This document shows positions 1 through 64,000 of a stretch of 64,000 nucleotides of DNA, one piece after another (within the stretch, counting starts at the first letter, position 1; every line of letters starts with the position of its first letter). The stretch covers positions 121,497,608 to 121,561,607 of the forward strand of contig JAHLJT010009436.1 of assembly GCA_031308135.1 (NCBI GenBank), written 5' to 3'. The notes beneath the pieces are model-generated. The model was not told the DNA's origin and searched no databases. It worked only from the letters and a program-made list of their open reading frames with translations. The position numbers and the translations under genes were made by a program. The DNA is from Acheta domesticus. Its lineage: Eukaryota > Arthropoda > Insecta > Orthoptera > Gryllidae.

Positions 1-224
1 GTCCCCTTAGCCGTCTCCCGTCGCTTCTGTTCACTTCGTCTTCTCCTCCTTCACCGCCGCCTCCACCTCCATTCTGCACCGCCAGTTTTCCGTCACCACA
101 GTTTCCTCCTCCTTCACCTCGGTCTTCTCCTCCTCCTCTTTCACCGCCCCTCCACCTCCGTGCCCTATCCGCCAGCACTCCGTCGCCGCTATTCACTCCG
201 TCTCCTTCTTCCCCTCCTCCTTCG

Positions 225-270
<46 letters not shown>
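1..270. repeat. Pyrimidine-rich tract ending in a GCC triplet run
   Basis: The + strand is almost entirely C and T with repeated CTCCTTC and CCTCC words. From about 226 to 270 it becomes an uninterrupted GCC/CCG triplet run. No gene is seen. It borders the CpG-rich patch that follows. Confidence 0.75.
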
Positions 271-580
271 TCGCCCGACGCGGGCCCCATATTCATGCAA
301 ATGCGCGGCTGGGCGTTCCCGCTTCATTAGGCGTCTCCCCGCTCCCGCTCATCTACATGCGCAATTACAGCTTTTTGACGAGTTTCCAGGCATGGCAGGC
401 CCGGCCGTTTAAGACGCGACGCCGGGACCGGAGCCTGGGCGGGGCCCTCGAGCGCGCGACGCCCCGTGCGATGGAGGCGACTCCCGAACGGGATGTAGGT
501 CGCCCGGCAGCGCCTCCGCTGCCGGCTCGCCTCCAGTGTTTAGGCAGACGCCTCCCTGAGGTACGATCAGAGTCGGCGGA
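271..580. promoter_or_regulatory. CpG-rich patch with an octamer word
   Basis: GC-rich and CpG-dense DNA in an otherwise AT-rich setting. It contains a perfect octamer ATGCAAAT (295-302), the core POU-domain target, next to AT-rich words such as CATTAG. Open frames of 60-78 codons exist in several frames but resemble nothing known and are expected in stop-poor GC-rich DNA. A regulatory role is inferred from composition only. Confidence 0.3.
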
Positions 581-688
581 TAATGGTGGGTAGCTATACC
601 CATACGAGAAATTCCGAGTGGATAATACCTACTCGGAAATATTTCCTGTACGTCAAATTCCAGAAATGAAGTGTCTCGGTATTGCGTT

Positions 689-975
689 TAGTTAGTTTAG
701 TTTAGTTTAGTTGATGCCTTATTTTACGTGGCGAGACTCGGGCCATCAGGCCCGCTCTTTTCCTCTGACCACGCAAATTTCACTACGCTCCTTTCACCAA
801 CTAGCGGAGAAAGAAGGTATTATCTCGGGCGACGAAACAGGCGATTTGAATTTAACTCAGAGGCGTCATTTAGGCTTGAGGATCTTTTACATGCAAGTAA
901 ATCTACTAACATGGGACAGCCGGCTTTACTTCCCCTCCGAAGGAAGGATTTTTTATCGTCGACTTAAAAGGTAGT
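689..975 (-). mobile_element. Non-LTR retrotransposon 3' tail remnant
   Basis: Positions 729-759 match 24,539-24,569, near the 3' end of the full-length LINE in this window, with one mismatch in 31 bases. The shared block contains a perfect 6-bp hairpin with an ATCA loop (739-754). Read on the minus strand, the fragment ends in a short AAACT tandem tail (about 689-712), as non-LTR elements often do. Sequence to the right of the shared block is not obviously alignable to the LINE. It is therefore either a divergent relative or a SINE that borrowed the LINE tail. The right boundary is approximate. Confidence 0.55.
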
Positions 976-2330
976 TGTATTATCATCTATGTTGCAAGAT
1001 CGGCTCAAAAGTACTGCCATTTTACATGTCTATAGCAACATGACCAAAAAAATCGATTTGCAAAAATTGAAAAATGAGTTTATATAAAAAATGAAAAGGG
1101 CAACGCTGTTTTTGCATTGCAAAAATGAACTCGGCTGAAGATACATACAATAAATGTGATAAAAATTTGATGAAAATTTAAGGACAAATAAGAAAATTTG
1201 AAAAATTATCTTTTGTATATTTCCCTTCCAGTACATTTTCTGGGGAGATGAAGGAAGGAGGGGGTAACTACTCACACGGACTCGAGACCAATCGCTGGCC
1301 CTGGGTGTGATACCTCATTCCTGTTTTTTAAAACTACATCTCCAGAAAAGATTAGAAAATCACACCCCCATGGGGTGAGGTTGAATGAAAGAAAATCAGC
1401 AAACCAACGAGTAGAAATGTGAATGCAAAGATGTCTTATATACAGTTTAAAAGTAGTCTATTTTCAGTTCTTCAAGGTATTTTTCATGGATGCCTAAGAT
1501 TACACACGCACCTGATTTTTTCCTGTTTGAAATCTAAGGAGAAAGGTGTTTAGAAAGGCGAAACACTGAAATGAGATATCAATTTAGTGTCATGTCATGT
1601 TTAATACCAATATTACAGTACAAAATGAGATATAGATAACAGTACAACTATTAAGTATCTATATAATTTTTTCATCTGTATCATAAATATAATATCCACT
1701 TACATTCAAATATACCATAATACAATAAATGCTTACATACTATTAAGTTGTATAAAAAACTACCTAAATGATGTGCTCTTGTTGAAAAAATCAAGACCTA
1801 AAACATTACCACACCCTTAAAGTTTCTGTTATAAAATTCCTGCGTGAAACTCTCCTCGTTGCTACCACCTGAGTAGAAGTCTCCATGCACGCTTGTTCGT
1901 TTTGCGACTGGCTTCTGCGAAGTCCCCCTAGGTACGTACCTGGCAGCGCATCTCTCACCAGACGCGGTCCCGCCCAGCTCACGGGAGGCCCCCGGCGCGA
2001 CACCTCGTAGGCTGCTTTATTTCTTTATCTCTCGCACCGTAAACCATCAGGCTGACACTTTACACGAAACTCAGGCGTGAAGAACAAGGCGCAATCGTTA
2101 TAGCTCCGGCTACTGTGTCTCGCTCTCGGCAATAACGAATGGAATTTAAATCCGGCGCGTTTTTTCTCTTAGAAAGACTTATCATCGGACAGTCGTCTAT
2201 ATATTTCGCCCGTGACACCTCCCCGTGTACATTATCTTTTAAAGCTACACTTTTCCTTCAAACAAGAACATTGGCCAACATATCTACCGAGCGTCCCCGC
2301 GCCCAAATGTATTACCGAATGTAAATGCAT
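976..2330. other. AT-rich stretch, no gene seen
   Basis: AT-rich DNA with poly-A and poly-T runs and no long open frame. A short GC-rich segment near 1,900-2,010 interrupts it. No repeat boundary, RNA gene or recognisable exon was found. Confidence 0.6.
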
Positions 2331-2338
2331 GCAAAACA

Positions 2339-2575
2339 ATGAGGGAACGTTGCGCGCCGCTGGAGGTCCCTGACTCTTCCGCGACCTTCTGTTCGCCCAC
2401 GCGCCGCGGCGCGGTGCGAAGTGCCGGCCGGCCGGCCCAGACGGCGCTGCGCGGGTGGAGGGCGCTGCGCGGAGGACTTTCAATCGAAAGCGACTGCGCG
2501 CCGCCCCTGGCTTTATGGCGCGTCGTTAAAACGGGGCTCCCGCATGCATTCGAGTCGGTGACAGCCACCATCCGC
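2339..2575. promoter_or_regulatory. CpG-rich patch
   Basis: CpG-dense segment of about 240 bases with words such as TTTATGGC and GTTAAAAC embedded in it. Open frames run on both strands at once (95 and 106 codons), as expected of GC-rich DNA without selection for one frame. Candidate regulatory element by composition only. Confidence 0.3.
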
Positions 2576-2880
2576 TCTCACTCTTCGCTGCGAGTACCAC
2601 GTTTCCTGCCTTCTTATCTTCTCCATCCTCCATTTTCTTCTATCTCGTTACCTTTCTAAATCTATCATTTATCTTCTTCCATTACCCGATACTTTCTCAT
2701 TTAATGATGTTCATTTCGTACATTTCCCAACGTCTTTTATCTCATCCACGGACTCGCGCGCGTTTTTCCTTTACCGCTTTCTTTTGTTCTTCTTGTTTTT
2801 TCGATTATTCATTCATAGTTATTTCATCGTTCTCTAGTTGTATTTGACACTCCATTCCTAACTCTAACTCATCTTCCTTC
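2576..2880. repeat. Pyrimidine-rich tract adjoining a CpG-rich patch
   Basis: About 300 bases dominated by CTT, TTC and CTTC words on the + strand. It begins where the preceding CpG-rich patch ends, a pairing seen repeatedly in this window. Confidence 0.6.
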
Positions 2881-3129
2881 ATGCTTCGGCTGGTTTTCCA
2901 TCCCAAACCTTCAATTTTTCTATTCTATCCAGCTTGCCCAAACGCCGCAGGCCTTTTTTTTTATTCACCATTCTTCACCACACTCGTCGCCCTCACCGTT
3001 CCGACTTCCCCTACGCATTCCGCCGACTCTGTCGACCTCGCTGCCGTCGCGCGCAAAATGCAAACGAAAATAAAACCGAATAATAAAATGGGGACTACGG
3101 ACAATGATTCGAAATTAAACAGGCGCTTT

Positions 3130-3270
3130 ATAGTCCGCGGCTGATCGATGGGAGGGGGGCCCGGGAGGGGGAGGGGCGAAGAGAGCGCCAACGTGCGGGA
3201 GCGGCAGGCGGCGGTGCGAGGCACGCAGCGAAGAGTATAAGCGATCGGAGGGCTCGGAACGTGAATGTGG
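3130..3270. promoter_or_regulatory. Short GC-rich patch
   Basis: GC-rich segment with G-runs (GGGAGGGGGG, GGGAGGGGGAGGGG) and CpG sites between AT-rich flanks. Composition is the only evidence of function. Confidence 0.25.
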
Positions 3271-4489
3271 ACGCACGTCCGTCTGGACTCATCCAATTAA
3301 AACAGTTCGCCGTCCAGTGACACATTGGTAGATTGGGTGTTTGGTCGGTTGAACGATGGTAGAGGATATGAATTGCTGGAAATAGTTGTGTGTAATGGAT
3401 ATAAAGAGAGAAAAAATTCACGTGCTTGGAACTTCGCCGTCCGTGCGTGTCAAGTTTCGACAACAAATGGGAAAGATGTAACTTTACTCGAAAGAAAATA
3501 TTGCCTAATTAATAACTCTGAAAAGGTGTTAAGCATCGTAATTGCAGGACGCGGTCTTGCTTTTGTCAAAGGAAGTGGGTTTACGATCACAAGCTTTATT
3601 CGAAAGGCAGCAACATCTCTTGTAGCAACACAATGGAATTCTATCATTGATTATGAATAACTCGCTTCATTTCCGGCAGGATTATTTTATTGTGTACAAC
3701 ACAACAATGATAAATGAATACTTTTATTTCATTTGAAACTTGACATTCAGGCCAATGATTCTGTTCAGGCCATACCTTCGATTGTCTAACATCATTTTAT
3801 CTGACCCCCATCTAAAAGGGGTGTTGAAGTCAAGGTATTGTTTTAGCAGCCTTTGGTAAGCTAAGCTTCCGAATCACTCTAAGAGAAAGGGAATTCAATG
3901 AGCAAAAGACTGATAGCTGAACTGACATCTGGAACGAGAACAGGCTCTGCAGACAGACAACAGAGAATTCAAATAGGACCGACCCAACGGATCTCAAAAC
4001 AAAAGCACAGAACACAAGGACAAATAATAGAAGCTCTGCAAGTAATCATTATCGTAAAGTGGACGCGCACAACAGTGCTATTGGAGACCAGAAGACCGCA
4101 AAGTGTTGAGGACAGATACATATACTTAGTCGATTACAAACTACACAAAATTTGCATCACGGTTGTAGAATACCCGTGGCTCAATGCTCAGCATTGTCAA
4201 TGAAATGAAGTAACTCTCCATCCTCAACTCTGGTAATTTGAGGTGGCCCATGCCTCTCTGCAGAACAAATTGCAAAGTAAAACTGTTCTATGACATTATC
4301 TCAGAACTCATATTCTTTCCAAAAACGATTTTTAGAATCCAAATGCCTCACGAAAGCGTCGACGGCTTCCTCTTTAAGAATAGCGCGCTGCAGTGTCAGA
4401 AAATACAACTATTTTTTAACATGGAAGTTATCTCCATAAGTACCTGATACCAAAGGATTTCAAGTTGAATAACCAATTAATTACGAATA
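3271..4489. other. Mixed-composition stretch, no gene established
   Basis: Open frames of 111 codons (3325-3660, +) and 101 codons (3898-4203, +) lie here. Neither shows a recognisable domain, and there are no clear splice junctions or poly(A) context. No repeat family was recognised. Confidence 0.5.
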
Positions 4490-5012
4490 TTTCATGTTTA
4501 CGGGTGCGTCAACTGCGATGATCATCAGCCCCGTAAGTGTAGTTTACGTTTTATCGCGAGAGGTGGCGGTGTTCTTTCCGCGCTGAATGGTGAGATTCAC
4601 TGCCAATTTAAACGACTGGCTTTTCTGGTTTTCCCCGACCAGGTATCGCCCAACAACATCGGCCTATACGAAGCAAGCTTTAAGATCCCGATATGTGTGG
4701 TAGTGCACTGATGTACTTGGTTTATAAGTAACTGTGACGATAGGAAAAGGAAGAGAAGATCGCACGAGGTCCGTGGCCTGTTTGTTAGGGTACTGCTCCA
4801 GAATTCGCCTGACGTTGATCGGAGAGACCACGGAAAACTACCGATTCGAGCAGCCGACAGCTAGAATTCTCCTTCAGACAGCAGCGGAATCCGACATAAC
4901 TATCCAGCTAGTGTCGAAAATCGAGCCATCTTCGGGACTCGAACCCTAGGACCTCCCAGTCAGAAGCAGGAGTAGTATCAGTTGATGCCCTAAGCCACCT
5001 ACGCCAGTCACT
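4490..5012 (-). mobile_element. tRNA-derived SINE, copy 1
   Basis: On the minus strand the 5' part resembles a tRNA gene. An A-box-like TGGCTTAGG is followed by a perfect B box, GGTTCGAGTCC (complement of 4935-4945). These are the internal RNA polymerase III promoter elements expected of a tRNA-derived SINE. The body, about 430 bases downstream on the minus strand, is clearly related to 55,205-55,762. Shared landmarks include CCCGTAAGTGT, TTTTATCGCG and the TTTTCCCC...CAGGTAT block. Being in two places with the same layout makes it an interspersed element, not a tRNA gene. Ends are approximate because the copies have diverged. Confidence 0.75.
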
Positions 5013-5049
5013 TCTTCTCTGTTATCTAGCAGAGGCGACTTCGCGTTAA

Positions 5050-5360
5050 GTGAGGAGTAAGGCAGTTGGGGGGGGGTGCGCCAAGGGCTGTGGATTCAGA
5101 AGCGCCAGAAGAAGCGGGTGGCGCGGAGCCGGGGTCACGAGACGGATGAGCGGCGCGCGCGGGAGTGGCGGGGCGCGCTCCCGGAGCGAGTGGAGTGGAG
5201 TGGCGGGGCGTGAGCGCAAGAGAGGGGGTTAAGTGCCGGGAGCGGCGCGGCGGCCAGCCCACGGCGGGGAGGAACCCAGAGAGGGCGGATATGCGCTGAC
5301 GCACCGCCGGAAACAGCGGGCACGCGCCGGCGGCGGCCGCACTTCCGGTCGCGTTGGACG
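5050..5360. promoter_or_regulatory. CpG-rich patch
   Basis: CpG-dense, G-rich on the + strand, with repeated GGAGTGG and GGCGCGC words. Overlapping frames are open on both strands, which argues against a selected coding frame. Candidate regulatory element by composition. Confidence 0.3.
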
Positions 5361-6350
5361 CATCCTAAGCTTCTTTACGCAAGTGTACTGATTTCTTACG
5401 TCTTAAAAATAAATGGATACTTTTATCTACAATGTAAATTATTTTAGAAGAGAAGGTTCTCAGACGGTGTTGTTAATCTTTCACGAAACTCGTACAATAC
5501 ATAAAACATTTTGTGCATAAATGGCAAGTAAATGCGAGCAAACGTGGAGACACTCATTATGAATTGCAGTATTTAGAATATAATATAAATTTGGAAAGAA
5601 TCTTATTATAATATTAAATGGGAAGAAATCTAATTCAATAAACTAATAGTTAATTACAATGTAAAATACTGTATTAATGAAACTGTAACTGAATAAAATA
5701 TATTTATTTTATTATTGCTGTTAACCTTAAAATTTGTATAATCCAGAATTAAGCAAATCTCCTTATCTTTAGCACAATACCTGGTGAATAATCGTATTTA
5801 AAGCAGTGGAAGATTAATGCACGTTTGAACGCAGCACCAGACGTTCTGAAGAATCCATCTGTCTTTTAATTATAATGTCAAATTTTCTTATATACAACAT
5901 ATCAATCTGTATGATATATTAATTTCCTTAAAATATTACAAGCCATCAAATATTATTCCGATAACCTTTCTTATTGGTCTCCGAATGATCTCGATTGTGT
6001 TACGAGTCATTGATCACAAAACAAATCCGGGAAGGATTTCACAAATTTATTCGTGTGCCTAAATTTTTCATTTTTACAACCAGCGGATTTTATGTGAACG
6101 CTTAGAACTCAAGCATGTATCAATTGCACTACAGTATGCGACGCAAATAACACTGTGCAAGTTATGTACCAATAAATTCCCAGTTCCTCATATTTCATTT
6201 TCTCTAAGCGGTTTTCAGACTGTCACATGCCCGAACTGTCTCCTATATATGACATAAAGCGATGATCCAATAGGTAAGCTTGAAGGATCGCGGGAGACAG
6301 CTTAACGTTACAGCAGACGCATTGTTTATGATCACATACGGCGAAGCATC
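5361..6350. other. AT-rich stretch, no gene seen
   Basis: Strongly AT-rich DNA with many stops in all frames. No RNA gene, repeat unit or exon-like segment was recognised. Confidence 0.6.
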
Positions 6351-6880
6351 GAGTTACGACCCATCTGTCTCGTCTGGAGGCGAGGGCCAGGCGCGTCCCA
6401 GCGACCCGCAGTGCACCCGTGCGTACTTCTCCGCCAGCTGACAGATGATTCGCATTCTGCCCACGCCCACGACCCTGCCTCTCTTGCGCGCCCTCCTTTC
6501 CACGGCCACTCCTCGCTGCTCACGTTACTCGCGCCATCTCTTCGTATTCATTATCGGGCTGGATTTTCCCGTTGATTTTACTTTTGTGTTTGGTTGGTTT
6601 ATTCATTATTTTGTATTCAGATTTTGAACATAAATATTTTAGTCATTGTTTTAAAATAATTTTTGGCATTCTTACACATGTTCACACAGTATTTTTATCG
6701 AAATTTATAACAAACAGGCCGACATGTACATTGAACCTCATTGTCCTACGATATAATTCGCCTCTCCCCCACTCCCTTTCCACCGTCTTATGTTTTTCAC
6801 TGCATTTTTAATTTCGCAAGGACAATAAATATTTGGACCCTAGTTTGATTACGCGTCAATTCATACCAATCAAGTACGGT
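6351..6880. other. Mixed segment with short GC-rich and pyrimidine-rich parts
   Basis: GC-rich near 6,360-6,500, then CT-rich and AT-rich. Only short frames without recognisable products. Confidence 0.4.
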
Positions 6881-7520
6881 GCCAGATGACGCTGGCCTCG
6901 ATCAGCCTCTTCAGTCTCAACATTCCGTTCCGTCAACCAACTCCACTCAGTCTCCACGTTGCAACTCACGCTCGCTCACATAGTGCCGCTCACCGTCGAC
7001 CACCGCAAAGCACGCCCCCCCCCCTCGCCGATTCTCCTGAACCCCGTCACCTCGTCGCACCACCCCTACGCCCCAACGCCTCCCCGCCCCGCGTTTAAAT
7101 AATGGCGCCCTCTTTATCGTCGCCCCGCAGCAGTCTGCTCGGCGCGTTTACATACTCGCGGCGGCTCCTCCTCCTCCGCCCCCTCGCCCCGCGCGCCACG
7201 CCACCGCCCGCCCCCCCCGCCCCCCCGCCCCGCCGCCACCCCCGCAGTGTTGTTATTAATGATGCATCGTCGCCGGAGCCATCAATAACATCGCCCGAGG
7301 CGCTCGCCGGGAAAACCGCAGCGGGGGTGGCGAAGGGGGCGACGGCGGCGGCGGCGGGGGCGGAGGTCGAGGCGGCCGGCGACGGAGGGCGTCAGCTGTC
7401 GCGGGGGCGACGGAGCGGCGCGTCGCGGCGGCGACGGCGGTGGGCGCGAGGGGGCGCAACAGGAACAGCAGACGGTGCGAGGAGGAGAAGCAAGCGTTTG
7501 CCTCGAGGTGTTAGACGGTA
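6881..7520. promoter_or_regulatory. Large CpG-rich patch with embedded AT words
   Basis: The + strand is C-rich from about 6,990 to 7,245 and G-rich from 7,330 to 7,490, so GC skew flips inside the island. Between them is an AT-rich core with ATTAATGATGCAT and CATCAATAAC (7,250-7,290). A 139-codon frame (7102-7521) is alanine- and arginine-rich with no domain and overlaps an open antisense frame, so it is not accepted as a gene. The AT words in CpG-dense DNA suggest a regulatory element, by inference. Confidence 0.35.
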
Positions 7521-7960
7521 GTAATCAGCTGTTAGGAATGCCAGAAAGAAAAACGGGAGAAATGGAGATGGGGAGGCGAGGAGGAAGGATGGGGCAAGGG
7601 GTGAGATGGCACGTCAAATCATCCTATTTTGACAAGTGGCTAAAGGTAGAGTAGAGAATAAAGATGTGTAACAGCTGGCGAGTGAACTCAATTGATGAGA
7701 AAAAACAGTCATGATAGCGATTACATCGCTCTGGTGTTGTAAACAGAAATAAAAGGGAAAACGCAAAAGAATGGATAGATTGAGAGAATCGAAGCGACGT
7801 TAACAAATGTAACTGATAACCAGAAGTATTACTAAGAAGAAAAACGCAATATTTGAATGTAATAACAAACACGAATCCCCGAATATTCTGTGTTGCGGGT
7901 AGTATGAGATCCCACGTTTGCTTCGGAACACAATTAGCTTCCTTGGAAATGCCTTTCCGC
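7521..7960. other. Non-coding stretch with a purine-rich start
   Basis: GA-rich on the + strand for about the first 80 bases after the preceding island, then AT-rich. A 119-codon antisense frame (7624-7983) has no recognisable domain. Confidence 0.45.
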
Positions 7961-8260
7961 GCCTCCTTCACCGCCACCACCACCTCGTCACAGCCTCGTA
8001 CCTTTATCCCTCGTCTTGCCTCCGCCTCCGCCTTCGCCCTTGTGCCTGCCCCTTCCCGCTCCGCGCTGCGGCCGCGGCGCGCGCCGCCTCATTGTTCAGC
8101 GGGTTACCTCAACCCGACCGACCCATAAGACGCAGCTCCCGGGTCTAATGGGCGGTGCACCCCACGGACCGCAGCCCGCGAGCGATCAATAAAACCACCC
8201 TTACCCTCCCGGGCGACCGCCCATCGCACCCAGGCAGCCACATGAGATGGGGCAGAACGA
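7961..8260. promoter_or_regulatory. CpG-rich patch
   Basis: C-rich and CpG-dense, with words CTAATGGGCG and ATCAATAAAACC near its right side. Three overlapping short frames on both strands show no domain. Composition-based candidate regulatory element. Confidence 0.3.
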
Positions 8261-9470
8261 AGGGTTTGCTTCATTACCAGGTGCGAGCTACATCGATTCG
8301 CACAGTGCAAGGAGCGGCCGTCTTCTTACTAGAGAACGTCATGACGAGTAAAATGTACGTTTTTCTACATCTATTGTATAATTTTGTCATTTGGTGGTTG
8401 CAACCCGTTGTATAATGATACACATTATGATAAAGATTTCATTATGATACAAGTTTTTGATCAATCATAGAGAAGTTTACAACCCAAGTATTGACAATTA
8501 ATCATTGAGAACCGTTCTATTAAATGTTTCGTTCTGTTCTGTACATTAAAATTGCATTTAATATTATATTATGCTTGACAGATTCAATTTCTTTTATTAA
8601 TAGTAATTTTTTACGTGGAATATTATTGAAAATAAATTGGATCGTAATTTCACTTTGATCCTATTGACTAACGGAGTGGTATACCAAAGCTACCTGCGGC
8701 AGGATACGTTGGGGAGCTGTCCGCTGTATGGTCTTGGCTGAATCCTGCATGTCATCTGCCACGAAACGATTCAATGTTACCGTTTAACTTATAGAAGTTA
8801 CCATAAGTTACCATGAAACTCGGAAGTAATGGATATTAATACACTCGTGTGAAGTTAACGATAATCGCTCATTCCTCGCTCATAGTTGCATAAGTAATAT
8901 CACACTCGTGTATTAATACCCATCATTACATCATCGTTTCAAAATGTACTATTAGACGTGTGTAAATAGTTTATAGTTTGCTGAATGAGATGTAATGATG
9001 TATAATGCAATTCAAAGTACTTAATCAGATATTGTTTATTTAACCAGATACCTACAGACGGATGAATACGACTGTGTGATCTGGTTATGCTTGCTTTGAG
9101 AATCACTAAAAGTCAAAACTCATCGTTTTAGTATTCAAATTATTTCACAAACCATTATACATGGTTACGGTTATTCTCAATAACATTTTCAATGACATAT
9201 CTGAATCTTGAAAAAAAAGTTCTCAACTACTTAATTTGAACTCAATTAAAGGATGTATTAAATGAATTAATAGAAGGGTGTTCTGTTCAGTTCCACAAAA
9301 GAATTTGTTAAGATACTGAAACTTTCATAAATTACAAAATTGATTAGTGTTATATAACTATTAACAATTTTAATAGTACAAAACCTAAGTTAAACATATT
9401 CCTTGTAATATGAGATAGTGTAAGTGACTTAAACATGTTTATTATCGTTAAAAATGTGATTCCTTTGTTT
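8261..9470. other. AT-rich stretch, no gene seen
   Basis: AT-rich non-coding DNA. The only structure found is the inverted repeat at 8826-8929, listed separately. Confidence 0.55.
8826..8929. repeat. Imperfect inverted repeat
   Basis: The left arm (8826-8856) contains TATTAATACACTCGTGTGA. The right arm (8896-8929) contains TCACACTCGTGTATTAATA, its reverse complement except around the central CTCG. About 40 bases separate the arms. It could be a small MITE-like element or a hairpin-forming sequence; no target duplication was identified. Confidence 0.5.
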
Positions 9471-9479
9471 ATTTGTACT

Positions 9480-9545
9480 GTTGTTATGTAAAAGATAGGG
9501 GTTGCTGATGACCCTGTTGTTAGAGAGCAACCTTAAATAAATAAA
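9480..9545 (+). mobile_element. Non-LTR element 3' end with hairpin and AAAT tail
   Basis: A 7-bp stem, GGTTGCT paired with AGCAACC, encloses a 19-nt loop. It is followed at once by AATAAATAAA repeats. A stable hairpin followed by a simple A-rich repeat is the usual form of LINE or LINE-mobilised SINE 3' ends. The body upstream is not recognisable, so the 5' boundary is unknown. Confidence 0.45.
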
Positions 9546-9786
9546 TTTAAAACTGGGTATTTTCAAAATATTCTCACAGATTTTAATTAATAATTTTAGT
9601 TACACATAGACGCCTAAAAAGAAGGGAAAATACATTATTAAATCGTATTGAAAAAGTGGGATTAAACAATGAAATTTGCCAACAGAAAATACAGTTAAAA
9701 AGTTAAATTATTTTATATAACCAATTAATAAAAATATTAGTGATCTGACTTCATTTTACATCCTTGAGGCTAATCGAGAAGTCGTG

Positions 9787-10250
9787 TGACTAATGTCCAG
9801 TCACTCCTACGTTTTCCCCGAGTGGCAGGCAAAGCATCGAGTGAAGCCTCCCGGGGCGAAGGAGCGCCGTGGCGGGGGCAATTGGCATCTTCATTACGTG
9901 ACGCGTGCTGGGGCGCGAACCCCGGTCGGTCGCGTCGCGTCCGGCAGTCGCCAAGACGGCGGCGGCGGCGACGGTGGCGGCAGCGGCGGTGGCGGTGGCG
10001 GGCTCATTACCTGCGCAAACAGCGCTCGCTCGTTAGGCCCGCATCAACATGCAAATTGCTTTCTTTTCGCCGAGTGTGCTCTCGAGGCGGCGGGCGCCTC
10101 GCACTCCGCAGTTCCGTCCGCACCCCTTCCCCCCTCCGCTCCCCGCCTCTGCCCGCCCAACGCCCCCGCACGTACGCTCTCCGGCCTCTGTGAGCCCCGT
10201 CGTACCGCCGCTGGCTGCGCTCACCCGTTCATTCACACTGCTTATATCCA
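9787..10250. promoter_or_regulatory. CpG-rich patch with GGC triplet run
   Basis: CpG-dense, with GGC/GGT triplets at about 9,957-10,002 and an ATGCAAAT word inside AACATGCAAATTGC at about 10,046-10,059. Frames of 135, 180 and 86 codons overlap in different phases, with triplet-repeat-driven glycine or arginine runs and no domain. Not accepted as coding. Candidate regulatory DNA. Confidence 0.3.
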
Positions 10251-11065
10251 CCGACCTCACGCGCCTCACACGCCTTTGCTTACATTCTCTTGTTTGGTAC
10301 ACTTCTTGACATTCCCTCGTTTCCGTTCATCGTGAAAGTGTGTCAGTTGTTTTGTTGAGTCATCTCCCTTAATCTTTGGTGTCGCCAATAGCTATTCTTT
10401 CTTCTTTAATATTCTTAAATTTGTTGTTGCTTTTGCTCCAGTCTTGCTATTCATTATATCCGTTGATTTGTATTGCGAACTGTTTATATGTTATGCATTC
10501 ATTTGTGTCTCTTTCATCCTTCATATTCGCTTTTTGCCCTTTCTAACTCTTCTTGCCACTCTTCAACTTTGAACCTCCTCCCTCGCCTCTTCCTCCTTGC
10601 CCTCCTTCGTCTTCTTCCTCTTCTTCTTCTCATTCTTCCCAGCGTCTGCTACTTCACACTTTAAATATTACCCTCCAGCAGAGCGCTTCTTCCTCCGATG
10701 CGCTAATCAACCAATCACTTGTACCAGCCACTTGAATAGCCGACCTTACGAATAATATACACGAATAATATAATTCTCCGTTGTAATATTTGCGAAACTG
10801 CTACCCAGTTACTTCGTCAGAATTCCTTGCACTCAGTTGTCTGCACTCATACTAATGTTTATGTTTTGCTTGATCTCCTCCCGAGACCTATATTCATTGA
10901 TATTTTCTCATTCACTTACATACATCCCACTCTCAAGTTATTCTCTTTTTCAATTTCTTTATTCTATCCATCCTCCCCCTCATCATCTTTTTCTTCATAC
11001 TCTTGTATTTTATCTCTCATTACTAGTAATATACGCTGAATCAACTGCTCTATATTGTGAACTTT
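10251..11065. repeat. Long pyrimidine-rich tract
   Basis: Roughly 800 bases in which the + strand is dominated by CTT, TTC and CCTC words, most extreme at 10,500-10,690 and 10,900-11,010. It follows directly on the CpG-rich patch. Serine- and leucine-rich frames here are by-products of composition. Confidence 0.6.
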
Positions 11066-11600
11066 TGTTGATTTTCCAACTCTATCTGCAAAATTTCCAG
11101 AGCTGAAAAAAATTACAACTGATGTTAATTTAATATGCATTTGTTATGCAGGATCACATGGAACCGCATACAGAGTTGTCAAAATGTTTCACATGTAGCG
11201 TTGCGTTATGAATAAATAAGGTTTACCAGTTAATTGTGGTGAAACTAAATGGTACAATTTTAGGGTGACAATGATAATTTCCATTCAAACAAATTCTCTA
11301 CAATCCTGTTGAATATCTATTATTTTGATGCGATGAATGCAACTCTTTAATTAACGACATTTACCAGTAGGATCCCTTTTCCGATGGCCGGTCACACAAT
11401 ACGGATTTAAAAACAAATGCGTCCGTGGCAGAGTAAATCAAAAGGATCATTTATACCTAGTGGTTCCATACAAACTCGCCGCCAAATTCTAAAACTTTTT
11501 AATCAGTATTCTGAACTCCGACGAAACTATGGCACGTATTTCATAATGCCTTTTCTTCAAAAGCCTCCTGGCAAAGAAGCGTGTGCCGATACTTCAAATA
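11066..11600. other. AT-rich stretch, no gene seen
   Basis: Non-coding DNA of mixed composition. No repeat or RNA gene was recognised. Confidence 0.5.
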
Positions 11601-11604
11601 CTTA

Positions 11605-12235
11605 ACGACAAAAAGGGGGCGACGTGTTCCGAGCGGAGGCATCCTGCCCGGCTCGTCTATCGCATGGAGCGTGCATTCCGATTCCCCGCATACTTCCGAC
11701 GCCGCAGTGCACCGCCGCGCGTCGGTCGCGTCGGCTGCCGGGCGGCAAAGATCGACACGCATTCTGGCGGCGGACGACTGCAGTTCGGCGGCGGCGGCGG
11801 CGGCGGCGACCCGACTGCGCGTTCAACACAATTACCTCGCGGCCTTTTGTTCAAGATAATAAATTTACCGGAATGAATAAACTTCAAGGGGCGCCATAAA
11901 AACACGCAATTTTAAAATTAAACCTCGTCTCCGGCCGGATGAAGTGGTGGCGGGCGAGCGCTGGAGTGGACGGGCCCGGGTGGCGGCTGTGAGCTCCGGT
12001 CGGGGCGTAGAAGCGGCCGACACCAGCGGCGTGGCGGGAGCGGGGCGAAACGGCGGAACGCGTCGGGGTGGTATTATTACCCGCGATGACTTTCGACTTC
12101 ATTTTGCTCCAATTCCGCGGTGGCTGCAGATTTCCCTGGGGTTCGCACTCTGGCAGGCAAAGCCCAGCGCCCCCATCTTCGTTAGACGTGATGTGGGCTT
12201 CCCGGCGTGTCCAGTAATAGTTTGATAAAATGACG
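11605..12235. promoter_or_regulatory. CpG-rich patch in two lobes around an AT-rich core
   Basis: Two CpG-dense lobes (11,620-11,845 and 11,930-12,225) flank an AT-rich core containing words such as GGCGCCATAAAAAC and AATTTTAAAATTAAAC. A GGC triplet run lies near 11,783-11,812. Up to five frames overlap on both strands with no domain. GC-rich shoulders around an AT-rich, homeodomain-compatible core are suggestive of an enhancer; this is inference. Confidence 0.35.
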
Positions 12236-12249
12236 GAACATAATGGGCA

Positions 12250-12250
<1 letters not shown>

Positions 12251-12302
<52 letters not shown>
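12251..12302. repeat. (ATT)n microsatellite
   Basis: About 17 uninterrupted ATT units. Confidence 0.95.
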
Positions 12303-12304
<2 letters not shown>

Positions 12305-13119
12305 AGAACCCATCTCTCAAGATTGAATTAAAAAATCTCTGTACACTTGAAGTTGCTTTGCACTCAAATGGAAGTTTTATTGATATTGTTTGTGTGTCTG
12401 TGGCTTTTTATTTTAAAGAACATACAATTAAATTATTCGAATCGTTTTTTAATACAATTAAATTTCCGTGTTACAGGCGTTTTATCAATGTTTTCCGTTT
12501 CAAATTAAATTTCGTCAATAAAAGCTTTCGATGTATGAGGAATGTGAATGTATGTTACAAATTAATAAGAAAATTAAATATAAGTAATTAAATAATTAAC
12601 TAAATGTAATTAAATTGGACCAGAATTAAAAAGAAATCAAGAATGAAACGAGATATCACTCATTAAATCACCTGGGCATCCATTAAATTTTAGGTGTGTA
12701 TATTGAAATATCACAACGTATTTGATGTAGACGCATATGTTATGCGTATTTACTCATATCAATTATGTGGTTAGAGTAAAAAATTGCTATTATATACAAT
12801 AAATTATTTTAAATCTTTACAACAAACATTAATGTTTTCAGATTACTCTGCATTTATGAGTAAGAATTTTAACAACTGCCTTCCATAAAGGACATCGAAT
12901 AACTAGTGTCATTTATTCATGCAGAGCTCCGGGAAAATTCTGTTGCTATCCCACAGAGACTTTTAAAACATAGTCATATTTCTATTTCTACTAGAGCTCG
13001 TTATTCCCTTAAACATTTGTCTTCATTAAAAATAAAATATCTTGCTCAATTATTATGCCACTGTTCATCTCGACCAACTGTGTATATTAACCTAATTAAT
13101 TCCATGAAATTTCTGACAA
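12303..13119. other. AT-rich stretch, no gene seen
   Basis: Very AT-rich. It holds two short unrecognisable frames and no visible RNA gene. Its right part may be the body of the SINE whose head lies at 13,120-13,190. Confidence 0.5.
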
Positions 13120-13190
13120 CCTCGCTTAAACTGGTCTGAACGCCCTTAGATTCATGCAGCCATAACAGTAGACCACTGCGCCGACAAAGG
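13120..13190 (-). mobile_element. SINE-like tRNA-derived head
   Basis: On the minus strand a near-consensus A box, GGCGCAGTGGTCTA (complement of 13,169-13,184), is followed about 30 bases on by a weaker B-box-like GCGTTCAGACC. That spacing matches an RNA polymerase III internal promoter. The sequence does not fold into a convincing tRNA, so a degraded SINE head is more likely than a tRNA gene. The body would extend leftward but its end was not found. Confidence 0.4.
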
Positions 13191-13439
13191 CATTTCGCAA
13201 TGACATAAAATGCTAATGAGACGAATATCTGGCTAGCGAAAATAATTCCGATAGCATCTCTTTAGCAAATGAGGAAATCTACATTCCTAATGTGGCACAA
13301 AGATTTGCGAAGTCCTTCCTTGCAGAAACACATATTTACAATGACATTTACTGGGCATATGGTCCACAAATTAAAAAAAAACGCGGCTGTAAAGATCTGA
13401 ACATAAATTTCCCGCATCGAACCCAACAAAATGAACAGA

Positions 13440-13970
13440 TGTTTGCCAGCCATCGCGCCCCAGAGCGAATGCAGTGTGCTTCACGGCTCATTACGCCGTC
13501 GGCGGCCAACGCGCGAATTTCTTCGCATCGCGGTCTCCCGTCGAGTCCAAGAGAGATGTTAGTGTTTTCAAATAAACCTGTTCAAAGTTCGCCCGCTGCC
13601 CGCCGCCCGCCGACGAACGTTCCATTCAATTTCACCCCGGAGAGCTGGCGGCGGGAAAACAATATACTCGCGGACCCTGACCTCCCGAAGGTCGGAGAGG
13701 AATTTAAAACAAACGAAGTCAAAACCGCCGAAGGAACACAGAGGAGCACCAAAAGGATACACAAACGCAGGCAAAAAAAAAGTCCAGAACAAAAAAGGAT
13801 TCGACCGAGCGGGGCGTGGTTGGGCGGGTATTTGGAAAAGAGGTGGTGTGAGGAGAGAGGTCAGAGAGGCGATGGGAGAAGAAGTGGTGGACTGCGGCGT
13901 GCACAGGCTGAAGCAAAGCACGTGGATGGGAAAAAATTGAAAGGGGTTTTTCAACTCTGGGTGAACGACT
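13440..13970. promoter_or_regulatory. CpG-rich patch followed by a purine-rich tract
   Basis: CpG-dense from 13,450 to 13,680 with FOX-like AAATAAAC (13,571-13,578), then GA-rich to about 13,950. A 226-codon frame (13,292-13,972, +) spans it. Its composition follows the DNA, it shows no domain, and a 128-codon antisense frame is open too. Not accepted as a gene. Confidence 0.3.
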
Positions 13971-14552
13971 GAACCAACGAAAGGAATGACAGATGGGTGT
14001 GTTGGTTAAGTAAGTTTAAGGACAGAAGGGTACGGGAAGGCAACAGAATATAATTAGTCACGAAGGAATATGGCTACGTGTGATTACGAGAAAACAAGTT
14101 AAATCTGCGACTGAGGTAGTGGAAAAAAATTATGGATTGAAGTGCAGATTGGATTAAAGTACAGATAATTATGGATATAACAATTCAAGCATACATTGAC
14201 AATAAGATGATGTTTATTAGGTAGAAACGTCCTTCGACTTCCCCCGACACGGGATAAAATAGCTGGGAATTGTTTAGTAGGCACCTTAAAACTTCCAGCG
14301 TTATCAGTATTTTGACTTCCCAACTTGCCGTCAGGGAACTCATAACAATGGCCTCAGAAATCTTTAGAATCACTAGAGGCATTCTCCGTCAATGCGATGT
14401 AGAATCTGATTAGAGTGGAAATTGTCGGAGAATTTAAATTTGCCGGGAATGTGTCCAGGTTTATTTTACATTCCGCATGTGTCTACTACGCACTATCCAC
14501 CCCTTCGAAAAGCCACGCGCCTTAGAAAGACTCAGCCCCGCGCTCGACGTTG

Positions 14553-14576
14553 GCAGTACGTTAACCACTCAACCCG
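14553..14576 (-). mobile_element. SINE-like A-box segment
   Basis: On the minus strand it contains GGGTTGAGTGGTTAACG, very like the A-box region of tRNA-derived SINEs and of Ser/Leu-type tRNAs. A downstream B box is weak. If this is a SINE it runs leftward from here. The allele in copy B is at about 36,224-36,248. Confidence 0.3.
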
Positions 14577-15164
14577 TGAGGTGCGCACTGCTGTTAAAAG
14601 AGGCAGCAATATTATGGGAGAGAGTAGCGAGAGCTCCATCAAACAGAGAAAGATTTATTCTCGTAGCTCTAGGAATGGTAGAACGGCGCCTCGCATATAC
14701 GTTGCGCCTGGTTGTCCGTGTGGGCGGAAGTTATCGAGAGTTTGCTTTACACAAGGCCAATGTGACAATTACTACCTGGTAACATAACTGACGATTCTGT
14801 CCATGCCCTGCCAACCATGGCAATCTGCGTTACTATCGTGATTCGTCCGTTTGCTATTGGATCACTTGTGTATGGCTTCGACATTTCCTCATGAGGGCTC
14901 ATCGTCCGAAGAAAACATAGTGCATCACAACAAACATGGAAACATTTTTTAAATAAGTATTATGAAGATTTCACAGAGTTTAAATGTGAGATGCGTACGT
15001 TCATCACGTAATTCGTGACCACCAATGACGTCTTTTCGAGAGCCCTCAAGGAACGTAACGTTTCAAGAAGAGGCGTTACTGCAAAACCGTCCCGGCGGAG
15101 GAATACTTCTCTGAAGTGTACATGATTTTCACTTGGTCCTATCTAGGCCTACCTCGACTATAGT

Positions 15165-15520
15165 AAGCGTGGGCGGGCGGTTATACTGGCGGTGGTGTGT
15201 TTTGGGAGGGGAGCGATCGAACGAAGAGGCAAGCTGCGGCGGCGGCGGCGGTGGCGCTGAAGGCTGTTTAGCGAAGCGAAGCGTATGCATGCGCGGCGCT
15301 GGGCGCCCCGCCGCGCGGACAGCCGCGATTTGCGGACCCGTCCCGCGGGGACGCGCGGGCGCCGCGCCGCCGCCGCGCGCTGACTAACTGCCGGCCCGCA
15401 CGGCAGGCCCCGCCGCCGCCGCCGCCACGCATCCGGCCTCCTCTGCTCCGCTGGCGTCCACGGCGACGCGCCGCCACCAGCATCCGTCGCTCCGTCACGC
15501 ACGCTGGCACCCCCGCAAGC
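15165..15520. promoter_or_regulatory. CpG-rich patch, copy A
   Basis: CpG-dense with CGG triplets near 15,236-15,253; counterpart at 36,830-37,190. Scattered indels between the copies, many not multiples of three, break every long frame here. It is non-coding unless those indels are assembly errors. A pyrimidine-rich segment follows to about 15,800. Confidence 0.35.
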
Positions 15521-15821
15521 GTTATTATCCCACTTCACTCCCCGGATCGTCTTCTTCACTCCTCGCAGTTATTTTCGCTTCAACGCGCCCAGATTCTTTG
15601 CACTCTTTCATCAGATCTCTCATTTCTGGTGTTGCCAACTTTGCCGTGGATATCATCATTCTCCGATCCCAAGGCGCGGGCGAATGTTACAGGTAGCATC
15701 AAATGTTGTTCCCAATATCTCTTTCATAATTTACTCATTGTCAGTTACATCTACTCTGTTCATGCACATCTCGTTTCTAACCTTTTAATTCCATTTCCTT
15801 CTTTCATGTAATGTATACAGT

Positions 15822-15841
15822 GGGTTGGGTTAGGTTAGGTG
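15822..15841. repeat. Short TTAGG-like run
   Basis: Two to three TTAGG-type units, the usual insect telomere motif, also present at 37,491-37,500. Too short to indicate a telomere or a translocation. Confidence 0.3.
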
Positions 15842-15984
15842 GTGTCGGGTAAGTAGAAATGTATGACTAACAAAGCATAACTTAAAACTATGACATTTTT
15901 CTCTCACTTGACTTAAAAAATTCGCAACAGCAGTTTACTTTCTTTTTATCACGTACTATCTACTATTATGCGTCACTGAAACGT

Positions 15985-16055
15985 ACTATCTCAGCCACCT
16001 GGCGTTGCCGAATGTTCATTTCATACGGCGTAAGTTCGAATTCCGATACTCGCCC
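15985..16055 (+). mobile_element. tRNA-like sequence, possible SINE head, copy A
   Basis: An A-box-like TATCTCAGCCACCTGG (15,987-16,002) and a B-box-like AGTTCGAATTCC (16,033-16,044) sit at a tRNA-like spacing on the + strand. No convincing acceptor stem closes around them. A tRNA pseudogene is the alternative. The allele is at 37,646-37,715. Confidence 0.45.
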
Positions 16056-16239
16056 TTCTTCGGATTTTTCCCATTCATTTTGTTTAATATGAACATTAAC
16101 AGTTTATTTCGCAAATTTAACACATACTAACGTTTACACCCTTAGGTTACACACACGAAATAGTTCCATAAAATTAAAGTATATTATTCATATAAATATT
16201 ATTTACTTCAACGTTTATTTTCATTCAGATCAAATCCTC

Positions 16240-16725
16240 GCATCAGTACCACACCAGCGCTATAACAAGAACCGCCGCTCCGCGCCCAGTGCCACCAGCG
16301 CCGCGTGCGTAATTACGCAGCGGTTCCGCTGGTGCGATTAATCGGAAGGGCTTCCTCTGTAAATCCGGCGGTGTCGCCGCCGTTTCTTTATGCCCCCGCA
16401 GCGCGCGCGGTGCCCGCCCAGGCCGGCCTCGCGCGCCCGCCTTACAAGGCCAAACGTCCGCGCGCTCGACGCCGTCGTTCGTCTGCGAGACGAAAACCCG
16501 GGAACCACGCGAGGGACCGAAGGCGTGGGCCGAGCCGCTCGAGACCCGCTTCGATGGATGCATGGGACAACGCCACCCAGAGGGGACACAGAAAGAGAGA
16601 GGGAGAGAGAGGGGGAAGATAAGAAAGAAAAAGAGCGAGAGAAAAACGAGAAAGAGAGAGAAAGAGAGGTGGAGAGGTAATGGAAAAAGGTGGCGATAGA
16701 AACGGAAGATAATTTGGGAAGGAGG
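16240..16725. promoter_or_regulatory. CpG-rich patch with adjoining GA-rich tract, copy A
   Basis: CpG-dense from 16,245 to about 16,570, then almost pure purine (AGAGAGAGGGAGAG type) to about 16,725. A 184-codon antisense frame spans it but is broken by indels in copy B (37,910-38,385). GA tracts bind GAGA-type factors in insects; function here is inferred. Confidence 0.35.
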
Positions 16726-18365
16726 AGGCAGGTTGAATACTTCTAGACAGGTCGCATGAGAAATGGGTGTTACAGAGTTTGACGGGTTGCGTGACAATTG
16801 GACATCGCTATTTCCCAGCCACTGCCTTCCTTCTACTCTGTCTTCGGGATATTGCCAAGCAAGTTTAGTAAGTAGTCAATTTGCATCCGATTATTGATGT
16901 TTGGATGATTTTTGATATACGGAAAGGCAAAATATTTTTAAGTACTAAAGATTTAAATTAAACTTGTTAACATCTTCTAATACAACTTGAAGTATTGCTA
17001 TTTTGAAATCAAAGCTCACGAATACGGAAGGTCACGGAAATTTTTAAAATTACAATGAAAATGTAGTCATTTGAAAACTCCCTGAATAGATCTCTGGTTG
17101 TTGAATTGCCAGCAAAAGCTTGTCAGAGAATGAAAACGACTGCAGTAATAGGACATTGTTGGTTGAGACCTTAAAATAAATTGAGAAAAAGATTTAAGAA
17201 AGAATCATTTCGCCCACGATACCGAATAAAAAAGACGTAAATAAATATATTAATAAATTAATGGGAAGGATTGTTTAAGCAGCATACAGAAACGATAAAA
17301 AAACACGTCTCAGGGGAAAATAAAAGACAACATAAAGAAATAAACGTGAAGAACACTGAAGGATGCAATGGTAGAAAAAACAGAACACCGAAGGCTAGCT
17401 CTACATGTGTATCACGACGCGCCGTGGCCGACGCGTTAGTCAACAACGGAAGCGTGGCGGAAGGCGCAGCGTATACACGCAGCACGACAGTGCTGCCTCC
17501 GCGGGACGACGACTGTGCGGGGGAGCTCAGCGGCTGTACCAACATCCGGCTGCGCGGATGCCTAGTGTTCATCCAACATCTCACATGTTCCGAAAGTGTA
17601 TTTTATTAGCATCAAGTGTAATGTGGCAATAAAAATCAGTTTTAAATACGATCCGATACCATGAAATGAAACGTAAAGCATAACATATTTCTGAAATGGA
17701 TATTAATCTAAATTTAACAACTCTTCCATTAAAAAATTTAAAAACGTATCTAATGCGTCAAAAGCGCAGCACCTATGGTAAGAAGAGCCAATTTAGTATG
17801 TTAAGCAATAATGTAAAATGTAACATCATATCCGTTTCGGATGTCTTAGAGATTACAGCGCGTCAACGAAGTTGCGATTACTTTCCAAGTGGTAGGACTT
17901 TATTCTCACAATGAATAAGAAGATTTATTTATTACAATAAACGTGATGATTCCTTTATAAGTATTATCACAAAAAATCTATAAAATATCATCACAGAAGT
18001 GATCGTAAAAGCACATAAAATAATCACAAAAGTCACGAAGAGCGATAACAAGTTGTGTTTTAACAATTGAGGTAACGAGGATTAAAGGAGTCAGAGAGAT
18101 ACAATATTGATTCGCGAGACATAATCTAACAAGTCTGCCGTTAAGAAGGGAGTTTGTTTTTGAATTGTAAATAAAAAGATGTATCTAGGGGTCCGGGGGG
18201 TGCACGTTGAGTGAAATTTTAAAATAGTATCAGGACATTCAGTTCGGTTAGAAATAATACCGTGGAGAAATAGCAGTTCCGCAAAAAGATTCTCCTTGTT
18301 AGCGATGATTGTAAATGAAAAGATTCTGGCGTATTCTCGCCATGGAATTAGTGGGTAGTTTTCCT
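16726..18365. other. Non-coding stretch with one small CpG-rich segment, copy A
   Basis: AT-rich except for a CpG-rich segment at 17,400-17,580, matched at 39,045-39,235. Open frames of up to 112 codons here differ between alleles. No gene was recognised. Confidence 0.5.
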
Positions 18366-18369
18366 TCTT

Positions 18370-18428
18370 AACTGCAATATGCTGAACTGCAGATGCTGAT
18401 GCAGATGCTGAACTGCAGATGCTGATGA
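18370..18428. repeat. CTGCAGATGCTGATG minisatellite, copy A
   Basis: Overlapping TGCAGATGCTGA and TGCTGAACTGCAGA units. Copy B (40,014-40,075) has a slightly different arrangement, so the array varies between alleles. Confidence 0.7.
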
Positions 18429-18699
18429 TTTAGAATACTGATGACCCAAACTTCAATCACCTTTAATAACATTTAAAATATTTTCTTCCTAGAATTTACC
18501 ACATTAGTTTTATCACTACGAATCAATTTAACATCATTTAGATCTGTCATAGAAAACGTTTCAGTCAGCTTCAAACCAACAACACCACTCCGTGTAATCA
18601 ACAGTGCATAACATTTGGTTGCAGATACACCTATATCACCCTACTTTTCAATGGTACTTCTATCGACCCTAAACGAACATTGCCATGTTTACTCATCGC

Positions 18700-18980
18700 C
18701 AGGTGTGTCGTCCCCTGTTGCTGCCTCCCGTCGTCGCACGTGAAGCTGTGGCGGCTCGGTCGCGAGGCGACGCTGGGCTCCGACGCGACCTTCGGCGCAG
18801 CTAAACAGCTCTCGCGAATCACCGGACGTTCCGTGCTCCGTGGGTGGTTTATGATGCAGCGCAATAGGCCGCGGAATGTGGAGCTCATAAAGCGTTGCTG
18901 CACACACGCTGCAGTCGGCGCAGCGGCCCTAGTTTCGCAGCGTCGCGAATGAGTCTGCGCGCCAGGCGGCCGGAACAAAC
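18700..18980. promoter_or_regulatory. CpG-rich patch, copy A
   Basis: CpG-dense segment with GTTTATGATG and GAGCTCATAAAG words; counterpart at 40,360-40,640. The right-hand 190 bases are nearly unchanged between copies. A 115-codon antisense frame (18,631-18,978) is only partly retained in B and has no domain. Candidate regulatory DNA. Confidence 0.35.
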
Positions 18981-20055
18981 CAACCCAACGCAGTGCACGA
19001 GGATGAGCCTCGTAGTTTCTCGTCTCGCCAATTTTGACGTCAACTGATGCACAAGCTTATGTTGTGAATATAATGAGATGCTTTATACCTCTAATCTTCA
19101 GGACACCTGGCAATTATTCTATATTTTTACTTCGATAAAATGTATTTATCTATTATAGATAATCACACAAATCAAATAAAATGCCTCATGCAATTTCAAC
19201 TTGATATTACAATCGTAGTTATACAAGACTCAATTCTACGTTATTGCATTTCAGGACTATTCACATTTTATGGTGGAATTGGTCAAATTTCATTTGACTT
19301 TTTGCATTAATTTTTTGTTCCTGTTACTTTGCTTGCAACAATCAATATGTATGTTTTGTATAAATGTACGTCTTATCTTTATCAAGAGAAATTATGTTTA
19401 AATTTTCACTTGATTGCAAACTTAATTTCTTCTCTTTTTAGTTGTTTAATTAGCTCCAAGATGTTTATTAGTTTGACGGAAAAAGAAAAAAAATGTCTCT
19501 CAGAAATAAGTGCTTGAGAGAAAGGCGTTTCTTTATGTGAACTAGTAAATTTTATAGAACTGTATTTTCTCATGATATAATTAGCCTACAAAACTCCCTG
19601 CCTCCGAATTTAATAGCTTCTCCAGAAAGAAATGTATCTTTTGATCATTACGAGGAATGCAATTTTATATAGACAGGCTTGTTAGAATGATGCTCTGGTC
19701 GACTTGTAACTTCACTCCAACATCAACATAATTCTACGTAAGAAATATGTCTAGAAATCGATGAATCACATCTTAAAAAGCCGACCGCCTCACAAACAAG
19801 GAAGAAAATCCAATTTCCATAAAGACGATTCCAAATAGGATCGCTGCGAGAGGAAACGAGACAGGAGCAGAAGTATCTCGAAAAGTAGCTATTCGTAATC
19901 GCCCCGCCTAATTTAGAGAGCCGTTTTCCCCCCTACTTTGCCTTCTCCTTCGCGTTCTCCGAGTGGGAGGAGGCAGAAGAAGAAATCTTTCTCCGTAGAA
20001 AAGATACGCAAGGTTTCTCTTCCACGTTTTATCAATCCAATCCCGGTCTCCGATA
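18981..20055. other. AT-rich stretch, no gene seen, copy A
   Basis: AT-rich non-coding DNA, highly similar to 40,641-41,715. No RNA gene or exon was recognised. Confidence 0.5.
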
Positions 20056-20059
20056 CTCT

Positions 20060-20560
20060 GAAGAGCCCACTGCTTAGGTCGGTAAACCCGCGCTTGTGCC
20101 GGCTGTGCCCGCTAATTTGCGACCGGCCCGCTCTTCCCCCCGCCCTCCACCGCTGGAGAGCCAGACTAAGGCTTTGTCAAATTTACGAGGGCGCGGATCT
20201 CGGGCAAAATTGAAGCCGTCCGCGCAGAAACTCTGCCGTGAAAGACAGTAGACGGGCGGTCCGCGACGAAGTGCGGTGCGGCGCCGTGTTCGTAGATCCG
20301 TGAATCATTAGTCGGAGGCCAAGCAGAAACGGTGTTGGACGGCGCGCCGAACCAACCGGGAAACACGAATGGATGAACACGAAGCAAACAAACAAACAGA
20401 TAAACAGACCTTACCGGTCACGACTTGACGAGAGTCCCTTTGTGACGGCGCTACTTGAAATTTTCGCTGGAGCCGGGCCGCGCCGCGGAGGTGGATGTGG
20501 TGGCGGCGGCGACGACGTACCAGTGTCCGCAACTTGTGTTTGCGCTCCGTTTGACAAGAT
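20060..20560. promoter_or_regulatory. CpG-rich patch, copy A
   Basis: CpG-dense with a GCGGAGGTGGATGTGG-type G-rich run near 20,480-20,515; counterpart at 41,720-42,210. Frames on both strands differ between copies because of indels. Candidate regulatory DNA. Confidence 0.35.
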
Positions 20561-21815
20561 ACGCGTGTAAACAGAGATGTCAGGCACGAATGAAATAATG
20601 AGGAAGTTCTCAGGAGAGCTATGAATAGCTTCTACGCCAAAGAAAGCATGAAGCATGACTTACGTGTCATTTAAAACAACACAGAATGCAGCTGCGCGGA
20701 TGAAACATTGTATCAAGTACCCGGAAAGAAAACTAAGAGGCTATTTTTCTTTAAGTTAGGCTTTGTAAATTCTTGCAATATGTATACAAGATAAACAAGA
20801 TCTTTCAGCATTTTAAAGGAATAACCGAATCGCCCAAAACAGAATTTGTAAAGCAGGAAGACTGAGGTTTAATGCACTGTTTCATTTATCGCTCAGTTTG
20901 CACTTTCACGCTCAACTACTTTTAACGGGGGCATCGAGATAAACGTAATGAATTGCGAAAGTAGTTTTGAAGGAAAGGTGGAATATTATGATCAAGTGAC
21001 TAATCTTTTATCTACGTACGTTTGCAAAATGACCAGATTTCACATTTCTCTTCGATATTTCTAACCCGTTGGCTCATTATAAACAAGATTATAATTTAAA
21101 AGAGTAATAAAGAAATATATTAGAAGCATTTACATTAATATACAGGAGAAAAAGATAATAACATTAAATTAATTTATTCTTAATATGTACTAAGAATGTA
21201 CAGGAATACGTGACACCCAAGGAAGAAGTAACATAAGAGAGTTGCATGAGAGATGGTGAATGCAATATTGTATAGAGCTGTTCTAAGGATGCACATTGAA
21301 ATTTATAGAAAAGGTACTGGAATGATTTTCGTAAGCGGCAATCCCTAAGAATGGTATTTCCACAATTATAGGAAAAAATATGAACTAAAATATTTACTAT
21401 TAATTCTTATAAATTGTACACGTCTCCATTTTAATATGCAGAAAAACATTTACAGAAAATAGTCTGTGTTCTCACCAAACATTTCGTCGGTTCTAAACTT
21501 CGTGTTCGCATCTTATGATTTTAAACATTGAGATATTAACATAGAAAATGTTCTTACCACCATCGAGGATTTTGTTGCAGAGACAATACAATTTTTGGAC
21601 CAGAGATACACACTGAAGCTCACTGCCGTACATGATTATAATAACTAGCATACTGCCTTCTTTATACTCTACAATGTATTCTGTACATTATATAGCAGTG
21701 ATATCAGTTTTGCTTTGAAAAGAGCCGTTGCTTGTTGGTGTCGCAAATGTTATATTTTCTATTCTCAGCCATAAAACAAGCGACGAGAAACGCCGAACGG
21801 TGAGCCGTTGCTACG
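20561..21815. other. AT-rich stretch, copy A
   Basis: Non-coding. At about 21,136 it has the empty target site corresponding to the TG...CA insert found in copy B. Confidence 0.5.
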
Positions 21816-21819
21816 TTTG

Positions 21820-21829
21820 CCGCGCGCGC

Positions 21830-21896
<67 letters not shown>

Positions 21897-21975
21897 CGCG
21901 CGTGCGTGCGTGTGCGTGTGTGCGTGTGTGTGTGTGTGTGTGTGCGTTAGTGCGTGTGCGTGTGCGCGCGCGCGT
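21820..21975. repeat. (TG)n/(CG)n microsatellite, long allele
   Basis: About 156 bases of alternating TG, CG and interrupted TGCG units. The allele in copy B (43,910-43,967) is only about 58 bases. Alternating purine-pyrimidine DNA of this kind can adopt the Z form. Confidence 0.95.
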
Positions 21976-22850
21976 AGAGAGAGGCGGGGACGGTGATAGT
22001 AATTCGAGAGCAACTGTTTGACACATATTACGGCAGATGGATAGTTATTACTAGGGGGCGGATTTTAAAGAAATGTCATTTTGTTCTTTTCACTTCAGAA
22101 CAATGCAGTTATAGAAACTAATAGCTATAATAACTATAGTTATAGAAACTAATTTTATGTTATGACAAAACAAATTGTCATAACATAAATGCCAATTTTA
22201 TATGTCATTGTTTCGCATTTTCATCAATTTTGACTGAGAAATCATTTTTCACCTTTTCTGTTATTTTTAATGCACTGCTCGCTAATTTAATCAATTTTAA
22301 TATCATTTTAATGGCACTTGCTTCAAATAATATTGACAAGGTGCAAAAAAATAATGTTTTCCACAGAATTCGTAAGTAGCCTATTCGATTTCTTCGCTCA
22401 GAAATTGTAATGTCAGTTGTAATGTAAGGTTTCTGCGACCCTTACCGACGCCATTGTCGGTTCAGCCGATTTCGGGATAACAAAAGCGCAAGATTTCCTG
22501 ATCAAGAACAATCCAAACCAAAAGTCTGAAAGCTGGGTTCACTTGAACGAATAGAAGAAATCTCGATTACATCAGTAACGTATTCTACAACTTGAGTTGT
22601 TTATCTGAAGTGATTTTTGTCACATTTTTTATGTAATTTTTCTTTGCTTTTAGGAAATATTTAAAAAAATTTTAAGAGCATTTTATTGATCATTTTTGGT
22701 GATATTTTAGGTCATGAAAATCCGCACCCTATTTACTACCTTCGTTCAAAAATCAGAAGAACAAATCGAGGGGCCGTCAAAACGGCAAAGGCGCATTCAA
22801 AACGGTGCTACACGCGTGTCTACTCGTCAAGACAATCCGCATGTAGTCAC
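21976..22850. other. AT-rich stretch, copy A
   Basis: AT-rich with a short near-duplicated TTATAGAAACTAAT motif (22,111-22,156). No gene was recognised. Confidence 0.5.
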
Positions 22851-23190
22851 GTGCTACACTTCCCACGCCGAGACTAAAGCCAACGCCTCCCCGCGGCCAA
22901 CCGAGAGCGCTTCCCGGGCCGCGGCACGCCACGCCGCACTGCGGGGCAGTCCTCCCGCGCCCGGCGCACGCAACCCGCGTCGCGGAGTGCTCCGGCGCAC
23001 AAAGCGCTAACGAACGGCGCGGCGCGGCGCGGCGCGGAGGCGCGTCTCGGGAGGCCGCATCACACCGCTGCGGCCGCGCCAGCACAATGGCAGGGCGGTC
23101 GGGGGCTCTTCTTGCGCGCAGCTGCCGGCGACCACGCCCCCCTCCCTGGCCACACCTCTCGCGCGGGGCAGCAGCAGGAGGAGAAGGTGG
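22850..23190. promoter_or_regulatory. CpG-rich patch, copy A
   Basis: Strongly CpG-dense, with GGCGC repeats near 23,017-23,040; counterpart at 44,865-45,185. A 177-codon antisense frame (22,777-23,310) is not preserved in copy B, where indels change the phase. Confidence 0.35.
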
Positions 23191-23485
23191 CAGACAACGG
23201 AGAGGAGGTCGAGAGGAGAAAAGGAGAAGAGAGAGATGGCCACGAGAGTAGAGTAGAGGGAGAGAAAGACTGGAGAAAAGTGGGCAGGGGAAAGCAAAAG
23301 AGAAGGGCAACAGGGCCGAATGGGGGAAGAAGAGAAAGAGGAGAAGGAGAACGAAGAAAAGGCGGAAGAAAAAGGGCTACGAGAAGAAAAGGGACAAGAG
23401 ATGCGGTGAGATGAAGAGAAGGAAAGGAGAAGAAGGAAATATGCGGGAGAACATGAGAGAAAACAAGATGAAAAGGAAGAATAGT
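23175..23485. repeat. Long purine-rich tract, copy A
   Basis: About 310 bases of nearly pure A and G on the + strand, directly adjoining the CpG-rich patch; counterpart at 45,190-45,500. Glu/Arg/Lys-rich frames across it are compositional. Confidence 0.7.
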
Positions 23486-23832
23486 GTTTGTGTCAGCTCC
23501 AGTTCACTATCTTCTCTGCCCGCACGGCGTCTATTCAGATCTATGAATTCGTGGCCCTGTCCAAATAACGCATTCAAATTGATTCTTTCAGTGATCAAAA
23601 TGTCTCCTGCCGCAATTTCAAATTTGTTATGATTAGTCAAGTTTAAAGTTAGCTTAATAAATTAGTCTGTCTTTTCTTGTCTTCATCTCGTTCTTCTGGT
23701 ATTGGTGAGAATTATGTATTTTTAATCAATGTAATAAATAACCCACCGTAAGAGATTTTACGTTAAAATGTCAATATTTTTTCATATATTTTGTATTTGT
23801 GATTCATTTTATTTTTCTTACAATTTCTGTAG

Positions 23833-24113
23833 CTCTTGAAAATCGAAGAAGCATCCAAAAACGCTCCGTGGCAATGGCGCCTTGGTAGAGTTGCGTTACA
23901 GCGGAGTACAATAGATGGACGAGAGTTGTTCTGGAACGTTTCTGACCACGATCTGGTGCTCGCCCGACCACTCGAAGGAACAGAACGGCCGGCCTTGCGG
24001 ATTCAGTTTATTTCTGTATCTCCTTCTCCTCCCCAAACTCCTCCCCTCACCAGCTACCGCATCTTTCTCTGGCCCGTTCATTTTAAATTCTTCAAAATGT
24101 ATGCCACTCAATA
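23833..24113 (+). CDS. Tentative exon-like frame, copy A
   Basis: An open frame follows a polypyrimidine-rich run ending in TTCTGTAG (23,825-23,832), a plausible splice acceptor. Its translation includes the segment NAPWQWRLGRVALQRST, which matches no family I recognise. Against copy B (45,850-46,090), six of eight substitutions up to the first indel fall in third codon positions and five are synonymous. That is mildly suggestive of coding constraint, but the sample is tiny. No convincing splice donor was found, and a one-base indel near 24,073 breaks the downstream frame. There is no ATG start. A chance open frame remains quite possible. Confidence 0.2.
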
Positions 24114-24510
24114 GATCAGCTGCTTCTAAATATATATCGCAAATCCATCTTTACTATGAAGAACTCTTTATTCACTCTATGCGAGAGTTTTATGGCATAA
24201 GAAGTTATGTTGTGGTTGGATAGGTCTTACAATTTTATACTATCTTTAGCATGGAGAACGAATTTATTAAGTTTTCTTACTGATCCATCTGCCACCATTA
24301 ATTACACATGAAGTCACAATTGTTTTAAATACATCCGTAATGAATCATATTTACTTTAGCCCCAATATAATAAGAGTTTACAATTCTTCTCTCTGTATAT
24401 AAGATGAGACCATACGTCTTGCATTTTCGTTCTTTGTAATTGTTGTCCTATCGCCAAAGTTGGCCTCACAAGACATTTTATTTCAGCTTCCCTTACCAAC
24501 AAACATTTCC
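24114..24510. other. AT-rich stretch left of the LINE
   Basis: Non-coding, close to identical with 46,116-46,525 in copy B. It ends at the insertion site of the LINE. Confidence 0.5.
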
Positions 24511-24517
24511 CCCACTT
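24511..24517. repeat. Target-site duplication, left
   Basis: CCCACTT, repeated at 29,772-29,778. The empty allele in copy B reads CCCTACTT at the equivalent place, one base different, so the duplication is inferred from both flanks. Confidence 0.7.
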
Positions 24518-24548
24518 ATAATAATGTCTTTATTGATATGGCGAGGCT

Positions 24549-24564
24549 CGGGCCATCAGGCCCG
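24549..24564. other. Hairpin in the LINE 3' tail
   Basis: CGGGCC-ATCA-GGCCCG forms a perfect 6-bp stem with a 4-nt loop about 31 bases from the element's 3' end. The same hairpin is at 739-754. In several LINE families the reverse transcriptase recognises a 3' stem-loop; this one is a candidate for that role. Confidence 0.6.
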
Positions 24565-25301
24565 CTCTTCCGCCTAACCACATATCACATGTTAACAATT
24601 TAGTTCATACAATGCAATTTACAAAAGTACAAGTATGATAGTTTATATTAGGTAAGTTATATTATAATAGGTAAGTAGTTAGTTGAGTTGAAGTATCATT
24701 TGAAGCAACTTATGAACAATATCAAAGGTTAAACAGATACAAAAAATGTTACAGAATAAAATTTGAAAAAGAGAAAAGAATTTGAATTTAGAGACGGAAA
24801 TCGACAACAAAAATTTAAATTGCATGACGTTATGCGCTCCACTTGTCTGCGCGCTACGCGGCAGCCTGGTATTCACCCCGAGCGACTGTAATCTATTAAT
24901 ACAGAAACATACCATTTTACCCGCCGCTCGGCCCTGGAGGAAAACCCGCTAGTCGGGGAAAACCCACCAGGCAGGCTGCGTCCTAATACAAAGTTAAGCT
25001 AAGCTAATCTGAAGTGAGAGGTCCTTGGAATGTTTTCCTCAGCTGCTGTCCATGCTGCACGGGGTCGTCTTCTTGCGTGTGCTTAACTCCGCCTCTGCTC
25101 CTAAGAATGAAATACAGTTCCGGCAGTATCAAACAATTCGCACGAAAGTAAATTTTCAACAAAAATACATTAATATTATTCCTAAAAATATATTAATAAT
25201 TTCTAGATACTTCTGAGGAAGAGGTAAAACTGTCATGAGTTTAATTTGATAACTGACAATTAATAGTTATTTAAATTGTAAACTGAACTGATGTAAACCG
25301 A

Positions 25302-28269
25302 CTACTTTGTAAGAAAACGATTCAGGTGTTTTTTAAACGATGTTAATGAGGTGCAGTTTTTAATATTGGAAGGCAATTTATTCCACTCTCGGGCTACAGT
25401 AATTGCAAATGATTTATTGTAGTAGTTAGTTTTACGTTTCGGAATGCAGAGTAACTGGGATTTCTGAAATCTGGAGGATTTAAGATGTACAAAATACTTT
25501 GTTAAATATGACGGGGAACCTGTTTTTAACATCTTAAATAAAAGACAGAGGCTGTGATACAAACGCCTATTCTTTACTGTTAAAATTTTGTGATCTTTAT
25601 AAACACCAGAGATGTGATCGTATTTTCTTATATTATAAATGAAACGAATACATGCATTTTGAGCTCTTTGCAGGGTTTGAGCAAGTGAATCTTTCAAATT
25701 GTTATACACAATGTCACCGTAGTCGAAGTGAGGACACAAGAGGGTTTTTACTAACATTTCCTTCGTATTAGTCGGGAGACATTTGTCAATACATCTAAGG
25801 GATTGCAAAGATGCATAAACTTTGCGACATACATTTCGGATCTGATATTCCCAGCTTAGATGATCATCAAATATCAAACCCAAGTTTTTCACTTGTGAAT
25901 GACGAGGCACTGCGACATTGTCTATAAGCACATCAGGAACAGATGAACATTCAAGTTTCTTATGCATTTGGGAAGAGCCAATTATGATCGTTTGTGATTT
26001 AGTAGGATTTAAATTGAATCCGTTTCTAATTGACCATTTGACTACAGATGAGAGTTCATTATTTAATTTATTTATTAGTATTGCTACCTGTGATGGTTTC
26101 CCGGAGATGTATATTTGCAGATCATCCGCATACATATGATGACTACATTCTTTAAGTTCCCTAGATAGGTCATTTACGTATATTAAGAAGAACAGTGGCC
26201 CTAACACGGATCCCTGAGGTACTCCCTGGTGGACAGGATTTGGATTAGAGCAGAGATCGTCAACTACTACGATTTGTTGCCTATTGTGGAGATAGCTTGC
26301 AATCCAAGAGATGGTGGAATCAGAGAAACTTAGATGTTAGCATTTCGCTATTAGGATGTCATAATTAACAGAGTAAAATGCTTTACTAAAGTCTAAAAGA
26401 GTTAATACAGTTATGTGTCCATCATCTAAGGCTTTTCTTATGTCTTCAGTTACTTTTAATAACGCTGTTTGTGTGCTTCTACCTTCTCTAAAGCCAGATT
26501 GGAGGTTATTAAGCAGATCTGAATCAGTTAAGTATTTTACAATCTGTTTTCGAACTATTTTTTCCAGAACTTTTGACAATGTCGGCAATATACTAATCGG
26601 ACGATAATTGCAAGACGCTGACGTCTGTTCAGATTTTGGCAAGGGTCGAACATGTGCAAGCTTCCACGCTTGTGGGAAGGTTCCCGTAGTTAATGAGAAA
26701 TTAATTAAATGCGTGAGTGCCGGAAGGGCAAATGGTAAAATAAATTTCAATTGTTTGGCTGTGATTCCATCGGAGCCATTAGCATTCGATTTTAACGAAA
26801 GAACAATCTTGCCAACTTCGTGATGATCTACGTTACGGAAATAAAATTTATCCCTGAGAGCAGGTGCATTGGTTGCGAGAGTCTGTAATGTATTCCGTTT
26901 GACATAAGATGGCATTGGTTTTGAAGCATTTACAAAGTAGTCATTAATGTCATCCAAGGGCATGTCAACAGGTAATGCGGAAGAATTTGCTTTCGAGATC
27001 CCCAGGTCTCTCAGTGTGTTCCAAATGTCTTTCGTGTTCGTTTTTACTTTAAAGATGTCATGATAACATCGAATTTTCGCATTCCGAATTTTTTGTTTTA
27101 CGGAATTTCGTAACTTCTTGTACGCACTTTCATTTTCAGAGGTTTTATTAGATTTGAAGTGACGGTAAGCTAAGTCACGTTCCTGCATGAATTGCTTTAA
27201 TTCTCTTGTAAGCCACGGGGCCGCGGGACGTGTCACACGTCGCGATTTCCACGGTGCATGTTTATCGAAAAGATCTGATGTAATTTTATTGAAGGCTTCT
27301 ACTTTACTATTAAGGGATATTTGATTGTAAATGTCATACCAAGGAGCTTTGGCACTGTCATCGCACATAGCCTCACAATTTATATTTTTGTAATCACGGT
27401 AGCGGATCATTTTATGTTTATATTTCGGGCATTTAATAGAGTACATCATAAATAGCAAATCATGCTTTGATACTCCGGAAACAGAAAACTGACCATATAG
27501 TAATACTTTCGAGGTGTCTGAAACGATCGCGTGATCTATCCACCTTTCAGTTCCTAACGATAGGTGGGTAGGGCCAAATTCTAATATTTGTAAATTGTAT
27601 GAATTGATAGTGTCAATAAACTTTTCGGCCGAGTTCGTAAGCGGTGCCATCAGATCGCAATTGAAATCACCCATGATTATGATATCTTGATATTTATTTA
27701 CGAATTGCGAAAGGGGAACTTCTAACTCGGATAAATCACCCGTTTTCGGGGGCCAGTAAACAACGGCAACAAGTATACGTTTCATTTCAATTTGAATTTC
27801 CGCAAACATATATTCCATGCCAGGTAATGTGGTTGTGGAGTGAGCGACTACTTTAACCTTATGTCATCACGAACAAACAATGCAACCCCTCCACCCGCCT
27901 TTCTTTTGCATTGCTTTTAATTATCGACCTGTCATTGCGAAAGAGTTTATAATTAGATCCCGATACGAGTCCTGAATTTATTGTAGATTTCAACCACGTT
28001 TCGCTAATTAAAAACAGGTCTGGTTTCGTTTCAGTTATAATATTTGAAATTTCAGAGTAATGCTGCTTAAGTGATTGTGCATTTACGTGGAAAACAGACA
28101 AGCCACGAGGAAACTGGGACAAAGAGACCTGTAAATCTTGTAGGGTGGCCGGGCTACTTCGAGCGGGTTTGGGGCTTTCCAAGGGGCCGGATGGAGCACT
28201 AGACGCAGGTATAGAATTCCTGGAACGCGTGTACTGAGAAAAAGTCGGTGTCAAACTTCCTTGCCACAT
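25302..28269 (-). pseudogene. LINE ORF2: AP endonuclease plus reverse transcriptase, broken
   Basis: About 989 codons in three pieces. The N-terminal piece (28,269-27,859) has endonuclease motifs FHVNAQSL (Asn at residue 63) and FLISETWL (Glu 90). The second (27,818-26,337) continues the endonuclease with GDFN (residues 50-53) and IDH (94-96). It then enters the reverse transcriptase with YRPISIL (405-411), SGFREGRST (441-449) and LLDFSKAFY (474-482). In that last motif the usual second Asp is Tyr. The third (26,207-25,302) starts near GPLFFLIYVNDL, has the catalytic YADD (residues 26-29) and ends in a LINE-like tail with EWNKLPSNIKN. Two apparent frameshifts lie at about 27,860-27,910, and an in-frame TAA is at 26,337-26,339. 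The protein would nick target DNA and copy the element RNA there. Some breaks may be assembly errors. Confidence 0.92.
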
Positions 28270-28844
28270 TTAAGGAGATAAATTCGGGGGGAAGATTAAA
28301 GTGGCAATGAGCAGGAAGGAATCGGAAACTAAATAAGTTGCTTTTGATCACAAGTGGGACACTAACTACTTAGAATTAGTTTAAGTAATGTAAGTTTCTT
28401 ATAACTAGTTGTTATTTTATGGGAATAATAGTTAACTATAATTATAAAATAATGACAATATTAGTACACAATAAAAAATGTGACAAAAAAAATAATGAGA
28501 GTATTAGTACACAATAGAAGAATTAATTGGAGTAATTAAAAAATAATATACTTCTAATATTAGTAATAATAGACTAAAAGTAGAAGTGTTAATAATAAAT
28601 ATTAATAATAATGATAATAATAATAGTAATAGTAATAATAATAGTAATAGTAATAATAATAGTAATAGTAATAATAATAGTAATAGTAATAATAATAATA
28701 ATAATAATAATGATTGAATATCACAATAACAAATTACTGGAGAAGAAAAAAATTATAATTAATTTTAAAAAAATTATAATTAAAAATCTATTTAATTTAT
28801 AATTAATTTTTGTTTTTAGAAAAGTAGCACATAGTATTTTGCTC
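28270..28844. other. Unusually long AT-rich spacer between LINE ORF1 and ORF2
   Basis: 575 bases without a coding frame separate the two LINE frames, which are usually close or overlapping in this group. It holds the ATT-type repeat listed separately and is otherwise AT-rich with duplicated AATTATAATTAA-like words near 28,750-28,800. Confidence 0.6.
28596..28713. repeat. AAT/AGT triplet repeat with an 18-bp higher-order unit
   Basis: AAT and AGT triplets arranged in an approximately fourfold 18-bp unit, AGTAATAGTAATAATAAT, ending in a pure AAT run. It lies inside the LINE spacer. Confidence 0.9.
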
Positions 28845-29486
28845 CTAATTCTTTATGCTATCCAGTTCTGCTATAGTTCTGATGCGAACTTTGGTGTTCC
28901 TCACCTTTACGATGATGACGCCATCGGTTGTCCAGACGTACTGTTGGCCAAAACGTTCCACAGCTTTTTTTAGGACGTCCAGCCGCATCCTCGTCAGGTC
29001 CTCCCGGATGGTGACACCCGTATTTTTCAGGTTTCTCTTCGATTGAAAAATTTCCCGGCGCTTCCTATAACTGGTAAATTTTACTATTATAGGACGAGTA
29101 CCACCACTACTTTTACGGCCTACTCGATGGCTGCGATCAATGTCGCTAAGCTCTAATTGGACACCTATCTTTTTGGCTACATTGATTGCAATGCAGTCGG
29201 TGTCCTCGTCATCACGCTCGGGCTCCCCGAAGATCCTAAGGCAGTTACGACGCTGGTACTGCTCGAGCTCGTCGGTGCGGTCTGCCAGTTGAAGCTTGAG
29301 ATCATCAATCTCCTTTGTCTGCTGCAAGAGTTTCTCTTCGTACCGAGAAACTAACGCCTCCAATTTCGTCTCCATCACTTCAGCAACAACCTGGGATAAT
29401 TTGCTCATGAAAGCATCCGAAGTCAGGATGCTTTCAATGAGAGAAGCAGAGACAGCGTCATTGGCTTTGGCGTTGCGTGTAGACAT
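28845..29486 (-). CDS. LINE ORF1 RNA-binding protein
   Basis: An intact 213-residue frame starting at ATG, 285 bases from the element's 5' end. An N-terminal helix-rich region with heptad-like spacing, ending near residue 80, looks like a coiled coil for multimerisation. A central part with LRIFGEP, DIDRSHRVGR and RPIIVKFTSY follows, in the manner of the RRM-like domain of L1-type ORF1 proteins. Such proteins bind the element RNA and act as chaperones in the ribonucleoprotein. No CCHC zinc knuckles are visible. This is the only intact protein-coding gene I accept in the window. Confidence 0.85.
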   Translation of the reverse strand: MSTRNAKANDAVSASLIESILTSDAFMSKLSQVVAEVMETKLEALVSRYEEKLLQQTKEIDDLKLQLADRTDELEQYQRRNCLRIFGEPERDDEDTDCIAINVAKKIGVQLELSDIDRSHRVGRKSSGGTRPIIVKFTSYRKRREIFQSKRNLKNTGVTIREDLTRMRLDVLKKAVERFGQQYVWTTDGVIIVKVRNTKVRIRTIAELDSIKN

Positions 29487-29771
29487 GTTTTAAGAAATAG
29501 AGACAATATTTACACAAGAAATAAGTAGAAATAAAAGCTTATTTTACACAAGAAAATACTTTTGGAGAAAACTAAAAATGTTAAACAGTATATTAAAAAT
29601 GTATATGTTTTACTTAACTCGTTCCAAGCAGACACTGGCGTGTGCGGCGCTCTTCACAAACGGTCCTACGGCTGAATAATCTACCTGCTGCGCCGCTCAC
29701 TGAAAACTACCTGCGGTGATCCTCGGAGCGCTTAGGGAATACGTCCTCACAGCTCGGAGACCATGACACGA
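29487..29771 (-). other. LINE 5' UTR
   Basis: Sequence between the 5' boundary of the insertion and the ORF1 start. An internal RNA polymerase II promoter is expected here for this type of element, but no motif was confidently identified. Confidence 0.6.
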
Positions 29772-29778
29772 CCCACTT
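29772..29778. repeat. Target-site duplication, right
   Basis: CCCACTT, partner of 24,511-24,517. The sequence to its right rejoins the copy B sequence at about 46,530. Confidence 0.7.
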
Positions 29779-30215
29779 CTACTGCCTTCACGTTCTTTCT
29801 CAATCCCACCTTCTTAGTCTCACGTTCCTCCGCAACCGTTCACACTCTCCCCCTTCTCCCTCTCTCACTCAATGCAGCTACCCCTCCATCTCCTCTGCTT
29901 CCTGACCTTCCCGCGCGGTCGGAGAGGCTGCTCCAATTGTGTGGATTCCAGCCACCAGCCCTCTCCTCTCCCCTTGCTTTCTTCCGTCCGAGCCTGACCA
30001 GCACAGTGCCTGCGCCGCCAACGATGTCCAGCTGTTGTTCGAGTACTCTTCCTCCCTGCCAGCCCCCCTCCCTATCACCCTTCCGCTTCACTCCGCTGAC
30101 CCTTGACCCGAGCTCTTCGCCCTACACGCTGTGCCTTCGCTTGTTAGTGACCTTGTTCGAAACGACCGCCCATTCTATAACCTCGCTGACCTCGGCATCC
30201 AGGAAATACGACTGA
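29779..30215. other. Pyrimidine-rich segment with a long open frame, copy A
   Basis: C/T-rich DNA matching about 46,530-46,976. A 150-codon frame (29,763-30,215) is rich in Pro, Ser and Leu and begins inside the LINE. In copy B the corresponding frame begins elsewhere and has 173 codons. Substitutions between copies fall in all codon positions. Not accepted as a gene. Confidence 0.5.
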
Positions 30216-31485
30216 AATTATCTTTCTCCATTGTAATTGACATAATAAAATGAATTAAGGTTGTTTTTTTCAAGAGAATGGGATAATATCTTACAGGATT
30301 TATGAGTTAAATGAAAATTGCTTTATTCATCGTGTTAAGCAAATACATTTTTACAGGCTACTAAAGTAGGTACAGTTACAGTTCAGCATGTTCGTAAGTT
30401 GAAATGACTCATTGTTTTCAAACTACTTTATATTTTGTCGAAAGTTGTTCATTTCATATTTTTTATTGTCAAGCTGTTTACTTATTAATTTATAATTCCT
30501 TTCCTTTATTTCAAACGAAGAAAGGGATTTCTCTGTAAAACAATCGATTTATAAATTGAGGTTTTGAAAGACAACAGTTTAAAATCATAAATACGATGAA
30601 ATGGTATTTTGAAATTCATTAGCATTTAATATTTTTGTTTTTTTCAACTACCTGTACAACACGTTTTCCCAAAAACTTATTTATGAACGTGGATGCATGA
30701 TAAAGTTGTGTCGTTTTGAGAAACTTTTGTCTGTTTATGTACTTGTACCGTAACCAAAAACAAAGTTTGTTTATAAATTGACTGCAGTGGTGCGTGGTAC
30801 TTAACAAAATAACGCCGTCTAGGAAGCGCTGAAGGAAGCCTGCGGAAATTCAGGGAACGTACGTCAATCGCATCTTCAACAATTAACAAACAAGGCAGAG
30901 CCGGGTGTTATGCTTTGGCAGATAAATCGATATTGATGAAGCCGGTCGGGTGCCTGAGAGAAACGCCGAGAAGGGAAGTACGGGGACCGAAGATAATTTG
31001 CGCGAGGATCCTTGCCTCTCCTTCCTTCCAAGTTGTTGCGCATACTTCGCCGTTTCAACGTGGGTGCTTCTGCCGTCACTGCTTCTGCTCCACGTACTTT
31101 ACCAACACCACATCTTGGGTTTCCCTCTCCCTTTACAAATGCTTGCTTCGTAACACATTTCTTCGCTTTATTTTCTGCTGATGATACTCTGCAAGCGAAA
31201 CAATTCCATTTCCTCTACTACGTTATATCAATTGTAACCATTTCCTTTTCTTTACATTTTGTCTAAAACAATTCCAAAACTATACTCCATTTATTTCATT
31301 GTATTTTCTACAAACCCATTTATCTAGCTCAGTCACTACTTTGCGAGGCTGAACCTGTTCGCATCCCTCCCTACATCAATGAAGCAGTCAAGAAGCGGTG
31401 CTTTCAGTAAACACCTCATTGGGGCTTCTCCATTTCATTCCCTTCACCCTGAATTCCACGCACCTGCGGGAGGGTGAGGCGTAAT
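30216..31485. other. AT-rich stretch, copy A
   Basis: Non-coding; close to identical with 46,977-48,268. Frames near 30,876-31,266 overlap on both strands without domains. Confidence 0.5.
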
Positions 31486-31489
31486 TACA

Positions 31490-31850
31490 GACCGGAAGAA
31501 AACACCCTCGCGCATCTTAACCCGCGCGGCACATTTAAGCAGGTCTTGCAAAAGCTCGCGGCGTTCCACGGCGGAAACCCGTCAATTTTGTGAAGTTGCG
31601 CGCGGAGGGAGGCGGCCTGGAGGAAGCGCCCCACATCATCCCCCCTCCACCCCGCCCGCTGGGAGTGGAGGGGAGGGAGCGCGTTAAACAGATTTAACGC
31701 AATAATTTCGCGTCCTCTCGAGGCCGCGCGGGCCACCTGAAGGGGTAAATAAGCGGAGCCTCGTTAGGCGCAGACGAGTGCGTGAAGGGGGCCCGCGACA
31801 GCGACGGCGCAGGCGAGGGCGAAGGCGATGCACTCCCGAGGGACGAGGTT
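31490..31850. promoter_or_regulatory. CpG-rich patch with a perfect inverted repeat, copy A
   Basis: CpG-dense segment containing GCGTTAAACAGATTTAACGC (31,681-31,700), two 8-base arms around CAGA, plus GGCGTAATTACAG at its left side. Nearly unchanged in copy B (48,270-48,640). The symmetric TTTAACGC arms could be a dimeric protein-binding site. Regulatory role inferred. Confidence 0.4.
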
Positions 31851-33055
31851 GCTTGGTGGTGAACATGACAAACACTGACATTTAGTTGCCAGAGGTGGGT
31901 TGGCATGAAATAAGGACAATGTATTTTTGCGAGAAGAAATACAAAACAAAATCCCAGTTAACAGTTTCTCACAAACCATTTTAAAATTCTAGTTTTCACA
32001 ATTAGATAAAGTATACGAAAAAAATATCAAAATATAAAATAATATTTTTAATTTACATCACGTCTTTTACACTGTCAATTTTAATTCAATTATTCAAAGC
32101 AATAATCACCAACATCATCAAATTCCTGCTTCTCGAATATAGTCACTAAGATTTTTTTTCATAAAATGCATGTGATTTGGAATTGCTTCAATGAAATCAC
32201 CGACTCAAAACCAAAAAATAGTCATTGATGGCAGATTTGTGGATATAAAACTGACGATTCCATAGAATGAACAAAAAATTCTTGCTTTTATGTCTTCTCT
32301 GAGCAGGTGTGCCGTGACATGCAGCGTTTACGAGCATGGAGCAATTGTGTTTGTTATTTCCAAGACTAATCCAATATTAATTTAATTGAAGACTAATTAG
32401 AATATGACAAATCCTAGCTTTTCTAAAAACTGAAAATTATTAAGATTACGAAAAAAATCGTTATAAATATATTTCAATTAAATTTTCACTCATAGCCACA
32501 ATTTTCATAATTGAACATTTTTCAAAATAAAAATACCAAGATTTATATAAATAGCAAATTTTTAAACAACAATGTAATACTTGATAACAATATGCTTCCT
32601 AAAAGACAGTAAAACATTGTTTGGTATTTCCCAGGAAAAGAAAACTCACTCGAACGACTTGCTAATGAAGTAACAGATGCACTACTTGAAATGTTGCAAA
32701 TGAGTTAGTTTTAATATTTCTTGAATCTTTTCTTGAATAATATCAACGACATACTCTACAAGTTATTGATACATACGAAGAAAAATTTCCCGTGAAAAGA
32801 AGAAATCATCGCCATTATTTAAAAAAATCATTACAAGGAAATGGTGATAAATATGAGCAACAATAATCAGCAGTAATATATTAGGAAATGTTTTCTGCCA
32901 CCACGTCAACCGGACTCATCTATTTGCTATAGCAATAACTGAATGGCCGGAAACTAGAAGAGAACGGTGCCAAAAAACAAAACGATTGGCGGAACAGTGA
33001 AAGACGAAGACGATGGCGGAAGAACGACGACGACCGGAGCAGTAACGTTCGTTCA
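31851..33055. other. AT-rich stretch, copy A
   Basis: Strongly AT-rich and close to identical with 48,640-49,845. No gene was recognised. Confidence 0.5.
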
Positions 33056-33059
33056 ATTG

Positions 33060-33480
33060 CGGTTACGGAAGTGAGCAAGTCGGGATCTTCGTCCATTGAA
33101 AACGAACGCTCGCATCGCATGTTACACGGAAGGCGGCAAGAACACAGGCGTGCTGCGGGCACAGAGGCGGAGAGCAGCGCACGGAGGACGAGCTGGGGCA
33201 ACGAGCGCAGAGCTGGCGCCGGGCGTCGGGCTGGCGGCGGCGGCGGCGGCTTTGAAGGCGAGCGGCGGTTACAAGCGCGCCGCGCCGCAACCACCGCTCC
33301 GCCACGCCACCGACCAGGCGTCGCCTCCGCCTACGCCGCCTCGCGCGCCTCGCCCCGCTTCCTTGACCTACTCAAAGCCTCCTCCGCTCACCGACGCAGG
33401 CGGCGCGGCGCGGTCCGGCGGGGGCAACGATCTCTGCTGCTGGAGCTGCTTTCGCACCTTGGGAGAGATCTTTACTGTCT
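33060..33480. promoter_or_regulatory. CpG-rich patch, copy A
   Basis: CpG-dense with a GGC triplet run near 33,228-33,250; counterpart at 49,850-50,290. Frames of 147-152 codons exist, but indels of one or two bases between copies change their phase, so they are not accepted as coding. Confidence 0.35.
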
Positions 33481-34944
33481 CGCAAAGAGGAAAGGAGATA
33501 TCCAGCCGAAAGACAGAGCACTTGACTGAAACGCGATAATTTTTTTATGAGTCTCCTGCCCACAGTTATGAGTATACAGTAGATAATTTCGTTGATTTTG
33601 TTCTTACAGTAAGTTTACATTTCTACAAAATTAATATTATTTTGTTAATTTTAAGACACATCCTAGAAAGTATTTACATATGATTACATATACATATACC
33701 AATATTACATATACCAATATTGTTGAAACCAATTTACAAACAGCAAAGTGGCAGTTGGTACCATAAGTTGTATAACATTGTTACCATACAACTCTGTAAA
33801 GATAGTAAGCATATCAATCACTGCGTTTGATTTTGAAATCAGACAATAAAATATTCAAAAAGCAATCAAACATCATTAGCTTCATGTAAAAGTACATCTG
33901 TAAATAGAAAAAATGATAAAAGAAGAGAAAAGAGTGGTAAAAAAGGATATGTATTAAGAGAGTAACGACAAATATGCTTGTTAAAATGGAATTAGAAAAA
34001 TATGAAGACTGAATAACACTCGTAAGTAGGATTAAGGAATTCAAAATGGAGAAAGGGAATACAATAGTGCAGTAAAAATGCATCAGAAACCCAATGCGAA
34101 ACTTATGCATGCGACCAGGCGTCTGCCAGCACCCACAGGTAAAAGGGACACGTAGGTGCACCTGCTTTCATTGCACTATCGCTCTCCTAGAGAATTGTAA
34201 GTTATCTGGTCCCGCTCTGTAGGGCTAGGTTGGAACAGTTTGGCATTCTTCTGTATTTCAACGTCGCTGATATTGGAAGGCAGGCACCCTCCCATGGTGA
34301 CCGTACAAAATGCATGTGTATAAATTAAACATTGAAACATAATTTCTACACAGAAGATCATAAACATTCTTTTTCACTGACAGCTCATTTTTCGCTATTG
34401 TTTTCTTTGGGAAAGAGGAATGTTGACAACAGAAATTATATATGATTATTGATTTAATATCTGTAAAGAATGTTCTGTATATTTACTTGTTGAATCCTCC
34501 TTGTATATGAACAACCATTTTTACCGTCTGCTTCGTAGGGAAATTGTTATTTTAGGTGGGCATGTCCTCTGGAGATAATATATTTCCTGCTAATTTTACT
34601 TTGCGGATTACAGTGTGAAATCAAACAACAAACTGTGTTGGCCTTTCAGATTTATGATGAAATCATTGTAGTTACAAATTTATTGCTAATAATGTATTAA
34701 AGTATTTTTCCGTTAGAAAGATATATTAGCACAAAGCGCAAAGAGTCCCAAGAAAAATATTTTTGTCGTATTGTATATTTTTGATACGTTTTCGTTTATT
34801 GCTCAACAGATATCAATAAAGAATTATTTAAGTTTCTTCAAAACATTTGTATTTCAGTACGATTCTCAGCTATGTTGTATTCGATTAAAGGCAAGTAATT
34901 ACAAGAACAATATATTCGTCCTAGTGATATTAGCGGTAAGTAAA
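33481..34944. other. AT-rich stretch up to the gap, copy A
   Basis: Non-coding; nearly identical with 50,290-51,757. A direct duplication of a TACATATACCAATATT word occurs at about 33,688-33,723. Confidence 0.5.
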
Positions 34945-35944
34945 NNNNNNNNNNNNNNNNNNNNNNNNNNNNNNNNNNNNNNNNNNNNNNNNNNNNNNNN
35001 NNNNNNNNNNNNNNNNNNNNNNNNNNNNNNNNNNNNNNNNNNNNNNNNNNNNNNNNNNNNNNNNNNNNNNNNNNNNNNNNNNNNNNNNNNNNNNNNNNNN
35101 NNNNNNNNNNNNNNNNNNNNNNNNNNNNNNNNNNNNNNNNNNNNNNNNNNNNNNNNNNNNNNNNNNNNNNNNNNNNNNNNNNNNNNNNNNNNNNNNNNNN
35201 NNNNNNNNNNNNNNNNNNNNNNNNNNNNNNNNNNNNNNNNNNNNNNNNNNNNNNNNNNNNNNNNNNNNNNNNNNNNNNNNNNNNNNNNNNNNNNNNNNNN
35301 NNNNNNNNNNNNNNNNNNNNNNNNNNNNNNNNNNNNNNNNNNNNNNNNNNNNNNNNNNNNNNNNNNNNNNNNNNNNNNNNNNNNNNNNNNNNNNNNNNNN
35401 NNNNNNNNNNNNNNNNNNNNNNNNNNNNNNNNNNNNNNNNNNNNNNNNNNNNNNNNNNNNNNNNNNNNNNNNNNNNNNNNNNNNNNNNNNNNNNNNNNNN
35501 NNNNNNNNNNNNNNNNNNNNNNNNNNNNNNNNNNNNNNNNNNNNNNNNNNNNNNNNNNNNNNNNNNNNNNNNNNNNNNNNNNNNNNNNNNNNNNNNNNNN
35601 NNNNNNNNNNNNNNNNNNNNNNNNNNNNNNNNNNNNNNNNNNNNNNNNNNNNNNNNNNNNNNNNNNNNNNNNNNNNNNNNNNNNNNNNNNNNNNNNNNNN
35701 NNNNNNNNNNNNNNNNNNNNNNNNNNNNNNNNNNNNNNNNNNNNNNNNNNNNNNNNNNNNNNNNNNNNNNNNNNNNNNNNNNNNNNNNNNNNNNNNNNNN
35801 NNNNNNNNNNNNNNNNNNNNNNNNNNNNNNNNNNNNNNNNNNNNNNNNNNNNNNNNNNNNNNNNNNNNNNNNNNNNNNNNNNNNNNNNNNNNNNNNNNNN
35901 NNNNNNNNNNNNNNNNNNNNNNNNNNNNNNNNNNNNNNNNNNNN
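34945..35944. other. Assembly gap of exactly 1000 N
   Basis: A fixed-size run of Ns, typical of a scaffolding placeholder. Frames that appear to run through it are artefacts. Confidence 1.
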
Positions 35945-36223
35945 TGTTTAGTAGGCACCTTAAAACTTCCAGCGTTATCAGTATTTTGACTTCCCAACTT
36001 GCCGTCAGGGAACTCATAACATGGCCTCAGAAATCTTTAGAATCACTAGAGGCATTCTCCGTCAATGCGATGTAGAATCTGTTAGAGTGGAAATTGTCGG
36101 AGAATTTAAATTTGCCGGGAATGTGTCCAGGTTTATTTTACATTCCGCATGTGTCCTACTACGCACTATCCCACCCCTTGAAAAGCCACGCGCCTTAGAA
36201 AGACTCAGCCCCGCGCTCGACGT

Positions 36224-36248
36224 TGGCAGTACGTTAACCACTCAACCC
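36224..36248 (-). mobile_element. SINE-like A-box segment, copy B
   Basis: Allele of the segment at 14,553-14,576, with the same GAGTGGTTAACG core on the minus strand. Confidence 0.3.
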
Positions 36249-36829
36249 GTGAGTGTGCGCACTGCTGTTAAAAGAGGCAGCAATAGTATGGGAGAGAGTA
36301 GCGAGAGCTCATCAAACAGAGAAAGATTTATTCTCGTAGCTCTAGGAATGGTAGAACGGCGCCTCGCATATACGTTGCGCCTGTTGTCCGTGTGGGCGGA
36401 AGTTATCGAGAGTTTGCTTTACACAAGGCCAATGTGACAATTACTACCTGGTAACATAACTGACGATTCTGTCCATGCCCTGCCAACCATGGCACGTCTG
36501 CGTTACTATCGTGATTCGTCCGTTTGCTATTGGATCACTTGTGTATGGCTTCGACATTTCCTCATGAGGGCTCATCGTCCGAAGAAAACATAGTGCATCA
36601 CACAACATGGAAACATTTTTTTAATAAGTATTATGAAGATTTCACAGAGTTTAATGTGAGATGCGTACGTTCATCACGTAATTCGTGACCACCAATGACG
36701 TCTTTTCGAGAGCCCTCAAGGAACGTAACGTTTCAAGAAGAGGCGTTACTGCAAAACCGTCCGGCGGAGGAATACTTCTCTGAAGTGTACATGATTTTCC
36801 TTGGTCCTATCTAGGCCTACTCGACTATA

Positions 36830-37190
36830 GTAAGCGTGGGCGGGCGGTTATACTGGCGGTGTGTGTTTGGGAGGGGAGCGATCGAACGAAGAGGCAAGCT
36901 GCGGCGGCGGCGGCGGTGGCGCTGAAGGCTGTTTAGCGAAGCGAAGCGTATGCATGCGCGGCGCTGGGCGCCCCGCCGCGCGGACAGCCGCGATTTGCGG
37001 ACCCGTCCCGCGGGGACGCGCGGGCGCCGCGCCGCCCCGCGCGCTGACTAACTGCCGGCCCGCACGGCAGGCCCCGCCGCCGCCGCCCGCCACGCATCCG
37101 GCCTCCTCCTGCTCCGCTGGCGGTCCACGGCGACGCGCCGCCACCAGCATCCGTCGCTCCGTCACGCACGCTGGCACCCCCGCAACGTTA
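36830..37190. promoter_or_regulatory. CpG-rich patch, copy B
   Basis: Allele of 15,165-15,520, with several one-base deletions relative to A, for example in C-runs. Confidence 0.35.
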
Positions 37191-37645
37191 TTATCCCACT
37201 TCACTCCCCGGATCGTCTTCTTCACTCCTCGCAGTTATTTTCGCTTCAACGCGCCCGATTCTTTGCACTCTTTCATCAATCTCTCATTTCTGGTGTTGCC
37301 AACTTTGCCGTGGATATCATCATTCTCCGATCCCAAGCGCGGGCGAATGTTACAGGTAGCATCAAATGTTGTTTCCCAATATCTCTTTTCATAATTTACT
37401 CATTGTCAGTTACATCTACTGTTCATGCACATCTCGTTTCTAACCTTTTATTCCTTTCCTTCTTTCATGTAATGTATACAGTGGGTTGGTTAGGTTAGGT
37501 GGTGTCGGGTAAGTAGAAATGTATGACTAACAAAGCATAACTTAAACTATGACATTTTTCTCTCTCACTTGACTTAAAAAATTCGCAACAGCAGTTTTAC
37601 TTTCTTTTATCACGTACTATCTACTATTATGCGTCACTGAAACGT

Positions 37646-37715
37646 ACTATCTCAGCCGCCTGGCGTTGCCGAATGTTCATTTCATACGCGTAAGTTCGAA
37701 TTCCGGCTCGCCCTT
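37646..37715 (+). mobile_element. tRNA-like sequence, possible SINE head, copy B
   Basis: Allele of 15,985-16,055. A-box-like word at 37,648-37,663 and B-box-like word at 37,693-37,704. Confidence 0.45.
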
Positions 37716-37909
37716 CTTCGGATTTTTCCCATTCATTTTGTTTATATGAAACATTAACAGTTTATTTCGCAATTTAACACATACTAACGTTTACACCCTT
37801 AGGTTACACACACGAAATAGTTCCATAAAATTAAGTATATTTTCATATAAATATTATTTACTTCAACGTTTATTTTCATTCAGATCAATCCTCGCATCAG
37901 TACCACACC

Positions 37910-38385
37910 AGCGCTATAACAAGAACCGCCGCTCCGCGCCCAGTGCACCGCGCCCGCGTGCGTAATTACGCAGCGGTTCCGCTGGTGCGATTATCGTAAG
38001 GGGCTTCCTCTGTAAATCCTGGCGGTGTCGCCGCCGTTCTTTATGCCCCCGCAGCGCGCGCGGTGCCCGCCCAGGCAGGCCTCGCGCGCCCGCCTTACAA
38101 GGCAAACGTCCGCGCGCTCGACGCCGTCGTTCAGTCTGGCTGCGAGACGAAAACCCGGAACCACGCGAGGGACCGCAAGGCGTGGGCCGAGCCGCTCGAG
38201 ACCCGCTTCGATGGATGCATGGGACAACGCCACCCAGAGGGGACACAGAAAGAGAGAGGGAGAGAGAGGGAAGATAAAGAAAGAAAAAGAGCAGAGAAAC
38301 GAGAAAGAGAGAGAAAGAGAGGTGGAGAGGTTACTGGAAAGGTGGCGATAGAAACGGAAGATAATTTGGGAAGGAGGAGCAGGTT
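37910..38385. promoter_or_regulatory. CpG-rich patch with GA-rich tract, copy B
   Basis: Allele of 16,240-16,725, with the same order: CpG-rich part, then purine-rich part. Confidence 0.35.
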
Positions 38386-40013
38386 GAATACTTCTAGACA
38401 GGTCGCATGAGAAATGGGTGTTACAGAGTTGACGGGTTGCGTGACAATTGGACATCGCTATTTCCCAGCCACTGCCTTCCTTCTACTCTGTCTTCGGGAT
38501 ATTGCCAAGCAAGTTTAGTAAGTAGTCAATTTGCATCCGATTATTGATGTTTGGATGATTTTTGATATACGGAAAGGCAAATATTTTTAAGTACTAAAGA
38601 TTTAATTAAACTTGTTACATCTTCTAATCAACTTGAAGTATTGCTATTTTGAAATCAAAGCTCACGAATACGGAAGGTCACGGAAATTTTTAAAATTACA
38701 ATGAAAATGTAGTCATTTGAAAACTCCCTGAATAGATCTCTGGTTGTTGAATTGCCAGCAAAAGCTTGTCAGAGAATGAAAACGACTGCAGTAATAGGAC
38801 ATTGTTGGTTGAGACTTAAAATAAATTGAGAAAAGATTTAAGAAAGAATCATTTCGCCCACGATACCGAATAAAAAAGACGTAAATAAATATATTAATAA
38901 ATTAATGGGAAGGATTGTTTAAAGCAGCATACAGAAACGATAAAAAACACGTCTCAGGGGAAATAAAAGACAACATAAGAAATAAACGTGAAGAACACTG
39001 AAGGATGCAATGGTAGAAAAAACAGAACACCGAAGGCTAGCTCTACATGTGTATCACGACGCGCCGTGGCCGACGCGTTAGTCAACACGGAAGCGTGGCG
39101 AAGGCGCAGCGTATACACGCAGCACGACAGTGCTGCCTCCGCGGGACGACGACTGTGCGGGGGAGCTCAGCGGCTGTACCAACATCCGGCTGCGCGGATG
39201 CCTAGTGTTCATCCAACATCTCACATGTTCCGAAAGTGTATTTATTAGCATCAAGTGTAATGTGGCAATAAAAATCAGTTTTAAATACGATCCGATACCA
39301 TGAAATGAAACGTAAAGCATAACATATTTCTGAAATGGATATTAATCTAAATTTAACAACTCTTCCATTAAAAATTTAAAAACGTATCTAATGCGTCAAA
39401 AGCGCAGCACCTATGGTAAGAAGAGCCAATTTAGTATGTTAAGCAATAATGTAAAATGTAACATCATATCCGTTTCGGATGTCTTAGAGATTACAGCGCG
39501 TCAACGAAGTTGCGATTACTTTTCCAAGTGGTAGGGACTTTATTCTCACAATGAATAAGAAGATTTATTTATTACAATAAACGTGATGATTCCTTTATAA
39601 AGTATTATCACAAAAAATCTATAAAACATCATCACAGACGTGCTCGTAAAATCACATAAAATAATCACAAAAGTCACGAAGAGCGATAACAAGTTGTGTT
39701 TTAACAATTGAGGTACGAGGATTAAAGGAGTCAGAGAGATACAATATTGATTCGCGAGACATAATATAACAAGTCTGCCGTTAAGAATGGAGTTTGTTTT
39801 TGAATTGTAAATAAAAAGATGTATCTAGTGGTCCGGGGGGGTGCACGTTGAGTGAAATTTTAGAAATAGTATCAGGACATTCAGTTCGGTTAGAAATAAT
39901 ACCGTGGAGAAATAGCAGTTACGCAAAAAGATTCTCCTTGTTAGCGATGATTGTAAATGAAAAGATTCTGGCGTATTCTCGCCACGGAATTAGTGGGTAG
40001 TTTTTCCTTCTTT
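38386..40013. other. Non-coding stretch, copy B
   Basis: Allele of 16,726-18,365, including the small CpG-rich segment at 39,045-39,235. No gene was recognised. Confidence 0.5.
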
Positions 40014-40075
40014 ACTGCAGATGCTGATGCTGAACTGCAGATGCTGATGCAGATGCTGAACTGCAGATGCTGATG
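40014..40075. repeat. CTGCAGATGCTGATG minisatellite, copy B
   Basis: Allele of 18,370-18,428 with an additional CTGCAGATGCTGATG-type unit at its left end. Confidence 0.7.
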
Positions 40076-40359
40076 ATTTAGAATACTGATGACCCAAACT
40101 TCAATTACCATTTATAACATTTAAATATTTTTTTCCTAGAATTTACCACATTAGTTTTATCACTACGAATCAATTTAACATCATTTAGATCTGTCATAGA
40201 AAACGTTTTAGTCAGCTTCAACCAACACAACAACCACTCCGTGTAATCAACAGTGCAATTACATTTGGTTGCAGATACACCTGTATCACCTACTTTTTAA
40301 TGGTACTTCTATCGAGCCTAAACAAACATTGCCATGTTTACTCATCGCCAGGTGTGTCG

Positions 40360-40640
40360 TCCCCTGTTGCTGCCTCCCGTTCGTCGCACGTGAAGCTGTG
40401 GCGGCTCGGCGCGAGGCGACGCTAGGCTCAGACGCGACCTTCGGCGCAGCTAAACAGCTCTCGCGAATCACCGGACGTTCCGTGCTCCGTGGGTGGTTTA
40501 TGATGCAGCGCAATAGGCCGCGGAATGTGGAGCTCATAAAGCGTTGCTGCACACACGCTGCAGTCGGCGCAGCGGCCCTAGTTTCGCAGCGTCGCGAATG
40601 AGTCTGCGCGCCAGGCGGCCGGAACAAACCAACCCAACGC
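40360..40640. promoter_or_regulatory. CpG-rich patch, copy B
   Basis: Allele of 18,700-18,980. From about 40,437 onward it is nearly identical to A. Confidence 0.35.
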
Positions 40641-41719
40641 AGTGCACGAGGATGAGCCTCGTAGTTTCTCGTCTCGCAATTTTGACGTCCAACTGATGCA
40701 CAAGCTTATGTTGTGAATATAATGAGATGCTTTATACCTCTAATCTCAGGACACCTGGCAATTATTCTATATTTTTACTTCGATAAAATGTATTTATCTA
40801 TTATAGATAATCACACAAATCAATGAATGCCTCATGCAATTTCAACTTGATATTACAATCGTAGTTATACAAGACTCAATTCTACGTTATTGCATTTCAG
40901 GACTATTCACATTTTATGGTGGAATTGGTCAAATTTCATTTGACTTTTTGCATTAATTTTTTGTTCCTGTTACTTTGCTTGCAACAATAAATATGTATGT
41001 TTTGTATAAATGTACGTCTTTATCTTTATCAAGAGAAATTATGTTTAAATTTTAACTTGATTGCAAACTTAATTTCTTCTCTTTTTAGTTGTTTAATTAG
41101 CTCCAAGATGTTTATTAGTTTGACGGAAAAGAAAAAAATGTCTCTCAGAAATAAGTGCTTGAGAGAAAGGCGTTTCTTTATGTGAACTAGTAAATTTTTA
41201 TAGAACTGTATTTTCTCATGATATAATTAGCCTACAAAACTCCCTGCCTCCGAATTTAATAGCTTCTCCAGAAAGAAATGTATCTTTTGATCATTACGAG
41301 GAATGCAATTTTATATAGACAGGCTTGTTAGAATGATGCTCTGGTCGACTTGTAACTTCACTCCAACATCAACATAATTCTACGTAAGAATATGTCTAGA
41401 AATCGATGAATCACATCTTAAAAAGCGGACCGCCTCACAAACAAGGAAGAAAATCCAATTTCCATAAAGACGATTCCAAATAGGATCGCTGCGAGAGGAA
41501 ACGAGACAGGAGCAGAAGTATCTCGAAAAGTAGCTATTCGTAATCGCCCCGCCTAATTTAGAGAGCCGTTTTCCCCCTACTTTGCCTTCTCCTTCGCGTT
41601 CTCCGAGTGGGAGGAGGCAGAAGAAGAAATCTTTCTCCGTGGAAAAGATACGCAAGGTTTCTCTTCCACGTTTTTATCAATCCAATCCCGGTCTCCGATA
41701 CTCTGAAGAGCCCACTGCT
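40641..41719. other. AT-rich stretch, copy B
   Basis: Allele of 18,981-20,055. No gene was recognised. Confidence 0.5.
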
Positions 41720-42210
41720 TAGGTCGGTAAACCCGCGCTTGTGCCGGCTGGGCCCGCTAATTTTGCGACCGCCCGCTCTCCCCCCCTCCACCGCTGGAGA
41801 GCCAGACGAAGGCTTTGTCAGATTTACGAGGGCGCGGATCTCGGCAAAATTGAAGCCGTCCGCGCAGAAACTCTGCCGTGAAAGACAGTAGACGGGCGGT
41901 CCGCGACGAAGTGCGGTGCGGCGCCGTGCTCGTAGGTCCGTGAATCATTAGTCGGAGGCCAAGCAGAAACGGTGTTGGACGGCGCGCCGAACCAACCGGG
42001 AAACACGAATGGATGAACACGAAGCAAACAAACAAACAGATAAACAGACCTTACCGGTCCACGACTTGACGAGAGTCCCTTTGTGACGGCGCTACTTGAA
42101 ATTTTCGCTGGAGCCGGGCCGCGCCGCGGAGGTGGATGTGGTGGCGGCGGCGACGACGTACCAGTGTCCGCAACTTGTGTTTGCGCTCCGTTTGACAAGA
42201 TACGCGTGTA
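41720..42210. promoter_or_regulatory. CpG-rich patch, copy B
   Basis: Allele of 20,060-20,560, with small indels near 41,760-41,790. Confidence 0.35.
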
Positions 42211-42783
42211 AACAGAGATGTCAGGCACGGAATGAAATAATGAGGAAGTTCTCAGGAGAGCTATGAATAGCTTCTACGCCAAAGAAAGCATGAAGCATGA
42301 CTTACGTGTCATTTAAAACAACACAGAATGCAGCTGCGCGGATGAAACATTGCATCAAGTACCCGGAAAGAAAAACTAAGAGGTTATTTTTCTTTAAGTT
42401 AGGCTTTGTAAATTCTTGCAGTATGTATACAAGATAAACAAGATCTTTCAGCATTTTAAAGGAATAACCCAATCGCCCAAAACAGAATTTGTAAAGCAGG
42501 AAGACTGAGGTTTAATGCACTGTTTCATTTATCGCTCAGTTTGCACTTTCACGCTCAACTACTTTTAACGGGGGCATCGAGATAAACGTAATGAATTGCG
42601 AAAGTAGTTTTGAAGGAAAGGTGGAATATTATGATCAAGTGACTTAATCTTTTATCTACGTACGTTTTGCAAAATGACCAGATTTCACATTTTTCTTCAA
42701 TATTTCTAAACCCGTTGGCTCATTATAAACAAGATTATAATTTAAAAGAGTAATAAAGAAATATATTAGAAGCATTTACATTA

Positions 42784-42787
42784 ATAT
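42784..42787. repeat. Target-site duplication, left, of the TG...CA insert
   Basis: ATAT, repeated at 43,215-43,218; copy A has it once. Confidence 0.5.
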
Positions 42788-43214
42788 TGTGATATACCAA
42801 TGATTCAGGAAAGAGTAGACAATGGCAGGTGGTTGCTAGGGGGCTTTGTTGATAATAAGATGGAAGTCGACTTTTTGTGAGGAGGTAAAAAAAGTTTTGT
42901 TTGTAACCAAAAGTTCTGCGAAGTTGTATTCGTTCATTGAAGTAAAAATAAAATTGGTGATTGTAGTGCAACCTGAAAGTGATTTGAGTTATTTAGGTGC
43001 AGCGACCGCTAAGATCAGTCAGAAGTTGAATTGTGATCCAGAAGTGAGAAAATGTCTGCAAGCAACCGAGCAAATCCGCAGCAATCAATAGCCAAAAAAA
43101 ACTTTCACGGAGGTCCGCCGTATGGCGGGCGGGTCGGGTGGCCCAAACAGTTTCATGGTAAGCAAATGGTAGATTTGACATTCAGTAACAGTAGAAAGAA
43201 GCAGATTTGTTACA
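42788..43214. mobile_element. Probable solo LTR present only in copy B
   Basis: A 427-bp block absent from copy A. It begins TGTGA and ends TTACA, giving the 5'-TG...CA-3' termini of an LTR with short TGT/ACA inverted ends. It is flanked by a 4-bp ATAT duplication, the length usual for Gypsy-type integration. An AATAAA lies at 42,947-42,952. No retroelement coding sequence is attached, so it would be a solo LTR. Two short frames (42,846-43,091 and 43,052-43,249) overlap and resemble no known protein. Alternatives are a non-autonomous DNA element, or a deletion in A between two AATAT words. Confidence 0.5.
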
Positions 43215-43909
43215 ATATACAGGAGAAAAAGATAATAACATTAAATTAATTTATTCTTAGTATGTACTAAGAATGTACAGGAATAACGTGACACACAAGC
43301 AAAGAAGTAACATAAAGAGAGTTGCATGAGAGATGGTAAATGCAATATTGTATAGAGCTGTTCTAAGGATGCACATTGAAATTTATAGAAAAGGTACTGG
43401 AATGATTTTCCTAAGCCGCAATTCCTAAGAATGGTATTTCCACAATTATAGGAAAAAATATGAACTAAAATATTTAATATTAATCTTATAAATTGTACAC
43501 GTCTCCATTTCAATATGCAGAAAAACATTTACAGAAAATAGTCTGTGTTCTCACCAAACATTTCGTCGCTTCTAAACTTCGTGTTCGAATCTTATGATTT
43601 TAAACATTGAGATATTAACCTAGAAAATGTTCATACCAAATAGTTCATCCTCGAGGATTTTGTTGCAGAGACAATACAATTTTTGGACCAAAGATACACA
43701 CTGAAGCTCACTGCGTACATGATTATAATAACTAGCATACTGCCTTCTTTATACTCTACAATGTATTCTGTACATTATATACCAGTGATGTCAGTTTACT
43801 TTGAAAAGAGCTGTTGCTTGTTGGTGTCGCAAATGTTATATTTTCTATTCTCAGCCATAAAACAAGCGACGAGAAACGCCGAACGGTGAGCCGTTGCTAC
43901 GTTTTGCCG

Positions 43910-43967
43910 CACGCGCGCGTGTGCGTGGCGTGCGTGGTGTGTGTGTGTGTGTGCGCGCGCGCGCGTA
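43910..43967. repeat. (TG)n/(CG)n microsatellite, short allele
   Basis: Allele of 21,820-21,975, roughly 100 bases shorter. Confidence 0.9.
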
Positions 43968-44864
43968 GAGAGATGCGGGGACAAGCGATAGTAATTCGAG
44001 AGCGACTGTTTGGACGCATTCTACGGCAGATGGATAGTTATTACTAGGGGGCGGATTTTAATGAAATGTCATTTTGTTCTTTTCACTTCAAAACAATACA
44101 GTTATAGAAACTAATAGCTATAATAAATATAGTTATAGAAACTAATTTTGTTATGACAAAAACGAATTGGTTATAACATAAATGCCAATTTTATATGTCA
44201 TTTTTTCGCATTTTTCATCAATTGTGACTGAGAAATCATTTTTCACCTTTTCTGTCATTTTTAATGCATTGTTCGCTATTTTAATCGATTTTAATATCAT
44301 TTTTAATGGCACTTGCTTCAAATAATATTGACAAAGGTGGCAAAAAATAATCCACAGAAAAAAAATTCTCCACAGAATTCGTAAGTAGCCTATTCGATTT
44401 CTTCGCTCAGAAATTGTAATGTCAGCTGTTGTAATGTAAGTTTTCTGCGACCCCTATCGGCGCCATTGTCGGTTCAGCCGATTTCGGGATAACAAAAGCA
44501 CAAGATTTCCTGATCAAGAACAATTCCAAACCAAAAGTCTGAAAGCTGGGTTCACTTGAACGAATAGCAGAAACCTCGATTACATCAGTAACGTATTCTA
44601 CAACTCGAGTTGTTTATCTGAAGTGATTTTTGTCACATTTTTTTATGTAATTTTTCTTTGCTTTTAGGAAATTTAAAAAAAATTAAGAGCATTTTATTGA
44701 TCATTTTTTGGTGATATTTTGTCATCAAAATCCGCACCCTATTTACTACCTTCGTTCAAAATCAGAACAAATCGAGGGGCCGTCCGGTTTCAAGAGGCGC
44801 ATTCAAAACGGGTGCTACACGCGTGTCTTACTCGTCAAGACAGATCCGCATGTAGTCACGTGCT
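43968..44864. other. AT-rich stretch, copy B
   Basis: Allele of 21,976-22,850, with small insertions such as the duplicated CCACAGAA word near 44,352-44,378. Confidence 0.5.
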
Positions 44865-45185
44865 ACACTTCCCACGCCGAGACTAAAGCCAACGCCTCCC
44901 CGCGGCCAACCGAGAGCACTTCCCGGGCCGCGGCACGCCACCCCGCACTGCGGGGCAGTCCTCCCGCGCCCGGCGCACGCAACCCGCGTCGCGGGAGTGC
45001 TCCGGCGCACAAAGCGCTAACAAACGGCGCTGGCGCGGCGCGGCGCGGAGGCGCGTCTCGGGAGGCCGCATCACACCGCTGCGGCCGCGCCAGCACAATG
45101 GCAGGGGCGGTCGGGGGCTCGTCCTTGCGCGCAGCTGCCGGCGACCACGCCCCCCTCCCTGGCCACACCTCTCGCGCGGGGCAGT
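44865..45185. promoter_or_regulatory. CpG-rich patch, copy B
   Basis: Allele of 22,850-23,190. Frames differ from those in A because of one- and two-base indels. Confidence 0.35.
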
Positions 45186-45189
45186 AACA

Positions 45190-45500
45190 CAGGGAGGAGG
45201 CTGCAGACAACGGAGAGGAGGTCGAGAGGAGAAAAGGAGAAGAGAGAGATGGCCACGAGAGTAGAGTAGAGTAGAGGGAGAGAAAGATTGGAGAAAAGTG
45301 GGCAGGGGAAGCAAAAGAGAAGGGCAACAGGGCCGAATGGGGGAAGAAGAGAAAGAGGAGAAGGAGAACGAAGAAAAGGCGGAAGAAAAAGGGCTACGAG
45401 AGGAAAGAGGCAAGAGGTGCGGCGAGATGAAGAGAAGGAAAGGAGAAGAAGGAAATATGCGGGGGAACATGAGAGAAAACAAGATGGGAAAGGAAGAATA
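45190..45500. repeat. Long purine-rich tract, copy B
   Basis: Allele of 23,175-23,485. Confidence 0.7.
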
Positions 45501-45849
45501 GTGTTTGTGTCAGCTCCAGTTCACTATCTTCTCTGCCCGCACGACGGCTATTCAGATCTACGAATTCGTGGCCCAGTCCAAATAACGCATTCAAATTGAT
45601 TCTTTCAGTGATCAAAATGTCTCGTGCCGCAATTTCAAATTTGTTATGACTAGTCAAGTTTCAAGTTAGCTTAATAAATTAGTCTGTCTTTTCTTGTCTT
45701 CATCTCGTTCTTCTGGTATTGGTGATAATTATGTATTTTTAATCAATGTAATAAATAACCTACGTAAGAGATTTTACGTTTAAAATGTCAATTTTTTTTC
45801 GTATATTTTGTATTTGTGATTCATTTTATTTTTCTTGCAATTCTGTAGC

Positions 45850-46090
45850 TCTTGAAAATCGAAGAAGCATCCAAAAATGCTCCGTGGCAATGGCGCCTTG
45901 GTAGAGTTGCGTTACAACGGAGTACAATAGATGGACGAGAGTTGTTCTGGAACGTTTCTGACCACGATCTGGTGCTCGCCCTACCACTCGAAGGAACAGA
46001 ACGGCCGGCCTTGCGCATTCAGTTGATTTCTGCATCTCCTTCTCCTCCTCAAACTCCTCCCCTCACCAGCTACCGTATCTTTCTCTGGCC
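45850..46090 (+). CDS. Tentative exon-like frame, copy B
   Basis: Allele of the frame at 23,833-24,113, with the acceptor-like TTCTGTAG retained at 45,841-45,848. The frame stays open but shifts by one base near 46,088 relative to A. Unknown product; see the entry for copy A. Confidence 0.2.
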
Positions 46091-46115
46091 GTTCATTTTA
46101 AATTCTTCAAAATGT

Positions 46116-48268
46116 ATGCCACTCAATAGATCAGCTGCTTCTAAATATATATCGGAAATCCATCTTTACTATGAAGAACTCTTTATTCACTCTACGCGAG
46201 AGTTTTATGGCATAGGAAGTTATGTTGTGGTTGGATAGGTCTTACAATTTTATACTATCTTTAGCATGGAGAACGAATTTATTCAGTTTTCTTACTGATC
46301 CATCTGCCACCATTAATTACACATGAAATCACTATTGTTTTAAATACATCCGTAATGCATCATATTTACTTTAGCCCCAATATAATAAGAGTTTACAATT
46401 CTTCTCTCTGTATATAAGATGAGACCATACGTCTTGCATTTTCGTTCTTTGTAATTGTTGTCCTATCGCCAAAGTTGGCCTCACAAGACATTTTATTTCA
46501 GCTTCCCTTACCAACAAACATTTCCCCTACTTCTACTGCCTTCACGTCATGTCCTCTTTCTCAATCCCACCTTCTTAGTCTCACGTTCCTCCGCAACCGT
46601 TCACACTCTCCCCCTTCTCCCTCTCTCACTCAATGCAGCTACCCCTCCATCTCCTCTGCTTCCTGACCTTCCCGCGCGGTTGGAGAGGCTGCTCCAATTG
46701 TGTGGATTCCAGCCACCAGCACTCTCCGCTCCCCTTGCGTTCTTCCTTCCGAGCCTGACCAGCACAGTGCCTGCGCCGCCAACGATGTCCAGCTGTTGTT
46801 CGAGTACTCTTCCTCCCTGCCAGCCCCCCTCCCTATCACCCTTCCGCTTCACTCCGCTGACCCTTGACCCGAGCTCTTCGCCCTACACGCTGTGCCTTCG
46901 CTTGTTAGTGACCTTGTTCGAAACGACCGCCCATTCTATAACCTCGGTGACCTCGGCATCCAGGAAATACGACTGAAATTATCTTTCTCCATTGTAATTG
47001 ACATAATAAAATGAATTAAGGTTGTTTTTTTAAAGAGAATGGGATGATATCTTACAGGATTTGTGAGTTAAATGAAAATTGCTTTATTCATCGTGTTAAG
47101 CAAATACATTTTTACAGGCTACTAAAGTAGGTACAGTTACAGTTCAGCATGTTCGTAAGTTGAAATGACTCATTGTTTTCAAACTACTTTATATTTTTGT
47201 CGAAAGTTGTTCATTTCATATTTTTTATTGTCAAGCTGTAAATTTATTAATTTATAATTCCTTTCCTTTATTTCAAACGAAGAAAGGGATTTCTCCCAAA
47301 AACAATTGATTTATAAATTGAGGTTTTGAAAAGTCAACAGTTTAAAATCAAACAAACATAAATACGATGAAATAGTATTTTGAAATTCATTAGCATTTAA
47401 TATTTTTGTTTTCCCAATAAGTTTCAACTACCTGTACATTCACACGTTATCCCAAAAACTTATTTATGAACGTGGATGCATGATAAAGTTATGTCGTTTT
47501 GAGAAACTTTTGTCTGTTTATGTACTTGTACCGTAACCAAAAACAAAGTTTGTTTATAAATTGACTGCAGTGGTGCGTGGTACTTAATAAAATAACGCCG
47601 TCTAGGAAGATCTGAAGGAAGCCTGCGGAAATTCAGGGAACGTACGTCAATCGCATCTTCAACAATTAACAAACAAGGCAGAGCCGGGTGTTATTGCTTT
47701 GGCAGATAAATCGATATTGATGAAGCCGGTCGGGTGCCGGAGAGAAACGCCGAGGAGGGAAGTACGGGAACCGAAGATAATTTGCGCGAGGATCCTTGCC
47801 TCTCCTTCCTTCCAAGTTGTTGCGCATACTTCGCCGTTTCAACGTGGGTGCTTCTGCCGTCACTGCTTCTGCTCCACGTACTTTACCAACACCACATCTT
47901 GGGTTTCCCTCTCCCTTTACAAATGCTTGCTTCGTAACACATTTCTTCGCTTTATTTTCTGCTGATGATACTCTGCAGGCGAAACAATTCCATTTCCTCC
48001 ACTACGTTATATCAATTGTAACCATTTCCTTTTCTTTACATTTTTCTCTAAAACAATTCCAAAACTATACTCCATTTATTTCATTGTATTTTTCTACAAA
48101 CCCATTTATCTAGCTCAGTCACTATTTTGCGAGGCTGAACGTGTTCGCATCCCTCCCTACATCAATGAAGCAGTCAAGAAGCGGTGCTTTCAGTAAACAC
48201 CTCATTGGGGCTTCTCCATTTCATTCCCTTCACCCTGAATTCCACGCACCTGCGGGAGGGTGAGGCGT
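46116..48268. other. Non-coding stretch spanning the empty LINE site, copy B
   Basis: Continuous across the point where copy A carries the LINE (about 46,525-46,530). It includes the pyrimidine-rich segment with a 173-codon low-complexity frame (46,455-46,976). No gene accepted. Confidence 0.5.
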
Positions 48269-48269
48269 A

Positions 48270-48640
48270 ATTACAGACCGGAAGAAAACACCTTCGGCGC
48301 ATCTTAACCCGCGCGGCACATTTAAGCAGGTCTTGCAAAAGCTCGCGGCGTTCCACGGCGGAAACCCGTCAATTTTGTGAAGTTGCGCGCGGAGGGAGGC
48401 GGCCTGGAGGAAGCGCCCCACATCATCCCCCCTCCACCCCGCCCGCTGGGAGTGGAGGGGAGGGAGCGCGTTAAACAGATTTAACGCAATAATTTCGCGT
48501 CCTCTCGAGGGCGCGCGGGCCACCTGAAGGGGTAAATAAGCGGAGCCTCGTTAGGCGCAGACGAGTGCGTGAAGGGGGCCCGCGACAGCGACGGCGCAGG
48601 CGAGGGCGAAGGCGATGCACTCCCGAGGGACGAGGTTGCT
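48270..48640. promoter_or_regulatory. CpG-rich patch with inverted repeat, copy B
   Basis: Allele of 31,490-31,850. The 20-bp inverted repeat is intact at 48,468-48,487. Confidence 0.4.
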
Positions 48641-49849
48641 TGGTGGTGAACATGACAAACACTGACATTAGTTGCCAGAGGTGAGTTGGCATGAAATAAG
48701 GACAATGTATTTTTGCGAGAAGAAATACAAAACAAAATCCCAGTTAACAGTTTCTCACAAACCATTTTAAAATTCTAGTTTTCACAATTAGATAAAGTAT
48801 ACGAAAAAAATACCAAAATATAAAATAATATTTTTAATTTACATCACGTCTTTTACTGTGTCAATTTTAATTCAATTATTCAAAGCAATAATCACCAACA
48901 TCATCAAATTCCTGCTTCTCGAATATAGTCACTAAGATTTTTTTTTCATAAAATGCATGTGATTTGGAATTGCTTCAATGAAATCACCGACTCAAAACCA
49001 AAAAATAGTCACTGATGGCAGATTTGTGGATATAAAACTGACGATTCCATAGAATGAACAAAAAATTCTTGCTTTTATGTCTTCTCTGAGCAGGTGTACC
49101 GTGACATGCAGCGTTTACGAGCATGGAGCAATTGTGTTTGTTATTTCCAAGACTAATCCAATATTAATTTAATTGAAGACTAATTAGAATATGACAAATC
49201 TTAGCTTTTCTAAAAACTGAAAATTATTAAGATTACGAACAAAATCGTTATAAATATATTTCAATTAAATTTTCACTCATAGCCACAATTTTCATCATTG
49301 AACATTTTTCAAAATAAAAATACCAAGATTTATATAAATAGCAAATTTTTAAACAACAATGTAATACTTCATAACAATATGCTTCCTAAAAGACAGTAAA
49401 ACATTGTTTGGTTTTTCCAGGAAAAGAAAACTCACTCGAACGACTTGCTAATGAAGTAACAGATGCACTACTTGAAATGTTACAAATGAGTTAGTTTTAA
49501 TATTTCTTGAATCTTTTCTTGAATAATATCAACGACATACTCGACAAGTTATTGATACATACGAAGAAAAATTTCCCGTGAAAAGAAGAAATCATCGCCA
49601 TTATTTAAAAAAATCATTACAAGGAAATGGTGATAAATATGAGCAACAATAATCAGCAGTAATATATTAGGAAATGTTTTCTGCCACCACGTCAACCGGA
49701 CTCATCTATTTGCTATAGTAATAACTGAATGGCCGGAAACTAGAAGAGAACGGTGCCAAAAAACAAAACGATTGGCGGAACAGTGAAAGACGAAGACGAT
49801 GGCGGAAGAACGACGACGACCGGAGCAGTAACGTTCGTTCAATTGCGGT
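48641..49849. other. AT-rich stretch, copy B
   Basis: Allele of 31,851-33,055. No gene was recognised. Confidence 0.5.
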
Positions 49850-50290
49850 TACGGAAGTGAGCAAGTCGGGATCTTCGTCCATTGAAAACGAACGCTGGCA
49901 TCGCATGTTACACGGAAGACGGCAAGAACACAGGCGTGCTGCGGGCACAGAGGCGCGGAGAGCAGCGCACGGAGGACGAGCTGGGGCAACGAGCGCACAG
50001 CTGGCGCCGGGCGTCGGGCTGGCGGAGGCGGCGGCGGCGGCGGCTTTGAAGGCGAGCGGCGGTTTACAAGTGCGCCGCGCCGCAACCACCGCTCCGCCAC
50101 GCCACGACCAGGCGTCGCCTCCGCCTACGCCGCCTGCGCCGCCGCGCGCGCCTCGCCCCGCTTCCTTGACCTACTCAAAGCCTCCTCCGCTCACCGACGC
50201 AGGCGGCGCGGCGCGGCCCCGCGGGGGCAACGATCTCTGCTGCTGGAGCTGCTTTCGCACCTTGCGAGAGATCTTTACTGTCTCGCAAAG
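49850..50290. promoter_or_regulatory. CpG-rich patch, copy B
   Basis: Allele of 33,060-33,480, with phase-changing indels in all long frames. Confidence 0.35.
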
Positions 50291-52560
50291 AGGAAAGGAG
50301 ATATCCAGCCGAAAGACAGAGCACTTGACTGAAACGCGATAATTTTTTTATGAGTCTCCTGTCCACAGTTATGAGTATACAGTAGATAATTTCGTTGATT
50401 TATGTTCTTACAGTAAGTTTACATTTCTACAAAATTAATATTATTTTGTTAATTTTAAGACACATCCTAGAAAGTATTTACATATGATTACATATACATA
50501 TACCAATATTACATATACCAATATTGTTGAAACCAATTTACAAACAGCAAAGTGGCAGTTGGTACCATAAGTTGTATAACATTGTTACCATACAACTCTG
50601 TAAAGATAGTAAGCATATCAATCACTGCGTTTGATTTTGAAATCAGACAATAAAATATTCAAAAAGCAATCAAACATCATTAGCTTCATGTAAAAGTACA
50701 TCTGTAAATAGAAAAAAAATGATAAAAGAAGAGAAAAAGAGTGGTAAAAAAGGATATGTATTAAGAGAGTAACGACAAATATGCTTGTTAAAATGGAATT
50801 AGAAAAATATGAAGACTGAATAACACTCGTAAGTAGGATTAAGGAATTCAAAATGGAGAAAGGGAATACAATAGTGCAGTAAAAATGCATCAGAAACCCA
50901 ATGCGAAACTTATGCATGCGACCAGGCGTCTGCCAGCACCCACAGGTAAAAGGGACACGTAGGTGCACCTGCTTTCATTGCACTATCGCTCTCCTAGAGA
51001 ATTGTAAGTTATCTGGTCCCGCTCTGTAGGGCTAGGTTGGAACAGTTTGGCATTCTTCTGTATTTCAACGTCGCTGATATTGGAAGGCAGGCACCCTCCC
51101 ATGGTGACCGTACAAAATGCATGTGTATAAATTAAACATTGAAACATAATTTCTACACAGAAGATCATAAACATTCTTTTTCACTGACAGCTCATTTTTT
51201 CGCTATTGTTTTCTTTGGGAAAGAGGAATGTTGACAACAGAAATTATATATATGATTATTGATTTAATATCTGTAAAGAATGTTCTGTATATTTACTTGT
51301 TGAATCCTCCTTGTATATGAACAACCATTTTTACCGTCTGCTTCGTAGGGAAATTGTTATTTTAGGGTGGGCATGTCCTCTGGAGATAAATATATTTCCT
51401 GCTAATTTTACTTTGCGGATTACAGTGTGAAAATCAAACACAAACTGTGTTGGCCTTTCAGATTTATGATGAAATCATTGTAGTTACAAATTTATTGCTA
51501 ATAATGTATTAAAGTATTTTTCCGTTAGAAAGATATATTAGCACAAAGCGCAAAGAGTCCAAGAAAAATATTTTTGTCGTATTGTATATTTTTGATACGT
51601 TTTCGTTTATTGCTCAACAGATATCAATAAAGAATTATTTAAGTTTCTTCAAAACATTTGTATTTCAGTACGATTCTCAGCTATAGTTGTATTCGATTAA
51701 AGGCAAGTAAATTACAAGAACAATATATTCGTCCTAGTGATATTAGCGGTAAGTAAAAAGGGTCGCCAAAACAATTGAAATGGCCATAAGAGAATATACT
51801 CTCTTACAATCATTCAAGTGAAAATAAAGAATCGTTTTAAAAAGAGAAATGTAGGTATTTACATATTTACATTCCTTAGAATTGCACGAACAAAATCCTT
51901 CACATTCACTTTCTGCGTTCCTTGCGCTCACCAATCGCCATTCCTCGCACGTAGCAGGCGCTATGAACAGGTCTGCTATCAAGCTCTTGCTTACCTGCAA
52001 CAAAAAGCAAATAATAGCTGTCATATAGAAAATTTAAATGCTTCATAAACGATACAGGGGTTTTATAGATTCGAAAGTGGAACGCAGTCATTTTTGCAAG
52101 CGGAGAACATGGTTAACCTCCTGGAAATGTCGATATAATTATGATACATTGTTCAATTCGGTGTACTGCAGGCATGCTGTAAAAACCTATTCTTACACAC
52201 ATTATCCTTATTAATGCGCCTTTAACTTATCTCTTGTGCAAAAATACCCCTTTAAAAATATTACGTAAGAACTATCTCAAGCACGATACCGAAATGTAGA
52301 ACAAGAAGTAAATCTCATTATTAAAGACTGAATGGTCACCAACGGATGTTTGGAGACAATGAAAACGCATAATATAATTTACACAAAATTCAGTTTATGA
52401 AATCATGCACAACAAATTCTAAAGCATTTCCACTAAAATCTAAAATTTATTGTGGTATTGTGTGGAGGTGATAATCAATATTATGGAACTTATTAACTTT
52501 ATTCTTAAGAAAAACATTTTATTCTGACTTCATCTTCCTCTAAAACTGAACAATAGTCTC
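50291..52560. other. AT-rich stretch crossing the end of copy B
   Basis: Homology to copy A stops at 51,757 because A meets the gap. No gene or RNA was recognised; short frames near 51,743-52,091 lie on both strands. Confidence 0.5.
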
Positions 52561-52729
52561 AAAATATGGGAAGGTATTTGTACCAACGTAAAAACAGCTT
52601 TCCTGACAACGCGAAGCGTTTTCTTTGCGCAACAAATGTGAAGGGTAATGACGAGTTATCGCTCCATCGTACTACATATAAAGGCCGATTCTATTTTTGC
52701 GGGGCATTCCGTGATTCATGGACCAGTCT

Positions 52730-52960
52730 TTCCCCGCCAGCGTCGGACGTGGCCTGTTCTTGCGCCGCCTTTCGCCAGCGGAGAGCGCGGCCGCGGGCGG
52801 CGCCGGGGCGACGGGCGCAAGCGGCAGGTGCGCCGGTGAAAGCCGCAGCGAGGCCGCGCGCCGCCGCCGTCGCGAACGCCTTGGTTTCAACGCCTGCCTC
52901 CGCCTCGCCAACGATGCGGCAGAAGCAACCCGTCGGCATTGCTAGCCTCGCCGCCGCTGC
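52730..52960. promoter_or_regulatory. CpG-rich patch left of the minisatellite
   Basis: CpG-dense, with overlapping frames on both strands and no domain. It grades into the 18-bp repeat array. Confidence 0.3.
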
Positions 52961-52974
52961 TGCTGCTAGGCACC

Positions 52975-53530
52975 TCCATCGTCCCTATTTTCATCGCCTT
53001 TTCTATCGTCACCAGAATACCATTTTCTACGGCATTAGCATGGTCACCGGCATTAGCATCGTCACCAACATCATCACTAGAGTTACCATCGTCACAAGAA
53101 ATATCGTCATCAGAATTACCAATCGTCCCCGGCATTACCATCGTCCCCATCATTACCATCGTCACCAGCATTGCCATCTTCACCAGCATTGCCATCGTCA
53201 CCAGCATTGTCATAGTCACCAGCATTTCCATCGTCACCACCATTGCCATCTTCACCAGCATTGCCATCGTCACCCAGCATTGCCATCATCACTAGTATTA
53301 CCATCGTCACCAGCATTACATCGACACCAGCATTACATCGACACCAGCATTACCATCGACCACCAGCATTACCATCGACACCAGCATTACCATCGACACC
53401 AGCATTACCATCGACAACCAGCATTACCATCGACACCAGCATTACCATCGACACCAGCATTACATCGACACCAGCATTACCATCGACACCAGCATTACCA
53501 TCGACACCACCATTACTATCGTCATCGGAG
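52975..53530. repeat. 18-bp minisatellite
   Basis: Tandem 18-bp units of the type CATCGTCACCAGCATTAC. They shift from a GTCACC variant (to about 53,310) to a GACACC variant (about 53,311-53,515), with decayed units at the left. Because the unit is a multiple of three and stop-free, it creates a 335-codon frame (52,566-53,573) of His/Gln/Tyr/Arg repeats and antisense Met/Asp/Gly repeats. Confidence 0.92.
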
Positions 53531-55110
53531 CTGTCGAGGCCACAAACGACAACTACACCCTCACCTTCTGTAAAGAAGTCATGGTTTCAACACCTTTTTT
53601 TACATTATAGTGTTGTTTCATTCTATGTACTTAGACTTTAGTATTGTAAATCTCATTTCTTGTGTTCCATCAGAGACTATAATACTATTCCGTCTCTATC
53701 ACGGTAGTCATTATCACGCTGTCTTCGCCGTCCATACCATGAACATCAACCTCGCTACAACGATCGACGCTGACATCACTCACTGTCGTCGACATACCGC
53801 TATTCCCTGTACTGCAGCCACACCAACTCCACCACCTCAGCGTCCTTCGATTCGTGAAAGGGGAACGCCAAGTTGTTCCGTCCACCTGTCGGCAACGAAG
53901 ACTCATTGCGCCATTTGATTCTACGCCTACGGTACTGTCAGGGTGGTGTAATATTTAATACGCGTTCGTGGTGTGTTTGATGTAACGATCATGACTTATA
54001 TTCCATAACTTACTTTTGAACATAATTTACTTTTTCATAAATTAAGAAGATATTTTTTAGGGAAGAAAAAATAATGTAATTATGCAAGAACAAATTCACG
54101 TACATAAATAATAACGCAAACAGCGGGCTTATCAATTGGGTCCTATGCAATCGCAGATATTGAGATGTAAGTTTGTATTCGAACTCGTTTCCAGGAGCAA
54201 GATTCATTTGGTAAACCTCTTGATAGCACCAGTGTGTTACGTCGTATTAATATTCAATGGTTGAGATTTGGGACGCGCACCAGCACGAAGCGTGGAGGAA
54301 TGCGTGCTATCGCCCAGAATGACCAAAAGAAACCGTGAAGACGTAAACCGGTTATCAGGTAGACGTCACATTCAACATCTTACTTCTACCTACACGATTA
54401 ATGAATCGTATTTGTCAAGCCGACACAAAAATAAGAAAAACTGGATTTCGCCGGGAAATTTATCAAGGATGGTGTCCGTCAGCCCCCGAGAAGCCACTTG
54501 GGGCTCACAACAAGTCGTTGAGCTCCGTAAGGAGCATCGTTCCACAAAAAGGCTCAGTGCCGCATAGGCGGTATGTGCGCCCTCCGCGTGACTTGAAAGC
54601 AAACTGCGAATCACTCAAGAACCCTGCGAAAGAGCACCTGACAATGAAAAAATGGAGGAGCCCAATTTTCTCTGGCAGTAAACTTAACGAGTCATATGAG
54701 CGCCAAAGGAAGTTTTATTAACTGCAACGGTATCAATTCATTGTAAAACGCTCGTCGATAAAACGTGAAAGGGCAATTATGCCCTGTTACAAAGATTTGT
54801 TAGATTAGTTTTGTTCTTACAGTATGAAGAATAGAAATTGGTATTATGCCTATTGTAACATGCATTATTAATCAAATCAAAAAATTCATTGAATTCAATT
54901 TTGTATCATAACGGTTTCGTTTCAATATATTCATGCACGAAATTCAATTAATAATTAATTATTAATGAAATAGATGATGGAATTTGTTCGTGAAACATAT
55001 TACATGTTTTGTATCAGGAACTTAACTAAGATCCCCGCAAAAATATTGGAAGTGATAAGGGCATCATGTAAAGCAGAATATAAATGTACATTCGCTGAAA
55101 AATATGTAAA
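53531..55110. other. Mixed stretch, no gene established
   Basis: Frames of 99-106 codons overlap at 54,268-54,721 in different phases and match nothing I recognise. The rest is AT-rich. Confidence 0.45.
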
Positions 55111-55113
55111 CAT

Positions 55114-55174
55114 TTATTATTATCATTATTATTATTATTATTATCATTATTATTATTATTATTATTATTATTAC
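55114..55174. repeat. (ATT)n microsatellite, likely 3' tail of the adjacent SINE
   Basis: ATT units with two ATC interruptions. On the minus strand it directly follows the 3' end of the SINE at 55,205-55,762, as a simple-repeat tail would. Confidence 0.85.
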
Positions 55175-55204
55175 TTCGTGATAATTTGGGATTGAAATGG
55201 TCCT

Positions 55205-55762
55205 TTTCCCGTTAACTAATTGATTAATTACTCCGGGCGTGTCAACAGCCAAGTTCATTAGTCCCGTAAGTGTTGTGCATATTTTTTTATCGCGGGAAGT
55301 GGTGGTGATATTCTTCCGCTGGATAGCGAGATCCGACGCTAATCTACATGTAGACTTGTGGGTTTTCCCCAAGCAGGTATTTCCCACCAGCGCGCTGCAG
55401 TGGGGCATCGACCCAGCCGGGACAAGCTCTAAGACTTCGACAGGTCTCCCGGGCATGTGTGGCTGTGTAGTGCATGTAAGTGTGTAAGTAAGGGGAGATG
55501 GGACAAGGAAGGGGAAGATCGCGCGCGGTCCGTGGCCCGATTGTGAGGGTACATCTCCGGCATTCATCTGGTGTTGATCAGAGAAACCGCGCATGAGAGC
55601 AGCCGCCCAAAAGAATTATCCTCCCGACAACGGCTGAATTCGATCTGGCTAAGTAGCATGTGTTGAAAATTATGCCTCCGTGGGGTATTGAATCCGAGGA
55701 CCTCCCGGTCAGAGGCACTAGAGTGGTATCCATTATTCCGTTGACCACATAAGTCGGTCCCT
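55205..55762 (-). mobile_element. tRNA-derived SINE, copy 2
   Basis: Related along its length to the SINE at 4490-5012. The tRNA-like head lies at the right end on the minus strand. Its B box has decayed to GGATTCAATACC (around 55,684-55,695). The body keeps the CCCGTAAGTGT and TTTTCCCC...CAGGTAT landmarks. It ends at an (AAT)n tail on the minus strand. A 176-codon antisense frame across it is fortuitous. Confidence 0.75.
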
Positions 55763-55823
55763 TTTTCGTGTTAGATATATTTTACCCATTTGAATTGTGC
55801 TTTGCAAAGTAATGTCATTTAGC

Positions 55824-55832
55824 AGATAATGC

Positions 55833-55879
<47 letters not shown>
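55824..55879. repeat. (AAT)n microsatellite
   Basis: About 17 AAT units to the right of the SINE. Confidence 0.93.
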
Positions 55880-55880
<1 letters not shown>

Positions 55881-56578
55881 GTACATGTTAATAAAATAAG
55901 ATCCTCAAGTTTTGATAATAATATACATTTAGCTATATAACTAAGTTCCCAATGCACGCAGAAATTGAAAGCAAACTATGCAACCTCCGGCAATGGAAGA
56001 GGGTGGTTCTCTATGGTTTTGGCAGGAAACCGGGAATTTGAGTAACATTCCAAAGCCCTGAAACACAATCTATTTGATTGTAAAATGCAAATATTGATTG
56101 TGATATTTCGGGCGTTCTCCTACCGCACAAACCGATCATGAACCGTTCTCCTACTGCACGAACTGAATTCACATTTTCAATGCGTTACTGCTTACAACAC
56201 AGCAGACGTCATGCGACAGCAACTTTTGTATATTTTTTGTGAGGAGAGAACTGTTATACTGTATGTACGTTACAGACTGTTACATATTATTACAGTATCC
56301 GTGAAAACAGAATATATTGCAGTGTTACATGAGTGTTTTATTTGTTGCTTTTGAGCAGTGTTTGCCCCACTTTTTTGGAAAATCATTTTATTTTGTTTTG
56401 TTCAGTAGCAATTTTGTGGCTGCAAGCAACTAGTTTACATTATTTGAAAGTGAGTTTTATTTCAAACCGAAGGCTACATATAAAACATATAAAAGTTGCT
56501 CTATAAAACATAAAAAAATCCGCAAAATCTAACGAGCTTCAACTCCAGACTAGGAAAATTTGTTTGAGAGCACACATA
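55880..56578. other. AT-rich stretch, no gene seen
   Basis: Non-coding. A near-direct repeat, CGTTCTCCTAC[CT]GCAC, occurs at about 56,112-56,128 and 56,143-56,159. Confidence 0.5.
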
Positions 56579-57020
56579 TTAAAGCCCCCCCCCCCTAATG
56601 CCTCCCCGGACGGTGCTCCGGCACAGAAGCAGCCGCGCCCCCGCGTTCACAACGGCCGAGAGAGGGGAAGGGGAAGAGGAGGGGCAAGTGAGGGGTGGGG
56701 AGGGGAAGGGGGGAGGGGTGGAACAGCGGCGGCAGTGGTTTCTTGCCCCGCTGTGAAACATGCGGCGGGGCGGCTACATTCATGCGTGGATTTAATCACG
56801 GCAAAAATAGCGGCTGGGGAGTCACCCCATGGGAAGGGGTGGGGCCCGGGGGACGGTGCGGCGAGGGTCCTCAAAGCGCGATGATTCGCCGCAGATGCGG
56901 CTAACGGGACGTCATCATTCTTGTGAGGCCTCGTTTCCGTCCTCCTCTAAAGCCCTGCGTAGGAGGCTGACACTTGTCACCGACGCTGTCTCCCGTCGGG
57001 GCAGGTCCTCCGAGCAGCAT
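56579..57020. promoter_or_regulatory. CpG-rich patch starting in a poly-C run
   Basis: Opens with 11 C (56,585-56,595). It is then G-rich and CpG-dense, with an AT-containing core near 56,785-56,810 that holds TTTAATCACGG. Overlapping frames on both strands have no domain. Confidence 0.3.
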
Positions 57021-57640
57021 TTCGGTCTGCGATATTGCAATTGTACAAAATATTAAAACTTAATGGTGTCGTCAGAACTTTTCACAGCCATTTTACTCCC
57101 CTATTTTAGTAGAAGCATCTGAGGTCATATTCGATATGATTTTGTTTTGTATCTTTTATTTTTTATGACGCAGTGGATTAACCAATTTTCACAACAGTTG
57201 CAGGCAAAATAACGCACGGAACATTTTCCAAATTTTCGTTTTCCATGGTCGGAAGATGTCGGTTTGGGATCATATTTTAATCATCTAACAGTACAGATAT
57301 TTTCCAGTCAACTGAAAATGCGTGTGCTATTCAAGTACAAAAATGTTAGAAATCACAGGCTTTTAGCTTCAGGTGGGCATAGTGCGCCCTTAGGAAGTTA
57401 GGAGCGGATTTTCTATTTAAAAGGTCAGATTTTTTCCTAGATGAAACAAATTCTGGTCAAAGAGCTGGGTAGTTTTTAACACAACCCTTTCTGAGAGATT
57501 GGCTACGTATTGGAAAAAAAACTTGGTTTTTCCTTGGTTTCCCCAAGTATAACCACTCTAGTAATTTCATTACTCTCATTTCCAATACCACAATATCACC
57601 GCAAACGCTGCTCTCTTTCGTCGTCAATGCAACTAACAGC
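57021..57640. other. AT-rich stretch, no gene seen
   Basis: Non-coding DNA of mixed composition with no recognisable element. Confidence 0.5.
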
Positions 57641-58130
57641 ATCATCCGCAAACCTCTGCCTCTGCCGCCGCCGCCACCGCCCCGCCCTCGACGCGTGTAG
57701 CGCGGATTAAACCAGCCGTCTTTGAGCGGGGCGGGGTGGCCCCTCGCTGCGTTAAGACCATTATCCTCATTTTTAATTCAGCGGGGCAAGATTAATTATC
57801 CCGCGTGTAAGGACGGTCGCCGCACAAAGAGGAGCGGGGAGGGAAGCGCGCGTCCTCCGCATCCGCCCCCTCCCCCTCCCCATCGCCTCCACCGCCGCCG
57901 CCGCTGGGGATTCAGCCGCGCGGTATTTGATTCTGTAGGTACGCGTCCTCGCCATGTCCTACGAGGGGTTGCAATTTATACGCCGCTCTGTTCCCGTTGT
58001 AGCGGCGATGGGGGAACGGGACATTAGCCCGTGGTGTCTCGGCCCAGCCCGCCGCGACTAAATCTCGCGAGCCGCCCCTGCCAGCGCCTTCAGCGCCGAC
58101 GCTATCTGCATGCGGAGGAGGCACCTCTGT
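57641..58130. promoter_or_regulatory. CpG-rich patch with a homeodomain-type core
   Basis: CpG-dense lobes surround an AT-rich core with TTTTTAATTCAG and GATTAATTATC (57,790-57,800). The TAATTA at 57,793-57,798 is the classical homeodomain target. The core is itself bracketed by GCGGG and CCCGC. Candidate enhancer by inference. Confidence 0.35.
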
Positions 58131-58363
58131 GCACGCGACGTGTTCACTGCAACGCTACTGCAGGATGGAGGGAAATTGGAAATCAGTAATGCTTTGTGTA
58201 TAGATTGTAATAGACGCAGTAACCAGGAGGTAGTAACTTCGTCACGGTAGCTAAATAGAAAATGAACGATTCTACCAGTTACTACAATCATAGCAAAACG
58301 GAAGTTGTTACTTGTATACTATAATACAATACGAGTATTTAATCTTCATAACTTTATAAGATG

Positions 58364-58448
58364 GCCGGAGTAGCCAAGAATGTTAAGATGGACGTTGATC
58401 GGCGGTCATCGCTCCAAGAGTCGCGGGTTTGAATTCCGCCTCGAGCAA
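58364..58448 (+). mobile_element. Class II tRNA-like sequence (pseudogene or SINE head)
   Basis: About 85 bases, the length of a Ser/Leu-type tRNA. It has an A-box-like TAGCCAAGAATG (58,371-58,382) and a B-box-like GGTTTGAATTCC (58,426-58,437). The T arm folds with five pairs around a 7-base loop. The acceptor arms GCCGGAG and CTCGAGC pair at only five of seven positions, and the D arm is poor. A functional tRNA is therefore unlikely; a SINE head is plausible. Confidence 0.45.
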
Positions 58449-59270
58449 ACATTTTTGTTAAGATGTTGGCTCTTACACCAACCATGTACAATTTTAAACC
58501 TCATTTCTTCAATGATTGAAGCGCAAGGTGTTGGGGCTTGAGCCTAAGTACATCAAAACATATCGTTTGTGGTTTGCATCTCGCGTACGGGATAAATGTG
58601 TTGGTGTACTTGGCTTGTTGGGCTTTCCACACACAACACCGTATGACCCTGTAAACTCAATCGTTCCCTTAATTCATTTTCTGTCCACGGTATCTCCTGC
58701 GAGTGTCAATAAAACCAGTGTGCGCGACGCAAGCGCCTGTAAAACGCGATTTCAACGCTATCTCGATGCGGCACAGGGTTCCTCTAAACTGGACTACGCG
58801 TAGATTAGCTCATGAGCTTCGCGTGGTCCGGAGACAAGACTGCAATGCGCTCGCGAGCCGTCGGAGTGAGTGCGTTGGCGCCTGAAGAAAACGTTTCAGC
58901 TTGGGGGCGACTACAAGCACCGAAAGAAGTTAAAAAGTAAAATCACGAATACGTGGTTATTTTGATGGCGTTGCGACGATTTATTGCGTCTCAGAAGATG
59001 ACATATATCATGAAAGCAGTTTTAAATCGCGGAAATATTTCAATAATTGACGTAAGAATACTGAGTTACATTACTGAGTAAATAGTGGGAACTCTGAGAA
59101 AGTGAATAAGTAGTTTTTTTTCGCAATTAAAAATTTATGTTGTGTAAAATAAGAAGGGAAATAGCCCATGATGAAAACAATAATTCCATATGGAAATTGT
59201 GAAAACAAATACCTTCTCAAAGACCACGAGACCAAGACTACATGCAGCAGCTGACGATAAACGTGAAAGA
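58449..59270. other. Mixed stretch right of the tRNA-like sequence
   Basis: May include the SINE body, but no boundary or second copy was found. A 95-codon frame at 58,516-58,803 has no recognisable domain. Confidence 0.4.
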
Positions 59271-59870
59271 GGAGAGGAGAGAGTGTGTCCACCGAGCAGA
59301 GGCTGGGAATGCGCGTGGCGTGGTGGCGCCGGCAGAGCCGGTGCCTTTGAAAGGAGGCCCCTCGAACCGGAAGCGGTAGATTCAGGGATTAGGGCTCTGG
59401 ATTTCCCCGCCGCCCCTCCGTGTCCCCGGCACAAGCCCACGGCCGTTTGTCTTAATGCTGAGTCGCGGAGCAGGGTGCAGATACGCAAATGCCGTTTTCG
59501 ATTCCCCGCCGCGATATATCTCGTTGCAGGCGTTCGCAAACCGTCTCGCGAGTACGACAAAGAGGAAAATAATGAACAATATGACCCTAACAGAACGTGC
59601 AAATTAGATACGCTTCGTTAATGGTACACGCTGGAGACAACTATTACCAGAGATACAGAGTTGGAAACTTTGTCCCGCTAATTCGTCGAGATTAATTTCC
59701 TTCTTCGCGCGTGACTCAGGACGAAACGGGGAGAGATTCTCCGCAATTACAGCCGCAGCAGGAATAAAACCTCCGCCAAGTCTCCTTCGCACGGGAAATA
59801 TCACACCGAATCTAACTCCTTCGCGTTCCCAGCGTGCCGAGGAATGTGGGAATAATCTCGGAATGAAGAG
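59271..59870. promoter_or_regulatory. Candidate enhancer cluster
   Basis: Moderately GC-rich with many intact AT-rich words. It has Sox-like ACAAAG (59,557-59,562) and GAACAATA (59,574-59,581), a Su(H)-type TGTGGGAA (59,845-59,852) and two TEAD-type GGAATG words (59,841-59,846 and 59,860-59,865). Homeodomain-type TTAATT and TAATT words also occur. Such words arise by chance; their density is what makes the segment notable. Frames here overlap on both strands without domains. Confidence 0.3.
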
Positions 59871-60180
59871 ATGAGTTTATTTCTTCCTTTTTGGGGAGGA
59901 GAAGGTGTCGAGGCCCGTGAGTTGAGTTGTAGCTTTGAGCAGTTCGCACATCTCTGCGCTTGCATAACTCTTAGCGTGCAATCTGTATCGCGTTACGCCA
60001 GGTAGCTGGAACGAAGCCGTGCGCTTGTTACGGAAACGGGAGACCGGCGTCGTAACCCAAGATGGAAGATAGAGCACGGCTGGGCGGTCGCAGCGGGAGG
60101 GGCGGGTGCGGGAGGGGCGGGAGCGGGCTGGTGGGACGGGCAACGAAGCGCAGCCCCACAGGGACCTCACCTTTGCTGAC
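59871..60180. promoter_or_regulatory. GC-rich patch
   Basis: CpG-containing, with GGGAGGGGCGGG-type words near 60,094-60,122. A 97-codon antisense frame has no domain. Confidence 0.25.
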
Positions 60181-62035
60181 TCTTCCCCGTCGACAATGCG
60201 CTATTTTATGTCCGCATGATTTCTAAATCACGGCTGCAAAAATCTCATTAGTTGTGAAATGAGATGGGACGAAAAAAATATATATTACATTATATTTCAA
60301 CGTTTACGCAGCTGAAAAATATTTCCAGAATAGTATATTTGTGGTTTCCACGTGTGTAGGATTAAACTCGACGCTTTATTTTCGTGAATCCATGAATTAA
60401 TTTTTTAAATACATTATTATATTGTACTGTGTGTGATCATTTCATTTTCTAACTTAGAAAGTTGAAATGCATAAATCTGATATTAACTGCAAAAGATATC
60501 ATCAAGGCGAACCAAGATTTTTCTCCAAGGGAGGGGCTAGCCGGTTTGGTGCCTTAAAAATAATTTTTCATTTGTGCTGAGTTCAAAATTATTTTTTCTT
60601 GATTTACCAATTGAATTATCTATTTATTTATAACGAATTCGATAGAGATATTGAATGACTTCCATTAACATAGAAAATCACTAGAAATTAACTTTGTGAA
60701 TATGGTTTATCGGCTTCTGAGAGGCACTGAAGCCCCATAAGCCCCCTCCCCTTGGATACACTAAGGGCATGATTAATTACTCAGAGTTGGCAATTCCCCA
60801 CAATAATATGGCACATCGTAAAATTCAATAGGCTACGATATTTCAAAAATGGTCGAGTAAACATTGTTCTGTCCCGTATTGAATATTATAAATATGTTTT
60901 ACTCTCTACAAGTAACATTTTTCATTGATAGAATTTTGATGGAATATTTCATGAAAATGATGTATTACTAAAATATAGTATTTGCTGGCCAGAAATAGAG
61001 GATCTTATTGTAGCTGTACTTACCTTCCTCTCGGGAAAATATGTTTGCTTAAAAGCTTCTTGAGAATTGAAGGCTGTTCTGGGAAAAATGGAGAATGTGC
61101 GTTCAAGACGAGAGCTATTACATACGTTATCACTGCAAGTTCGTATAAGGAGAGTTAAGTTATGAAAGTTGTTTTGAAGAAAAGAGGAAATCAAATTTCA
61201 TGAGAGATTTGTGAAACAAAATATTTTTAAAACATTGAATTCACTGAGTTTTAATTTTAGATTTGTGGTGTAGATTATAGTAGATTATCATACACGGAAG
61301 TCATAATGTCATATATGGATGTCGTGTAACTCCTAAAGTAACAACATTCTGCTTTCACAAAAATGACGAAATTCTTATTCCACTGAGATACTTTTTTATT
61401 TAAATAACTTATATTTATATGTAAATTGTGAGTTTTGTTAAGGTACAAGTCTTATTTGAGAGATTTTATCTGTGGTGTACTATGTTGATTGGAACAATGC
61501 TCGAGCCAACACCGTTAATGTACCTTGTTTATTCCAATGAATGGAATGAGTTTTTTGAAAAGAGAAAATGAATGGTTTTTGGATAAAAATAATAAAACCT
61601 ATTCTTTTAAAACATTGTTTTTACTCCTTCGCGGACTTAAAACTTGCTTCTTGTGTAGATTGTGTCTCCGTTTGAAGTCAATAACCTTACTTTCAAGTTT
61701 TCTACAGTAAACCTTGATACTTACCGCTTGATCAAATCCATGTACAGGTGAACTACGTACTGTACTTTTTCCGTTCGATTTTTTCCCGTTAAAGACTACT
61801 TTTGACCTTTGCTTTTTCTCAGTATTTGGCCAGCAGGCTTTAAATAAAACGATGCGTTGCAGATTCCATTTTAAATATCCAAAGAAACAAAAAGGGAAAA
61901 TGAATGGGCGTCGTCTCTATTCAATTACAATGTCCATTCTTCGTTAGTGGTGAGTGATCGGTCTCTACGTGCCTCGGTCCTATTCATATCTAACAATAAG
62001 TCGTTCTGCATTTTCTTCTAGAAGCATGCCTTCGA
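60181..62035. other. AT-rich stretch, no gene seen
   Basis: Long AT-rich non-coding DNA. No element boundary, RNA gene or exon was recognised. Confidence 0.55.
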
Positions 62036-62430
62036 TCACTGTGAACTGCTCCAGTCGGCGGCCCTGGTGCCTTGCCATCCCGCCCGCGCCACGTGGGTCT
62101 TTCGCCCACGCACCTGCCCGCCCCCCGGGGTGCACAGCTCCGCCCATGCCCCGCCCCACCCCGTCTAACCCCGCCTCTCCCCGCCCCTCGCCGCCTCGCT
62201 TCACCTCCGGCCCCACTCGCGCCCCGGGGCGCACATAACGAACGGTCCCGGCAGACGCATTAGCGAAGGCAAGCGAGGGCGAGCGAGGGCGCGGGGAGGG
62301 GGAAGTGGGAAGAGGAGGCGCGGGGGTGGCGGCGGAGCGCTAGCCGCGACACTCGATTCGTTCCGCTGGACTCTCCTCCGCGGAGGAAGCGAACGCCGGT
62401 GAAGCCCAGCCGAGCCGCTCCCTGCAACCC
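62036..62430. promoter_or_regulatory. CpG-rich patch with a GC-skew switch
   Basis: C-rich on the + strand from 62,070 to 62,230, then G-rich from 62,260 to 62,340, so the skew changes sign at about 62,240. The same arrangement is seen at 6,881-7,520. Composition-based candidate regulatory element. Confidence 0.3.
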
Positions 62431-64000
62431 CATTTCTTGATGGAACGAACATTCGCAGAGTTCTTCGCTGGCTTAGCGCCCCTTCCGAGTTCAAAAAGCA
62501 TTTCCATTAAGGAACCATATTTCAATTTCTACACATCATATTTCATTGTCGATTTTCCTTTTCTTCGTGAGGCAGTGATTCTAGAGAGGGACGTTCTGGT
62601 TAGTTGATGGTTCGCTTTTGATTTAATTTTTCACATTTGAAGGAAATGATAGCAGCGATGTATGATGAAACGCTGACAAAGTTATAACTAGGAAACGAAC
62701 GAAGTGGCACCTCAATTATTCTGTTCATAAAAAATATGAATGACAATTAGCAATGTGATTTTCGTTCAAGATTTATTATATTTGCTAGTGCCAGTGGTAA
62801 TTATCTGGAATAAGTAAAGTAGCACTCTGATGTGTGAGACTGACTAGTTGTCACCATCGAACATATACACAGCACGGCCTTTAAAATGTTAGCACAAGCT
62901 AATTTTACAACGTACCTTAAAGTACTCGTAAACGAGTAATTCATATTACACAGATATGTACACACATTAATATTAAAGAAGTACCGTGCCGATGAACTAC
63001 CCCAAATGTAATAATTGCTATTAACAAAATCATTTTAGTAAACAAGTCTTACAATCTATTTCTATTTTGTTAAGGATAGATTTTTTCTGTTTCCTTTTTT
63101 AAGAATACGTGTATTGGAAACAAAATATTTCTCTGGCTGGCATATCAGGCAAATAATACTTAGAACTTTTAATTACATTTTCATCAAAGTCCTTTCGACT
63201 GATTTCTATAGAAAACTCAAGTAATCGTGTGTTAGGAATCATTGAGCCCTCTTCCATTAAGGTTTTTCTGAAAATTTAATACTGGTAAATGAAAAATGCA
63301 AAAAATTCGATTCATTGAGAAATAGATTGTGAGGCAATAATTTCTTTATCCATTAAGTAAGGATCTCCCTGATATCAAAAACTGATATTATTTAAATAAA
63401 AAGTGCATATACAATTTTTATGTAAAATTGTTTAAGGATTTACCATAATTTTATTCCATATCTGATTTAAAATATTTTATTGAAAAATCCTGTTTTTCTT
63501 TCACGAATACAGCTATTTCTTCTATTTACAAAACATCAAGACGTACAGTTCATGATATTGAAACGGGTGACTTCTAATTAATTATTAAAAAACTATTGAA
63601 ACGTATCAAATCCAAAATATATCTCTCTATTGACACGTTGTGCTTCTGTCATGGGTTCGAATATGCAAGGAGCACAATTCGGCTTACTTCATCGTTCAAC
63701 CACAATCTGCCCCCTGTAGACTCGCTTCCATACGGAAAACGACAAAACCTGAAAGTGTTTTTTTTAATGATATGCCAGATTGCACAATAATAACCAAGTT
63801 TGTTTTGTGTACTTTCTTTAGCACTAGAACAGTTTGAATTTATTATAACCAAAGATTTCATTTGATTCGGAACAACACTCTTTAAAAATTATTGACTTTG
63901 GTCATGACCATGAAAAATAAAATAATTGTTCGTACCTCCACACCATCACCTCCGACCAACCGGTTACCAGCTCTAGTCTTGATGTCTTCTACCTTGAATC
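62431..64000. other. AT-rich stretch to the window end, no gene seen
   Basis: Non-coding, AT-rich, with only short unrecognisable frames. Confidence 0.55.

What the first reader, a model, noticed from the sequence alone, without database searches (positions are those of the whole stretch)
14271..51757. A 16-21 kb block is present twice, abutting both edges of a 1000-N gap: an unmerged contig overlap, not a tandem duplication
Copy A stops at the last base before the Ns, and its counterpart in copy B continues uninterrupted into unique sequence at 51,758. Copy B starts at the first base after the Ns, and its counterpart in A begins inside continuous sequence at 14,271. A biological duplication would not be expected to end exactly at the gap on both sides. 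Read dosage, gene spacing or repeat counts taken from this window would be wrong by about 16-21 kb.
Basis: seen in the sequence. Interest (0 to 1): 0.75.

Follow-up and report, generated by a model that had tools for sequence, protein, structure and literature searches.

The report
Unmerged contig overlap across a gap
A stretch of a large chromosome appears twice, once on each side of an assembly gap, almost certainly because two overlapping pieces of the assembly were laid end to end instead of being merged; the doubling is an ordinary assembly error.

Summary
Copy A (14,271-34,944) ends at the last base before a 1,000-N gap; copy B (35,945-51,757) starts at the first base after it, and the two align end to end. 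This is a dovetail overlap: the suffix of one contig equals the prefix of the next. Two results sharpen it. First, a third, 0.9-kb partial copy on contig C3423 polarises a stretch near B's start: 20 private indel events in B, 0 in A, 5 in C3423. One-base indels are densest in B's first 4.5 kb and change direction along the block, so part of the A/B difference is consensus error at a contig end. Second, haplotype-type differences also exist: a 5,254-bp LINE in A with a 7-bp target-site duplication and an empty site in B, a 431-bp indel, and substitution clusters. Both exactly-1,000-N gaps seen are flanked by similar direct copies, but only one is a clean dovetail. Published false duplications share the gap (PMC9516828, passages). 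Read depth was not available. An ordinary artefact.

The parts
14271..34944 (+). Copy A: suffix of the left contig
   Evidence: Aligned end to end with copy B; last base abuts the N gap
34945..35944 (.). Assembly gap, 1,000 N
   Evidence: Only N run of the window
35945..51757 (+). Copy B: prefix of the right contig
   Evidence: First base pairs with 14,271, last base with 34,944; other sequence from 51,758
35945..40444 (+). Error-rich first 4.5 kb of copy B (cut point chosen after seeing the bins)
   Evidence: 66 of 126 one-base indels, 47 of the 66 a base missing from B; 20 B-private indel events against 0 in A within 37,103-38,007, polarised with contig C3423
24518..29771 (-). LINE (non-LTR) retrotransposon insertion present in A only; ORF2 frame broken by a stop and by at least one frame change
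   Evidence: Endonuclease and reverse transcriptase matches in Pfam; 99% relative P0001; frames by tblastn
24511..24517 (+). Target-site duplication, left copy (7 bases)
   Evidence: Read from the sequence printed
29772..29778 (+). Target-site duplication, right copy (7 bases)
   Evidence: Read from the sequence printed
46526..46532 (+). Empty LINE site in B, a single copy of the target with one base different
   Evidence: Read from the sequence
42783..43213 (+). 431 bp present in B only; AATAT at its start and again just after it
28845..29489 (-). LINE ORF1 frame, 214 aa
   Evidence: ORF list; no Pfam match at 1e-3, three matches below their cut-offs at E 0.04-0.06
25302..27863 (-). LINE ORF2: part of the endonuclease and the reverse transcriptase, two stretches of one frame split by a stop
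   Evidence: PF14529 and PF00078

Best explanation
Two contigs of a long-read assembly overlap by one 16-21 kb region, assembled once from each of two haplotypes. The scaffolder placed them next to each other with a 1,000-N filler instead of merging the overlap, so one locus is written twice. The start of the right contig is poorly corrected, which adds one-base errors to true allelic differences (a LINE insertion, a 431-bp indel, substitution clusters). Shown: the dovetail geometry, the B-private indels in 0.9 kb, the LINE present/empty site. Inferred: that the copies are alleles of one locus, that long reads were used, and that the errors come from thin coverage at the contig end.
For: Zero-overhang match at both gap edges. 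B-private indel events 20 against A 0 and C3423 5 in about 0.9 kb. One-base indels: 48 of 126 in the first 3 kb of B against 43 of 309 substitutions (Fisher p 1e-7). Direction of one-base indels changes: A longer 47, B longer 19 in the first 4.5 kb; A longer 16, B longer 44 after it (Fisher p 1e-6); both cut points were chosen after seeing the bins. LINE with 7-bp target-site duplication in A and an empty site in B. The one other 1,000-N gap seen, in C3423, is flanked by direct copies 93% alike, the left one ending at the gap. With A's first 2 kb as query, 3 of the 45 genome matches listed exceed 90% identity: A, B and the C3423 piece (40 of 231 candidates were scored, so this is a lower bound). 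Ko et al. list a gap between the copies on one scaffold as a mark of false duplication (PMC9516828, passages); Guan et al. describe overlaps kept among primary contigs and say that, to their knowledge, scaffolders do not handle them (PMC7203741, passages).
Against: No read depth or spanning reads could be examined. Substitution density is uneven (0 to 41 per 500 bp), which also fits old paralogs. In C3423 the right-hand copy starts 764 bp inside its contig, so that case is not a clean dovetail. One-base indel density does not rise again towards A's end (3.4 per kb in the last 5.8 kb), though a contig ends there too. The third copy polarises only about 0.9 kb. One-base indels lie mostly in runs of two or more (103 of 126), which natural slippage would also give. 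A diverged direct repeat (66%) lies on both sides of the block, 9 kb and 3.5 kb outside its edges.
Confidence: 0.86

Rival explanations
1. A real tandem segmental duplication whose junction coincides with an assembly break.
For: Copies are in direct orientation and adjacent, with about 6% divergence in one block. A 66% direct repeat lies on both sides of the block, though not at its edges.
Against: Needs the break exactly at the junction on both sides. Self-BLAST reports no repeat at the two outer edges of the block that would mediate unequal crossing over. B's start shows contig-end-like errors.
Confidence: 0.06
2. A false duplication of the homotype kind: the same haplotype assembled twice because of read errors.
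For: Many B-private one-base differences near B's start.
Against: The LINE insertion with target-site duplication, the 431-bp indel and the substitution clusters are not what read errors give.
Confidence: 0.04
3. The right contig belongs to a paralogous place elsewhere and was put here by mis-scaffolding.
For: A dispersed piece of the block exists on C3423.
Against: That piece is only about 0.9 kb; the A/B match runs the full dovetail length.
Confidence: 0.04

Closest known systems
False heterotype duplication (Ko et al. 2022, PMC9516828)
   Same: Two divergent copies on one scaffold separated by an assembly gap; error-rich sequence in one copy
   Different: Depth, k-mer and linked-read criteria were not measured here
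Heterozygous overlap as treated by purge_dups (Guan et al. 2020, PMC7203741)
   Same: Collinear match between neighbouring contigs at their ends
   Different: Read-depth cut-off not measured here
Non-LTR retrotransposon (LINE) insertion polymorphism
   Same: Endonuclease and reverse transcriptase frames, target-site duplication, empty site in the other copy
   Different: Clade not determined; the ORF2 frame is broken in the sequence as given; presence/absence seen in two assembly copies only, not in individuals

Membership tests
False heterotype duplication | Gap between the duplicated pair on one scaffold | tested here: met
   1,000 N exactly between A and B
False heterotype duplication | About half the diploid read depth on each copy | not testable with these tools
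   No reads held
False heterotype duplication | Single-copy (heterozygous) k-mers in the reads | not testable with these tools
   No reads held
False heterotype duplication | Discordant linked or paired reads | not testable with these tools
   No reads held
Heterozygous contig overlap (purge_dups) | Chained collinear match between two contigs, here reaching the end of both | tested here: met
   that the N run separates two contigs is inferred
Heterozygous contig overlap (purge_dups) | Coverage of both intervals under the read-depth cut-off | not testable with these tools
   No reads held
Tandem segmental duplication | A junction that joins the two copies in continuous sequence | tested here: inconclusive
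   The place where it would lie reads N
LINE retrotransposon | Endonuclease and reverse transcriptase | tested here: met
   PF14529 1.9e-9, PF00078 2.2e-12 and 2.5e-17
LINE retrotransposon | Target-site duplication | tested here: met
   The same 7 bases on both sides, a single copy with one base changed in the empty site

The most novel reading that the evidence does not exclude
A real tandem duplication of a 15-kb block in this genome, later hit by a LINE in one copy, with the assembly broken exactly at the junction.
Probability: 0.06. Interest if true: 0.2.

Novelty: not a real feature. Interest (0 to 1): 0.1.

Why it matters
It warns that this chromosome-scale assembly keeps at least one overlap at a 1,000-N gap: keeping both copies adds about 16.8 kb (B plus gap) or 21.7 kb (A plus gap) of false sequence. 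Scanning all its 1,000-N gaps for dovetail matches would show how much of the 2.33 Gb is doubled. If the copies are alleles, the pair also records a LINE insertion present in one haplotype and absent from the other.

Tried and rejected
Genes in the block: a six-frame Pfam scan of copy B, stops as X, found 0 families at E 0.01 in 12 frame pieces, so no coding frame could be used to polarise the differences; short exons and frames broken by errors would be missed. Flanks: 7.2 kb of the left flank on the plus strand gave 0, and two open frames at 13,220-13,972 and 52,557-53,573 gave 0 at 1e-3; the rest of the flanks was not scanned. tRNA genes: 0. Rfam at gathering scores: 0. Solved structures for the LINE's 344-aa stretch: 0 at 1e-3. 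Prokaryote genome contigs for the same stretch: 32 pattern matches, none confirmed. LINE clade: no reference set at hand; not assigned. The 30 kb to the right of the window holds no N run and no megablast match to the window at 1e-20.

Full report
Observation. The window has one N run, 34,945-35,944, exactly 1,000 bases. Self-comparison gives four collinear direct blocks that together pair 14,271-34,944 with 35,945-51,757: 97.4% (6.9 kb), 94.5% (0.75 kb), 94.1% (2.6 kb) and 97.6% (5.2 kb). A global alignment has 14,924 matching columns, 309 substitutions and 158 indel events; 126 events are one base long, 63 in each direction. The first base of B pairs with 14,271 and the last base of A with 51,757; the partner runs on into other sequence on each side.

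What differs between the copies. (i) A holds 5,254 bp at 24,518-29,771, a LINE on the minus strand: ORF1 frame 28,845-29,489; endonuclease and reverse transcriptase within 25,302-27,863. The same seven bases flank it on both sides; B has the empty site with one copy, one base different, at 46,526-46,532 (sequences). ORF2 has an in-frame stop at 26,337-26,339 and at least one frame change between about 27,925 and 27,820, seen by tblastn of relatives; whether these are mutations or sequence errors is open. The nearest relative in the protein collection is 99% identical over 93% of the query, on a 3,173-base contig. (ii) B holds 431 bp from 42,783, with AATAT at its start and again just after it: an insertion in B or a deletion in A. 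(iii) A TG microsatellite differs in length. (iv) Substitutions cluster: 41 in one 500-bp bin, 0 in five others.

Errors at the contig end. Substitutions and one-base indels do not share one profile: of 126 one-base indels 48 lie in the first 3 kb of B, against 43 of 309 substitutions (Fisher p 1e-7). In the first 4.5 kb of B, 47 of 66 one-base indels lack a base in B; over the rest 44 of 60 lack a base in A (Fisher p 1e-6). The cut points were chosen after seeing the bins. The genome holds a third, partial copy at C3423:61,053-61,966, 96.4% identical to A and 92.9% to B, with 5 and 32 gap openings. In the three-way alignment A has 2 private substitution columns and no private indels; B has 20 private indel events (15 deletions, 5 insertions) and 22 private substitution columns, some of which look like misplaced indels; C3423 has 5 indel events and 26 substitution columns. 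So in this stretch nearly all A/B differences are private to B. This is what a poorly corrected contig end looks like, and it fits a contig end, not a biological junction, at 35,945. Thin coverage as the cause is inference. Against this: the density of one-base indels does not rise again towards A's end, and 103 of the 126 lie in runs of two or more equal bases, where natural slippage also acts.

Other gaps. C3423 (142,287 bases, fetched whole) has two N runs, of 5,878 and 1,000 bases. The 1,000-N gap (68,980-69,979) is flanked by direct copies 66,752-68,979 and 70,744-72,959, 93% identical; the left copy ends at the last base before the gap, the right one starts 764 bp inside. So 2 of 2 exactly-1,000-N gaps seen have direct copies on both sides, one a clean dovetail and one not. 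Two gaps cannot give a rate for the assembly, and C3423 was fetched because it matched the block, not at random.

Explanation. A dovetail with no overhang follows from two overlapping contigs set side by side. A tandem duplication would need a break exactly at its junction. Ko et al. (PMC9516828; passages) list half depth, a gap between the pair on the same scaffold, discordant linked reads and single-copy k-mers as marks of false duplications, and report more erroneous k-mers in them; the gap is met here, the rest needs reads. Guan et al. (PMC7203741; passages) describe overlaps kept among primary contigs, name most insects as an example of high heterozygosity, and state that, to their knowledge, scaffolders do not handle such overlaps. 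I put 0.86 on an unmerged haplotype overlap, 0.06 on a real tandem duplication, 0.04 on an error-only duplication and 0.04 on mis-scaffolding of a paralog.

Limits. No reads are held, so depth, k-mers and spanning reads are untested. The whole-genome search answered once and was busy in 21 other tries, so only the first 2 kb of copy A was compared with the whole assembly, and there 40 of 231 candidates were scored; a third copy of the rest is not excluded.

Noticed in passing
L015 (C3423:61053-61966) and window 15438-16354: A 0.9-kb piece of the block sits on another contig at 96.4% identity, in a contig of lower GC (33% over its first 100 kb): a dispersed or copied segment of unknown kind.
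   Followed up: partly
window, about 14818-15138: A dispersed repeat: 38 of the 45 genome matches listed for the first 2 kb of copy A fall on short stretches here, at 70-83% identity.
   Followed up: no
L023 (C3423:111020-113476): A tandem array with a period of about 32 bp, 2.4 kb long, lies directly beside pieces of a relative of the window's LINE (113482-113712 and 114118-114538, 86-89%).
   Followed up: no
C3423:1-2537 and 24218-26750 (L009, L011): Two inverted copies 98.7% identical, one starting at the first base of the contig.
   Followed up: no
window 53030-53528: An 18/36-bp tandem array just right of the block.
   Followed up: no
window 28590-28711: A (TTA)n-like microsatellite, on the element's strand, lies between ORF1 and ORF2 of the LINE.
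   Followed up: no
window 4501-5017 and 55234-55767: A diverged direct repeat (66%) present once on each side of the block; part of it also occurs on C3423 at 59436-59787.
   Followed up: no
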